Assembly: GCA_963971305.1 (NCBI GenBank)
Contig: OZ020305.1
Coordinates: 1,769,001-1,833,000, forward strand
DNA length: 64,000 nucleotides
Direction of reading: 5' to 3'
Source: Arcuatula senhousia
Lineage: Eukaryota; Mollusca; Bivalvia; Mytilida; Mytilidae
Part shown: positions 1-64,000 of the stretch, piece by piece
Layout: every line of letters starts with the position of its first letter
Position numbering within the stretch: the first letter of the stretch is position 1
The notes under the pieces: generated by a model
The model's input: only the letters and a program-made list of their open reading frames with translations
What the model was told of the DNA's origin: nothing
Databases searched by the model: none
Program-made: the position numbers and the translations under genes

Positions 1-118
1 ACAACAAAGTTCCAGACAATAAATTTTGCTACGCCTGACGCGCGTTTCGTCTATTCAAGACTCATCAGAGGCGCTCTACCAAAAGTTGAAAATGCCAAAC
101 ATTATATGACTAGATATT
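1..118 (-). repeat. Fragment of the 359-bp dispersed repeat (family A), cut by the window edge
   Basis: The sequence begins inside a copy of the repeat that also lies at 23413-24493, 33497-34118, 35345-35575, 41240-41455, 45020-45215 and 57185-57450. The diagnostic core GCCTGACGCGCGTTTCGTC is at about 36-54, followed by the conserved CTCATCAGAGGCGCTCTACC. It is in inverse orientation relative to the trimer at 23413. Confidence 0.85.
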
Positions 119-1185
119 TAAACGGATGATAGCCAATTTCTTAAATGATTGCCAGTAATGCATCGTGATGTTTTGTTTCAAACTTTTTATCGCCAACCAT
201 TTGTCGTCAATTTTTCAAGATATGGACAGTTAGCTCTTGATGAATTAAATTTTGAAATCCTACAGGCTTGAACATATTTTTAACAGATATAATATATTGT
301 AAAAAAAAACCAGGTATCAATAAAACTAGTATCACGTAATTATCATCTTGTAAAATGTTCAGTTATTTCTGGTGTAACATAATGCAGTTTCCTGAATTAT
401 AAAGTACTACAATGAACAAAATCATTATTACCAATCAATATGATTTAAGATTAGTCCCGGGTACAAGTAAAAAACTAGGTCTGTAAGTTCGTTTTGTTTA
501 GTTTTTACGTTACATCACCGCACTAGACAACCTTGTTACTTCCGTTACCGTGTATTGTCGTAACGTATCTGTCAATGTTTTGGCTGGATTAGTACAGCAA
601 TATTACGGAAAAATCAATTAAATCATAATTAATAAAGCTACTTTGCTTATTTTTTTTAACAAGATTATTATAGGTTGTCTTCACGCACTTGCTCAATCTA
701 GATTAAACAAACTCGCTTTTTACATTATACCCGGAGAACTTATTGAAAACAACATTGAAAGACAGAATTAGCGATTATAACTTTTTTCCAATCAATTATT
801 CAGAGAAATCTTAGACAATCGTGATTTTTAAGGTTGAAGCTCGTTTCTCGGCAACAAAATAATACTTTTTGTATTGAAACGGTGGGATGGAGAAACAATA
901 AATAAATTCTCTTCCTTGAGAAAGCGAAAGAAAATTCCATGGAAAGTTTGAAAACAGATCGAATCATATGTATGAAGAAAATAATTCTCCGAAATGATGT
1001 TATCTGAGAAAATATTTAGAGAAAAAAGAACGAAATATATACTCGTCGTGTTATTGTGGCTCTAGTTATTCAAGAAAAGGACCCATCCACTATCCCATCT
1101 ATTCTGTTCTGAACCTTTCTTCAATATAGTAATCAAATCGACAGATTATGGAGCTAACTTTGTATCAGTCCTACCACTGTTTGCT
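119..1185. other. Non-coding stretch, nothing recognised
   Basis: AT-rich DNA. No open frame of useful length, no RNA gene and no repeat shared with the rest of the window were seen. Confidence 0.5.
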
Positions 1186-1189
1186 TTAC

Positions 1190-1994
1190 TGCAAGTCAGA
1201 TGTTTTTATACGACTGCAAATTTTTTGTGATCGTATAATGTTATGGCGATGTCGTCGTCGTTGTCGTTGTCGTCGTCTGGGGACATTTGGTTTCCGTGCG
1301 ATAACTTGAGTAAATATTGACCAATTGTTATGAAATTGTGATATGATGTTTGTAACCACTAGAGGAAGGTTCCTATTGTATTTGGGGTTGATGGCCCTTA
1401 CCGTTTTGGAAAAAAGGGCCAAAAGGGACTAAAACGGGTGTATTGACACAACTGTTGTAGAATGTTTATTGTTCATTTGATTTTGAAAATTCTTTTTTTA
1501 TTGAATTCCTCATTAAATTATGTCAACAAAATGTGTCAATGGTTTTGATGTATATTGAACAGTTACATTGCTACAGGGGGCCAAAGACGGGCCACACCCA
1601 AAAAATCAACTTTTTTTTTGTGGTCCGATTTTTCAAAATCTCTTTTTCATTGGAATCCTTGTGAAAATCCCTGCCTGCATTTTTTCAATCAGATTTGCAA
1701 TATCTTTTTCTGTTTTTGAGATATAAGGGGCCGAAGGGGCAAAAAACGCCATTTTTAAAAGTTGGTCAAGGCAAATGGTTTACACAAGAAATTTAGCTGT
1801 AGTGTGCCAGCCAATTGTTGTGAAGTTTAAATATGATGATTATATACACTGAAGGAAGCTTTTTATTGCATTTGGGGTTATTGTTTTTAAAAAAAAGGGC
1901 CAAAAGGGGCTTAATCGTGTCAAAAATGTCAATGAATATAGATTTTTTTTATACGACCGCAAAAAATTTGCGGACGTATATTGGTATGATGCTG

Positions 1995-2026
<32 letters not shown>

Positions 2027-3600
2027 GTCGTCTGTTAACTTTAGTGTATACACGATAACTTTAGTTCTAGTTATCCAAATGCAATGAAATTTGACAATGA
2101 TATTTCTTACCATTAAAGGATGGATGGGATTGATTTTGGGAGTCCCCCCTTTTTTCGTTTGGAAATTAAGGGCCAAAAGGGGCCAAAATTGTAACTTTTT
2201 TGTTTGTTCTTACAATAACTTTTTCAAAATCTTCTCCTCTGAAACTACTGAACAGAATTCAATGAAACTTGGTATGATTGATCATTAGGGTGTCATGCAC
2301 TATAGTATTGTTTCAATTTCTGATTCGTCAAAAAACATGGCCGCCGTGGCTAAAAATAGACCAGGGGGGTCAGACTACTGTTTTTGGCTTGTAATTCAAA
2401 AAGTATAAGGGATAGATGAAATCTGATGCCACCCTACTGCTTTAGGATCAAAAGTTCTACAAAAGTCTCCATTTGGTCGAAGTTGTCAGAAGACCCCTTA
2501 TAGGGGTTATGGCCCCTTAAAGGTGAAAAATAGCATTTTTTCATGTTTTTGCCCTATAGTATGAAAATTATTGCAGATAGCAAAAAGCTGTTGCTTGCTT
2601 AATTGTTCAGCTCATTTAGCTCTACAAAAAACTCCATACGGTCGAAGTTGTCAGATGACCCCTTATAGGGGCTACAGCCCCTAAAATAATGTTTTTTCAT
2701 GTTTTTGGCCTATGAAATGAAAACTATAGCAGGTAGAAAGAAGCTGTTGCTTTCTTAAATGTTCAGCTCATTTACACAATTAAGAATTAATTTTTGCGAC
2801 CTTCCTTTTTCCCCCATGACGTAATTAGGGGCCAAATGGGGCCAAAATCGAAACTTTTTTATTTGTGGTCCGATTTTTAAAATTTTTTTTGCAAGTTTAT
2901 TCTTGTCAGGTAGTGAATCCAAATTTGAGAATTAATTTTTGTGACCATCCCCTTTTTCACTTGTTTTGTAATTAGGGGCCAAAAGGGGCCGTAATCAAAA
3001 CTTTTTTATTTCTGGTTTGTTTTTGAAATTTTTTTTTGCAAGTTTATTTTTGTCAAGTAGTGAATCCAAATTTGAGAAATTATTTTTGCAACCCCACCCC
3101 TTTTCACCTGTTACATAATTAGGGGCCAAAAGGGACCGAAATTGAATTTTTTTTAATTCTTGTCCGATTTTGACAATTTTTTTGCAAGAGTAGAATACAA
3201 AATTGAAAATTTTTATTTTTACTCCCTGGGTCGAAAGTCCACCAGAGCAGCATGTGTCAAAAACCTTTGTCAGTCCACCATGGGCTGCATGTGTCCAGAG
3301 CAATAGACTATCCATATTGGGCCTAAAATGTACAGGGTTCAACATGTTGCGGTCGTATCATGCTGCGCTCGGCGAAGCTTTTTATTTCTATTAAATGTTA
3401 TTGTAAATATATATGTGTCAAATATACATTTAAAAGATCACCATAGGTTGCATGTGTAAAAAAGCTTTGGCAGTCCACCACGGTCTGCATGTGACCAAAG
3501 CAATAGACTATCCATATTGGGCCTCCAATGTACAGGGTTCAACTTGTTGCGGTCATATCATGCTGCGCCCGGTGTAGCTTTTTATTACAACTTTAGTAGA
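1190..3600 (+). mobile_element. Composite bivalve repeat with GTC microsatellite and internal reiterated modules
   Basis: Two starts of the same module are visible, at about 1203 and 1951, each reading TTTTTATACGACYGCAAA then a (GTC)n run (1250-1275; 1990-2030). They are followed by repeated blocks containing GGGGCCAAAAGGGGCC-like motifs (1730, 1895, 2170, 2830, 2975, 3120). Two blocks at about 3235-3395 and 3450-3590 share the motifs GCAATAGACTATCCATATTGG and TTGCGGTCRTATCATGCTGCG. The outer ends look like inverted copies (TATACGACYGCA against TGCGGTCRTATCA). No transposase is encoded, so this is best read as a non-autonomous element or a nest of such elements. Similar modules with GTCCGTC runs occur at 4945, 42510, 47910 and 57925. 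ORFs of 60-116 codons here are low complexity and not gene-like. Confidence 0.55.
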
Positions 3601-4944
3601 CGAATCATAAGCCTATGATTACACCCAATGTCGGAATATTGGGTCTTTTTAAGAACATTGAACTCGTAAAGTCTTCGGTATATAGCTTCTTAATGAAGTT
3701 GCTGAGAGCCTTATTTTGTCCATCCACCTACCCCAAAATAACAGCTCTGATAATAGAAAAGGCAATTAAATTGTATGCCCAACCTACGAGACTAGAGGTC
3801 ATATATTGTTCAGGTCCGTTTGTCCGTCTGTTCCTTTTCCGTTTTTGGGAGGAGCGTGTTTATCTGTAGTTTAATATCAAATTCTATATTAGATCAGGTT
3901 AGTTTGACATACTTCTTACTGAACTATTTTCCGCGGTTTCTGGAAAAGCAATTCCTACAATGATAAGTTGTAACTATATTCTCTAATGTGTAATAATTAA
4001 ACAGAAGATGAGATGCTTAGTTTAATTGTACCATAAATTTGATGAAGATAGCAGCCGCCATTAAACTGCTCTACTTGTAACCCGTGAAAATAATGTATGT
4101 TTAGCCTGTGTGGGCCTCATTATTAAACTCAACGCCTATTGTGTTTGTATTTTGAATAGATGCAAATCGCTATTTTCTATTAGCAAGTTATTTATAAGTA
4201 TTCGTTTTATATTTGAAGTGTTCGTTGAAGTGTTTGTATCTAAATTTTTATCAAAGTTTAATCATCAAGTTGTATTCAGTATGTAAAAAATCTAGACATT
4301 TATTTTATTGTCTTAAACCACCAGAAGTCATTTCTTGACAAACAGAAAAATTGAACCTAACCTGCAAAGCAATCCCTAGCCATAATAAGATTAGGCAACC
4401 TGCATTGCGTAACTTTCGTCTACGTTAGACGACATGGGCAAGGCTTACCAGAAAGCGGTATATATCGACCACGTTCAAGACGTGTGGTATGGGAAAAGGT
4501 TGCCAAAAGTTGCTATGTTATTCCTTGACTTTTGTCTTCACTTAAAAATTTTTATGGAAGACTCGTGTGTTTATATTTGTGCTTTGTCTAGGAAATTTGA
4601 TAGGGGGAAGGTTGGGCCCAAAAACTAGTTTAACCCCGCCACATATTTTATGTGCCTGTCCTTATCCTATAATCTTTGACACAGCTTTCGTTTGTACTTG
4701 TCTTTTTGATGTTTTCTGCTCCTTGTTTAAGAATGGGGTTTATCTGCGACTATTTCAGGACTGGATTTGAATTATATGCATTTTATTTAGTGCAGAACCG
4801 TGAGCAGTGTCAAATGGCCTCGTTGAAGGCTGCTGGCGGTTGTCCTTTGTGGTTTTTCTGAATTGCCGCTTGATTGTGGGCTGTGTCGCGTACACTTATT
4901 CAACATCCCATTATTTTCTATCGTGTGTACATAGACAAATATGA
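3601..4944. other. Non-coding stretch, nothing recognised
   Basis: AT-rich with a few short random ORFs (for example at 3615, 4434, 4567) that lack similarity to known proteins or exon borders. Confidence 0.45.
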
Positions 4945-5385
4945 GATTTTTATGGCCCGACCACGTATGTGGATCGACCGTATAGTTTTACCCTTGTCCG
5001 TCCGTCCGTCCGTAACACTTTGGTTAAGTTCTTGGTTAAGGTCCATTACTCGGATACAAGATGTTGGGGGTCAATGATATTGGGTAAGGTGACTCCATTC
5101 AATAGAAATGAGGTCACTGTGACCAATATTTTACAAATGAATGACTTTGGTTAAGTTCTTGGTTAAGGACCATATCTTGAAAACTACATGTTAGGGGTCA
5201 ATAATATTTTACTACTCGATGAGTCTTGGAAACATGGCACAACCAACCAGAAATAAGGTCACAGCGACCTCTATTTTACACATGAACACTTTTGATCAAT
5301 TTCTTGGTAAAGATCCATATCCCAGGTAATACACATTGAGGGTCAATGATATTTCAAGAACGGAAGGGCCATCCTGTGGCTCAAA
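4945..5385 (+). repeat. Bivalve repeat module with GTCCGTCCGTCC run
   Basis: Starts near ATGGCCCGACCACGTATGTGG (4951-4971), then a GTCCGTCCGTCCGT run at 4996-5011. Two or three degenerate sub-repeats follow, built on GGTTAAGTTCTTGGTTAAGG (5028, 5151, 5300) and GGGGTCAATAATATT-like blocks. No coding sequence. Confidence 0.5.
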
Positions 5386-5389
5386 GACA

Positions 5390-5715
5390 CATTTTCTAGT
5401 TTCTCTCAGAAAAGTACAGATGTTGGTTTGTGATAGAGTTTTGTTTTGTCCTCCTTTACCGGATTTTTGACACGCTGAATTAATTGTTAGCAAAGCGACG
5501 GGTGTGTTGCAACAAGCAGGAACAGCTTATAACCTTCCGTAGCACGTAATTTCACTTTAGTTACGACTTTTATTAGCTTTGTTTATTGGCATTTAGTTGT
5601 GTATTAATGTGGTCAGTTTCTTTGTGTAGTTTTTGTTCATGTTAATTGATTTTTTCTTTGGCCTATCAGACCCTTGATTTCGAATGCCCCATTGGTTCCT
5701 CTCTGCTTCTTAACT
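5390..5715 (+). mobile_element. Diverged 3' tail of a Penelope-like element (family B)
   Basis: Shares ordered motifs with the 3' part of the element at 54750-55660 read on its own strand: ACAGATGTTGGTTTGTGATA, CACGCTGAAT, GCGACGGGTGTG, AGCAGGAAC, then CCCCATTGGTTCCTCT and CTTCTTA. Strongly decayed, no open frame. Confidence 0.55.
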
Positions 5716-5869
5716 CAAACCAACACCTGCCTAAAAAGAGATCAATCTTTACAGTTGTACATTGAAGCATCAGACTAAATTGTTTACCATTATTTTGAAA
5801 GTCCCGAACACAGAAAGTTATCAAGTTTTCACGCTTGTTGTAAATATTATAAAAGTTACCAAGTTTTCG

Positions 5870-6000
5870 GTAGTTATTGTGTTTCCGTGTTTTATGTGCT
5901 GTCTGTTTTTTGTCCTGTCCTTGTTTGTGTTAACTGGTTTTGTCTCTGCCCTTTCGGACTTTGACATTCGGAAGCCCCATAGGTACCTCTTTTTCTTTCA
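5870..6000 (+). mobile_element. Family B 3'-tail fragment
   Basis: Contains GTTTCCGTGTTTTATGTGCTG, TGGTTTTGTCTCTGCCCTTT and GACATTCGGAAGCCCCATAG, matching the terminal part of the family B tail seen at 15838-16085 (other strand). The 100-codon ORF spanning it (5762-6064) is an artefact of this non-coding tail. Confidence 0.6.
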
Positions 6001-7884
6001 CGCTTGTTGTCAAGAAAAATATATAATCGCGGCTTTTCGCTCTGTAGTCTCAATGTTTCGGTGAAGTGCACGGTCTTTATTTATGAACAGGTAGGCTTGA
6101 AGTCCATTGTAAGCGTCAGACAAGTTTATACCACTCAATGACGATATGACACGTTTTAATGGTATTGTCGAATATGAAGTAACATACACAGGCTCAAACC
6201 CCTCGTAGGGATTTTGTTTTTAGCACGTTGACAGGATTGTGAAACCATTGTATTATGATTTCTATGAGATTTGGAGACCGGAGCCGAGAAGAATGGCAGT
6301 GGTCAATCCCATGGTAGAAAGCCTGCGATGTAGATAAGGTCAAAATATACAATATAACGTCAGGGGATCAAATACAATGTCCAAGTCAATGGTAATCTTA
6401 ATTGAAAGTAAAGTCAGTCCGATATTACCAATTGTATTTATTAAGACAATTTGTATATATAGCGGATTGTACTGTGATATGGAGAAGTCAATCTCATTCT
6501 GTCGTCCATTGATCATTTAGGACTTATATACTGACTTGGGACTTCTGGATCTTAATTTAGAGAAATACAGCCATGAACTTAGTAGAATATTAATATTCTA
6601 ATGCTAGATGAATGGAGCTTTGTTGTTGACTGTCGTTAGCCTGGAAGTTCATGCTGTCATCTTGTTTTCTTGGTTTTGACAAGTATTCTTATTTAAATAC
6701 AATCATTAAGATAAATGGAGTAATGAGATTAAGAGTGGTTCAATCTTTTGAAATTTGTGCGGATAGCTAGGTCATTTGCGGTTGTAATTTTGCGATTGTT
6801 TATTCCAGGGTCGTTGTCGGGTAAACTGACACCGTGGGCTAACCATCATGTGCGTTTAAAAGGGTGTAAAATCTGTGGATGTGGAAGGTCGATCTCTGAT
6901 TAACTCTGGGTACTGCGGTTGTGCCCATCATTTAAACTGACAATGTGCGTTAAAAAGGATGTAAAATGTAATAAAAAAACAAACTATATTTTTCTTTTGG
7001 TGACATTTACATGTATTTTATTTCAACAACCGCTTTATCTTTTATTCCACCGTTTCAAAATGGCACTTAGAAATAAACAATATCAATAAAATTACTAAAC
7101 TTATTTTGGTTTTTCAATCGACAGTATACATAGTAAATTTAAAAATAACCATATTTTGACACATACGAAGTTAAGACAACCACTTTTCCTATGACAGTTA
7201 CATGAAATTGATCGCTAGACTACAAGGAAACACTTTTTATCTCATAAATCTACGACTATTGGATGAAAGATGCAGGAGAAGAGAGAAATACTGCTGTTAT
7301 TTAATGGTATTGTTCAAGATTTTAAAAATGACAAATGAAGCAGCTCCTCATCAGAAAAGTAACAATAAAAAAGTTTGATATTTTCAAGCTCGTTAAAAAG
7401 GACGGATGTACGTGCTGGTTCATCGGTCTTTTCGTTCCTAATCAGGCTTTCTCCAATTTTAATTATTCTATAAGAAAAGCCACTTTGTCTGCTTGACATT
7501 TTTTTCATCTTCTCATTGCAGCAAGTTTAATCTTAGGGCATTAATTATTCTACATCCACAGTCTTTTAATGTCATTATATAAATGGTTTCTCTAAGTATG
7601 TCGAAATGATTGTAATTAGTTTCTACCATCGATTGAAGCTCTCTTATATAATGTCCCAATCTTTTCTTATCCCTAGACACTTAACAGCCAAGTAAAGACA
7701 AGACTAATTGCCCTGTCCTTACCACTAATTGTTTTATTGTAGATTTGTTATAAAGCTCTTTTCGAGTGTCTCCTGTCCTTATATTTCCTCCTAGGTGCTA
7801 AATAGAATAAACATTCGTCTCTTGTCACCGGAGAATTGCGCACTAAACTTAACCCTTGTTGTCAGCTATGACTTAGAATTGTTA
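6001..7884. other. Non-coding stretch, nothing recognised
   Basis: About 1.9 kb of AT-rich sequence upstream of FOCAD. No exon, RNA gene or shared repeat was identified. The minus-strand ORF at 7314-7508 shows no domain. Confidence 0.45.
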
Positions 7885-8035
7885 TAGCTTAATAGACGAT
7901 AAAGAGATGTGGTATATGTAGACGCGACACAACAAGCGTAAAGAAACGGCAATTTAAAAAAATCACAATGGAAAACAGCCAGCAGTCTTCAACATGACCA
8001 GAGGCTTTCATTGGTCCTAGACTAAAAATACAATA
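7885..8035 (+). repeat. Dispersed repeat family E, copy 1
   Basis: Contains GGCAATTTAAAAAAATCACA and AAAACAGCCAGCAGTCTTCA then ACATGACCAGAGG, nearly identical to the copy at 12940-13070. A third copy, split by an inserted element, lies at 42430-43560. Confidence 0.65.
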
Positions 8036-8205
8036 CATAATATTAAAATAAAGGTAACAACAAAACTACCGAACTTGAATGATCAATCTCATAGTCCAGA
8101 GAAAATGACAAAAACGAATCAGTCATACCGGAGAATTGGTGGATCGCAATGGTCCTGACTTGGTACAGGCATTTCAGACGAAACTAATCCCTATGTCGGA
8201 AATCG
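8036..8205 (-). repeat. Dispersed repeat family D, partial copy
   Basis: Shares ACTACCGAACTTGAATGATC, ATGACAAAAACGAATCAGTC and CGCAATGGTCCTGACTTGGT with the copies at 11215, 51450 and 56505. This copy carries only one end of the roughly 300-bp unit. Probably a non-autonomous SINE- or MITE-like element; no ORF. Confidence 0.65.
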
Positions 8206-8689
8206 ATTACCGGTACGTCACCGGGACTACAAACTGACAATCAAAAATTGCTCATGCCACACGCGTGTAGCTTACAGTCTTTTTCATGATAATACAATAC
8301 TATAACAAAGTACAGTCGTATTTGTTTAAGAAAATGCAAAAAAGCGATGAAATTTGTTGCAAACTGGTTAAAAGTCCATACTATTGCATTAGATCTAGGT
8401 AAAAATTGAGTGAAAAGGAAATTTCGACAGTCGATATACTAAGTTATTTTTATATTCAATTCCTAGCAGTAACTGGACTTATATTAAGCCCCGGCTATTG
8501 CCTCAACTTACGGAACAAGATTTATGATAATTTGAGGTTCTTGTATACCGCTTTTTACAACTGTTATTGCACTATTTTATTAAACTGGTTGGTCACGGGT
8601 CAGTTATTTCGGACTTCTTCCTTTAAATCTCACCTTAAAGACCGAGGAAGTTAGGCTCCGCCCAACCTTGTGAATATAATAGAGTAATA
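8206..8689. other. Non-coding stretch, nothing recognised
   Basis: AT-rich; an 82-codon ORF at 8406-8654 has no recognisable domain and its composition does not differ from its surroundings. Confidence 0.4.
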
Positions 8690-8945
8690 AGTCGTCTCAA
8701 AAAGGGTCACCCGTGGTTATTGGGCCGTGCAAACTAGTGGAATATACAACCGGAGCAGTCGTTAAGGCGCTTACAGTAATCATCCAACATTTCCATCACT
8801 ACCCAACCACGTACTCATTTACAGTTGAGTCGACTGGAACAATTGAAGTAAAGTTTCTCATTCTAGAGTACAACACGATAGTGTTGGCGACTGGATTCGA
8901 ACTGGTCAAACGCCTTAACCATTACACCATTGCGTCGTTTAAGAA
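8690..8945 (-). mobile_element. Possible tRNA-derived SINE (minus strand, degenerate head)
   Basis: On the minus strand from about 8938 down, the sequence reads AATGGTGTAATGGTTAAGGC (A-box-like), followed after a shortened spacer by GTTCGAATCCAGTCGCC (B-box-like). The A-to-B distance is shorter than in a real tRNA, so this cannot be an intact tRNA gene. Body and 3' end of the element are not well defined. Confidence 0.35.
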
Positions 8946-11214
8946 CTGAAATATCTTTTCATATATTAGGTACATCGAAAATAAACTCTTTTCGAAAAGT
9001 GTTACGCATACGTGTTCAAACGAAAAAGTTCTCAAACTAGATATTAATTTACTCATACGTGTACAAGTCAAAAGGTTCCGAAACTAGATATTAATTAAAT
9101 ATTTCTCAATTAGTCTAAACCGCCCAAATCAGATGTCTAGTCTGAATAAAAATTACAATAATTGAATAAAAAAGGATGTTTCGCTTTCTTGTCGAATGAA
9201 TTATTTATTTTATTCACTGAATACGTAAACTTTATGAAACCCAGTGTATCCTGCTTGTAATTAAAACTAAAGTAAAAATACAGAAATGTATATATTACTA
9301 GAAAAGATTATTTTATACCATTTTATACCGACTTGGTGTACATCGTTTGGTATTTTTTTCTCGTTAATACAAAGTATCTTAATAAAAACATATCAATTGC
9401 ATCTGTTTCATTATGGTTTACCATAACGTTTTCTTGTACACAAATATCCCTTTAAATGTATTTCAGATTAATATAGTTCTTTTCTTAATAGAACTCTTTC
9501 CAAACAAACGGCCTGTTTATACTATAAAGACACTCTTTTATATGTCTTTCAATGAGAGGAACCTTTACTTGCAATTTCTGTTTTGGTTTATTTTTATAAG
9601 AAATATAGAGTTTCCTTAAGCAAAGCTAGTCGATTCACGAGTTTTGAACTAAACTGCATGAACAAATATTTCATGTTTAGTCGACTTCCTTTTTTAAGTC
9701 GAAGGAAACATTTGTTGGGCTACTTTATCATCAATATTTTTAGGGAGAGGTGAAAATTTTTTTACCGGTTATTACACGTTAATTTAGATTTGACCATTTT
9801 TACGTGTGGTCTCGTCTAACTATACTTGATTTGTTTAAAACTTGTTCAAATACACTTTTTCGGTTTAATTTTCCAAAGATAAATTATAAGCAAGATTTTA
9901 AAAAAAATGAATTTATTTCGGAAAATATCAATGTGCATATTTTAATTTATAAAAAGAGAAAAATAATGAAAATCTTACCTTATAAAAGTTAGCTTTTATG
10001 ATAAATTTTCCAAGCTATAAATCCATATTTTATAATTGAATAATTGTAACATCCACACGTATAAATCCTTGGTTGTCTTTAATACTTATTTGGTCGTTTT
10101 AAGGAACTGATTGCTAATTATTAGTGTTCCGTGAAGTTCTGTAGAATCGATAGCTCCAGTACAAACGCGCACCTGTTATCGGTCGTTCTCACGGATTGAA
10201 TGAATCAAACCCTACGTCTCCTCTTCTTCTATATTCTTTCCTGCTTTACTATCGATTAAAAAGTCTTAATTTTGGAACAAAGTGATGAAGCCTTTGTAGT
10301 TTTGATTTGTTACCGGGCAGTCACTACCTGAACTTAGCTTAAGGTTTTTTCAAGATTTATTTTTCATAATTTGGCGAAACTTGAGAACGAACAAAAGTAA
10401 TTAACTATAAAAGACGTATATTTCGTGCTCATTAATTTAAATAAAATACACTAGCATTCAGCAATGATCATGGAAAACAATACTTTACGGAATTATCAGG
10501 AACGATTTGTAATTCGAAACTCGGACGTCATTGATGAAGCTAGCTTAGTATAGCGTGACTTATCTCTTTCATAAGGATTACCGCGAGTGGACATGAAAAT
10601 ACTAATTGCTATTTATACCCCGTAGTGCCCGATGTTACCCAGATTCTTTATGAGCATTATTGAGAATTATCCAAGCTTGTATCTTATTCCATATACAGAT
10701 AAATCCCAAGTTCTTGACAAGAAAATAGCTTTGGGGGTTAAAAGATTTGCACGACCTTGCTGCCATAATTATCTGATGCTGAGTTCGTCTCCAGTCATTC
10801 TGTTGACAAATTAAGACCAACACCAACAGATAGGAACACTAATGGAGTTTTCCTGCTCGTCACGAACTATCTTGATTTGCTTGGTCAAATGTCAATGTCG
10901 AACTAATCCTAATGCTCATTGTTTTGTAGTACTAGATTTTCATTTTTTGATTTTGTGACGCCTTAATTGCGTTGTTGTTTTCGGAACATTTCTAAACAGT
11001 GCTTGGTTGTTCTTTTCTTTTGTCTTTTAGAATATCGTATATTTTAGATTTCAGTGACAATATTCTAACGCCATGAATTTTTCGCTTGAGATGCCAAGGT
11101 TAAGGTTTACCGGTCCTTATGAACGTATAAATACGTAATAAATAAGGCATTGGACATTTAACATTGTATTTTGAACAGACCGCGTTTGGTCAACTCTGCC
11201 TTTCAAAATCAAAC
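8946..11214. other. Non-coding AT-rich stretch, nothing recognised
   Basis: Contains runs of A/T and short ORFs (9413, 9804, 10632) made mostly of AT-rich codons (F, I, K, N, Y). No splice-bounded exon matching the missing FOCAD N-terminus could be found here. Confidence 0.45.
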
Positions 11215-11400
11215 TATTACAAATACAATTGTATTAAAACAAATCAAGCAATGGAAGAAGGAAGTTTGGCGCGCCATAAAACCTGGTTTCATTTGAAATG
11301 CATGTACCAAGTCAGGACCATTGCAATCTATAACTATTCCGGTGTGTCTTCCATGTTTGGTCTTTTCACTTTGCATTGAGATCGATCCTTCAAGTTCAGT
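11215..11400 (+). repeat. Dispersed repeat family D, diverged copy
   Basis: Contains AATGGAAGAAGGAAGTTTGG, CATAAAACCTGGTTTCATTT, ACCAAGTCAGGACCATTGCA and a GATCCTTCAAGTTCAGTAAT end, matching the unit at 56570-56755 in the same orientation. The 71-codon ORF at 11164 overlaps it and is not a gene. Confidence 0.65.
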
Positions 11401-11859
11401 AATTTTGTTATTACTTTTATTTATTAAAATATGGTTTTTGTGCTGAAAGCTTTATCAAGAAAAAGAAGGTGAAATAAAGTTCACATAGAACATGGTTGAT
11501 TCCCAGAACACTATTGTAGATCAGTGTATCGCTTTTCTATCTTTCGTTAGGCAAGACTTTTAGGTCGTGTTCCTGCAGCTGCTATTTGATATCTGACCAG
11601 TAGAAAATTACCAGCTTATCTGGCGGGGAAGTCGGTTTTGCTTCTATTTCAATTGAATTGTTCAATGATATTTTGATTGCACTGTTTCAATTTTATCTTA
11701 GCCTGACTTGTAACGAGAGAACTACGGGTTTATATCGATGATATTTTATATGAAGGTGTATTTAGACCATCTGCATTATCGTTAGTGATGCGGTAAAAAA
11801 AAAGAACAATATTCGTTTTCACCTTATTCTACCTTTCGCGAAACCAGTGGAGTGTAGGG
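11401..11859. other. Non-coding stretch, nothing recognised
   Basis: No shared repeat or coding signal seen. Confidence 0.4.
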
Positions 11860-13340
11860 TTTCGACATTCCACTCGTCCGAACAGGTTTCCAAAGAGTAA
11901 CTTTTGATCACTTTGATAGAATTACATGAAACTTACAAACAAAAAAGTTTATGGTATACGAATGAAGCCTATTGATTGAGGTGTTAAATAGTCAAAGATT
12001 TAAAAAATGTAGAAACGGTTTGAGAGAAAAATTGGTTTCCAATACGTAACTTTAGAATGCCTTGACATAAATTCATGAAACTTATACACATTCAAGCATA
12101 CGATATAAAAACAAAGCCTTTTAAATTTAAGTCAAAAGTTCAAAACACATTCAGAAGTTTAGAAAAAAAAGTAGACATTGATTTTAGATTAAAATTGGTT
12201 ACTTGTGCACAACTTTTGATTGCTTAAATAACCTTTTACCATATTATCACACATCAAAGTTTTAAGATAAGAAAGAAGCTTATGGGTGTTTGGTATAAAA
12301 AGAACAAGGTCAGAGGTCAAGGTCACAATTTCTGGAAAACCAAAATTTTAGAATGAAATGGGTTTTTAAGGCGTCATTTTAAAAAGACTTTGATAGAATT
12401 TCAGGAAACCTACACACATTAGGCCTTTTAGTTAAGAAATATGCCCGTTTATTTGGGGGTCAATGGATAAAAGGTGAAGGTCACAGGTTTAGAAAAATGG
12501 AAATTTTAGACTGATATTGGTTTTTTGAAGCATAACAGCTAAAGGCTTCACATTATTTCATGAATCTTACATACATGAAGCTTTTGAAGTAAGGAAAATG
12601 CCTATTGATTTGGATGAAGTTGTTAAAGGTCAATCCACAAGTGATTAAATTTGAATAGATTAAAGGTCAAGATCACAAGTTTTGCCAGGCAAGGGACAGC
12701 AAACCATGCAACTCATGTATCCTTCATCCTGACTTTTTTCCTGCAGTGGTGGGGACTACTGACTGGGTCTTTAAAAATTTGTGTACTGAACATAACTTTT
12801 GAACCCCTGCTGATTAAGAAATTTACACACATTGATGCTTATGAATTAGGGAAAACACGTATTGGTTTTGAAAGTTAAATATTTGAAACCTTTGAAATTT
12901 TAAACGGATGAGCTTTGAAAGCCTAAATGTAGACCATAAAGATATGTGGAATAAGTGTACGTAACACAACCAACATTAAAGAAACAGCAATTTAAAAAAT
13001 CACAATGGAAAACAGCCAGCAGTCTTCAACATGACCAGAGGTCATTGCTCGCTGTCCTTCATTGGCCTTACATAGATTTCATGAAACTTATAAAAATTAA
13101 AGGTTGTGAAAAACACCTTTTTATTTATTTATTTTTTTTTACCAAAATGTCATAGGTCAAGGCTACAAGTCTTTTAACCCTAGAAAGTTAAGGCAGAGCA
13201 TCACTATGGAATGCACGTAAAGATTTTTATGAATTTTTGAATTAAGGACAACTTTTGATTTTTGAATCAATAAGTCAAAGGTCAAGGTCACATATGTTTG
13301 TTTTTACGTAGAAAATTATGCTGAAAAGTTTGTTCAGGTC
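11860..13340 (+). repeat. Degenerate tandem repeat of about 170-bp modules
   Basis: Modules recur at about 11890, 12050, 12200, 12370, 12520, 12770, 13060 and 13240. Each holds an 'attt-catgaaactta-cacacatt-aag' block, then 'gcctattgatttg', then AAAGGTCAAGGTCAC-like text. A single further module lies at 27560-27700 beyond the satellite. No ORF survives across modules. It resembles the long internal repeats of bivalve non-autonomous elements. Confidence 0.55.
12940..13070 (+). repeat. Dispersed repeat family E, copy 2
   Basis: GATATGTGGAATAAGTGTAC, then GGAAAACAGCCAGCAGTCTT and ACATGACCAGAGG, matching 7885-8035. It is embedded in the degenerate tandem array. Confidence 0.65.
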
Positions 13341-13384
13341 ATTGAGTTGTAAAGTATAAATTTTTGTAATTTTTTTATTCTTAG

Positions 13385-13459
13385 ATGATTCTCAAGCTGA
13401 AATCTGAAATCAAGAAGAAGAGGGAAAAGGCTGGAATCATATCAGAGAGTACTCCACAG
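13385..13459 (+). CDS. FOCAD: FOCAD exon E1 (first recognised)
   Basis: Follows the pyrimidine-rich acceptor TTTTTTTATTCTTAG and ends at ACAG|GTGATG. It encodes 25 codons beginning MILKLKSEIKKKREKAG, phase 0 at its 3' end. The ATG immediately after the acceptor could be a start, but vertebrate focadhesin has some 20 residues before this point and the upstream text looks like a 3' splice site. I therefore treat the exon as internal. It is followed by a 534-nt intron without recognised features. Confidence 0.75.
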
Positions 13460-16400
13460 GTGATGTATATTTATTATACAATGCATATGTCTATCTAACT
13501 TTCAGGTATGGGTATGCCATGTCATTTGACCTTCAACGATTTAACTGTGGTCTTTTTATTGATCTTAGTCTGATTTACTTATTTGATTTTCTCCTATTTG
13601 TTTGATGCGTCAGGTTAGGGAGCTACCTTAGACAAATTCGTAACGATGCGCTGGGGTCAGCAGTATGGAATGCTAGAACACATCCTTCCTGTCTTTTGGT
13701 GGGGGGTTGTTTTACATCACGTTGTGACGGTTGTCCTATTAAAAGGATGTAAAGATAGCATACAGATACCATTACAGTACAAGGTCAGAACCATTATGAA
13801 TTTCTATTTCTCATAGGTTATCACCTGGCTCTATGCATTTAAAAAAAAAGACATTTGATGTTGGTCATATTTATTGAAAAATGTTAAAATTTGATTTTTA
13901 GCCTCACATCTGAAGCAAAATTAAGAAAAAGGGCCTATAGCATTAGAAAAATGACTGAGTAAATTTATTTATTCAATTGATCAATTTTTCTAGGTAGATG
14001 AACTGAAGCTCTTGTTTGAGAAGTGTACAGACTCCTCCAATATTCTATCTACATCCTGTAGCAGTGCTATTATAGACCTGATCCAGAATGGGGTCCTGGA
14101 CTTTGAGTTTGGACTTCGAAACTTTCTCAATCTGGTCCCATCTGCTAAGTATGAACCTAAACAGTTTACCAGTACATTCTTCAAAATATATTTGATTTTC
14201 CAATATTTCATTATTCTACTTTTCTTAAGGGGGTACCCAACATTTAGGCTTAAATAAAATTTTATCGTTTAATTTTCCTCAAAATTTTCAAAAATATGAA
14301 CTTTAATGAAATAAATTTAATTGCAAAATCTTGAGAAAACTGAACCATAGGTTTCTGGTGATATTTTTCATTGGACCTACTTGAGTTTCAAATTTTCCTA
14401 TTTCGATCACTCAGAAGCTTGATTTCTTTGTATAAATATATCTGACTTGAACGTTCAACTGATATTTAAGAGTGGTCTCCCTTTGTTGCTTTGTACCCCT
14501 TGAAATAGAGGGAGTGTAGCTTCTTGAACTTTCAAATGACCTTTCCACTTGAAAAGTCTGAACACAACATGTCATTTATGTTAAGGGATATGAACTTTGA
14601 ATCATAGTACAGCACTAAATACTTTTTTGAAGTCCTTAGATGAAAATGAGTTTTGGACTGTTTCATTTTTTTACAGAAACTTGAATGGTATTGTACAAGC
14701 CATATCTTCATTGCTAAAGCTACAGTTGGCAGTCTATATTAACAAGAATGAGACAGAAGAATTTAGATCACCATACTCTCTCAGGTTTGTTTTACTACAA
14801 TAAAGCAACCATAAAGTGCTCAATAATTGGGGAGGATTAGAGAGGTTGAGAAATCTTCAGACTTAAAAAAAATCCATTAGGAGCCAAAACAGGTCCATAT
14901 TGGTTTGGGGTCACCCTCGTAGTGAAATGCCTGGATCTTCCATTTGTCTGAGTAAACCATGTGTTCTCTTGTTATGAAGGTTGATGTTCTGAAGGTGAAA
15001 AGATTTTAACCTATTATTACTATTAATTAGTTTTTAATGTTGTTTCCAGTTACTTGCATTCTTAATCATTGCAATTCAAATTTCCACCGAAAAATTTGTA
15101 TTTCTGATTTTGCCTGAAATATTGGTGAAAGAATATGAAACAAAAACAATCAATCACTTCAATCAATTGAAAGGAAGTACAAAATAAAGCTAAGCCAAGT
15201 GTTATTTACTTTTTTGCTGTCAGGTTTTCAGTAATTATCCAATAACTCTACAGTAATGATGCTGGACCATTACTCTGGTCATGTCGTGGAATACATTAAC
15301 TTATATGTAGTGAATCCCAAAAGACGTTGACCCATTAGAACTGTTGTTTTTCCATATAAAGATATTCATTTAGGGTTTTCAACTAAGATAATGTTTCTTT
15401 AACTCTGAGATATGTAAAACTGAGAACTACCATCTTAATTGCCAGTAAGATTCAAATTAAAGTGGAACTTTTGAGGACTTAATTGATTAAGCGCTTATTT
15501 ATGGTTTTAATGGTTTGACCACTGACTCCTTATTTATTAATGATGAGATGATTAGAAATAAAAAGCAAAGACAATATTAGCTTACCTAGAAAGTTTCATA
15601 AAAAATAATTATACACTATTGCTCCAAAGCATAGGAATCCTCCCCTCTGAATGTCTGTCCACATACACCTGAACACAACTCATTGGGGTTTTTTAATATC
15701 CACTTGTTTATGTGGGCTTTGTCATTTAGACCTAATCTTCATCTCATTATTTTCTATCCTTATAATTACTTGATACATGTAGAATTTGGTGAAATTAGAA
15801 TATCATGTGTATATTTTCATGGAAGCAATTGATTAAAGAAGCAGAGGTACCAATGGAGTATCCGAATGTCAAAAGTCCGAAAGGGCAGAGACAAAACCAG
15901 TAAACACCAACAAGAACAGGACAAAAACAGACAACATGTAAAACATGGAAACACAAAACAACTGAATATCAATCAACAACGCGAACTCCAGTCGAACCAA
16001 GAGTGAACTCAGGTGCTCCGGAAGAGTAAGCAGTTCCTGCTTGCTATAGCACACCCGTCGCATTGCCAATAGTTCAGGGGACAAATGGACTTAATTTCTA
16101 AAAACAATCAGTTTGCAGTGTTTTACTATTCAAGACAATTAGAGGATACATCGTAGCTATAGTTTGTTCTGGTTCAATAAGTGTCTAATTTACTGAATCA
16201 CTTAAAGATAAAGACTATCAAGTATTGTCTAATGATCAATCATTTCACCTCCCCCTCTGTTAGGTCAATTAATATAACATACATACTGAATTTATGGGTC
16301 ATCTCCTCATGTACATGGATTCTTCTATCTTTCTGTTAAAGTAATAAATACAATGTACATGTGAAATGAAGATGCCATGCATGTTCTATGTAAACTGAAA

Positions 16401-19400
16401 TAATGTGACATTTGGTCTGTACACTGATTTCAATTCTCTCTTTTTTATGTTAATTAAGTACTACTTTTTCTAAGAATCAGGCAGATACCATTAATAGGGT
16501 GGCACATTGATTATAAATACACAAAAAAATTTCAATAGAATTAGGTAAAGCAACCCCAGTAAACTTTGTTTTGACCACTAAATTTTTCAGTCGATCTTGG
16601 GTTTAGGAGATTTTACCAGCCAAAATTTAGTTACATTGTACAGTGAAAAGTACGGGAAAATTTCCCGCCATAATTTTTCTCTATATAACCAGTAAAAAAA
16701 TATCTAAGCACCAACTACATTTTAAAAAGTAAAAACTGCATTGGGTTTGTTTTTATGGTTATATGAATGCATCTATGCCCCAAAATCAAAAATTGGAAAT
16801 TATCAATGTGCCACCCCCTGCCTGATTCTTATGTGGAATAGTACTTAATATATGTATGGGTCCCTCATTTTCACTGATGTCCCTTCTAATTCTATAACTT
16901 CTCTATATCTTTAGGCAAAATGCTGGGTATGTTATATACACAGGGAAATTTTGTTCACGTGAAATTCACATGAAATTAACGTGAAATTCACGTGAAAACC
17001 TTAACGTGAATTTCACGTTAAACGAGCAATTTAACGTGAAGTTCACATGAAAAATATCACGTGAATTTCACGTGAAAAAATGTTCTCAACATTTTTAATG
17101 TTCTATAACTTTCATGCAATTCTACAAATATTTAGGAAAAAATTCTCATTTTTCAGAATTTTCATGTGAAATTCACGTGAAAAAGTTAACGTGAAATTAA
17201 CGTGAGTTTCACATGATATTAACGTGAAATTCACGTTAAATACATTCCATGTGAAATTCACGTTAAATTGCTCGTTTAATGTGAAATTCACGTGAATGTT
17301 TCACGTGAATTTCACGTTAACCCCGATTTCACGTGAATTTCACGTGAACAAAATTTCCCTGTGTATATTGAAGGGAAAGTGGTCATGTACACTGATTTCT
17401 CTTAAAACTCTGTTCAAGTAGTTAATACATCTGAAATACTAGATAATGAGATGTGACATAAATGTATGCAAAATGACTTTCATAAGTCTGTAGCATTTAA
17501 AAAAAATCCTGAATATATATATTTTGAAAGAATGGGTCATTGCCTTATCCCATAATAAATGTACATTGATTATGAATTATTTGATTTATTTTTTATGGGA
17601 ATATCATTTTGTGGTTAAGAGTCAAAAACTAAATTGATGTGACAAATTTTGGTGGATTTTTAATTAAAGTGCTCTCATCAACTGAATAATTTAAACTTGT
17701 ATGGATTTATTTAGTGGAATGTGAAGGAAAACGTTATATCCACAATGAATATTTCTGCTTCTGTGGTATTCCCCTTAGAAGATTTTTTTACATAAAAATC
17801 AGAGTAAGTATATTAAATTACAACATTTGCAATATCGGTTAAGTAGACATAGAATATGACATTGCCAATTTAAAATTGACCAAAAAATAGCTTTATAAGG
17901 AAAATTATTCAAAAGTGCCTTTTAGCCATGATCCAATAAGCTTAGACAGAGAATGAGATAACTCCATATGAAAGCCAAGAATTATGACATATGTTAAACA
18001 AGTACACATCTGAGACCTATCAACAGGCCATAGTAACTTGTATGAAAATTTGAAATGTCAAAGGTTATAGGTCACAGTTTCAGTGTGGGAACTAATTTCA
18101 GACAGGTTTGTACAGTTTCAGTGTGGTAACTGATTAAAGCCAGGTAGATACATTTTTAGTGTGAGGAATCATTAAAGACAGGTTGGTACATTTCCAGTGT
18201 GGTAACTAATTTTAGACAGGTTGGAACAGTTTCAGTGTGGTAACTGAATTAGGACAGCTTGGTACATTTTCAGTGTGGGAGCTGATTTAAGACGGGTTGG
18301 TGCATTTCCAGTGTGGTGACTGATTTAAGCCAGGTTTGTGCATTTCCAGTGTGGTAACTGATTTTAGACAGATTGATATATTTTCATTGTGGTAATTGAT
18401 TTGGTACATTTTCAGTATAAGAACAGATTTAAGACATGTTGGTACATTTTCAGTGTGGAAACATATTTAAGACAGTTTGGTATATTTTCAGTGTGGAAAC
18501 ATATTTAAGACAGGTTTGTACAGTTTCAGTGTGGTAACTGAAATAGGACAGCTTGGTACAGTTTCAGTGTTGGAACTGATTTAAGACAGCTTGGTACATT
18601 TCCACTGTGGTAACTGATTTTAGACAGGTTGGTACATTTCCACTGTGGTAACTGATTTAAGACAGGTTGGTACATTTCCACTGTGGTAATTGATTTGAGA
18701 CAGGTTGGTACATTTTCAGTGTAATAACTGATTTTAGACAGGTTGGTACAGTTTCAGTGTGGTAACTTATTTAAGACAGCTTGGTACAAGTTCAATGTGA
18801 TAACTGATTTAAGACAGGTTGGTACAAGTTCAGTGTGATAACTGATTTAAGACAGGTCGGTACATTTTCAGTGTGGTTACTGATTTAAGACAGGTTGGTA
18901 CATTTTCAGTGTGATAACTGATTCAAGCCAGGTTGGTACATTTTCAGTGTGGTTACGGATTTAAGACAGGTTGGTACAATTTCAGTGATGTAACTGATTT
19001 AAAACAGGTTGGTACAGTTTCAGTGTGGTAACTGATTTAAGCCAGGTTGGTACATTTCCAGTGTGGTTACTGATTTAAGACAGGTTGGTACATATTCAGT
19101 GTGGTTACTGATTTAAGACAGGTTGGTACATTTTCAGTGCGGTAACTGATTTAAGACAGGTTGGTACATTTTCAGTGTGGTTACTGATTTAAAACAGGTT
19201 GGTACATTTTCAGTGTGGTAATTGATTTAAAACAGGTTGGTACAGTTTCAGTGTGGTAACTGATTTAAGCCAGGTTGGTACATTTCCAGTCTTGGAACTG
19301 ATTTAAGACAGGTTGATACAAGTTCAGTGTGATAACTGATTTTAGACAGCTTGGTACATTTTCAGTGTGATAACTGATTTAAGCCAGATTGGTATATTTC

Positions 19401-22400
19401 CAGTCTGGTAACTGATTTAAGACAGGTTGGTACATTTTCAGTGTGATAACTGATTTAAGACAGGTTGGTACATTTTCAGTGTGATAACTGATTTTAGACA
19501 GGTCGGTACATTTTCAGTGTTGTTACTGATTTGAGACAGGTTGGAACAGTTTCAGTGTGGTAACTGATTTAAGACAGCTTGGTACAAGTTCAGTATGATA
19601 ACTGATTTAAGACACCTTGGTACAAGTTCAGTGTGATAACTGATTTAAGACAGGTTGGTACAGATTCAGTGTGATAACTGATTTAAGACAGGTTGGTACA
19701 TTTTCAGTGTGATAACTGATTTAAGACAGGTTGGTACATTTTCAGTGTGGTAACTGATTAAAGACAGGTTGGTACATTTTCAGTGTGATAACTGATTTAA
19801 GACAGGTTGGTACATTTTCAGTGTGGTTACTGATTTAAGACAGGTTGGTACATTTTCAGTGTGGTAACTGATTTAAGACAGGTTGGTACATTTTCAAAGT
19901 GATAACTGATTTAAGACAGGTTGGTACATTTTCAGTGTGGTAACTGATTTAAGACAGCTTGGTACATTATCAGTGTGATAACTTATTTAAGACAGGTCAG
20001 TACATTTCCACTGTGGTAACTGATTTTAGACAGGTTGGTACATTTTCAGTGTGGTAATTGATTTAAGACAGCTTGGTACAAGTTCAGTATGATAACTGAT
20101 TTAAGACAGCTTGGTAAAAGTTCTTTATGATAACTGATTTAAGACAGCTTGGTACATTTCCACTGTGGAAACTGATTTTAGACAGGTTGGTACAGTTTCA
20201 GTGTGGTAAATGATTTAAGAAAGGTTGGTACAGTTTCAGTGTAATAACTGATTTAAGACAGCTTGATACATTTTCAGTGTGGTCATTGATTTAAGACAGG
20301 TTGGTACATTATCAGTGTGGTAATTGATTTAAGACAGGTTGGTACATTTTCAGTGTGATAACTTATTTAAGACAGGTCGGTACATTTACATTGTGGTAAC
20401 TGATTTTAGACAGGTTGGTACATTTACATTGTGGTAACTGATTTTAGACAGGTCGGTACATTTTCAGTGTGGTTACTGATTTAAGACAGGTTGGAACAGT
20501 TTCAGTGTGGTAACTGATTTAAGACAGGTTGGTACAAGTTCAGTATGATAACTGATTTAAGACAGCTTGGTACAAGTTCAGTGTGATAACTGATTTAAGA
20601 CAGGTTGGTACAGATTCAGTGTGATAACTGATTTAAGACAGGTTGGTGCATTTTCAGTGTGATAACTGATTTAAGACAGGTTGGTACATTTTCAGTGTGG
20701 TAACTGATTAAAGACAGGTTGGTATATTTTCAGTGTGATAACTGATTTAAGACAGGTTGGCACATTTTCAGTGTGGTTACTGATTTAAGACAGGTTGGTA
20801 CATTTTCAGTGTGGTAACTGATTTAAGACAGGTTGGTACATTTTCAAAGTGATAACTGATTTAAGACAGGTTGGTACATTTTCAGTGTGGTAATTGATTT
20901 AAGACAGCTTGGTACATTATCAGTGTGATAACTTATTTAAGACAGGTCGGTACATTTCCACTGTGGTAACTGATTTTAGACAGGTTGGTACATTTACATT
21001 GTGGTAATTGATTTTAGACAGGTTGGTACATTTCCATTGTGGTAATTGATTTTAGACAGGTTGGTACATTTTCAGTGTGGTAATTGATTTAAGACAGCTT
21101 GGTACAAGTTCAGTATGATAACTGATTTAAGACAGCTTGGTAAAAGTTCTTTATGATAACTGATTTAAGACAGCTTGGTACATTTCCACTGTGGAAACTG
21201 ATTTTAGACAGGTTGGTACAGTTTCAGTGTGGTAAATGATTGAAGACAGATTGGTACAGTTTCAGTGTGGTAACTGATTTAAGAAAGGTTTGTACAGTTT
21301 CAGTGTGGTAACTGATTTAAGACAGCTTGATACATTTTCAGTGTGGTAATTGATTTAAGACAGGTTGGTACATTATCAGTGTGATAACTTATTTAAGACA
21401 GGTTGGTACATTTCCACTGTGGAAACTGATTTTAGACAGGTTGGTACATTTTCAGTGTAGGAACTGATTTAAGACAGCTTGGTACATTTCCACTGTGGTA
21501 ACTGATTTTAGACAGGTTGGTACATTTCCACTGTGGTAACTGATTTAAGACAGGTTGGTACATTTCCACTGTGGTAATTGATTTGAGACAGGTTGGTACA
21601 TTTTCAGTGTAATAACTGATTTTAGACAGGTTGGTACAGTTTCAGTGTGGTAACTGATTTAAGACAGCTTGGTACAAGTTCAATGTGATAACTGATTTAA
21701 GACAGGTTGGTACATTTTCAGTGTGATAACTGATTTAAGACAGGTCGGTACATTTTCAGTGTGGTTACTGATTTAAGACAGGTTGGTACATTTTCAGTGT
21801 GATAACTGATTCAAGCCAGGTTGGTACATTTTCAATGTGGTTACGGATTTAAGACAGGTTGGTACAATTACAGTGATGTAACTGATTTAAAACAGGTTGG
21901 TACAGTTTCAGTGTGGTAACTGATTTAAGCCAGGTTGGTACATTTCCAGTGTGGTTACTGATTTAAGACAGGTTGGTACATTTTCAGTGTGGTTACTGAT
22001 TTAAGACAGGTTGGTTCATTTTCAGTGTGGTAACTGATTTAAGACAGGTTGGTACATTTTCAGTGTGGTTACTAATTTAAAACAGGTTGGTACATTTTCA
22101 GTGTGGAAATTGATTTAAAACAGGTTGGTACAGTTTCAGTGTGGTAACTGATTTAAGCCAGGTTTGTACATTTCCAGTCTTGGAACTGATTTAAGACAGG
22201 TTGATACAAGTTCAGTGTGATAACTGATTTTAGACAGCTTGGTACATTTTCAGTGTGATAACTGATTTAAGCCAGATTGGTATATTTCCAGTCTGGTAAC
22301 TGATTTAAGACAGGTTGGTACAAGTTCAGTATGATAACTGATTTAAGACAGCTTGGTACAAGTTCAGTGTGATAACTGATTTAAGACAGGTTGGTACATT

Positions 22401-25400
22401 TTCAGTGTGATAACTGATTTAAGACAGGTTGGTACATTTTCAGTGTGGTAACTGATTTAAGACAGGTTGGTACATTTTCAGTGTGGTTACTGATTTAAGA
22501 CAGGTTGGTACATTTTCAGTGTGGTAACTGATTTAAGACAGGTTGGTACATTTTCAAAGTGATAACTGATTTAAGACAGGTTGGTGCATTTTCATTGTGG
22601 TAACTGATTTTAGACAGGTTGGTACATTTACATTGTGATAACTTATTTAAGACAGGTCGGTACATTTCCACTGTGGTAACTGATTTTAGACAGGTTGGTA
22701 CATTTACATTGTGGTAATTGATTTTAGACAGGTTGGTACATTTCCATTGTGGTAATTGAATTTAGACAGGTTGGTATATTTTCAGTGTGGTAATTGATTT
22801 AAGACAGCTTGGTACAAGTTCAGTATGATAACTGATTTAAGACAGCTTGGTAAAAGTTCTTTATGATAACTGATTTAAGACAGCTTGGTACATTTCCACT
22901 GTGGAAACTGATTTTAGACAGGTTGGTACAGTTTCAGTGTGGTAAATGATATAAGACAGGTTGGTACAGTTTCAGTGTGGTAACTGATTTTAGACAGGTT
23001 GGTACATATTCAGTGTGGTAATTGATTTAAGACAGGTTGGTACATTTTCAGTGTGATAACTTATTTAAGACAGGTCGGTACATTTACATTGTGGTAACTG
23101 ATTTTAGACAGGTTGGTACATTTACATTGTGGTAATTTATTTAAGACAGGTTGGTACATTTACATTGTGGTAATTGATTTAAGACAGGTTGGTACATTTT
23201 CAGTGTGGTAATTGATTTAAGACAGGTTGGTACATTTACATTGTGGTAATTGATTTTAGACAGGTTGGTACATTTACATTGTGGTAATTGATTTTAGACA
23301 GGTTGGTACATTTTCAGTGTGGTAATTGATTTAAGACAGGTTGGTACATTATCAGTGTGATAACTTATTTAAGACAGGTTGGTACATTTCCACTGTGGTA
23401 ACTGATTTTGTATTTGTATTTCGAACACACGTGAAGGTTAGCACTGCTGGTGGAGTGTAAATTCCCCGAGGTTAGCCCGCTCCGGCACCAACACTTTTTG
23501 AGTTGGAGAATACATCAAAGCTTTAAATTATCCGTCTAAATTTCAAAATTGTCTAAACCCTAAGGTTCTTCCTACCCCAGACATAGGTCGATTATCTTAG
23601 TAATAATTTGGTTCCCCAGTTTGGTATTTTTGGTTATATTGTTCTATGCTCTTCATATTCATACAGTGTTTGGCATTTTCAATATTTTTGGTAGAGCGCC
23701 TCTGATGAGTCTTAAATAGACGAAACGCGCGTCAGGCGTAGCAAAATTTATTGTCTGGAACTTTGTTGTCATTTGTATTTCGAACACACGTGAAGGTTAG
23801 CACTGCTGGTGGAGTGTAAATTCCCCGAGGTTAGCCCGCTCCGGCACCAACACTTTTTGAGTTGGAGAATACATCAAAGCTTTAAATTATCCGTCTAAAT
23901 TTCAAAATTGTCTAAACCCTAAGGTTCTTCCTACCCCAGACATAGGTCGATTATCTTAGTAATAATTTGGTTCCCCAGTTTGGTATTTTTGGTTATATTG
24001 TTCTATGCTCTTCATATTCATACAGTGTTTGGCATTTTCAATATTTTTGGTAGAGCGCCTCTGATGAGTCTTAAATAGACGAAACGCGCGTCAGGCGTAG
24101 CAAAATTTATTGTCTGGAACTTTGTTGTCATTTGTATTTCGAACACACGTGAAGGTTAGCACTGCTGGTGGAGTGTAAATTCCCCGAGGTTAGCCCGCTC
24201 CGGCACCAACACTTTTTGAGTTGGAGAATACATCAAAGCTTTAAATTATCCGTCTAAATTTCAAAATTGTCTAAACCCTAAGGTTCTTCCTACCCCAGAC
24301 ATAGGTCGATTATCTTAGTAATAATTTGGTTCCCCAGTTTGGTATTTTTGGTTATATTGTTCTATGCTCTTCATATTCATACAGTGTTTGGCATTTTCAA
24401 TATTTTTGGTAGAGCGCCTCTGATGAGTCTTAAATAGACGAAACGCGCGTCAGGCGTAGCAAAATTTATTGTCTGGAACTTTGTTGTCATTTGTATTTTA
24501 GACAGGTTGGTACATTTACATTGTGGTAATTGATTTAAGACAGGTTGGTACATTTACATTGTGGTAATTGATTTTAGACAGGTTGGTACATTTTCAGTGT
24601 GGTAATTGATTTTAGACAGGTTGGTACAATTACATTGTGGTAATTGAATTTAGACAGGTTGGTACATTTTCAGTGTGGTAACTGATTTAAGACAGCTTGG
24701 TACATTATCAGTGTGATAACTTATTTAAGACAGGTCGGTACATTTCCACTGTGGTAACTGATTTTAGACAGGTTGGTACATTTACATTGTGGTAATTGAT
24801 TTTAGACAGGTTGGTACATTTCCATTGTGGTAATTGATTTTAGACAGGTTGGTACATTTTCAGTGTGGTAATTGATTTAAGACAGGTTGGTACATTTTCA
24901 GTGTGATAACTGATTTAAGACAGGTCGGTACATTTCCACTGTGGTAACTGATTTTAGACAGGTTGGTACATTTACATTGTGGTATTTGATTTTAGACAGG
25001 TTGGTACATTTTCAGTGTGGTAATTGATTTAAGACAGGTTGGTACATTATCAGTGTGATAACTTATTTAAGACAGGTTGGTACATTTCCACTGTGGTAAC
25101 TGATTTTAGACAGGTTGGTACATTTACATTGTGGTAACTGATTTTAGACAGGTTGGTACATTTACATTGTGGTTATTGATTTTAGACAGGTTGGTACATT
25201 TTCAGTGTGGTAATTGATTTGAGACAGGTTGGTACATTTTCAGTGTGGTAACTGATTTTAGACAGGTTGGTACATTTACATTGTGGTAACTGATTTTAGA
25301 CAGGTTGGTACATTTACATTGTGGTTATTGATTTAAGACAGGTTGGTACATTTTCAGTGTGATAACTTATTTAAGACAGGTCGGTACATTTACATTGTGG

Positions 25401-28400
25401 TAACTGATTTTAGACAGGTTGGTACTTTTACATTGTGGTAACTGATTTTAGACAGGTTGGTACATTTACATTGTGGTTATTGATTTTAGACAGGTTGGTA
25501 CATTTTCAGTGTGGTAATTGATTTGAGACAGGTTGGTACATTTTCAGTGTGATAACTTATTTAAGACAGGTCGGTACATTTCCACTGGGGTAACTGATTT
25601 TAGACAGGTTGGTACATTTTCAGTGTGGTAATTGATTTAAGACAGGTTGGTACATTTTCAGTGTGATAACTTATTTAAGACAGGTCGGTACATTTCCACT
25701 GTGGTAACTGATTTTAGACAGGTTGGTACATTTACATTGTGGTAATTGATTTTAGACAGGTTGGTACATTTTCAGTGTGGTAATTGATTTTAGACAGGTT
25801 GGTACATTTTCAGTGTGGTAATTGATTTAAGACAGGTTGGTACATTATCAGTGTGATAACTTATTTAAGACAGGTTGGTACATTTACATTGTGGTAATTG
25901 ATTTTAGACAGGTTGGTACATTTACATTGTGGTAATTGATTTTAGACAGGTTGGTACATTTACATTGTGGTAATTGATTTTAGACAGGTTGGTACATTTA
26001 CATTGTGGTAATTGATTTTAGACAGGTTGGTACATTTTCAGTGTGGTAATTGATTTAAGACAGGTTGGTACATTTTCAGTGTGATAACTTATTTAAGACA
26101 GGTCGGTACATTTTCACTGTGGTAACTGATTTTAGACAGGTTGGTACATTTTCAGTGTGATAACTGATTTAAGACAGGTTGGTACATTTTCAGTGTGATA
26201 ACTTATTTAAGACAGGTCGGTACATTTCCACTGTGGTAACTGATTTTAGACAGGTTGGTACATTTACATTGTGGTAATTGATTTTAGACAGGTTGGTACA
26301 TTTTCAGTGTGGTAATTGATTTAAGACAGGTTGGTACATTTTCAGTGTGGTAATTGATTTAAGACAGGTTGGTACATTTTCAGTGTGGTAATTGATTTAA
26401 GACAGGTTGGTACATTATCAGTGTGATAACTTATTTAAGACAGGTTGGTACATTTTCAGTGTGGTAACTGATTTAAGACAGGTTGTACATTTTCAGTGTG
26501 GTAATTGATTTAAGACAGGTTGGTACATTTACATTGTGGTAACTGATTTAAGACAGGTTGGTACATTTCCAGTGTTGTAACTGATTTTAGACAGATTGAT
26601 ACATTTTCAGTGTGTTAACTGATTTAAGACAGGTTGGTACATTTTCAGTGTGGTAACTGATTTAAGAAAGGTTGATACAGTTTCAGTGTGGTAACATATT
26701 TAAGAAAGGTTAATACAGTTTCTGTGTGGAAACATATTTAAGCCAGATTGGTACAGTTTCAGATGGAAGGTTGGTACAGTTTCAGTGTGGAAACATATTT
26801 AAGACAGGTTGGTACAGTTTCAGATGGAAGGTTTGTACAGTTTCAGTGTGGAAACATATTTAAGACAGGTTGGTACAGTTTCAGATGGAAGGTTGGTACA
26901 GTTTCAGTGTGGAAATATATTTAAGACAGGTTGGTACAGTTTCAGATGGAAGGTTGGTACATTTTCAGTGTGTTAATTGATTTAAGACAGGTTGGTACAA
27001 TTTCAGTGTTGAAACATATTTAAGACAGGTTGGTACAGTTTCAGATGGAAGGTTGGTACATTTTCAGTGTGTTAATTGATTTAAGACAGGTTGGTACAAT
27101 TTCAGTGTGGAAACATATTTAAGACAGGTTGGTACAGTTTCAGATGGAAGGTTGGTACATTTTCAGTGTGGAAACTTAATTAAGACAGGTTGGTACAGTT
27201 TCAGATGGAAGGTTGGTACATTTTCAGTGTGTTAATTGATTTAAGACAGGTTGGTACAATTTCAGTGTTGAAACATATTTAAGACAGGTTGGTCATTTTC
27301 AGTGTAGGAACTAAATTTAAACAGGTAGATAATAGTTTTGTAAGGGTTTAGTAGAAGAAGACAGTTACACCCGAATTTAATCCTGATTTTTTGAAAATTT
27401 TCTACAGCAAAAACATTTTTTTTAATTGCTTCAAATATTTCATGATGTGACATAAACACTAGCCTCTAGGGATTGTAACAGGTCCAGCTTCGTAAATTTG
27501 TTTAATGTGCCATGTTGATGATAGCAGAGGAGTATAGAATTTGTCTGTTTGTCTTTCCAAATTGGTCCCCTAAGGGTAACTTTTGCACTCTTAGATAGAA
27601 TTTCATGTAACTTACATACACAAAAGCTTATGCTGTGAGGAGAAAGTCTATTGATCTGAACAATAGGTCAAAGGTGAAGGTCAAAAGTTTTGCCTGACGG
27701 GTGATCTCAAGTACTGATCTTGTGTTATCTAACCGCTATCAGCTATGCACATTGTTTTGTGTTTTAACGAATAACTTTCTGACACACTCCTGTACTATAA
27801 ATATATGGGTTATTTGGTCATTTGGTCATAATGATTCTAAATGCCTCCAGCATAGCACTAGATGATCAATGAGTCTTTGTTTTTAAAAGGACCATAAGTG
27901 TTGATCGATGACTAATTGAAAAAAAACTTGGGTCATTGATTGAGAAGGGAAAATAAACTAATATCATTGATTTACCAGCCCATACTCCAGTGCATTATAA
28001 AGGGTATGTATACCACCTGAAGAACATGATTGGTACTAGAAGTTTAAATTTGTAAACGTAGGACTTGTTGTCACGAAATGACAAATTATCCTAAACTCAA
28101 ATGAATTATTCCTTAAATTATACTGTATAATCAGAAGGAAAATGTATAAACCTTCTACTTCCTTAAATATCAATAAGTTCTAAGGCATATTTTCAATAAA
28201 GGCAGATTGTTTTAAAAAAAATGTTCAACATAGGTAATTTTAAGAAAAAAGGATAAGCAGTTGTCCCTAGATATCCTTCAGGTCCCTTGACGTTTTTCCC
28301 CTGCTGGACGTCAGGAACAGTAATTCTTTAGTTCATTGTTTGTCATCTATTTGTAGACTGTTAAATGTAACTAATAGGTAAAACAAGTAAAGAAAAAAGA

Positions 28401-31400
28401 GAAACCTTTTATATCATCTATTGACAATGAACACTTCTGGACATTTATCAAGATCTTATTGCACTGTTAACTCATTTTATGACTGATTCAGTTTTTCCCA
28501 TCCGTATGTTGATGAATGTAATTTGTAGATACAAAGAATCATTGTGAGTGCACGTCAAAATGGTAAATTTAGAGTGCCTTTATTTCTGAAAGAAGTTTTC
28601 TCAGAGCTGAAATGTGTTAGGTGTGGAATTGTTAAGCACTTACTTTAGAAAAAGAATTATAATGTATGTTGAATGCTTTTGACTTTTTATTGAATGCATA
28701 TTTTAGCAATTGAAGTGGATAATGCAAATGCAAAAACAATTAATTGTTTTCATGGCATGAAACTAACATGTGGGTCCAGATATAAATTTGAATAGTTGAA
28801 GATCCTGATATAATCATGTGTATAGACATAGCTTTTCAAAACTGAACAAAAAATCTTTAGTTCCAAAGATGTTGGGTTTAGACAGTTTTTACTTAGGTAT
28901 ACAGACATGATGGTGTACAAAGAGAAAATATATGTATATTGAATTACAGTTATAATTTTTGCCATCTTTGCATCAACATAGGTCAGAGTATTTCTATTTT
29001 GATGTACCTTGTGATGAACTGTTTGAATATTAGATTGTTTACCATCTGAACATTTTAGACTTTTTTGTTTGGGATATTGTGTAAAATTATATGGCTTGGG
29101 TTATGAATGTATGAAATAAAAATCAGTTTGACTGTTTTTGTTGAAATGTTTGACTGGGATTCCACTATGTGAAATGTTAGATGTTGGGCAACACCCTGGT
29201 GGTAGGTCAAGGAAAATATTTTCATAACATTTATTCCATCAACTAGTTATTTGGTCTGCAGCATTATTATTGGGTCCCATATTGATTTGATTTCAGATTG
29301 TGCTATAACAAGCAGGAACTTTTCTGGAGCTCCTGGGTTCATTTTCATTCTTGAATTGCGTTGTTGATTTCTGTGTTTTTTACATTTTGTGTTTCCTGTC
29401 CTTGTCCTTTTGGACTTTTGACACTAGAATGCACATTTTGGTGGCTCTTTGCTTATTTTTTCCTGTTTTATGAGATTTTCCAGTCTTATAATATGAAAAA
29501 TTTTAGATTAACAAAGTGAAGTTACAAGTATCTAAAGTATCAGGTAAAATAAAATGATCACTAAAAATATCTGTAAAAACATTGTCAGTCAGCATCATAG
29601 TGGTACTTAAGACTGAACAAGGTAAAAAAATATAAACAATTTGCATGAGGACCTATATAAATTGATATTTTTGTACTTTAATAGGTTGCCACCGCATCCC
29701 TTTATAACAGTGGTAAACAACAGACCAGATGCTTGGCCACAACTTATACAAGAAATCTGGGCGATGTGTCACAGTGACAATAAATGGTGAGTTGACTAGA
29801 AATCTGGGCGATGTGTCACAGTAATAATAAATGGTGAGTTGACTAGAAATCTGGGTGATTTGTCAATAAATGGTGAGTTGACTAGAAATATGGGCGATGT
29901 GTCAATAAATGGTGACTTGAAATCTGGGCGATGTGTCACAGTGACAATAAATGGTGAGTTGACTAGAAATCTGGGCGATGTGTCAATAATTGGTGAGTTC
30001 ACTAGAAATCTGAGCGACGTGTCACAGTGACAATAAATGGTGAGTTGACTAGAAACCTGGGTGATGTGTCACAGTGACAATAAATGGCGAGTTGACTAGA
30101 AATCTTGGTGATTTGTCAATAAATGGTGAGTTGACTAGAAATATGGGCGATGTGTCAATAAATGGTGACTTGAAATCTGGGCGATGTGTCACAGTGACAA
30201 TAAATGGTGAGTTGACTAGAAATCTGGGCGATGTGTCAATAAATGGTGACTTGAAATCTGGGCGATGTGTCACAGTGACAATAAATGGTGAGTTGACTAG
30301 AAATCTGGGCAATGTGTCAGTGATAATAAATGGTGAGATGACTAGAAATCTGGGCGATGCGTCACATTTATAATAAATGTTGAAATGACTTGAAATCTGG
30401 GTGATGTGTCAATAAATGGTGAGTTGACTAGAAATCTTGGCGATGTGTCAAAGTAACAATAAATGGTGAGTTGACTAGAAATCAGGGCGATGTGTCAAAG
30501 TGACAATAAATGGCGAGTTGACTAGAAATCAGGGCGATGTGTCAATAAATGGTGAATTGACTAGAAATCTGAACGATGTGTCACAGTGACAATAAATGGT
30601 GAGTTGACTAGAAATCTGTGCGATTTGTCACAGTGACAATAAATGGTGAGTTGACAAGAAATCTGGGCGATATGTCACAGTGATAATAAATGGTTAGTTA
30701 ACTTGAAATCTGGGCGATGTGTCACAGTGATAATAAATGGTGAGTTGAGTAAAATTATGGCCAAATTGTCACAGATACAATGAATGGTCAGTTGACCAGA
30801 AATCTGGAGAATGTGTCACAGTGATAATAAATGCCGAGTTGACTTGAAATCTGGTTGATGTATCACAGTGACAATGAATGGTCAGTTGACTAGAAATCTG
30901 TGAAATGTTTCACAGTAATAATAATTGGTGAGTTAACAAGAAATATCGGGGCTGTGTCACAGTGATAATAAATAGTGAGTTGACTAGAAATCTGGGTGAT
31001 GTGTAACAGTGTTAATAATGGTAAGTTAGCTCAAAATCTGGGCAAAGTGTCCCAGTGATAATAATTGGTCAGTTGACTAGAAATCTGGGCAATGTGTCAC
31101 AGTGACAATAAATGGCGAGTTGACTAGAAATCTTGGCGATGTGTCAATAAATGGTGAGTTGGCTCAAAATCTGGATGATGTGTCACAGTGACAATAAATG
31201 GTGAGGTGACAAGAAATCTGGGCTGTGTAACAGTGATAATAAATAGTGAGTTTACTAGAAATCTGGGCTGTGTAACAGTGATAATAAATGGTCAGTTGAC
31301 TAGAAATCTGGGCGATGTGTAACAGTGACAATAAATGTTGAGTTGAATAGAAATACGGATGATGTGCCACAGTGATAATAAATGGTGAGTGTTGACTCGG

Positions 31401-34400
31401 AATCTGGGGGATGTGTAACAGTGACAATGAATGCTAAGTTGAATAGAAATCTGGGCGATGAGTCACAATGTAATTAATGGTGAGTTAGTTCGAAATGTGG
31501 GAGATGTGACACAGTGATAATAAATGGTGTGTTGACTAGAATTCAGAGTGATGTGTCACATTGATAATACATGGTGACTTAAATAGAAATCTGGGCGATG
31601 TGTCACAATGTAATTAATGGTGAGTTAGTTGGAAATGTGGGCGATGTGACACAGTGATAATAAATGGTGAGTGTTGACTCTGAATCTGGGCGATGTGTGA
31701 CAGTGATAATGAATGCTAAGTTGAATAGAAATCTGGGCGATGTGTCACAATGTAATTAATGGTGAGTTAGTTCGAAATCTGGGCGATGTGACACAGTGAT
31801 AATAAATGGGGAGTTGACTAGAAATCTGGGTGATGTGTCACAGTGACAAGGAATGATGAGTTGAATAGAAATCTGGGCAATGTGTCACAGTGACAATGAA
31901 TGATGAGTTGACTAGAAATCTGGGCGATGTGTCACAGTGACAACGAATGATGAGTTGAATAGAAATCTGGGCAATGTGTCACAGTGACAATGAATGATGA
32001 GTTGACTAGAAATCTGGGCGATTTGTCACAGTGACAACGAATGATGAGTTGAATAGAAATCTGGGCAATGTGTCACAGTGACAATGAATGATGAGTTGAC
32101 TAGAAATCTGGGGGATGTGTCAAAGTGATATATAATGGTGAGTTGGGTAAATATTTGAAATATCTGATACAGTAGGCTTTTTTTTAAATGACAATGTCAT
32201 AAAAATTATGTTTTTGATTTACTCTGTTTTAATTTCACTTGGACCAACTGCAAAACAGTTATGCTAGTAATGACTCCTTGTTCATGTTGATGTCTGGTGG
32301 ATTTTTGCAGTGCATATTTTAAAGAAGTGCAATGTCTTTATGAATATTGTGTTATTTATTACAGAATCTATCTGGCTTTCATGTTTTGTCTTCCCCAATA
32401 TTAATGACCATTAGTTAATTAGAATGCAGGACACTAAAGTATCCAAGTTTTTTTGTTTCTGTTGCAGACAGGATAGACAGACAGAATTGTTAAAATCCTG
32501 AACGCTGTGCATGCTAATAATGTCTTAAATGGGTCAAACTGCTAAAGTTATGCTACATAATGTACAGAAAAATCATAAATATGTCATGAAATGGGCTTCA
32601 TAACAGGCTTTTAGAACTGTAGGTGGTTATTATGTTACTGAGTCACACTGGGAAGTATTTAATGTTAATATGTAATGTAAACTCTAAAGGAGTTATCTTA
32701 AATATATATAATAACTGGCCATGATTTCAGCCTTTTTATATTCGTCTATCCTAAAAAAGTTATGGTTCAGCAACAATAATTTCAACCAATCTTATACACA
32801 TCAACCTGGCCATATAAATATCAAGGATGAATAGATCATCCTATAATTTATACAAATTTGATGGAAATTAATGATTGTATAAAAGATAAATTATACCCGG
32901 ATTTTTTAACCTTACATCTCATTTATGATATCCTTGTCATTATTACAATGGTTTATTCATGCGAAGATAATTCTTAGCATGGCCTTCATAATATGTTACC
33001 ATAAAGAAAGAAAGTTCTCACATAAACCGAGCGTTAGGAGTTCAACTTCATTAAAACTGCATATGATTTTCTATTGAAAAACAAAACAGATACAAAATAT
33101 TGTAAAGTGGTCTAAAACAATAAAAAGATACATATGAATTATTCTATATTTTTATATTGGCTAAATGTATATAAAATGTTAAAGATAGATATTCCGTTAA
33201 TTGTCCTCTGCCTTGCATTTTATGTTATTTTCCTTTCTATTGGAATATGAATTTTTGTCATGCTTACAAAATTTAAGAAAGCTAGTTTTTATCTTCTTTT
33301 GTCTTGTCATTTTCCCCTTTTAAGATAAACATACTGACTGCAATTCATACTTTATAATGTTAGTAAAAAATATGAATTTCAGAGAAAAAACTGTAGATGA
33401 GAACATTATCAGAAATGTCATTGATTGTTATAATTTACAAAGACGAACAACAAAAGAATTGGGCTTAGTTTTTTTTTATACCATTTCAAAATACAAATGA
33501 CAACAAAGTTCCAGACAATAAATTTTGCTACGCCTGACGCGCGTTTCGTCAATTCAAGACTCATCAGAGGCCCTCTACCAAAAATATTGCAAATGCCAAA
33601 CACTGAATGAATATGAAGAGCATAGAACAGAATAACAAAAATTACCAAACTGGGGAACCAAATTTTTACTAAGATATTCAACCTATGTCTGGGGTAGGAA
33701 GAACCTTAGGGTTTAGACAATTTTGAAATTTAGACGGATAATATAAAGCTTTGATGTATTCTCCAACTCAAAAGTGTTGGTGCCAGAGCGGGCTAACCTC
33801 GGGGAATTTAAACTCCACCAGCAGAGCTAACCTTCACATGTGTTCGAAATACAAATGACAACAAAGTTCCAGACAATAAATTTTGCTACGCCTGACGCGC
33901 GTTTCGTCTATTTAAGACTCATCAGAGGCGCTCTACCAAAAATATTGAAAATGCCAAACACTGTATGAATATGAAGAGCATAGAACAATATAACCAAAAA
34001 TACCAAACTGGGGAACCAAATTATTACTAAGATAATCGACCTATGTCTGGGGTAGGAAGAACCTTAGGGTTTAGACAATTTTGAAATTTTGACGGATAAT
34101 TTAAAGCTTTGAAATTTATTGTTTTAAATGACAGAATTATAATAATAGGTTAGGGATATTTTTGAAGAAAAATAACATTAAATATTATTTGTATCAATAA
34201 TAGATATCAAATAAATACTGCACCATTAGTCCAAACAATAAACTATGTGTGATTCCCATAACATGTCTGAAAAAATAGGTATGTAGGTTTATTTTTATAT
34301 TTTTACCCTTTTTTTACTTTGAGTTAAAGGAGAGTGGAATTAAAGTTTAACAGTGCTTAAGCAAAAAAAGCCTACAAAAAGTTAGGGTAGGCATGAAAAA

Positions 34401-37400
34401 ATAAATATGGTTCGATAGCCGGAAACATAAATATTTTTTCGCCATAAAACTACCATGTGTGACCAATGTGTGACCAAAAGGGGATAAGCTCTTATACAGA
34501 CTCTTTTTATTTACAGTGTAAGACAAAACAGCACCAGGTTGTTGGAGCCTTTCCTGAAGTTTGTCTTACTAGAACCACAACAGAGTCAACAATTCATGTC
34601 CATGAGACAAAGTCTACTGAGGATACTGTTACACACCTCAACAGAGGATTATGTTCTAGACTTCTTAATAAAAGTTTTACCTGGATTTCAGGTAAGTTGA
34701 AAACATGTGTTAATTTAGCGGTGGGCATAAAGGAATCACATTCACCAATGTCTATCCGTCAACAGTGGATTGACAATGTATTAGATTATATGATTAAAGT
34801 TTTACCTGAAATTTAGGATTGTTTAGAAATATTTTTATAATGAGGGCTAAATGAATCACACAGAGGACCATGTAAAGTTTTACCAGGCTTTCAGGTTTGC
34901 TGAGAACATATATGAAATGTTTAGTATATGCCCCTTCTATGATTTGAGGAAATCTAGGATATTTTTTCTCAGTAATGTTTCTGGACTATAAATAGATGCA
35001 TTGATTTAGTCAGAAATATATAAGTATATTTGATCTGATCATAAAGCTTATACTTTATTTCCTCTTTCATTTGTCATAAAATAAATGATAGTGGTCAAAT
35101 TTCAAAGAAGTTTTAATCTTTTTCCCAGTAGTAGAGAGTCTGATTTAGTATATATATTAACGTCTGAAGATGACATTGTCTATGTTGCCATGTATCTTGT
35201 CTGTGTCTTATTCCAGCAGAATTGCCTTGTCAGCCAGATGACATTAGTATGATGGTCACTGAGTATGAAGTTCATACAGTCATTATACCTGCTTTATGCA
35301 GTTAAAAATTTAAAATTGTTTAAAACAGAAGGATTTATTTTCTTTGAGAAAAAAGGCCTAAGGTTCTTGCCATCCCAGACAAAGGTTGATGAACTTAGTT
35401 ATAATTTGTTCTGCAATTTGGTATTATCAGGTTTTTTATTCTTTTGCTCTAAATTCATAATCATATAGTGTTTGTCATTTCAAAATTTTTGGTAGAGGGC
35501 TTCTGATGAGTCTTAAATAGACAAAACGGCATCAGGTATAGCAAAAATTTTGTCTTGAACTATATGTCATCGTTTTAATTTTGAATTTAACAAAATAGAT
35601 TTAAAATAGATTTCAAGTGTAATTATTTTGCTCAATTTTGAAAGGGGTAGTCAGAGTGGAACTCTTTGCTGACATCAGAGACTCTTGTAATTATACACTC
35701 TATGTCTCTAAGCTTTTGTTAAGTTGATCACCTTGCTCTAAAGAGCTACATTCTCTGTAACTCAAAAAAAGATGAAATGCATGTTACAACAATTTGATTT
35801 TTTTTCTCTAAATTCTAAGTAGATTGATTGAAACAATTGTAAACTTAGGTAACTGTTAATTTTTTGTAACAATATGTTTGTTAATTTGTCAAAGAATCCT
35901 CCCTTAGCTAAGAGATGCATTAATGATTGACTGTTCAGCCATAATAATTCTTCACATTCATCGAACCAGTTCTACGATATCATTATAGCTTTTTCCACTG
36001 TAAAATAACTAAAAGATCTTATCATGTGTTAAAACTGAAACCCATTACTGTAACAAAGCTGTTCTAAATTAGATTTTTAATGTATTTTTATGAAGTGACT
36101 AAAATAAAGATTTTTACTATATTTTTTACAGTTCTTATTATCAATTTTTAAATGTTATTTTTCACTTTAAGACAAATTTCGAAATCTGTTAAGTGGAAGT
36201 GTGGTGGAAACAATGTTATAATATATATTTCTTATAATGTTATTTCTTTTCTATGTTTTTCATTAACTACGATTTAATTTAAGTATAACAACAAAAAATA
36301 CTGACAATTTATGCCAATAAAGTTTTGGTTGAATTAACAAACAAAACAAATGTATAATGTCTGAAAGGGCAAAACAGAATCAGTAAACATGAATAAGAAC
36401 AGCACAAAGAGATAAACAACATACAAACACATAAAAACAACTGAATAGCAATCAAAAACTTGAACTCAAGACTTATAAAGGATGCTCTGGCTGGAGTTTA
36501 AGAAATAAAAAAATAGCAGATTAATCGGAAATGTAGAATAAATTAACATACAAACCATTCATAAAACTATAACAATTTGAAAGTCTGCAATGAAGTACCA
36601 TTGACGAAACAATAAACTTTCTTATGGCAAGTGAATATAAAGCCTTTAAAAACAAATCACTTTGATAAAAATTGTTGTTTTTTGATATTTTGATTAAAAC
36701 TGAACATTACTACAAATCCATTTTTATGACATAGTGTTCTATCTCACTTTATATTTTTAGCTGAACACAAGTGAAAGTGTCGCAGTAACCTCTCAGTTTT
36801 TAATTGAACTGTTACCAAGAGTCAACGGAGAGAAGGAGTTACGTACCCTGCTGAGATACGGATTCTCACTATGTCAACAGAGTACTAAACTTCAGATGGG
36901 GTATACCATGCTAGCAGAGACGTTGAAAGAATGTGTTACTAAAAATAACCCTAAGGTATGAGGTAGATGGAATATGTTACTGAAATAGCAGTAAGGTATG
37001 AGGTAGAGGGAATATGTTACTGAAATAGCACTAAGGTATGAGGTAGAGGGAATATGTTACTGAAATAGCAGTAAGGTATGAGGTAGAGGGAATATGTTAC
37101 TGAAATAGCAGTAAGGTATGAGGTAGAGGGAATATGTTACTGAAATAGCAGTAAGGTATGAGACACAGGGAATATCTTACTGAAATATCAGTAAGGTATG
37201 AGGTAGAGGGAATATGTTACTGAAATAGCACTAAGGTATGAAGTAGAGGGAATGTGTTACTGAAAATAGCACTAAGGTATGAGGCAGAGGGAATATGTTA
37301 CTGAAATAGCACTAAGGTATGAGGCAGAGGGAATATGTTACTGAAATAGCACTAAGGTATGAGGTAGAGGGAATATGTTACTGAAATGTCACTAAGGTAT

Positions 37401-40400
37401 GAGGTAAAGGGAATATGTTACTGAAATAGCACTAAGGTATGAGGTAGAGGGAATATGTTACTGAAAAAGCACTTAGATATGAGGTAGAGGGAATATGTTA
37501 CTGAAATAGCACTAAGATATGAGGTAGAGGGAATATGTTACTGAAATAACACTAAGGTGTGAGGTAGAGGAAATATGTTACTGAAATAACACTAAGGTGT
37601 GAGGTAGAGGAAATATGTTACTGAAATAACACTAAGGTATGAGGTAGATGGAATATGTTACTGAAATATCACTAAGAAATGAGGTAGAGGGAATATGTTA
37701 CTGAAATATCACTAAGGTATGAGGTAAAGGGAATATGTTACTGAAATAGAACTAAGGTATGAGGTAGAGGGAATGTGTTACTGAAAAATCACTTAGATAT
37801 GAGGTAGAGGGAATATGTTACTGAAATAGCACTAAGATATGAGGTAGAGGGAATATGTTACTGAAATATCATTAAGGTATGAGTTAGAGGGAATATGTTA
37901 CTGAAATATCACTAAAGTATGAGGTAGAGGGAATATGTTACTGAATATCACTTAAGTATGATGTAAAGAAAATATGTTACTGAAATAGCAGTAAGGTAAC
38001 ATATAGAGGGAATATGTTACAGAAATATCACTAAAGTATGATATAGAGGGAATATGTTACTGAAATAGCACTAACGTATGATATAGAGGGAATATGTTAT
38101 TGAAATAGCACTAAGATATGAGGAAGAGGGAATTTGTGACTGAAATAGCACTAAGATATGAGGTAGAGGGAATATGTTACTGAAAAAGCAGTAGGGGATG
38201 AAGTAGAGGAATTATGTTACTGAAATAGCAAAAGGCTATCCCATTGTTTTTAAGCTGATAAAGAAGTACATGTATATTAGAAATAACAAAAAAGTTTGCA
38301 GCAGAGGGAACATGTTACCTTTAATGTAATGTATTATATACTGAACAAAATGTATGATGGTGAGATTAAAAAATAGAATGATTGCCTGTAAATTAATTTA
38401 ACAGCAAAATTTAAAATGTTGAATTGTAAAAAACAGGGTTATGTTAACTGTTTAAACAAGTTTTAAAGTAAATACACTTGCACATGAATTGCTGTTAAGG
38501 TTAATAGTATATTATTTAGATCACACTGATAGACTGTCAATGAGTAACAATTTTCAATATGTAAAGACGGACTGACTGTCATTTAAATATCATTAAACCT
38601 TCTTGGTCTTTTTCAAATAACTTTGACCTGTATACAACAGTGGTATACTTGACTTATTTATGTCAACAAGTAAATTAACATGAGCTGATTGTTGACAGTG
38701 TGTAAAGATCTAAAGCACTGAGGGAAAAATTGTCAGTTATTTACCATTTAACCCTCATGGTGTTCTACATTTAACAATGACCTGAAAACAACTTGGCTTA
38801 GGTCATTGAGTATCAACCTTTCTGCATGGAATGATTGGAAGAATAGTATGTAAAGATCTATCACACTGACCGACGGACTGTCAGTTATAATATTTCATTA
38901 AACCCTCATGGTCTTTATCAATTGTAGGGTTTATATCAATTGACCATTGCTTGACACCTAAACAAGTAGTTGTTTTAAGCTTCCGTTCTAATACAATTCA
39001 TTGTGAGATACCAGGATTGATCTTGCAGCACCCTGGCCTTGGAACGTATGATTTATCTAGATAATTTGAAGATAATTCCTTCTTTCCTACAACCCTCCGC
39101 CTTTTATTAGTGTTACTTTGATAATGGACTGTGCATAATTTATTGGAATGTAATACCAGAATAAGGGGATGAAACTTTATTGTATTAGGAGATTAGCTAA
39201 TGGTCAACATTAAATCTTTATAGATGTCACACAGTGCTGTCTAATGTTATTTCATCAAATACAAAAATATATGGTTAAGTTTTTGATTTTATGTCCACCA
39301 ACTTTAAGTAGTGTTGATTTCAAACATCTGCCCCTCACATTAAAGTGTACTTTTTAAGTCTTTTTAAATGTCACTCTGTGTTGTCATATGATATTTTCTT
39401 TACGGAAAAAATATATACGATCAGTTGATTTGGTCTTTTCTGTTCCAGACTAGAAACTCTCAAAAGTATAATTTGAACTTTCTAGCTGCCAAAATCTTAC
39501 CTTGATGGATTTTTGGTCGGATTTCAGAGAGGGGAAAATCCTGGTTATAAAATGGTGATTGTCAGGCGGGTGGCGTGCAGTCGGGGAAGAAATTTTCTTA
39601 ACAGTTTTCTCAGCTACTATTTATCATAGCCTCTTGATATTAGATTTATAGCATCTGGGTGAGGTTCCAAAACGTAAATTGATTTCAGGCTTGTCACTCA
39701 ACTACTTTCTTTTTAACAAAAGCCTGCCATATTTGACTTTGCATCTAAATAATTATACAATCTTAACTTCATGACTGTTAAGCAATAGTTCTCTGTTTTT
39801 TCTTTAGACCAATTTGTTATTGGATAAGATTTTCAATTATTTGATTTGATTTTATATGAATATTAAATTGATTATTTTTATTTCAGAAGTTGTTGTCAGA
39901 TGCTGACCTCGTTACTATTTCATCTTTGTTGGTATCAACACCTAAGGCTGCCTTGGTACCAGTCATTGACATCGGTAAGCTGTAGTCTGTTAACTTGTTT
40001 CCCAAAGGTTTAGGAGTCATGTCACTCTGTCTGTCTGTCTCCCTGTCTGATATTTTGTATCCAACTTTATCTACACATGATGGACATGCATACAAAATGT
40101 TTTTTCACAGTTTTTTCACAGTAAATGATATAGAAGTCTAATATTTTGTATACAGCTCTATCTTCTTGTACCATATGGTATATATCATTTTTACGTTCTT
40201 AGATCATCGTCTTCCTGTTCACCCTGAATACTTACTTTTTTACACATAGTAGACTTACATGCCAAATTTCTATCTCAGATTTTAAACCAACTTCATGACA
40301 TAGAGATCATAAATTTACATATTGTCATCTTTTAAAGTAGAACATGGTGTACAGCAATTTTTTTTCGTGTTAGGTCATCTTCTTCCTGTTAAGTCAATAT

Positions 40401-43400
40401 CTAAGTTTTTTTTTTAAAAAGGCATGGATTTTTTGGAGTGGGCTATCATTAGTGAGCATAAGTTCACAGATTTACTTGCTTTACTCGTGTCCCCAAATGT
40501 CTATGCGTATGGTTACTATTTGTGCCTGTCCTTTGCACAAAGGAGTAAAGCCACAAAGCCCCCAAAATGGCCCAAAAATTCAACTTTGATATATCTGCTG
40601 GTAGTTGCTGCATTAATGCTCATTAGTCTTTATATTTCATGAATTGCAATGTTTTTTCATTCAAATAATTATCAATAAATAGAGCAGTGAGGTCAAAATT
40701 ATACTGTTTTCGGAAAAATATCAATTTGTGACAGTTTTCCTTGGTTTTCATGTATAAATTGATGGATATGAAATGGGCCACAACTGTCGACCAAAATTAT
40801 TTTGTGATAGAAATGTGTATTATGATATTATGAATTAATTATCAAAAAATTACGATGGTCGAGAAATGTGGCCTATACTTATTTTGACGAAATATGCAGA
40901 GAAACCAGTGAAAATGTGTGGAAAATTAGGAATTTTCCAATTTATGGCCTGTTTAAAGTCTAAAGGCTTAACCTGTGGTGTAAATATTTTGCTAAATTTT
41001 ACAGATATGAAAAGTTTGTTCATACGTTAACATATTTCAGTTAAATTTTTTACAATTTATAGTAGTTGAAAAAATAGTGAAAATACCGGGCCGATTTAGG
41101 GCCTTCGTGGCTCTACTCCTTTAATGGGGTAACCTTTATTGTAATAATAGATGTATGGATTGAAGCCCACCACCTTTAAACAATTTTTTTTCTGCCCCTG
41201 CACTAAAAAATCGCAAAACAAAAAATAAATTAATTTTCTTTTTATGTTTATCCTACCCCAGGCAGAGGTTGATCATTTAAGTTATAATTTGGTTCCTCAT
41301 TTCAGTATTTTTGTTGTCATTGTTCTGTGCTCTTCATAATCATTTAGTTTTTGTTTTTTTAAATATTTTTGGTAGAGCGCCTCTGATGTGTCTTGAATAG
41401 ACAAACACACGTCAGGCATAGCAAAATTAATTGTCTGGAACTTTGTTGTCATTTTCATTATTATTATTTTAGGTTCAGTAAAATTCTGGGTAATACTTTT
41501 AATTTTTATGATAATAATATTGTGATATTGTTTGAAATTACGGTACCACCAACAAGTATTTTTTTCAATATTCACCAGTTAAAGTTAATTTGAAAAAGAA
41601 AATCATTATTCTATTTAAGAAGCAGCATTTTCTTACTAAATCAACATTCAAGTAAAGAATTGGAAGGTTAAGGTGGACTCAGGTCTGAATAGGAATCAAA
41701 TATCAATCTGACACAGACAAAGCCCAAAAATGTAATCAACTTTTGGAACTGAAACTTCAATCTTTTAGAAATACTAGCTGCACATTAGAAGATACCTTTC
41801 TCCGAAAGCTGGCTGGAAACTCCAACCTTTATAAACGTCTATTTGACTGAAAATGTGTCTTCAAACATATTATTTGAACCATTTGATGTTACTGACATTT
41901 TGTTTGAACTTTTGGTTGATGTTGATTGCGTTAATGTTTCCCATAGAAGTTATCTTTATTCTAAAGCTGCATTTCTTGTTATCGACTTCATAACAGTTGC
42001 ATTACAGACTCCTACTTTAAAAGACAAGATCATTTATTCTATGTTGACATTATCTTACGCTGATGAATGTATTTTTGACAAGAGGGAAATCCTATTTATA
42101 CAATAAACCCATCTCCTGAATTGCTATCTGTATATTAAATATCTGCTAATTCTATTTTTGTGTTTCGGTTCTTACTTTTTATCTGGAACGCTGTAATATT
42201 GTAATACCCAATTATTACATCAGTTGTAATGGTAGTTTTTGGTGCATTCATAAAATGTTTATCATTATATTTTTTTGTGAAAGAGCAGATGGGACACCCA
42301 AAGCAAAAAATTCTAAAATAGAAAAATCATAATTTGCTGAAAAACAAAACATAAAAACTGAGTCTTTCTGCACAAGATAAACTTGAAAATAAAATTCAAT
42401 CAGAAATAATTAAGACGGGTATGATGCAATGTTTGATAGACTGATAGATGATAATGAGATGTGGAATAAGTGTAAGTGACATAACCTACAATATTAACAA
42501 TCATTTTTAGCTCACCTGACCAGAAGGGTCATGTGAGCTATTGTCATCGTTGAGCGTCCGTCGTCCGTCCGTCCGTTAACTTTTCTTCAAAGATCTTCTT
42601 CTATAAAACCACTGAAGGGATTGCATTGAAACTTGGTATACTTGATTTTTAGGATGTCCTCTACCAAGTTTGTGAATTATGTACATGTTGACAAACCAAC
42701 ATGGCCGCCGTTGCTAAAAATAGAACAGGGGGGGTCAGACCATTGTTTTTGGCTTATAACTCGAAAAGTATAAGAGATACAGAAAATGGGAAGCAACTTT
42801 CCTTGTTCAGCACCAAAAGCTCTACAAATCTCTTCATTGAGTCGAAGTTGTGAAACGACTGCTTATAGGAGTTATTGCCCTTTAATCATCAAAATTGACC
42901 ATTTTTGCAGTTTTTGGACAATATCTTGAAAACCGTTAGAGCTAGAGGAAAGTTAGCATTGCAGAATTGTTAAGCTCATTGAGATCTTCAAAAATGAATG
43001 CAGGGTCAAAATTGTTAGATCAACCGTTTAAGAGGTATTCCCCTTTAACTGTTTTTTTTTCCATTAATTTACACTGATTTTCAAAAATCTTCTTCTCTGA
43101 AACCACTGAAGGGATTGCATTGATACTTGGTATGCTTGATCTTTAGGATGTCCTCTACCAAGTTTGTGAATTATATATACACGTCGACCAACCAACATGG
43201 CCGCCGTTGCTAAAAATAGAAAGGGGGTCAGACCATTGTTTTTGGCTTATAACTTGAAAAGTATAAGAGATAGAGAAAATCCAAAGCAACTTTTCTTGTT
43301 CAGCAACAAAAGGTCCTTGAAGGAGTTATTGCCCTTTAACTGTTTTTTTTCTATTAATTTAAACTGATTTCCAAAAATCTTCTCTGAAACCACTGAAAGG

Positions 43401-46400
43401 ATTGTTTTGCAACTTTGTGTACTTGAAAGTTTGTGAAATTTATTCAAACTTTGGCATAAGTGATCAGGTGAGCGATTCAGGCTCCTGGGAGCCTTTAGTT
43501 TAAAAATTCACAACTGAAAGCAGCCAGCAGCCTTCAATGTGACTAGTAGTCTGACCACCTCAAAGAAAATATCATTTTACTATGTATTAATAAAGGTGAT
43601 TGGTTTTATAGAATCTTCTCAGACTGGTTTATTTATATCTGTTAATCGTATTGACATCCTTTATATCAAACACTTTAAGGATTCTCTGGTTTGCATGATA
43701 TCCGCAATGTAACCCACCACCTAGCAACTAATGCAGGAAGTTAAGATGTTCGGTAGCATTGATTCTCATACAATTTAAATAACATTTTAAATCAGTGTTT
43801 AGGTGGGGCTTTTTGTACGAGGATTGACATGATAATGTTGATTTTACAGGCTCTCGGGTGTGTTCAACTTTTCTTGTCAATCAAAATCTTTAGAGATTTT
43901 ATAATTCTCAGTGTCAAACCTTCAGGGGCTTATTGAATGAATAAGAAAGAACATCAAGATATCACCCATCACTCTGGTCTATAGGGGTATACATACCAGG
44001 ATAGGGTTTGGTTCCAGACTAGTATTTTGCTGATTATCTTCAGGTACACGAAAATAAAAAGCTAATAAGGGAAAGGAGGTTTTGACACATGGAATGATGA
44101 ACCAGTGACTAAGCTTTTAATAAAAATGTCATGTGAACAATTTTCAATTGGGTCTAGTCTTTTTAAGATTAATCAATAAATGTGTGTATGATTTGTAGCA
44201 AATTTTGCCCTCCAAACATGGACATGGAATCCCTTGGTTGTTGGAATGGTTGCCATGCCAATTCTTGTTCTGGTCACTACACCTTCAGTTGTTGAGGCAG
44301 GGAACAAGTCAACCAATCAGCTAGAAAACAGCATTATGACATTATTGTCAACAATAAAGAAATTAATATGCACCAATCAAGACAGAGAAGAGGTGGGTTA
44401 AGAAATAAAGGTCATGGTTCAAGGTACAGGTAGGCCTTTTCAATGTACATCTAATACTTGGCTATTCTGAATATATACATCCTCTTGTGAAGCTCTCTAT
44501 CCTTATAAAAGAATGTCGGCTTTGCTTCCTATTTCTGTGCTACCTTTTTTAGAGTTTCTTTTGTAACTGATTGTTATCCTGACTTTCTGTATTTAACCAA
44601 TCAAATACTGACAAAAAATTCGTTGGTAATATAAAATTTCTAACTAAACATTTCTTAAATGTACAAATCCCTCTTATTTGTGGGTTTGTAATGAAACTTC
44701 CTGAGAAAATAATTCTTCTCTAAATTGCATGAATTGACTTATCAGAAAAATCTTTTGATTTATATTCATTTTACATGGCATTCAAAAGCTTATTATCAGA
44801 TTTTCAAATTGTGAAAACATTTTATTTTTTTCTGAAGAAATAACATGTTCTGTTCTACTTCCTTGTTTATGTGATTTCTGACACATTGGATTACATTATT
44901 CTTAAACGAGCCAGAAAAATCTGTTCTAAAAGGAGTCTTAAAGTACTTTGTCATAATCTACTTTCAATGTGTAGTTTCCAAGTTTCTATTTTTCATGTGT
45001 AAATAAATAAGAATAACAGAAAAAAATCTAGTTTTGTCTATTCAAGACTCACCAAAGGTGCTAAACCCAACCCAAAATATTGAAAAAGCAAAACACTAAA
45101 TGAATATGCGCATAGAATAATAAAACCAAAAAAGTCCAAACTGGGAAACCAAATTATGACTAAGATCAACCTATGTCTGTGGTAGAAAGCACATTAGGGC
45201 TTTACAGCTTTGTAACATTTACATTTATTTTTTTTTCTAACACCATTTATATTTATGTATTTTAATTTGTCATATTAAACTTTCTGGTCAGTCTGTTAAA
45301 TAAACTCCATTTTTATTAACCACCAACAAGGTTGCAATACCAATAGTTTCTATCAGTAGGTCTATCTATCCTACCTTATGTGTTTAAGCTGATTTCTCAA
45401 CTATTAGGTACATGTATACCTTTATGATTGTTAACACTTACTGTGAAATGGGATATTTTGGTGTGGGGATATGTTGGCAGTTTCAGATTAAAATGGGAAT
45501 GTGTGAATTATTTTTGCATTTTAAAAACTATTTAAAAAGTTCTTCTCTAATACTTCACATGATCTATACAATCGTAAATTCGTCAAATTCATATTTACAA
45601 TTTCACTCTATGAAATAAATTAGCATATATTTGTTTTCAAACCCAAGCTAATAAGTATTTGTTATGGCTTTAAAACAACTCCTTTAATGTGTGATAATGT
45701 TTTAACAAACAAGTAACTAAATCCAAGCTAATTAATTCAGTAAATATTAATGTTTATTAAAAAAGAATGCAATTAAAGGATTTTTTTGGTTATTTACATC
45801 ATTACTCAACTGCAACATCCTTTTATTTTTTATTATTGATTGTAACTCAATACATTCAAAGCTTTTTTTGGGTGGTATGCATATTTTTTTTTTTATTTTC
45901 GGGTGAGGTGCCAAAAAAACCCAAATAAAACTTAATCTAGAATATCCCAGATTACGATATTATCAAGTATTCAAAGCTTTTTAGATATGTTTAATTTTTA
46001 CACATATAAATTTCTGGGAAGTGAAAAATAAATCAAATCAAAACTTTATCCAGAATATCCCAATTTACAATATGAACAATAACAAGGACAAAACATAGCA
46101 ACAAACTTTTGCAATTCAAACAAATGTGTGCATCACATGTCATCATTGTCATGTCTTGAAGACACATGTGTGCATCACAGGTATTCATTGACATGTTTAG
46201 GAGAGAAATGTGTGCATCACAGGTTTTCATTGTCATATCTTGAAAACACATGTGTGCATGACAGGTCATCATTGTCATGTCTAGGCTACACATGTATCAT
46301 CACAGGTCATCATTGTCATGTCTAGAAGACACATGTTTGTCTCACATGTCATCATCGTCATGTCTAGGGGACACATTGGTGCATCAAAGGTCATCATTGT

Positions 46401-49400
46401 CATGTCTAGGAGACACATGTGTTCATCACAGGTCATCATTTTCACGTCTAGGAGACACATGTGTGTATCACAGGTCATCATTGTCATGTCTAGGAGACAA
46501 CAAATGTGTGCATCACATGTCATCATTGTCATGTCTAGGCTACACATGTATCATCACAGGTCATCATTGTCATGTCTAGAAGACACATGTTTGCCTCATA
46601 GGTTATCATCGTCATGTTTAGGAAAGAAATGTGTGCATCACAGGTCATCATTATCATGTCTAGAAGACATATGTGTGCATCACAGGTCATCATCGTCATG
46701 TCTAGGAGACAAATGTGTGCATTACAGGTCATCATTGTCATGAATAGGAGACAAATGTGTGCATTACAGGTCATCATTGTCATGTCTAGAGACACATGTG
46801 TGCATTACTACATCATTGCCATGTCTAGAAGACACATGTGTGCATCACAGGTCATCATTGTCATGTCTAGGAGACACATGTCTGCATCACAGTTCATCAT
46901 TGTCATGTCTAGGAGACAAATGTGTGCATCACAGGTCATCATTGTCATGTCTAGGAGACACATGTGTGCATTACAGGTCATCATTGTCATGTCTAGGAGA
47001 CACATGTGTGCATTACTACATCATTGCCATGTCTAGAAGACACATGTGTGCATCACAGGTCATCATTGTCATGTCTAGGAGACACATGTGTTCATTACTA
47101 CATCATTGTCATGTCGAGGAGACACATGTGTGCATCACAGGTCATTACATTTGCTTGTTGAATGCTTATTTGCTTTTATTGTCACTACAAAAGTTAATTG
47201 TTCAGTGGTATCTGTCCCAAATCAAGTTAAAGATAGTTTTAGGACAGACAAATCTTGTTTGTCTAGCACAATCCTTTCAATATCCCCCAAGGCTGATAAA
47301 CAATGTTTCCTCGAAACCACTATAACAAATTTCTACCCTAAATAGATTTGCTCCGAATGGAGTAACACGATTAGTTTGTTTACATTGATATGATTTGCCA
47401 CCCTATAAACTCATATTAACTGTTGATGTACTGATAAATTGGAAATTATGCAATGGCACGTTTAATTCAATGAATTGTCTAATGATTTACACGAAACTTT
47501 AAACATTAGAAAATAAATTAAGATGAAAAATTCTATAAAGTTTTATCCTTTGAAAGACATTCATCTTGATTAGTATGGGGTAAAACAATATATAATGATT
47601 ATACTTCATCTTGTTTTCAATTTCCCAGCCAGACAACACTTTTGGCTGCATGAATTAAAAGAACGTTTTAAGGAAGACTTCCAATAGAAAAAAAAATGTA
47701 TCAATTTTTTTGTTTTCGATTTAAGGCCCATCTTATTACTTCAAGTACTCACAGTCCTCAAGTTAAGTGGGCTAATAGTTTAACATTTGTATGTATGACT
47801 GTCTGCATGTTGTTTTTTTTTTATCTTGGCTAAACAAACATAGCTCTGATGAATAGGATATTCAATTGAACAACACAACTGATTAGCATGTAAACATCTT
47901 GTTATGTTTGTTTAGGGCTCTGCATCAAAGATGCGGACGCCCTATAGTTTTCACTTTGTCCTTCTGTCTGTCTGTCTGTTCGTCAGTCCGTCTGTCTGTC
48001 CGTCCGTCGGTCAACAATTATTGGGAACACTAAAACTCCAAAACTATTAACATAGCTCTGAAATTTTGTACAGCTACTTAGTATCATGTCCTGATTTGCA
48101 TATTAAAATTTCATGCAAAAATGTGAAATATTTTTGGAAAAAAAATTCATATTTTGAAAATGTCAGATTTTGAGAATTGGACTTGGTTAACACTAAAACT
48201 CAACAACTGTCAGCAATACAGTTCTGAAACTTTGTACATCTGCAAAGTATCATGTTATGAATTGCATATTAGAATTTCGTGCAAATCTGTTTAATATTTT
48301 TTGACAAAAACTTAATTTTTGATGGAAAATCACAGATTTTGACAATTGGAAATTTTTAACAATAAAACTCAAATGCTATCAACAATACAGCTCTTAAGTT
48401 TCATACACATTCCATGGAACATGCCTTAGTGGTTATAACCTAAGTTCGGATGATTTTGAAAACACTTAGATTTTTTGCCGTCGGGCACTTTCTGACTTTG
48501 TCAGTAATCTAGTTAAATTTCTAAACAGTGGCAGTTCTAGACATGTTGCCAAGTGTAAATGCTTTGACAGACCAAAGGGACCAAGCTTTTCATTTGTTTA
48601 TGATTTGTTTTTTTATGTTCAACATTTATTTCATTATGGGTGGACCTTTTAAAGGAGCAGAGGTACCATTGGAGTATCCGAATGTCAAAAGTCTGAAAGG
48701 GCAGAGACAAAACCTGTAAACATCAACAAGAACTGGACAAAAACAGACAACATGTAAAACATGGAAACACAAAAAAAACAAATAAAAACAGGAAACCTGT
48801 TTATGTCTTGATCGTGACTACAATATCACTGAAAGGGCATGAGCCAATCAACAATCAATCAATCCTTTAAATAGACGAGGTTTCAGATAACTTTTCATTG
48901 GACATAAATTGAAAACTTATATTATTGATTTAATGAAAGAAAAGAGCCCCATTCAATAGGAAACCGAAATAATGACCATTAATATGTTGTTATGTAATAG
49001 ATGATGATTAGTACCTTGTCCAGACCCAGACAGACGATCATTCTCCATGCCATATTTTATAATCAACTGACCAGTTGAATGAAGTTTGATTGATACATTG
49101 TACAAGACTGACCCTAGAGATACGAGGTTTCTTCAGAGTTAGATAACGCTCTTCCTAATTGGTCCGTAAATCTACTTAACCCGAAGGAAAAGGGGATTTG
49201 TAATTCTAGATTGTATTTGTTTTGAATAGAAATTTATTGATATAATAAGTCTGATGATAAATTACTGCTAGTTCTTAAATTGTAATATTTGTATAAAAAT
49301 GGTCACTAATTTGTTCAGTTCAGTTAAATCATAAAGACCTTTGATCACAAAAAAAAACTGGTTATACCTAGAAACCAGTTAGCTTACAAATTGATATGAT

Positions 49401-52400
49401 TGGTTGATAAGGTAAGTGATAGCTTACAAATTGATATGATTGGTTGTTAAGGTAAGTGACAGCTTACAAATTGATATGATTGGTTATTAAGGTAAGTGAC
49501 AGCTTACAAATTGATATGATTGGTTGTTTAGGTAAGTGACAGCTTACACATTGATATGATTGGTTGTTAAGGTAAGTGACAGCTTACACATTGATATGAT
49601 TGGTTGTTAAGGTAAGTGACAGCTTACACATTGATATGATTGGTTGTTAAGGTAAGTGACAGAGGGATACATTGATACTGTTGACATTTGTGATTTTCAT
49701 TCCCTATCTAGAAAAGAAGAGAGGCAAATATTGTGCAGAGGGGCATCGTCGATGTCATTTGGGAATATTCTTGTTAATGTTTTTAAATTTGTTTTGTAAC
49801 TAACAAGTTTAACAAATTTCAGAAGCTGTATAAACACTTTTGGTTTAAATGAAGTAGATAAAAGTTAAGAACTGTATGCAAATTGTAGAACAAACTTCTT
49901 TTGAAAAAATATAGAAACAAAATCATCAAATTGTTTCCACTAATGAAGTGAATCAATTGAAGTATAATTAAGGACACAAATCACATTATAAAAATATTGA
50001 AAATATCACAGGACATTTTAATGTCATTCATAAACTATTATGAGATCCATGGTATGATAACAGTGTGTTGGTAATATTTTGGTATTTTGAATTTCTTTTG
50101 AATTTTGTTTTCGTTGAATGTTGTTACATCTTTTCCACATCTCCATATTTTCTCTGAATAAACAAGTCGTTGTAACACAAACACTTCCACAAACCATATG
50201 AAGTTCTTAAAATCAATCTCTTTGATGTGTCAAGATTGAGTAATATCATTACAGATGATATAACTTCCTATTCTAACTTCAAAAGCCAAAAAATTATAAA
50301 ATTTACATAACACTGTTAAAAGATTCTTTTTTTTTCAAACGGCTTCCTTTAACAGCCTGCTGAAAGCTATGTTTGATTAAAAATTCACCGAATCAATTTT
50401 AAAACATTAGAACTTACACAAGGATATCTACATGAACTAAAGAGGTCTTGCTTTTGGGAAACTTAGGTATCTGTGTATTGTGTATTGTCCCTGCAATCAC
50501 AGAATCTGTGACATTTACTGTTGAAAGAAATGAAAACGCTACAACATGGCATGACATTGGACTAGAAAGAATTCTTTTGCAAGCAATTTTGAAGTCATTT
50601 GTTTGATAAAGTTGGCATAATTCTGTATATTTGTCCAACCCAAATCAGCTATATTATTTCAGTGACTATTCCATAACAAAACCATTATAATATTATCATG
50701 AAACTTTTTAGTGTCGCAGATTTGCATATGATCAAACAAAAATCACTAAAAAATTACTTGATTCAATGACTTACAAACCTGTTGCAAGGCAGGGCATCTT
50801 GTCCTTTCTGATTTTTTTTTAGAATTTAGGTACAAAAGTATGTCATATATTTAGATTAATCCATTTGTAATAATGTGTTGGGGTACAAAATGTATCTCCA
50901 TTTACAGGAGAGCTTAAATATGACACCACTCACCAATTTAGCCTCTGGAGGGTATGAGAGTCAAGAGATGGCCCAGCTGGCTCTGACATTATCTAACAAT
51001 GACGAGGCATCTAGGATATGGCTAAAGAATTTAAAATCATGTCTTCCCAAAATGCAGTTCGTTTCTGTCACAGTGACCAACCTTGTATCATCTGTATTCT
51101 TGGTGTCCACTATTGTGGAAGTTACTGATCTAGCTCTGGAAACACTGATTGATATAGCCAAGCATGACGTCAGTCAGGTGAGTTATGCCTTCTCTTGTTT
51201 CTTGCATGACCCCGCCCCCATTGTCACTCTATTATTGGTGTTCAACATGTCCAAAGTCCCCAGGTCTAGCTCTAGGAACACTGATTGATATAGCCAAGTA
51301 TGACACTTGTCAGGTAAGTTACCACCCTTTATGGGTTTTGTTACCCTTCCATCAGGTACTTTATTCTTGGTGTCAACTTGTGCTGAAGGTACATGATTAG
51401 CTTTGCAAAAACTGATTTATATAGCTAATAATCGTGTCAGTCATGTGAATAAAGGTAATAACAAAACTACCGAACTTGAATGATCAATCTCACAGTCCAG
51501 AGAAAATGACAAAAACGAATCAGTCATACCGGAGAATTGGTGGATCGCAATGGTCCTGACTTGGTACAGGCATTTCAAACGAAATGGTGGGTTAAACCAG
51601 GTTTTATGGCGCCAAACCTCCCTCTTCCATTGCGATCTTCAAGTCCTTAATATATATAGAATAGTGTGAGACCGTAAAATTTGCTAAACCCATAATATAT
51701 AGTTACGTTAAATAGTGTCACACTGTAAATGAGGTAAAGCCACTCCCATTTATATTTCTTGCACAGCCCCTGTCCCTTCCTCATTGTTATTGTATTCGTA
51801 GTGTCTATAGTCCTGATGTTACCGGTTTAGCGATGGAATAACTGATTGATATAGGCAAGTATGGACATCAGGTGAGTTATTAGTTCCTTCATCTTTTTTT
51901 ACTTTAATCCCTCCATTGGTATATTATAATGGTATATTGCTTTATCTTAGACCAATGCTGTCAAAATTGGTGTACCTGTACCTAGATCGAGCTATACTGA
52001 AAAGAAACCTGAAAATTTTGATTATAAAACACATCTTGTACTGGATTTGTTAATACTAGGTTAAAAGGAAATCGTAATATCCAGAGCTTTGTTAACCTTT
52101 AAGACGTGATCTGGTTAACCTCAATTGGATAATCAAACATACTGAGTTACGTCTTCAAAGAAGAATAGTTTCCATGCAGCTAAATCTCCTCTGTGTTGAT
52201 TTCCTTTTGTTCAATAGCTCATCAAGATTAACTGAAATCTTTGTGAAGGTTTAGTTATGCTGTTAACTTGAAATAAGTCGTAGATGACTTTAAAGGAGAG
52301 ATCAGCAAGCATGATCAGTTCTCTAAAATGACAATTTTAATCAAGAGAAAATTTTGACAAATTAAGATTTAATCTTTAAGGTAAAAAATATGGATTTGAA

Positions 52401-55400
52401 AATTAAAATCAAAGATATCCTACAGTGATTCACAATATTCAACAGAAATACAATTTCAAGAGATGATTACTAAAATTGAATAAAACTTAACATGAAAAGA
52501 CATCTCTTAAACAATGATAACAAAAAACCAAACAGGACTTATTATTTCAAAGACCAGTGGTAGCTTCAGTTTTTGTCTTGCTAAGCGAGACACATTTGTT
52601 ACTGGCGGCGTTAACTTTCGATGTTAAGGGTTTTTTTTAGCATATATCAAGAACAATGTGTTCTATGTTGATGAAACTTGGTCTGCATATATGCCCCAGT
52701 AGTTGCTAAGCACATTTGGATCCGGTTGAGTGACTGACAATTTCAATACATATAAAAGTAGTGTTAAGGTTTTGCAAGCACCTCCATTTCTCAAGAACTA
52801 TAAGTCCTAAGTTGATAAAATTTGGTATGCATCTGCCAGAGTATTACCTTAGCACAGTTGCACAGTTGACAACTACGAGATTTATTAACCCTTTTAAAAC
52901 AGCATCTTCATATTCCCCCCTTGACCAGTTGAGTTGCTTCATTGGTGTATTGGGGGGGAAGTTCAGGTGAGTTTAGTTTTTTTCTCAACAATAAATAATT
53001 AATTAATGTACAGTAGAATAACTAGGTATTCTGATGGTGCCGGCAGGCGAGACATACTTAAGTGTTTACTCTTGATCTACATGTATAAGCCTCAAATAAT
53101 ACATCTGATTAAATCTCAGAATGCCTGAGTTTCAAAACATGCTAAGAGAAAAAAACCCTTCTAGACATACAACAAAATACTTTTACACTTTTCTTTTAAT
53201 TTGAGCTCATTTAGCTCTACAAAAGTCTTTATAGGGTCGACATCAAGACCAGGTGAGCGATTCAGGCTCCTGGGAGCATCTTGTTTTTATGGTTGCTTTG
53301 GTAACCAAGAATGGCCATAACAAATAAAAAAAATGACTTTTTTCATCATTTGACAAGAACATTTTGACCTTTTTTTTTTCTAAATTATAGGCAAGTCCAA
53401 TGGTTCTCTGACTCAAAATAAAAAAAAAGGCAATTGAGATATTTATGTGAACAATTGTCACAGTCCTGAGGGTTAAAAATTTTTAGGCAAAATTTCTCTT
53501 TGCCAAAATAATCCCAATCATGCTTTTACAGGGAGATAAGAAGGGTAGAAGAGGCCAAATGGGTGGGGTTGTGATCACCAAAATGACACAGGGCATCCAA
53601 AGTCCTCTACATGTAGGAAAGGGTTAATAAAGCAAGAACAAACAAAAATTAACATTTTTGGCTTCAGATATATATCATTATATAGACTGAAAAGTAAACA
53701 TTTTACATTTTATTTAGCACTAGTAGAAAAAAGGGTTATTTGGCCTCATTTGTTAATTACAGACAAACATACAAAAATACCTTTGTTTAGTCAAATTATG
53801 TTCTAAAGACGGCTACATGACAAAATCATAAATTATAGAGGTTTGAGAAATAAAACAACTTATTTGTTTGTCTCTTTGTCATGAAATAGATTTGATTAAA
53901 TTCAAATTTTCAAGGTGTCCTTCAATTTCAAAGAATCAATAAATTATTATACAAATGCATCTTATTGTTTTTCTTAGTTGAAAAATTAAAAATTTAAATC
54001 TAATGTTTTTACTTTTCAAGTCTTCTAATTTCCTTCCTAAAATTTCAAATTATCTATGGGTATTTATTTCAGTCTCCAAATTTCCTGCCACTGATGGTTT
54101 TTAAGCTCGGGATTGAGACTAACTGGGATGTAAAACTGACTGTATTACGCTCACTACCGAGATTAGCCAGACAAAAGGTAAAATCCATAGAGCTTACATC
54201 ACTTGTAAATTACCATTGACAGCATGTGCAGAAAACATCGAGCTAGGTAGCTACAATTTGTATTGAAATAAGCAGCGGAAAGTGTACTGTAAAAGACAAT
54301 TTTCTCGTCATCGTTAACTATAATTATCAACTAAACAGGACTGATGTGCAATATAAAATGTTACTGAAAGAAGATTAGCTATGCTTCTATGGTTAAATAG
54401 CGAGAGCCGGTGGTGTAGTGGTTAACGCGTCGGGCTACTAACCGTGGTTCGTGGTTCGATCCTCGTCAGGGGTGAAAATTTCATGAACCTATTTTCCAAC
54501 TATCCCTTGACACCATTTGCGAAGATGGTCTCAAGAACCGATGCTAGTCCTTCGGAAGGGACGAAAAAAGGTTGTCCCGTGTATGGGAGAGCAATACCCC
54601 ATGCACGTTAAAAACCCCTTTGTAGAGTTCGATAAGAGTAGGCTTAATGGGGGCCGCTACAAAGGCCACACTCGCAATCTGCTAGCTGGAGAGGGATTAA
54701 TATAAGCATTAAGCTTGTTTCCCAATCCAGGGTAAATAAATATGTTTAAAAGAAGCAGAGGTACCAATGGGGTATCCGAATATCAAAGTCCGAAAGGGTA
54801 GAGACAAAACCAGTAAACACTAACAGGAACGGGACAAAAACAGACAACATGTAAAACATTGAAACACAAAATAACTGAATATCAATCAACAACGCGAACT
54901 CCAGTCGAAACAAGAGTGAACTCAGGTGCTCCGGAAGAGTAAGCAGTTCCTGCTTGCTATAGCACACCCGTCGCGTTGCCAATAGTCCATTCAGCGTGTC
55001 AAATCCGGTAAAGGAAGACAAACAACACCTTATGACAAACCAACATCTGCACTCATCTGAGAGATCGAAATCCCATATTTGTCTATAAGTGCATGATGTC
55101 TACCGTAAAATTTCTTGAGTGAAGACAGCAACCGAGGAGCAACATAACCCTGTGTGAGCAATTTTTGCGTCAGACGTGTCGCTCTGCTAAGGAAATCGAT
55201 GTACAAAACATGTAAGTACCGCCCGCTCTGGAGTAACGAATCAATTGAGATACGTAAACTCCATAAGCTGGAGGGGACGGAATGTTGCTACACAAGAAGG
55301 GAAAGTTGACGATTGGAAAGTTGAAGTCATCACGTTTGTCATAGAGCCTTGTTGAAAGTCTTCCTTGTGAGTCAATTTCTAGATGTAGATCTAAATATGA

Positions 55401-58400
55401 AGCAGACTTCCTAGAATCCGTTGTGTCCTTTATCTCAAGCTCCTGGGGATATATGAGATGGAGAAAGTCACCAAATCGAGAATTGTTTAGTGAAAGGACA
55501 TCATCAATATAACGGAACGTGAGGTTGAAAGAGATAGCTAGCCTACGGTCTTTTTTGTCTAGAAGAGATTGTAAGAAGTCTGCTTCATATGAATGAAGAA
55601 ACAAATCAGCAAGCAAAGGTGCACAATTTGTGCCCATTGGGATCCCTATTGTTTGCTTGTTAACTAATTATAGTGATATATAGGAAAATTGATTAAGGTT
55701 AAGCAGTGGAGAAAACTTGACAAAATTGAAATTGGATTTGTCTTTTTGAGAAATATGCCAGCTACCAAGGAAAAAAGTTTGCTTTAATAATCTTTGTTAA
55801 TATAATGTTTTTTTTTAAACTTAGACATTAGAGCAGTTTTAATGAGATGTTATGTGAGGTACAACTACATGACACAACTCCTATGAAAAACAGTTCACAT
55901 TTTCACAACAGCAACAAAATGTCCTACACATGTATTCTGGCCACAGTTTTTTTCCCATTTTGTGGCCTCTGTACCAAAAACTAAGCATTCCCTAGAAAAC
56001 CTGACCCCACATTTGGGCTTATATCTTATTTTGTTTCTTAAGGTATGTGTAGCCCTATCCTGAAGACTATAATATCTCAAGGAGACAACATTTGGCCTCT
56101 CTCCAGGAAATTAAATCTTGTTTCATAACTTTAGGTATGTGTGGCTCCTATCCTGAAGACTATCCAGTCCCTAGGGACCACCCCACGTCTCAGACCCTTG
56201 TCCCTCAGTCTGATGGTGGACCTCTGGCAGCTTCAGGACAGATGTTTCCCACACCTACTCCAGATGATACAGGATGCTACATTAGTGAACTTTGACCTCC
56301 AGCTAGCAAGAGCTAAGGCCATTCTAGAAATTTGTAAAACTAGGTATGAATTATAGGTACCAAGGCAGGACCATTGCGATCTTAATTTCTTCTGGTTTTG
56401 TGTTTCTCTCAAATAAAAATTACAACCAAGTTCCAGACAAAAGCTTCTGTATTTTTTCATGATAATTTTCATATCCTACATGTCTTATTTTGTTCGACTT
56501 ATAAAACCTAATTCCAAGAAAATTTTACAGTGTCGCACTATTCTATGTAACTATGTATATTATGAACTTGAAGATCGCAATGGAAGAGGGAGGTTTGGCG
56601 CCATAAAACCTGGTTTAACCCACCATTTCGTTTGAAATGCCTGTACCAAGTCAGGACCATTGCGATCCACCAGTTCTCCGGTATGACTGATTCGTTTTTG
56701 TCATTTTCTCTGGACTATGAGATTGATCATTCAAGTTCGGTAGTTTTGTTATAACCTTATTTATATGTTGTGATAAAAATTTGAGGAATGAAACCAATGT
56801 TTGAAAGGAATTAATGCATGTTAATGGTTTGGTGATTAAAATTAGTGTTTAATTGTCTTTATTCAGTCAATCATTAAATGCCAATAAAACAATGGTTAGA
56901 TATATATATATAAACCAAATTTCCAGATGTCTCTATGCCCGATGTCCAATCGTCTATACAATACTCAACAAAGAAGCAAAGGTGTACCAAAGGGGTAATC
57001 AGAATAATAAAACCGTAAAGACAAAGACCAAACGGGCAGACAAAAATTCATCACAACATAACAAACCACATAACAAAATAAAACACACACACGCATAACA
57101 AAACCACATTCAGCATCGCGAACTCAAGTCGAAACATAGCTATGCTATAGCACACCCGTCACGTTGCAAAAGATCGATTAAGTGTTGTAAGGGGCTCTAC
57201 CAAATGATTGAAAATGCCAAACACTATATAAATATGAAGAGCATAGACCTATGTAACCAAAAAATGCCGACTGGAAACCAATATATGACTGATATCAACC
57301 TATATCTTGGGAAGGAAAAACTTTGGGTTTTGACAATTTTAAAATTTAAACAGGTTATTTCAAAGTTAATTGAAAATAAAAGTGTTGATGCTTGTGCGGG
57401 CTAACCTTGGTATATTAAAGTTTCATCAGAAGCGCTAACCTTCAGAGGGACTAAAGAATGAAAATACCAAATACTATATTTTCCAAACAAGAATAATTTA
57501 TGATGGATTTGACGGATTTTTGTAATTTTCTGATACAATTGTGATTTATTTCCAGACCAGAACAGCATGGTACAGACATGTTAGGTCCACTGTCAGACAT
57601 TCTGAATACATGTACTGATGATTCTCAGGCCCCTGTAGCTGCCATGGCCCTTGAGGGTCTATACCATCTTTGTGAGGCTGAGGTAAAATCATGTCTATAT
57701 AAGTAGGTTTGAAAGTTAAATGTTCAAACTGCTTTTTCCTGCTTTTTGACATTCGGATACCCCATTGGTACCTCTGCTTCTTAGTACGGTTTCATTATCA
57801 TTCGTGTTATCAATTGTTTTGTCCACTGGACTTGCAACTGAGGATTCTCTAGTCCGTGTGACTGCCATGGCACATGAGGGTCTATATTATCTATGTGGGT
57901 AAAGAAGAGGTAAATCTATTGCTGTCACTTGGCGACGTCATCTGTCCGTCGTCTGTCGTCCGTCTTCCTTCCTAAACTTTTTTCAAAGCTTAACTTGTCT
58001 GACACCATGCATCATACATGCAAATAACTCAAAAACATTGACAGATAAAAAAATTCTGGCATGGGGTATAAGTGTTCAGTACCTCCAGATCTTCCTGCCC
58101 AGAAATTTTTAAGAAGATAAAACAACCAATGTAGGAGTTATTGCCCTTTTTCTGGATTTTTTTTCAAAATTTTGGACTTATTTAGCCTTATAGCTTGAAA
58201 ACTATACAAGATATTTAAAAAAATTAAATTGCATATGATTTAGAACATCAAGATCTACATTTCATGTTATTAAGTCAAAGTTGTAGGACCATTTCTTTTA
58301 GGAGTACTGGCCCTTAAGGATGTTCACTCTTCATATTTCTGAATATCAGTCAGAATTCGGAACTCCACTAGACTTTCCTTTGAATACTGAAGAACTTTTT

Positions 58401-61400
58401 TACACACGGATCCCTACTTTTTATAACATTTTCTGATTATATAGACCTAAAGAATTAACTGAACAAATTTTCTTAAAATTCTTGATACAATTTCATAGTT
58501 TATGAGGTCAAAAGCATCACAATGTTAAAGTAATGTAAAATCTAGAGGAGTCTCATTTCCTGCCATTTTTTTACGTCCTATATCTTGGAAACCAGCACAC
58601 AAACCTATGGTTTTCCTTTTTGTCATTTGATAAAGTGGACAACTATTTATCATTTACACCACAAATTATAAAAAGTTTGATAGAAGAAATTTCAGAAGTG
58701 ACCATCCTTAAATCGTCAAAATTTACTATTTTTCATTACTTTTGCCCTGAATTTCAAAGATTAACTTGTCTGAAACCATTAGACCAACTGCATTTAAACT
58801 TTGCACACATGTTTGATAACATATCTGCTACATCTCTATTGTTCAGATGTCTGATTTGTTAAAACACATAGCCGCCATGGTTAAAAATAGAACATAGGGG
58901 TAGATTGCAGTTTTTTGCTAATAACTCAAAATGGTTACGGATATCAAAATTAAGCAAAATCAAAAGTGATCAGCAACTCAAGATCTACCTGCTCTGTAAT
59001 TTTTCAAGAAGATCCAACAATTTATGTAAGAGTTATTGCCCTTTTTCTGGATTTTTTTTTCTAAATTTTTCACTTATTTAGCCTTATATCTTGAAAACTA
59101 CACAAGATATTTCAAAAATTTAAATTGCTTATGATTAAGCACATCAAGATCTACATTTCATGAAATTAAGTCGAAGCTGTAGGACCATTTCTTTTAGGAG
59201 TCATGGCCCTTAAGAGACAAAATTTACCAATTTTCAGTACTTTTTCTCTGAATTTAAAATATTAACTCTTCTGTCACCGTAAGACCAACTGCATCTTAAC
59301 TTGGCACACTCATTTAATAGCATATCTGCTACAACACCATTGTTCAGATTTTTGATTTGTCAAACAACATGGCTGCCATGGCTAAAAATAGAACATAGGG
59401 GTAAATTGCAGTTTTTTTGCTTATTACTAAAAAATGGTTTCAGATATCAAAATTGGTCAAGAATCGAAAGTGATCGGCATATTGAATTTTGAAAAAATAG
59501 CCCAATATCTTGAAACTTAATAATATATTTCAGAAATTTGAATCGCATATGGTTAAGCATAATAAAATCTACAAAATGTGTGTATCTGTGTAGTTCAGGT
59601 GAGCGATTCAGGCTCCTGGGAGCCCCTTGTTATAAGGAGGTGTGTCTGTTACTGCTACTTACATGGCTCTTGTAATTGTCATTGCACTGGAGAGTTTTTA
59701 TTATCTGTGTATTTTGTGTGCATATGAGTCATGACAAGGATGATTTATTTCAGCAAACATCATGCAATTCCAATTGATATTTGTCAAGCCATCTGTGTCA
59801 TTTCTTTCTTTTCATTCATTTAAATGCTTTATAAAAATTGACACCAAAGGTCATTTTGTTTAAAAGTATATGCATGTTTAAAAGAATATAAAAGAAAGTT
59901 GAAGGTTAAAATAAAAAGAAGTTCTATAAAAATTAAACTGGCATATAAACTCCAACTTCCTTTTTTATTTTTTTAAACAATTATGGTATGAAATTTCAGG
60001 TTATTGATATCAAGTCAGCCTGGGATGTGTTAGCTGTTAAATTGAGTTCAGATACAAGGTAAGCTTATGAATATAACCTGACACCATGGGTGAAATAACT
60101 AGAAAAGTTATGAGGTTGTTACTTAATAACAAATATGTAGTTTTTGTCATGTACTCTTATTCCACATCTCATTATTGTCTACAGAAAATATTATTGTTGA
60201 AAGTGACTACCCTGCTTTTATAACATTAATTTGTTGTACATGTTTTGCTTTTAGAAAACTGGGTTATAAAATGGTGGATGTTGAGTCATGTGGGCAAGGA
60301 AAAAATGTCTTTAACATTTTTCTCTGCACTTATATAAAATTATTTTATTGTTTTGTATGCAGCATCATCATGAGTCCAATATCATGAAATCTGATTTCAA
60401 GTCTGTTGCTCAATACTTTCTTATATCAAACATGACAAGTCAAGGTATTTTTTAATTTGACAGATTTATATGATACTTATTATATCATGGTGTGGGGGGT
60501 TGAGTGTTTTGATTTTCAACAAGATTTACCTTGATACCTTGTATTTTAAAATAATTGGATTAAGGTTACTTACAATACTAATCAGCTAAGCTAACTTGAG
60601 GAGCACGCTTTGAAGACTAAAGGACAGTATTCTGTGTCACATTGTGAGAAGTTTAGTCATGATAATTATTTGATATGATCAAAATATAATGACTTTCAAG
60701 TCACGAAATTCAAAGACTTTAGAGTCACACAATAAATTGTTGAAGTAAACTTTTGTTGTTGCAGAGCTGTATTAATTAAGTAAAGTATTTGTACCCCTGC
60801 AAACAATGTTTTTTAATACATGTATCAAGGAATCGTCCTATCTTTCTGTCTAAACATCTTGTAATTGCATCACATCTTTTTACCCCTAAATATACATGTA
60901 TGAAGAAAATAAAAGAACTTAGCTAGACTCTCTTATCAGAAATGTGAATCCTTTTTATTATTTTACTCTCTCATATTTTCTTTTATTTTTGTATCTTTAT
61001 GAGTGATTTTTTATTGGCAGCTATGAAACAAATGGATCTTATTATTTAAAGTGGTCATATATGTCACAAAGGAAACTGACTGTAAATCAGATTTTAGCAG
61101 GACCGACTTTTTAAAAAATTTCTTGATTGCAGAGTGGACATTGACCTGTAGATATAATATTTGTTTCTCTCTCTCTCACCTACAAACTGTTAAATCTTGT
61201 TAAAGACAATTCTGAGTTAATTTGTATGAGATCAGAGTTTATTGGCCTGTAGACTTGTGACTTGTGACTAAACCTAAACAATTATAATCATCTGGCACCA
61301 AAGTTTTGTTTTCACTGCTACACACAAAGGGGTGATACATTTCCTTTTGTCTGTTCTTAGAAAAATATTTAAAATAACTAGGAAATCCATCAGTTATTTC

Positions 61401-63019
61401 AAATTTGTACTTTTTTGAAATATAATGAAATGAAGTCAGATTTTCAGCAACCCCAATAACTAGTTTACAATCACAAAAGGGACTAAACATTCTTTTATTG
61501 AACTCAGATAAGTATCATTTAATGGTCTGTTAGGTTACCTAGATATAAGACCATGAGGGATGAAGTATAACATATATATATAAAAAATGTCAAAACTGAC
61601 CAAGATTGATTTATGAAAATAATTATGATACTATTTTGTAGGTCACTTTTTAAACTTTTGGTTTTTATCCTTGCTATTTTGGTCATTTTCTTATTAATGT
61701 TCATGTTCCAAGACGACAAAATCATAATTTACGAAATAATTATTTTTGACAAGAATCACTAAGGAAAACTCGACAATGGGACTTTATTGTTTGGGTTTGA
61801 ATGTCTATGAATAATTGTACGACGGGAATTCTACATCTTTATAAAATCAGCATATGTAAGGTGTTAAAATAATTATCTTCCCTTGTTCATGTTGTTGTCC
61901 ATGATGAGTATTATCTTATTAATTGAATTGTCTTTTTGACGTTAGTTGCAATGTCTGGATTTCATTCACACATCAACGTCATGGGAATAGAAATTGAAAT
62001 AAGTAGAATGGAGACTCTGTTCTGGTTGTGGGAGTTACAGAAAGATATGAATAGCCAAATATGTTGTACTTTTGTAGTAGATGTATAGACATATTTTAAC
62101 CCAAATTCTAGATTTACATTTATCAATCTAAAATATGTTGACTGATATTAATTATTTTCCCCCACAATTTATATTTTCTCACATTTGAAGACCTTCCATG
62201 CACTAAGGCACCAAGTCTTTTTAGATCAAAAGTGACTGTAATTTTATTTATGTACTAAGTTTTCATATTTGGAGATCAATCGTATTGTGCTAGATTAAAT
62301 AAATGTTAAATGAACGCTGATTTGCATGGTGAACACTAAGACAATCAACCAAATGTTTATTCAGTGTCAAGAAAGAGATTGAACTTCTTGAACTTACCGT
62401 GCCACATTGAAGGTGACCTAAAATAAAGATCAGTACATTATGGGAACTTCGACAGAATACCCATGACCGCTTCAGGTGAACATCAGAAGGTTGCTTAAAA
62501 GGCATATTCTAATTATCACCCTTTATATCACCCACATAGTGTTGCAAGGGTGAAAAAATCAAGTTAATCACTCATATTTCAATTAGAAACTTTCCCTTTG
62601 TTCCAGACCAGTAGTTGTAGAGAAGATTTGTGACTTGTTTTCTCTGGTACCAGACCATGCTGTTGATTCACCTGAATACCAGGTAAGAAATGAAAAAATA
62701 AATCCTGACTTTAGCACAAAAATCAGAAAATTATAAGGCCCCCAGATCTGGAATTTAAGTCATTGACTTCAATTTGATGATAGGCCTGATGAAATAGCTA
62801 TTGATCATTTTGAGAAAACTTAGATTTTTTTCACAAACAGTTAATGTTACATGACAGTGTTATGAAGTATTTTCCTCATTGCAGAAATTCGTCAGTAATA
62901 CTGTGAGGAACCTTTGGCTGTTATCTCAAAGCTGTAATGATAATGTAGCCCAGGCTGCATTCCAGGCACTGTCTATGTTTAATGCTGATCGGTTCAAGAT
63001 GTCACATCTACCAGCTTTG
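13385..63019 (+). CDS. FOCAD: FOCAD (focadhesin) gene, partial: 15 coding exons E1-E15
   Basis: Fifteen exons with AG/GT borders join into one uninterrupted 691-codon frame: 13385-13459, 13994-14148, 14677-14784, 29685-29786, 34517-34691, 36761-36955, 39887-39974, 44199-44392, 50908-51177, 54073-54177, 56135-56343, 57556-57682, 60000-60058, 62607-62682, 62885-63019. All phases agree, which independently supports the set. The product is all-helical, HEAT/ARM-like, and collinear with the N-terminal DUF3730 half of vertebrate focadhesin (about 1800 aa in full). Human focadhesin is reported at focal adhesions and to stabilise the cytoplasmic SKI RNA-decay complex; the plant relative RST1 links exosome and SKI. 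That role here is inferred by homology. About 20 N-terminal codons and the whole C-terminal half are not seen. Introns reach 14.9 kb. Several exon ends are amplified into tandem arrays. Confidence 0.93.
13994..14148 (+). CDS. FOCAD: FOCAD exon E2
   Basis: Bounded by TCAATTTTTCTAG and AA|GTATGA; phase 0 to 2. It encodes VDELKLLFEKCTDSSNILST at its start and ends in GLRNFLNLVPSA. The LLFEKC...NFLNLVPSA text corresponds to the LLWEKC...GILNLIPST stretch of human focadhesin (from memory). The minus-strand ORF over the same bases is a shadow. Confidence 0.9.
14149..14676. other. FOCAD intron 2, nothing recognised
   Basis: Short AT-rich intron of 528 nt with no shared repeat. Confidence 0.6.
14677..14784 (+). 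CDS. FOCAD: FOCAD exon E3
   Basis: Acceptor TTTCATTTTTTTACAG, donor TCAG|GTTTGT; phase 2 to 2. It encodes NLNGIVQAISSLLKLQLAVY and ends PYSLR after joining E4. It matches the human segment containing HGLIKAIMHLLQMQ and YTIR. The next intron is the longest in the window, 14.9 kb. Confidence 0.92.
14785..15837. other. Start of intron 3, nothing recognised
   Basis: Unique-looking AT-rich DNA before the first mobile-element fragment. Confidence 0.4.
15838..16085 (-). mobile_element. Penelope-like element 3' tail (family B)
   Basis: Nearly identical to 54753-55000: AGCAGAGGTACCAATGGAGT, TCCGAAAGGGCAGAGACAAA, GGTGCTCCGGAAGAGTAAGC, TATAGCACACCCGTCGC. Read on the minus strand it is the terminal part of the element carrying the reverse transcriptase at 55170-55637. 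It is 5'-truncated and keeps no RT sequence. Confidence 0.75.
16086..16450. other. Intron 3 spacer, nothing recognised
   Basis: No repeat or coding signal seen. Confidence 0.4.
16451..16850. mobile_element. MITE-like element with imperfect terminal inverted repeats
   Basis: The left end has TTAAGTACTA, AAGAATCAGGCAG and AGGGTGGCACATTGAT; the right end carries their inverted order ATCAATGTGCCACCC, CTGCCTGATTCTT and TAGTACTTAA. The internal 300 bp are non-coding. Exact ends and the target duplication are uncertain. Confidence 0.6.
16939..17363. mobile_element. MITE with CACGTG-rich palindromic body
   Basis: Perfect inverted termini CACAGGGAAATTTTGTTCAC (left, 16939) and GTGAACAAAATTTCCCTGTG (right, ending 17363) are flanked on both sides by TATA, consistent with a TA or TATA target duplication. 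The arms are almost entirely reiterations of the palindrome TTCACGTGAA and its variants; at least nine exact CACGTG sites are present. No ORF. It could form a long hairpin. Confidence 0.85.
17364..18049. other. Intron 3 spacer before the satellite, nothing recognised
   Basis: AT-rich, no repeat recognised. Confidence 0.4.
18050..27310 (+). repeat. Intronic satellite of about 38-bp units, with higher-order structure
   Basis: The unit is built from GACAGGTTGGTACATTTTCA followed by GTGTGGTAACTGATTTAA, 38 bp. Excluding the insert at 23413-24493, about 8.2 kb of array remains, near 215 units by length. Units vary at fixed positions (AAGTTCAGTATGATAA, TTTACATTGTGGTAAT, TTTCCACTGTGGTAAC variants). 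Variant blocks recur at offsets that are multiples of 38, for example GGTAAAAGTTCTTTATGATA near 20115, 21142 and 22851, showing segmental amplification. At 26700-27290 units alternate with TCAGATGGAAGGTTGGTACA. No protein is encoded. Confidence 0.95.
23413..24493 (+). mobile_element. Three identical head-to-tail 359-bp units (family A) inserted in the satellite
   Basis: TTTGTATTTCGAACACACGT begins units at about 23413, 23772 and 24131, period 359; by eye the three units are identical. Each ends GTCTGGAACTTTGTTGTCA. The satellite reads through on both sides with ATTTT repeated at the borders, a possible 5-bp target duplication. Units carry no ORF. The tandem trimer inside another tandem array suggests insertion of a pre-formed multimer or later unequal exchange. 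Confidence 0.9.
27311..29299. other. Intron 3 after the satellite; one repeat module, otherwise nothing recognised
   Basis: 27560-27700 holds one module of the 11860-13340 type (ATTTCATGTAACTTACATAC ... AAAGGTGAAGGTCAAAAG). The rest is AT-rich without recognised features; minus ORFs at 27262 and 28750 are not supported as genes. Confidence 0.45.
29300..29465 (+). mobile_element. Diverged family B tail fragment
   Basis: TGCTATAACAAGCAGGAACT, GCGTTGTTGATTT, TTTCCTGTCCTTGTCC, GGACTTTTGACA in the order of the Penelope-like tail. Confidence 0.55.
29685..29786 (+). CDS. FOCAD: FOCAD exon E4
   Basis: Acceptor TTTGTACTTTAATAG, donor AAATG|GTGAGT; phase 2 to 2. It encodes LPPHPFITVVNNRPDAWPQL and ends IWAMCHSDNK. 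It matches the human NHPHPLITVLEHRPDCW region; the interval from that W to the PFL in E5 has the same length (31 residues) as I recall in human, so this exon end is ancestral. The last 36 nt (29751-29786) plus the donor are the first unit of the minisatellite that follows. Read-through past the donor gives TGG TGA, an immediate stop. Confidence 0.93.
29751..32139 (+). repeat. Exon-derived minisatellite: E4 3' end plus 5' splice site, about 50 copies
   Basis: The 47-bp unit (AGAAATCTGGGCGATGTGTC, then ACAGTGACAATAAATG|GTGAGTTGACT) starts inside coding exon E4 at 29751 and repeats to about 32139. Shorter 36-39-bp variants lack the ACAGTGACAA part. Most units keep AATG|GTGAGT, so the intron begins with dozens of copies of its own donor. 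Later units drift (GTTGAATAG, GAATGATGAGTTGA). Its ORFs on both strands (29796-30373, 31164-31427) are repeat artefacts. Confidence 0.95.
32140..33490. other. Intron 4, nothing recognised
   Basis: AT-rich DNA with no shared repeat. Acceptor-like TTTTTGCAG (32302-32310) and TCTGTTGCAG (near 32466) occur but E4 and E5 join in phase without any exon between them. Confidence 0.5.
33491..34120 (-). repeat. Two tandem units of family A (second truncated)
   Basis: ACAACAAAGTTCCAGACAAT occurs at 33500 and 33858, period 358, each followed by the GCCTGACGCGCGTTTCGTC core. The first unit is complete; the second stops near GGATAATTTAAAGCTTTG (about 34113). A 264-nt minus ORF over the first unit is not a gene. 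Confidence 0.9.
34121..34516. other. End of intron 4, nothing recognised
   Basis: AT-rich spacer before E5. Confidence 0.5.
34517..34691 (+). CDS. FOCAD: FOCAD exon E5
   Basis: Acceptor CTTTTTATTTACAG, donor TTCAG|GTAAGT; phase 2 to 0. In the phase set by E4 it encodes LLEPFLKFVLLEPQQSQQFM and ends DYVLDFLIKVLPGFQ, matching human APFLWYLYCEPSQ and LALLKVLL. A longer open frame over the same bases (34466-34816) is the wrong frame and should not be annotated. Confidence 0.92.
35345..35575 (+). repeat. Family A, diverged partial copy
   Basis: CCTAAGGTTCTTGCCATCCC, TTTGGTAGAGGGCTTCTGAT, GAGTCTTAAATAGACAAAAC, with the core shortened to CGGCATCAGGTATAGC. Confidence 0.8.
36355..36500 (-). mobile_element. 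Family B tail fragment
   Basis: TCTGAAAGGGCAAAACAGAA, AGATAAACAACATACAAACA, AAAACAACTGAATAGCAATC, CTTGAACTCAAG in the order of 15860-16010. Confidence 0.6.
36761..36955 (+). CDS. FOCAD: FOCAD exon E6
   Basis: Acceptor CACTTTATATTTTTAG, donor CTAAG|GTATGA; phase 0 to 0, 65 codons. It begins LNTSESVAVTSQFLIELLPR and ends LAETLKECVTKNNPK. Leu-rich helical repeat sequence typical of the family. The last 27 nt with the donor seed the array at 36956. Read-through past the donor gives GTA TGA, a stop at the second codon. Confidence 0.9.
36929..38232 (+). repeat. Exon-derived minisatellite: E6 3' end plus 5' splice site, about 32 copies of 40 bp
   Basis: The exon end GAATGTGTTACTAAAAATAA-CCCTAAG|GTATGAGG is echoed by the unit GAATATGTTACTGAAATAGC-ACTAAG|GTATGAGGTAGAGG. 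The array begins at the true junction and runs to about 38232. Most units keep AAG|GTATGA, a usable donor consensus. Units are homogeneous in the middle and drift at the 3' end. Confidence 0.95.
38233..39886. other. Rest of intron 6; three degenerate tandem modules
   Basis: 38510-38960 holds three diverged copies of a roughly 150-bp module marked by TGTAAAGA-C, GACTGTCAGTTAT and ATTAAACCCTCATGGTCTTT. No further feature is recognised up to E7. Confidence 0.45.
39887..39974 (+). CDS. FOCAD: FOCAD exon E7
   Basis: Acceptor TTATTTTTATTTCAG, donor ATCG|GTAAGC; phase 0 to 1. It encodes KLLSDADLVTISSLLVSTPK and ends ALVPVIDI. Joins E8 through a split Ala codon. A minus-strand ORF across it is a shadow. 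Confidence 0.88.
40539..41122. mobile_element. MITE-like element with about 35-bp imperfect inverted termini
   Basis: Left AAAGGAGTAAAGCCACAAAG; right end, reverse-complemented, AAAGGAGTAGAGCCACGAAG. The complementarity continues inward (GCCCCC..GGCCC against GGCCCT..GGCCC). 584 bp, non-coding. No clear target duplication. Confidence 0.65.
41240..41455 (+). repeat. Family A, diverged partial copy
   Basis: TTTTGGTAGAGCGCCTCTGA and TTGTCTGGAACTTTGTTGTC with core ACACACGTCAGGCATAGC. Confidence 0.85.
41843..42106 (+). other. Unassigned 87-codon ORF in intron 7
   Basis: Open from 41843 to the stop at 42106 with a fairly mixed residue composition (for example YSKAAFLVIDFITVALQTP). No family recognised and no convincing flanking splice sites. 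The E7-E8 junction is already in phase without it. It may be chance or a relic of a mobile element. Confidence 0.15.
42430..43560 (+). repeat. Family E repeat split by a nested bivalve repeat element (42505-43500)
   Basis: Left part GAGATGTGGAATAAGTGTAA and right part CAGCCAGCAGCCTTCAATGT are the two halves of family E (compare 12940-13070). Between them is an element that starts TTAGCTCACCTGACCAGAAG, carries GTCCGTCGTCCGTCCGTCCG, and ends CAGGTGAGCGATTCAGG/CTCCTGGGAGCC. The element contains two internal modules (about 42585-43070 and 43075-43430) sharing TCTCTGAAACCACTGAA, GACCAACATGGCCGCCGTTG and AGACCATTGTTTTTGGCTTA. Non-coding. Confidence 0.75.
44199..44392 (+). CDS. FOCAD: FOCAD exon E8
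   Basis: Acceptor TGTGTATGATTTGTAG, donor AGAG|GTGGGT; phase 1 to 0. It encodes ANFALQTWTWNPLVVGMVAM through STIKKLICTNQDREE (first Ala split with E7). The LVVGMVAMPILVLVTTP stretch is a hydrophobic helix of the solenoid rather than an obvious membrane anchor. Confidence 0.88.
45020..45215 (-). repeat. Family A, diverged partial copy
   Basis: GTTTTGTCTATTCAAGACTC, AAAATATTGAAAAAGCAAAA, AACTGGGAAACCAAATTATG, in the order of the minus-strand unit at 33530-33710. Confidence 0.75.
46115..47150 (+). repeat. Minisatellite of 42-bp units, about 25 copies
   Basis: The unit is TGTGTGCATCACAGGTCATC followed by ATTGTCATGTCTAGGAGACACA. Because 42 is a multiple of three and the unit lacks stops in several frames, it creates long overlapping ORFs on both strands (up to 188 codons at 46759-47325). 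Their peptides are simple 14-residue reiterations (SSLSCLGDTCVHHR; DMTMMTCDAHMCLL). They have no start context, family match or splice support, so I do not call them genes. Confidence 0.95.
47905..48500 (+). repeat. Bivalve repeat module with CTGTCTGTCCGTC run
   Basis: Starts near GTTTAGGGCTCTGCATCAAA and GATGCGGACGCCCTATAG, has a CTGTCTGTCTGTC/CCGTC run at 47964-48007, then two modules sharing ACACTAAAACTC, AGTATCATGT and TTTCRTGCAAA. Non-coding. Confidence 0.55.
48652..48790 (-). mobile_element. Family B tail fragment
   Basis: GGAGCAGAGGTACCATTGGA, AAGGGCAGAGACAAAACCTG, CAGACAACATGTAAAACATG; nearly identical to 15838-15960. Confidence 0.8.
49370..49665 (+). repeat. Minisatellite of 40-bp units containing a 5' splice-site consensus, about 7 copies
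   Basis: Unit AGCTTACAAATTGATATGAT then TGGTTGTTAAG|GTAAGTGAC, period 40. Each copy contains AAG|GTAAGT, a strong match to the donor consensus. Unlike the E4 and E6 arrays the sequence before the donor has stops in all three frames, so no exon origin can be shown. Confidence 0.9.
50908..51177 (+). CDS. FOCAD: FOCAD exon E9
   Basis: Acceptor CTCCATTTACAG, donor GTCAG|GTGAGT; phase 0 to 0, 90 codons, the longest exon seen. It begins ESLNMTPLTNLASGGYESQE and ends LALETLIDIAKHDVSQ. Its 3' half with the donor is duplicated three more times downstream. Reading past the donor continues open to a TGA at 51286. The overlapping minus ORF is a shadow. Confidence 0.88.
51224..51871 (+). repeat. Three decayed copies of the E9 3' end and donor
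   Basis: Copies end at 51313 (TTGTCAG|GTAAGT), 51444 (CAGTCAT|GTGAAT, donor damaged) and 51871 (GGACATCAG|GTGAGT). All share CTGATTGATATAGCCAAGTA-like text with E9. The periods are 136 and 131. The third interval is 427 but falls to about 131 when the family D insertion at 51450-51745 is removed. All copies have stops or indels in the coding frame. Confidence 0.88.
51450..51745 (-). repeat. Dispersed repeat family D, near-complete copy
   Basis: ACTACCGAACTTGAATGATC at one end, ACCAGGTTTTATGGCGCCAA in the middle and a GTGTCACACTGTAAAT-like end. It interrupts the array of E9 copies. Confidence 0.75.
51872..54072. other. Rest of intron 9
   Basis: 52560-53280 is a bivalve repeat module (CTTGCTAAGCGAGACACATT start, CAGGTGAGCGATTCAGG/CTCCTGGGAGC end at 53251-53279). 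The rest is AT-rich with nothing recognised. Confidence 0.5.
54073..54177 (+). CDS. FOCAD: FOCAD exon E10
   Basis: Acceptor GGGTATTTATTTCAG, donor CAAAAG|GTAAAA; phase 0 to 0. It encodes SPNFLPLMVFKLGIETNWDV and ends TVLRSLPRLARQK, leading directly into the VCVAPIL start of E11 as in vertebrate focadhesin. Confidence 0.92.
54408..54740 (+). mobile_element. tRNA-derived SINE with META-type core
   Basis: The head AGCCGGTGGTGTAGTGGTTA (A box) and GGTTCGATCC (B box) have tRNA-like spacing. The core contains CGGAAGGGACG, GTTGTCCCGTGTATGGGAGA and ATGCACGTTAAAAACCCC, resembling the conserved domain of invertebrate MetaSINEs (from memory). It ends in an AT-rich tail. The 62-codon ORF at 54517 lies in it and is not a gene. 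The tRNA part is not a functional tRNA. Confidence 0.75.
54750..55660 (-). mobile_element. 5'-truncated Penelope-like retroelement
   Basis: Minus-strand element. It begins inside the reverse transcriptase at about 55660 (GIPMGTNCAP text), runs through the RT, then the non-coding tail shared by all family B fragments, ending at AGCAGAGGTACCAATGGGGT (about 54753). No GIY-YIG endonuclease was seen after the RT. Assignment to Penelope-like elements rests on overall resemblance of the RT text and is moderate. Confidence 0.7.
55170..55637 (-). pseudogene. Reverse transcriptase fragment of the Penelope-like element
   Basis: 155 codons. Residues 1-7 are the PMG..AP-type motif end; YIDD at residues 43-46 is the catalytic box; SASYLDLHLEID and YDKRDDFNFPIVNFPFL follow. 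The N-terminal RT motifs are absent (truncation). Near 55220 the frame shifts: the characteristic continuation (FLSRATRLTQKLL, LLSSLKKFYGRH) lies in another frame down to about 55040. It is therefore inactive. Confidence 0.8.
55661..56134. other. End of intron 10 with a decoy copy of the E11 start
   Basis: AT-rich DNA. 56021-56070 is a diverged duplicate of the E11 3' splice site and first codons (see separate entry). Confidence 0.6.
56000..56092 (+). repeat. Upstream duplicate of E11 acceptor and exon start
   Basis: TTTCTTAAG|GTATGTGTAG then CCCTATCCTGAAGACTAT parallels the true TTTCATAACTTTAG|GTATGTGTGG and CTCCTATCCTGAAGACTAT at 56121-56160, offset about 94 bp. A one-base deletion puts a TGA in frame and the acceptor reads AAG rather than TAG, so it is non-functional. 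Confidence 0.85.
56135..56343 (+). CDS. FOCAD: FOCAD exon E11
   Basis: Acceptor TTTCATAACTTTAG, donor ACTAG|GTATGA; phase 0 to 2, 69 full codons. It encodes VCVAPILKTIQSLGTTPRLR, then SLSLMVDLWQLQDRCFPHLL, ending ARAKAILEICKTR. It closely parallels the human VCVPQ..LGxxPRLR...LWEKQDRVYP segment, one of the best-conserved parts. Other frames also stay open (56092, 56141) but the 56141 frame is the correct one. Confidence 0.95.
56505..56760 (+). repeat. Dispersed repeat family D, near-complete copy
   Basis: TTACAGTGTCGCACTATTCT end, then AATGGAAGAGGGAGGTTTGG, CGCCATAAAACCTGGTTTAA, AGTCAGGACCATTGCGATCC, and GATCATTCAAGTTCGGTAGT. Opposite orientation to the copy in intron 9. Confidence 0.8.
56985..57180 (-). 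mobile_element. Family B tail, diverged copy
   Basis: AAAGGTGTACCAAAGGGGTA, CGCGAACTCAAGTCGAAACA, TATAGCACACCCGTCACGTT in the order of 54760-54975. Confidence 0.65.
57185..57450 (-). repeat. Family A, diverged partial copy
   Basis: TCTACCAAATGATTGAAAAT, GCCAAACACTATATAAATAT, GAAGAGCATAGA, GTGCGGGCTAACCT in the order of the minus-strand unit; the GACGCGCGTT core is missing. Confidence 0.75.
57556..57682 (+). CDS. FOCAD: FOCAD exon E12
   Basis: Acceptor TTGTGATTTATTTCCAG, donor GAG|GTAAAA; phase 2 to 0. It encodes PEQHGTDMLGPLSDILNTCT and ends AAMALEGLYHLCEAE, matching human QHGADML...LQGLHALCQAE. Its 3' half and donor are duplicated at about 57816-57909. Confidence 0.95.
57745..57783 (+). 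mobile_element. Terminal scrap of family B
   Basis: TTTTTGACATTCGGATACCC and CATTGGTACCTCTGCTTCTT are exactly the outer end of the Penelope-like tail. Confidence 0.7.
57816..57909 (+). repeat. Decayed copy of the E12 3' end and donor
   Basis: TTGTCCACTGG, GAGGATTCTC, GACTGCCATGGCACATGAGG, GTCTATATTATCTATGTGGG, AAGAAGAG|GTAAAT line up with E12 positions 57585-57682 and its donor. It has small indels and a stop. A weaker third copy may lie at 59640-59730 (CTGCTACTTACATGG, TTTTATTATCTGTGT) beyond an inserted repeat. Confidence 0.8.
57925..59632 (+). repeat. Bivalve repeat element with two long internal modules
   Basis: The start has CATCTGTCCGTCGTCTGTCG; the end is CAGGTGAGCGATTCAGG/CTCCTGGGAGCC at 59598-59626. 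Two modules (about 58120-58880 and 59020-59420) share TTATTGCCCTTTTTCTGGAT, TCTTGAAAACTA, AGGACCATTTCTTTTAGGAG and AAAAATAGAACATAGGGGTA. Non-coding; ORFs at 58620 and 59301 are incidental. It is inserted between the second and possible third copies of the E12 end. Confidence 0.7.
60000..60058 (+). CDS. FOCAD: FOCAD exon E13
   Basis: Acceptor GGTATGAAATTTCAG, donor ACAAG|GTAAGC; phase 0 to 2. Twenty residues VIDIKSAWDVLAVKLSSDTR, against human VVCIRTTWNALSPKLSCDTR from memory. Confidence 0.95.
60059..62606. other. FOCAD intron 13, nothing recognised
   Basis: About 2.5 kb of AT-rich DNA. Small ORFs at 60175 (+), 61239, 61519 and 62290 (minus) lack domains and splice support. No shared repeat was seen. 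Confidence 0.5.
62607..62682 (+). CDS. FOCAD: FOCAD exon E14
   Basis: Acceptor TTTCCCTTTGTTCCAG, donor TACCAG|GTAAGA; phase 2 to 0. It encodes PVVVEKICDLFSLVPDHAVD and ends SPEYQ, matching human RPLILKTLSELFSLVPS. Confidence 0.95.
62885..63019 (+). CDS. FOCAD: FOCAD exon E15 (last recognised)
   Basis: Acceptor TTTTCCTCATTGCAG, donor GCTTTG|GTAAGT; phase 0 to 0, 45 codons. It begins KFVSNTVRNLWLLSQSCNDN and ends ADRFKMSHLPAL. It corresponds to the human segment with LWTHTQNKDP..ANAAYRSLANF and LHLPEKI. The exon 3' part is tandemly copied downstream; the next true exon lies beyond the window. Confidence 0.92.
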
Positions 63020-63059
63020 GTAAGTATTTGTTAACACACCCCTATGGCTGTTATATCAG

Positions 63060-63149
63060 AGTGCTAATGATAATGTAGCACAGGCTGCTTTTCAGGCACT
63101 GTCCATGTTTAATGCTGATCAGTTCAAAATGTCACATCTACCAGCTTTG
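63060..63149 (+). CDS. FOCAD: Possible alternative 90-nt cassette exon (E15 copy 2)
   Basis: Base changes relative to E15 turn TTATCTCAAAG into TTATATCAG|AG, creating a 3' splice site. From there the frame is open for exactly 30 codons (SANDNVAQAAFQALSMFNAD onward, ending SHLPAL) to TTG|GTAAGT, phase 0 to 0. Inclusion would keep the reading frame and add one helical-repeat-sized segment. The pyrimidine tract is weak, so use is unproven. Confidence 0.4.
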
Positions 63150-63189
63150 GTAAGTATTTGTTAACACACCCCTATGGCTGTTATATCAG

Positions 63190-63279
63190 AGTGCTAATGA
63201 TAATGTAGCCCAAGCTGCCTTTCTTGCTTTATTCATGTTAAAAGCTGATCAGTTCAAAATGCAACATCTTCCAGCTTTG
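63190..63279 (+). CDS. FOCAD: Possible alternative 90-nt cassette exon (E15 copy 3)
   Basis: Same created acceptor TTATATCAG and donor TTG|GTAAGT, 30 open codons, phase 0 to 0, with more amino-acid changes (AAFLALFMLKADQF, MQHLPAL). It is equally frame-neutral, alone or together with copy 2. Confidence 0.35.
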
Positions 63280-63759
63280 GTAAGTCTTTGATGGGAAGCT
63301 CTGTCTGTTGTGTGTTATGCATCACAGGCTGCGTTCCAAGAATTATACATGTTTAATTCTGAACAGTTCAATGTAACATCTGCCATTATTGATAAGTCCT
63401 TGGTGTGTAGCTTGGTTTGTCTGTTTATGTTATGTACCAAAGGCTGCCTTCCAGGCCTTATCCATGTTTTATGATGAACAGTTCACATCTGTCAGCCATG
63501 GTAAGTCTTTTGTACCCCCTAAAGATGAAGAAAAGCCCTGTCTGTCGGTCTGTCTGTTTGTTATCTTCCATGTATTGTCCATGAGTTCAACATTTTGATT
63601 CATTTGCCACTGTAGTCCTTTGTACTCGATCTTTTTTAATTGGTGGGTAGCTCTGGCTGTCTTTCTGTTCCTTTTGTAGCACAGGCTGTTTTCCAGGCTC
63701 TGTCCATATTAAATTCCAATCACTTCAACATGGCACAAGTACCAGCTTGGTAAGCCTTT

Positions 63760-64000
63760 AGTACAGTACCACAGTAAATGATCAATTTAAACACAATATA
63801 GTGGAGAGGGCCCATTGATGTCTAGGGGACAATCCTCTTTTCCATCTAATTGTTAATGCACTATGGTTTCATTATGTTATATGGGTATCAATTTTCATGG
63901 TTTACGAGGGTGGCTATGAACTTTGATATCCCAGACATCAGAACCACGAATGCAGGCACTTACAAAATTATAAATTTTCATCAAACCAAGAAAATTTGTA
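63760..64000. other. Intron 15 beginning; possible common bivalve repeat
   Basis: Text such as ATCAATTTTCATGGTTTACG and AGAACCACGAATGCAGGCAC is reminiscent of a short repeat common in bivalve genomes, but only one copy is in the window. Confidence 0.3.

Follow-up and report, generated by a model that had tools for sequence, protein, structure and literature searches.

Tandem copies of exon ends and splice donors at six of fifteen predicted exons of a mussel focadhesin gene

Tandem repeats at exon-intron boundaries have been described before. In segmentally duplicated human genes, minisatellites (internal tandem repeats) lie at exon-intron boundaries, and some of them are spliced out while others are retained in the transcript (De Grassi and Ciccarelli 2009, PMC2812944). 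A tandem duplication that includes an intron-exon boundary is reported from a potato gene (PMC4974935), and in C. elegans intronic minisatellites are linked to alternative splicing (PMC4039745). Intronic minisatellites are also found in earthworm metallothionein, for which exon-end units are not described in the part of the report available (PMC12783039). In the current study we analysed a stretch of 64,000 nucleotides from Arcuatula senhousia, referred to as the window, whose pattern of duplicated splice donors had been called undescribed in an earlier note on this DNA. For the kind of repeat this claim was too strong, given the human boundary minisatellites and the potato boundary duplication. 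The unusual part is the occurrence of six in one gene, and no report of a single gene with separate arrays at many of its donors was found among the papers listed in an open-licence library.

The gene is a predicted focadhesin (FOCAD, DUF3730). Exons were predicted from protein homology using tblastn with Mytilus trossulus P0004 together with splice sites, and the 15 exons give a 691-aa frame with no stops. A 636-aa model with 13 exons matched PF12530 with E=2e-56, which identifies the DUF3730 domain. Mytilus trossulus is the closest relative among the matches listed, with 61% identity to the predicted protein, and a search of solved structures gave no matches. Since the predicted exons align to consecutive parts of Mytilus trossulus FOCAD, the exons are ancestral and copying proceeded from exon to intron. 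The protein search also picked up some intronic copies of E4, E9, E12 and E15, as expected of exon-derived repeats. All features described here are on the plus strand. No donor copies accompany E1 (13385-13459), E2 (13994-14148), E3 (14677-14784), E7 (39887-39974), E8 (44199-44392), E10 (54073-54177), E13 (60000-60058) and E14 (62607-62682).

Six of the 15 donors (E4, E5, E6, E9, E12 and E15) are followed by tandem copies in the next intron, with 53, 3, 33, 4, 2 and 6 copies, respectively, when the exon copy is included. At E4 (29685..29786; donor ATG/GTGAGT, the slash marking the junction) the array at 29751..32148 has a 47-bp unit of 36 terminal exon bases and 11 intron bases. The E6 array (36929..38239; exon 36761..36955, donor AAG/GTATGA) has a 40-bp consensus unit with 26 exon-derived and 14 intron-derived bases, compared with 27 + 14 bases in the exon copy itself, and a degenerate trace is found further on at 38280-38318. 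At E15 (62885..63019; donor TTG/GTAAGT) the array at 62911..63760 is built from a 130-bp unit of 109 terminal exon bases and 21 intron bases, and a 79-base stretch recurs unchanged 130 bp on. The units of E4, E6 and E15 span the donor, as expected of exon-intron boundary minisatellites with their junction-spanning tandem units, and so do the E9 and E12 copies and the second E5 copy described below.

The remaining donors have fewer copies. Two degenerate copies (34759..34924) lie downstream of the end of E5 (34517..34691; donor CAG/GTAAGT); in the first (34759-34817) the similarity covers the exon and one base beyond the junction (+1) and the GT is lost, while in the second (34874-34924) it runs from -20 to +27 with GTTTGC at the donor. 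Copies 2-4 of E9 (50908..51177; donor CAG/GTGAGT) occupy 51178..51933, with donors at about 51313, 51444 and 51871 and similarity extending to +8, +4 and +62. Their spacing from the exon donor at 51177 is 136 bp, then 131 bp, and then a longer step between copies 3 and 4 that contains a dispersed repeat (51450-51685). The second copy of E12 (57556..57682; donor GAG/GTAAAA), at 57837..57914, is similar from -68 to +5 around the junction and lies 223-227 bp from the first. This gap contains a fragment of a dispersed repeat (57744-57782), so that 227 bp cannot safely be taken as the length of the original unit. The duplications differ in age, as seen from the dispersed repeats, one inside the E9 array and a fragment in the gap of E12, compared with the unchanged 79-base stretch of E15. 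Only one of the 15 acceptors is duplicated, that of E11 (56135..56343). Its upstream copy (56019..56089) carries AAG/GTATGT 92 bp before the true acceptor, and 56019-56070 is matched at 56111-56163.

The earlier note had listed downstream copies of the E4, E6, E9, E12 and E15 donors, all of which are present, and its unit lengths hold for E4, E6, E15 and the E9 spacing; its figure of about 227 bp for E12 is less secure as an original unit. The copy range it gave, 2 to about 50, agrees with our counts of 2 (E12) to 53 (E4). Its tally of junction duplications at six of 15 exons correctly included the E11 acceptor but fell short since the E5 donor was missed, the count being six donors and one acceptor. 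The units are unrelated and the geometry recurs, as it had proposed: none of the 36 pairs among 9 units is similar at P<0.02, which rules out one shared or mobile unit behind all arrays.

In order to find copies systematically, the donor region of each exon end was scored against the next 3 kb in 13 exons; the donors of E1 and E7, added later, are inside no duplication cluster. The six duplicated donors scored 55, 27, 39, 41, 31.5 and 72 and the other seven 10-13.5, compared with a maximum of 22 in a Markov null (n=3000). Judged one by one against all 3000 positions of the real window, none of the six donors stands out (P 0.16-0.34), since much of the DNA of the window is repetitive; against 2082 positions outside arrays P was 0.022-0.079. 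We preferred an event-based null, in which each array is one birth, to a per-base null, and the case rests on the event count. There are 47 local self-similarity clusters in the 64 kb, 13 of which lie upstream of the predicted gene; some clusters belong to one and the same array. For the placement test 26 local duplications of the gene were placed at random in 20,000 draws, after removal of every cluster at least 700 bp apart and of four that are continuations of other arrays (starting at 51226, 63192, 17128 and 24478). The expected number of donors covered was 0.88 compared with six observed, a roughly six-fold excess, and no draw reached six, in line with the earlier argument that chance would rarely pick exon-donor boundaries so often. 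Under all 12 threshold settings, 5-6 donors were found versus 0.78-1.15 expected. If donor events were two-, three- or five-fold more visible, P would be 0.0005, 0.005 or 0.04. When exonic events were removed by a survival filter, a mean of 0.70 donors was covered, so the filter alone gives no donor enrichment over introns. The comparison of six donors with one acceptor gave a one-sided Fisher P=0.040. As the window was chosen for the pattern, these P values, which concern one gene, are optimistic.

In our view these exon-end and donor copies are likely ordinary tandem duplications, persisting because splicing probably still relies on the first donor, that of the exon. Each would have been born by slippage or by break repair, as a duplication with one end inside the exon and the other in the intron. 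Exon and donor would be retained in the 5'-most copy, and the extra copies would be intronic from the outset and would drift, leaving the normal message intact as long as the first donor stays usable. Duplication of an acceptor would instead place an additional acceptor ahead of the old one and interfere with the message. This would account for finding six donors versus one acceptor. With one half of each pair being slowly changing exon, such events would also be recognisable for longer. The genome appears rich in births, judging from the local clusters, and two arrays would later have expanded, E4 and E6. The donor columns of these two arrays drift like the rest of the unit, and similarity to the exon copy falls with distance (Spearman -0.54 and -0.56). 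These observations favour this explanation, as do the ancestral exons, the six donors versus one acceptor, the differing ages and the stops met beyond the donors. Against it are the 0.88 donors expected and the about five-fold visibility needed for P=0.04, survival filtering without donor enrichment, and the excess of sense-strand motifs described below.

Selection for donor redundancy, suggested in the earlier note, would make the extra donors spare splice sites or decoys tuning unproductive splicing. A GT is present at the donor in 9 of 11 intronic copies of the low-copy arrays (E5, E9, E12, E15) and in 11 of 11 copies in the exon-proximal third of the E6 array. However, in the two large arrays, which the column-wise test covered, conservation of the donor columns does not exceed that of the remaining unit (0.853 versus 0.876 in E4, rank 35 of 47 windows; 0.922 versus 0.929 in E6, rank 18 of 40), so redundancy judged by conservation is rejected for E4 and E6. 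The GT is lost in 18 of 52 intronic E4 copies (34 retain it) and in 8 of 32 E6 copies, and the exact donor 9-mer is retained in only 19/52 and 16/32. Rescue of weak donors is also rejected, the duplicated donors not being weaker than the others (mean score 9.5 versus 7.5, P=0.33). Read-through beyond the six meets a stop within 4-111 nt, although stops within 4-109 nt beyond the other nine mean that this is not special to them. We therefore regard selected donors as very improbable. An assembly artefact is hardly credible at all: copies differ within arrays (mean pair identity 0.847 in E4 and 0.888 in E6), and a dispersed repeat interrupts the E9 array.

Duplications might instead be born preferentially at functioning donors. 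R-loops or breaks at transcription-splicing pauses could cause this, and G-rich sense strands would then favour expansion. Working donors in this mussel lineage would thereby give rise to tandem repeats: damage linked to splicing or R-loops would duplicate the junction again and again, and G-rich sense strands would let some arrays reach dozens of donors. We consider both statements unlikely, though the donor excess, stable across threshold settings, speaks for them. In non-donor events sense-strand donor-like motifs are slightly too frequent (Fisher P=0.017, and P 0.015-0.08 at six thresholds chosen after the data were seen; the antisense value is 0.50), with three in-gene sense matches at score >=8, in units of 40-71 bases. 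These tests used one count per event, with null segments of <=150 and <=160 bases and a few longer units scored whole, a length bias acting alike on both strands. Pseudo-donor counts at low thresholds (30/85 and similar) were set aside, as they held array copies within one first unit and donor-covering events. Sense-strand G skew is 0.33-0.57 in four of the five arrays with at least seven copies. Against birth at donors, skew is lacking in a 42-bp array (0.02), E15 (-0.03), and the E9 (-0.05) and E12 (0.05) units, per-unit P for the five large arrays is 0.05-0.5, no predicted exon marks the start of the large array in intron 3, and the evidence is one gene picked for its pattern. A 40-bp array at 49381 was rejected as a hidden exon, with stops within the unit in all three frames. 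The same choice of gene, from a genome dense in tandem repeats, would favour simple chance, as one gene among many windows; 47 clusters in 64 kb are available, and P=0.0005 under doubled visibility can be attained when genes are read by the thousand. Chance is nevertheless rather improbable, since E5 was found by the systematic scan, outside the initial list, and the six units are mutually unrelated.

The 53 closely similar donor-region copies in one intron are a natural test of 5' splice site choice by the spliceosome, and if the excess extends to other genes, splice donors would represent mutational hotspots at which minisatellites arise. One of the closest parallels is the human one (PMC2812944), with minisatellite-scale repeats at exon-intron boundaries as in FOCAD. 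The human repeats are distributed among numerous recent paralogues and have RNA support, whereas the predicted FOCAD gene, known from DNA, carries six separate units by itself, with up to 53 copies. As in C. elegans (PMC4039745), the FOCAD minisatellites lie in introns near splice choices, but there a minisatellite is shared by several genes, while in FOCAD the unit of every array is an exon end of the gene itself. As in potato (PMC4974935), the FOCAD duplications cross an exon boundary with splice signals within the unit, and E11 has the same geometry of intron end plus exon start; unlike in potato, no new intron is evident and the donor copies lie inside an existing intron.

Copies of an exon end together with its 5′ splice site (donor) were found downstream of six exons of the FOCAD (focadhesin) gene, whose predicted structure of 15 exons (E1-E15) comes from protein homology. 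Most exons were placed by tblastn using a human FOCAD query; the Mytilus trossulus protein P0004 confirmed the exons found earlier and, again by tblastn, added E1 and E7. The nearest protein among the matches listed was from Mytilus trossulus (61% identity). Joined, the 15 predicted exons amount to 2073 bases and 691 residues without a stop, and a 636-residue model of 13 exons matched Pfam DUF3730 (E = 2e-56).

For 13 exons, 60 exon and 20 intron bases at each exon end were compared with the following 3 kb. Six donors scored 27-72 (E4 55, E5 27, E6 39, E9 41, E12 31.5, E15 72) and the remaining seven 10-13.5; the top score in 3000 draws from a Markov null was 22. None of the six stands out when each is ranked on its own among actual positions of the window (P 0.16-0.34 if arrays are included, 0.022-0.079 if they are excluded). 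In the alignments the copies cross the junction at all six donors, the first E5 copy by only 1 base. The E1 and E7 donors lie outside every local-duplication cluster in the window. On the acceptor side, E11 was an outlier, scoring 33 against upstream DNA; the E15 acceptor scored 22 against downstream DNA, where it matched E15's own array. The earlier note's observation of five duplicated donors and a duplicated E11 acceptor is confirmed, and it is extended by the E5 copies, which are new.

Counting the exon copy, the E4 array contains 53 copies of a 47-bp unit (36 exon and 11 intron bases), the E6 array 33 copies of a 40-bp consensus (26 + 14; exon copy 27 + 14) with a trace at 38280-38318, the E15 array six copies of a 130-bp unit (109 + 21) spanning 850 bp, and E5 three copies. 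The four-copy E9 array encloses a dispersed repeat (51450-51685) that matches 56758-56517 at 93%; copies of this repeat, at 75-98% identity, lie at 51450-51685, 56517-56758, 8049-8183 and 11248-11419. The second E12 copy described earlier is present, but 227 bp is not safely its unit, since the gap holds part of a dispersed repeat. The units are unrelated, as had been proposed: nine units, including three intronic ones, were compared, and 0 of 36 pairs were alike. Exon-near copies are closest to the exon copy in the E4 and E6 arrays (similarity by thirds from the exon outward 0.95, 0.896 and 0.891 in E4; 0.845, 0.85 and 0.785 in E6), as would be expected if turnover persists beside the exon and the distal copies degenerate.

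The window holds 47 local-duplication clusters, some being fragments of one array; removal of four continuation clusters and of clusters at least 700 bp apart left 26 in-gene events. Placed randomly, these covered a mean of 0.88 donors, and six were reached in 0 of 20,000 draws, which bears out the claim that exon-donor boundaries are hit more often than by chance. Exon-sparing placement gave a mean of 0.70 and again 0 of 20,000. Across 12 threshold settings, 5-6 donors were hit where 0.78-1.15 would be expected (P ≤ 0.00125), and weighting donor visibility 2-, 3-, 5- and 8-fold gave P = 0.0005, 0.005, 0.04 and 0.18; all these placement values are uncorrected for the window having been picked by the earlier note.

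Other repeats occur in the introns. A large 38-bp array in intron 3 (18074-27326; about 141 + 60 copies, with 61/99-bp variants in addition; sense G skew 0.33) starts at no predicted exon, and the same intron carries an array of an 11-bp palindromic unit, TTCACGTGAAA (16954-17317). Intron 8 holds a 42-bp array of about 25 copies without G skew (46120-47145) and a seven-copy 40-bp array (49381-49662) whose unit contains the consensus donor AAGGTAAGT and no open exon. An open frame on the minus strand (55170-55667) resembles a reverse transcriptase by a motif and may be a fragment of one.

Selection for donor redundancy, also suggested earlier, is not supported. The donor hexamer shows no extra conservation over other columns in the E4 or E6 arrays, where 18 of the 52 intronic copies of E4 and 8 of the 32 of E6 have lost GT; in low-copy arrays 9 of 11 copies keep it. 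The first stop lies 4 (E4), 9 (E5), 6 (E6), 111 (E9), 24 (E12) and 15 nt (E15) past the donor, so that splicing from a later donor would give a truncated protein. Early stops are nothing unusual in introns, since one follows each of the other nine donors too, 4-109 nt on. Donor strength is no lower in the duplicated set than in the others (mean score 9.5 versus 7.5, P = 0.33). These results on conservation, stops and donor strength argue against selected redundancy and would fit extra copies that are neutral intron, provided that splicing uses the first donor.

Ordinary duplications, retained through tolerant geometry, are probably the source of the arrays. The main rival, birth of duplications tied to the junction itself, seems unlikely; clues to it come from motifs and base skew. 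In the 31 window events that cover no donor, motifs resembling a donor on the sense strand are somewhat stronger than expected (Fisher test, P = 0.017, compared with 0.50 on the antisense strand). With thresholds set after the data had been seen, 3 of 20 in-gene non-donor events score at least 8 or 8.5, where 0.82 or 0.64 would be expected (P = 0.044 and 0.024); across six thresholds P was 0.015-0.08, with 0-1 of 20 antisense. The three include the 40-bp array at 49381 and the E11 event; E11 begins (56135) with GTATGT, so its acceptor duplication carries a donor-like motif as well. The sense strand is G-rich in four of five arrays of at least seven copies (skew 0.33-0.57), but skew is lacking in the fifth (0.02) and in E15 (-0.03). 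Motif and skew are leads to a junction-tied cause, not proof.

No report of separate donor arrays recurring in one gene was found in literature searches of an open-licence library. Related arrangements appear in three papers: human genes carrying minisatellites at their exon-intron boundaries (PMC2812944), a tandem duplication spanning an intron-exon boundary (PMC4974935) and an intronic minisatellite tied to alternative splicing (PMC4039745).
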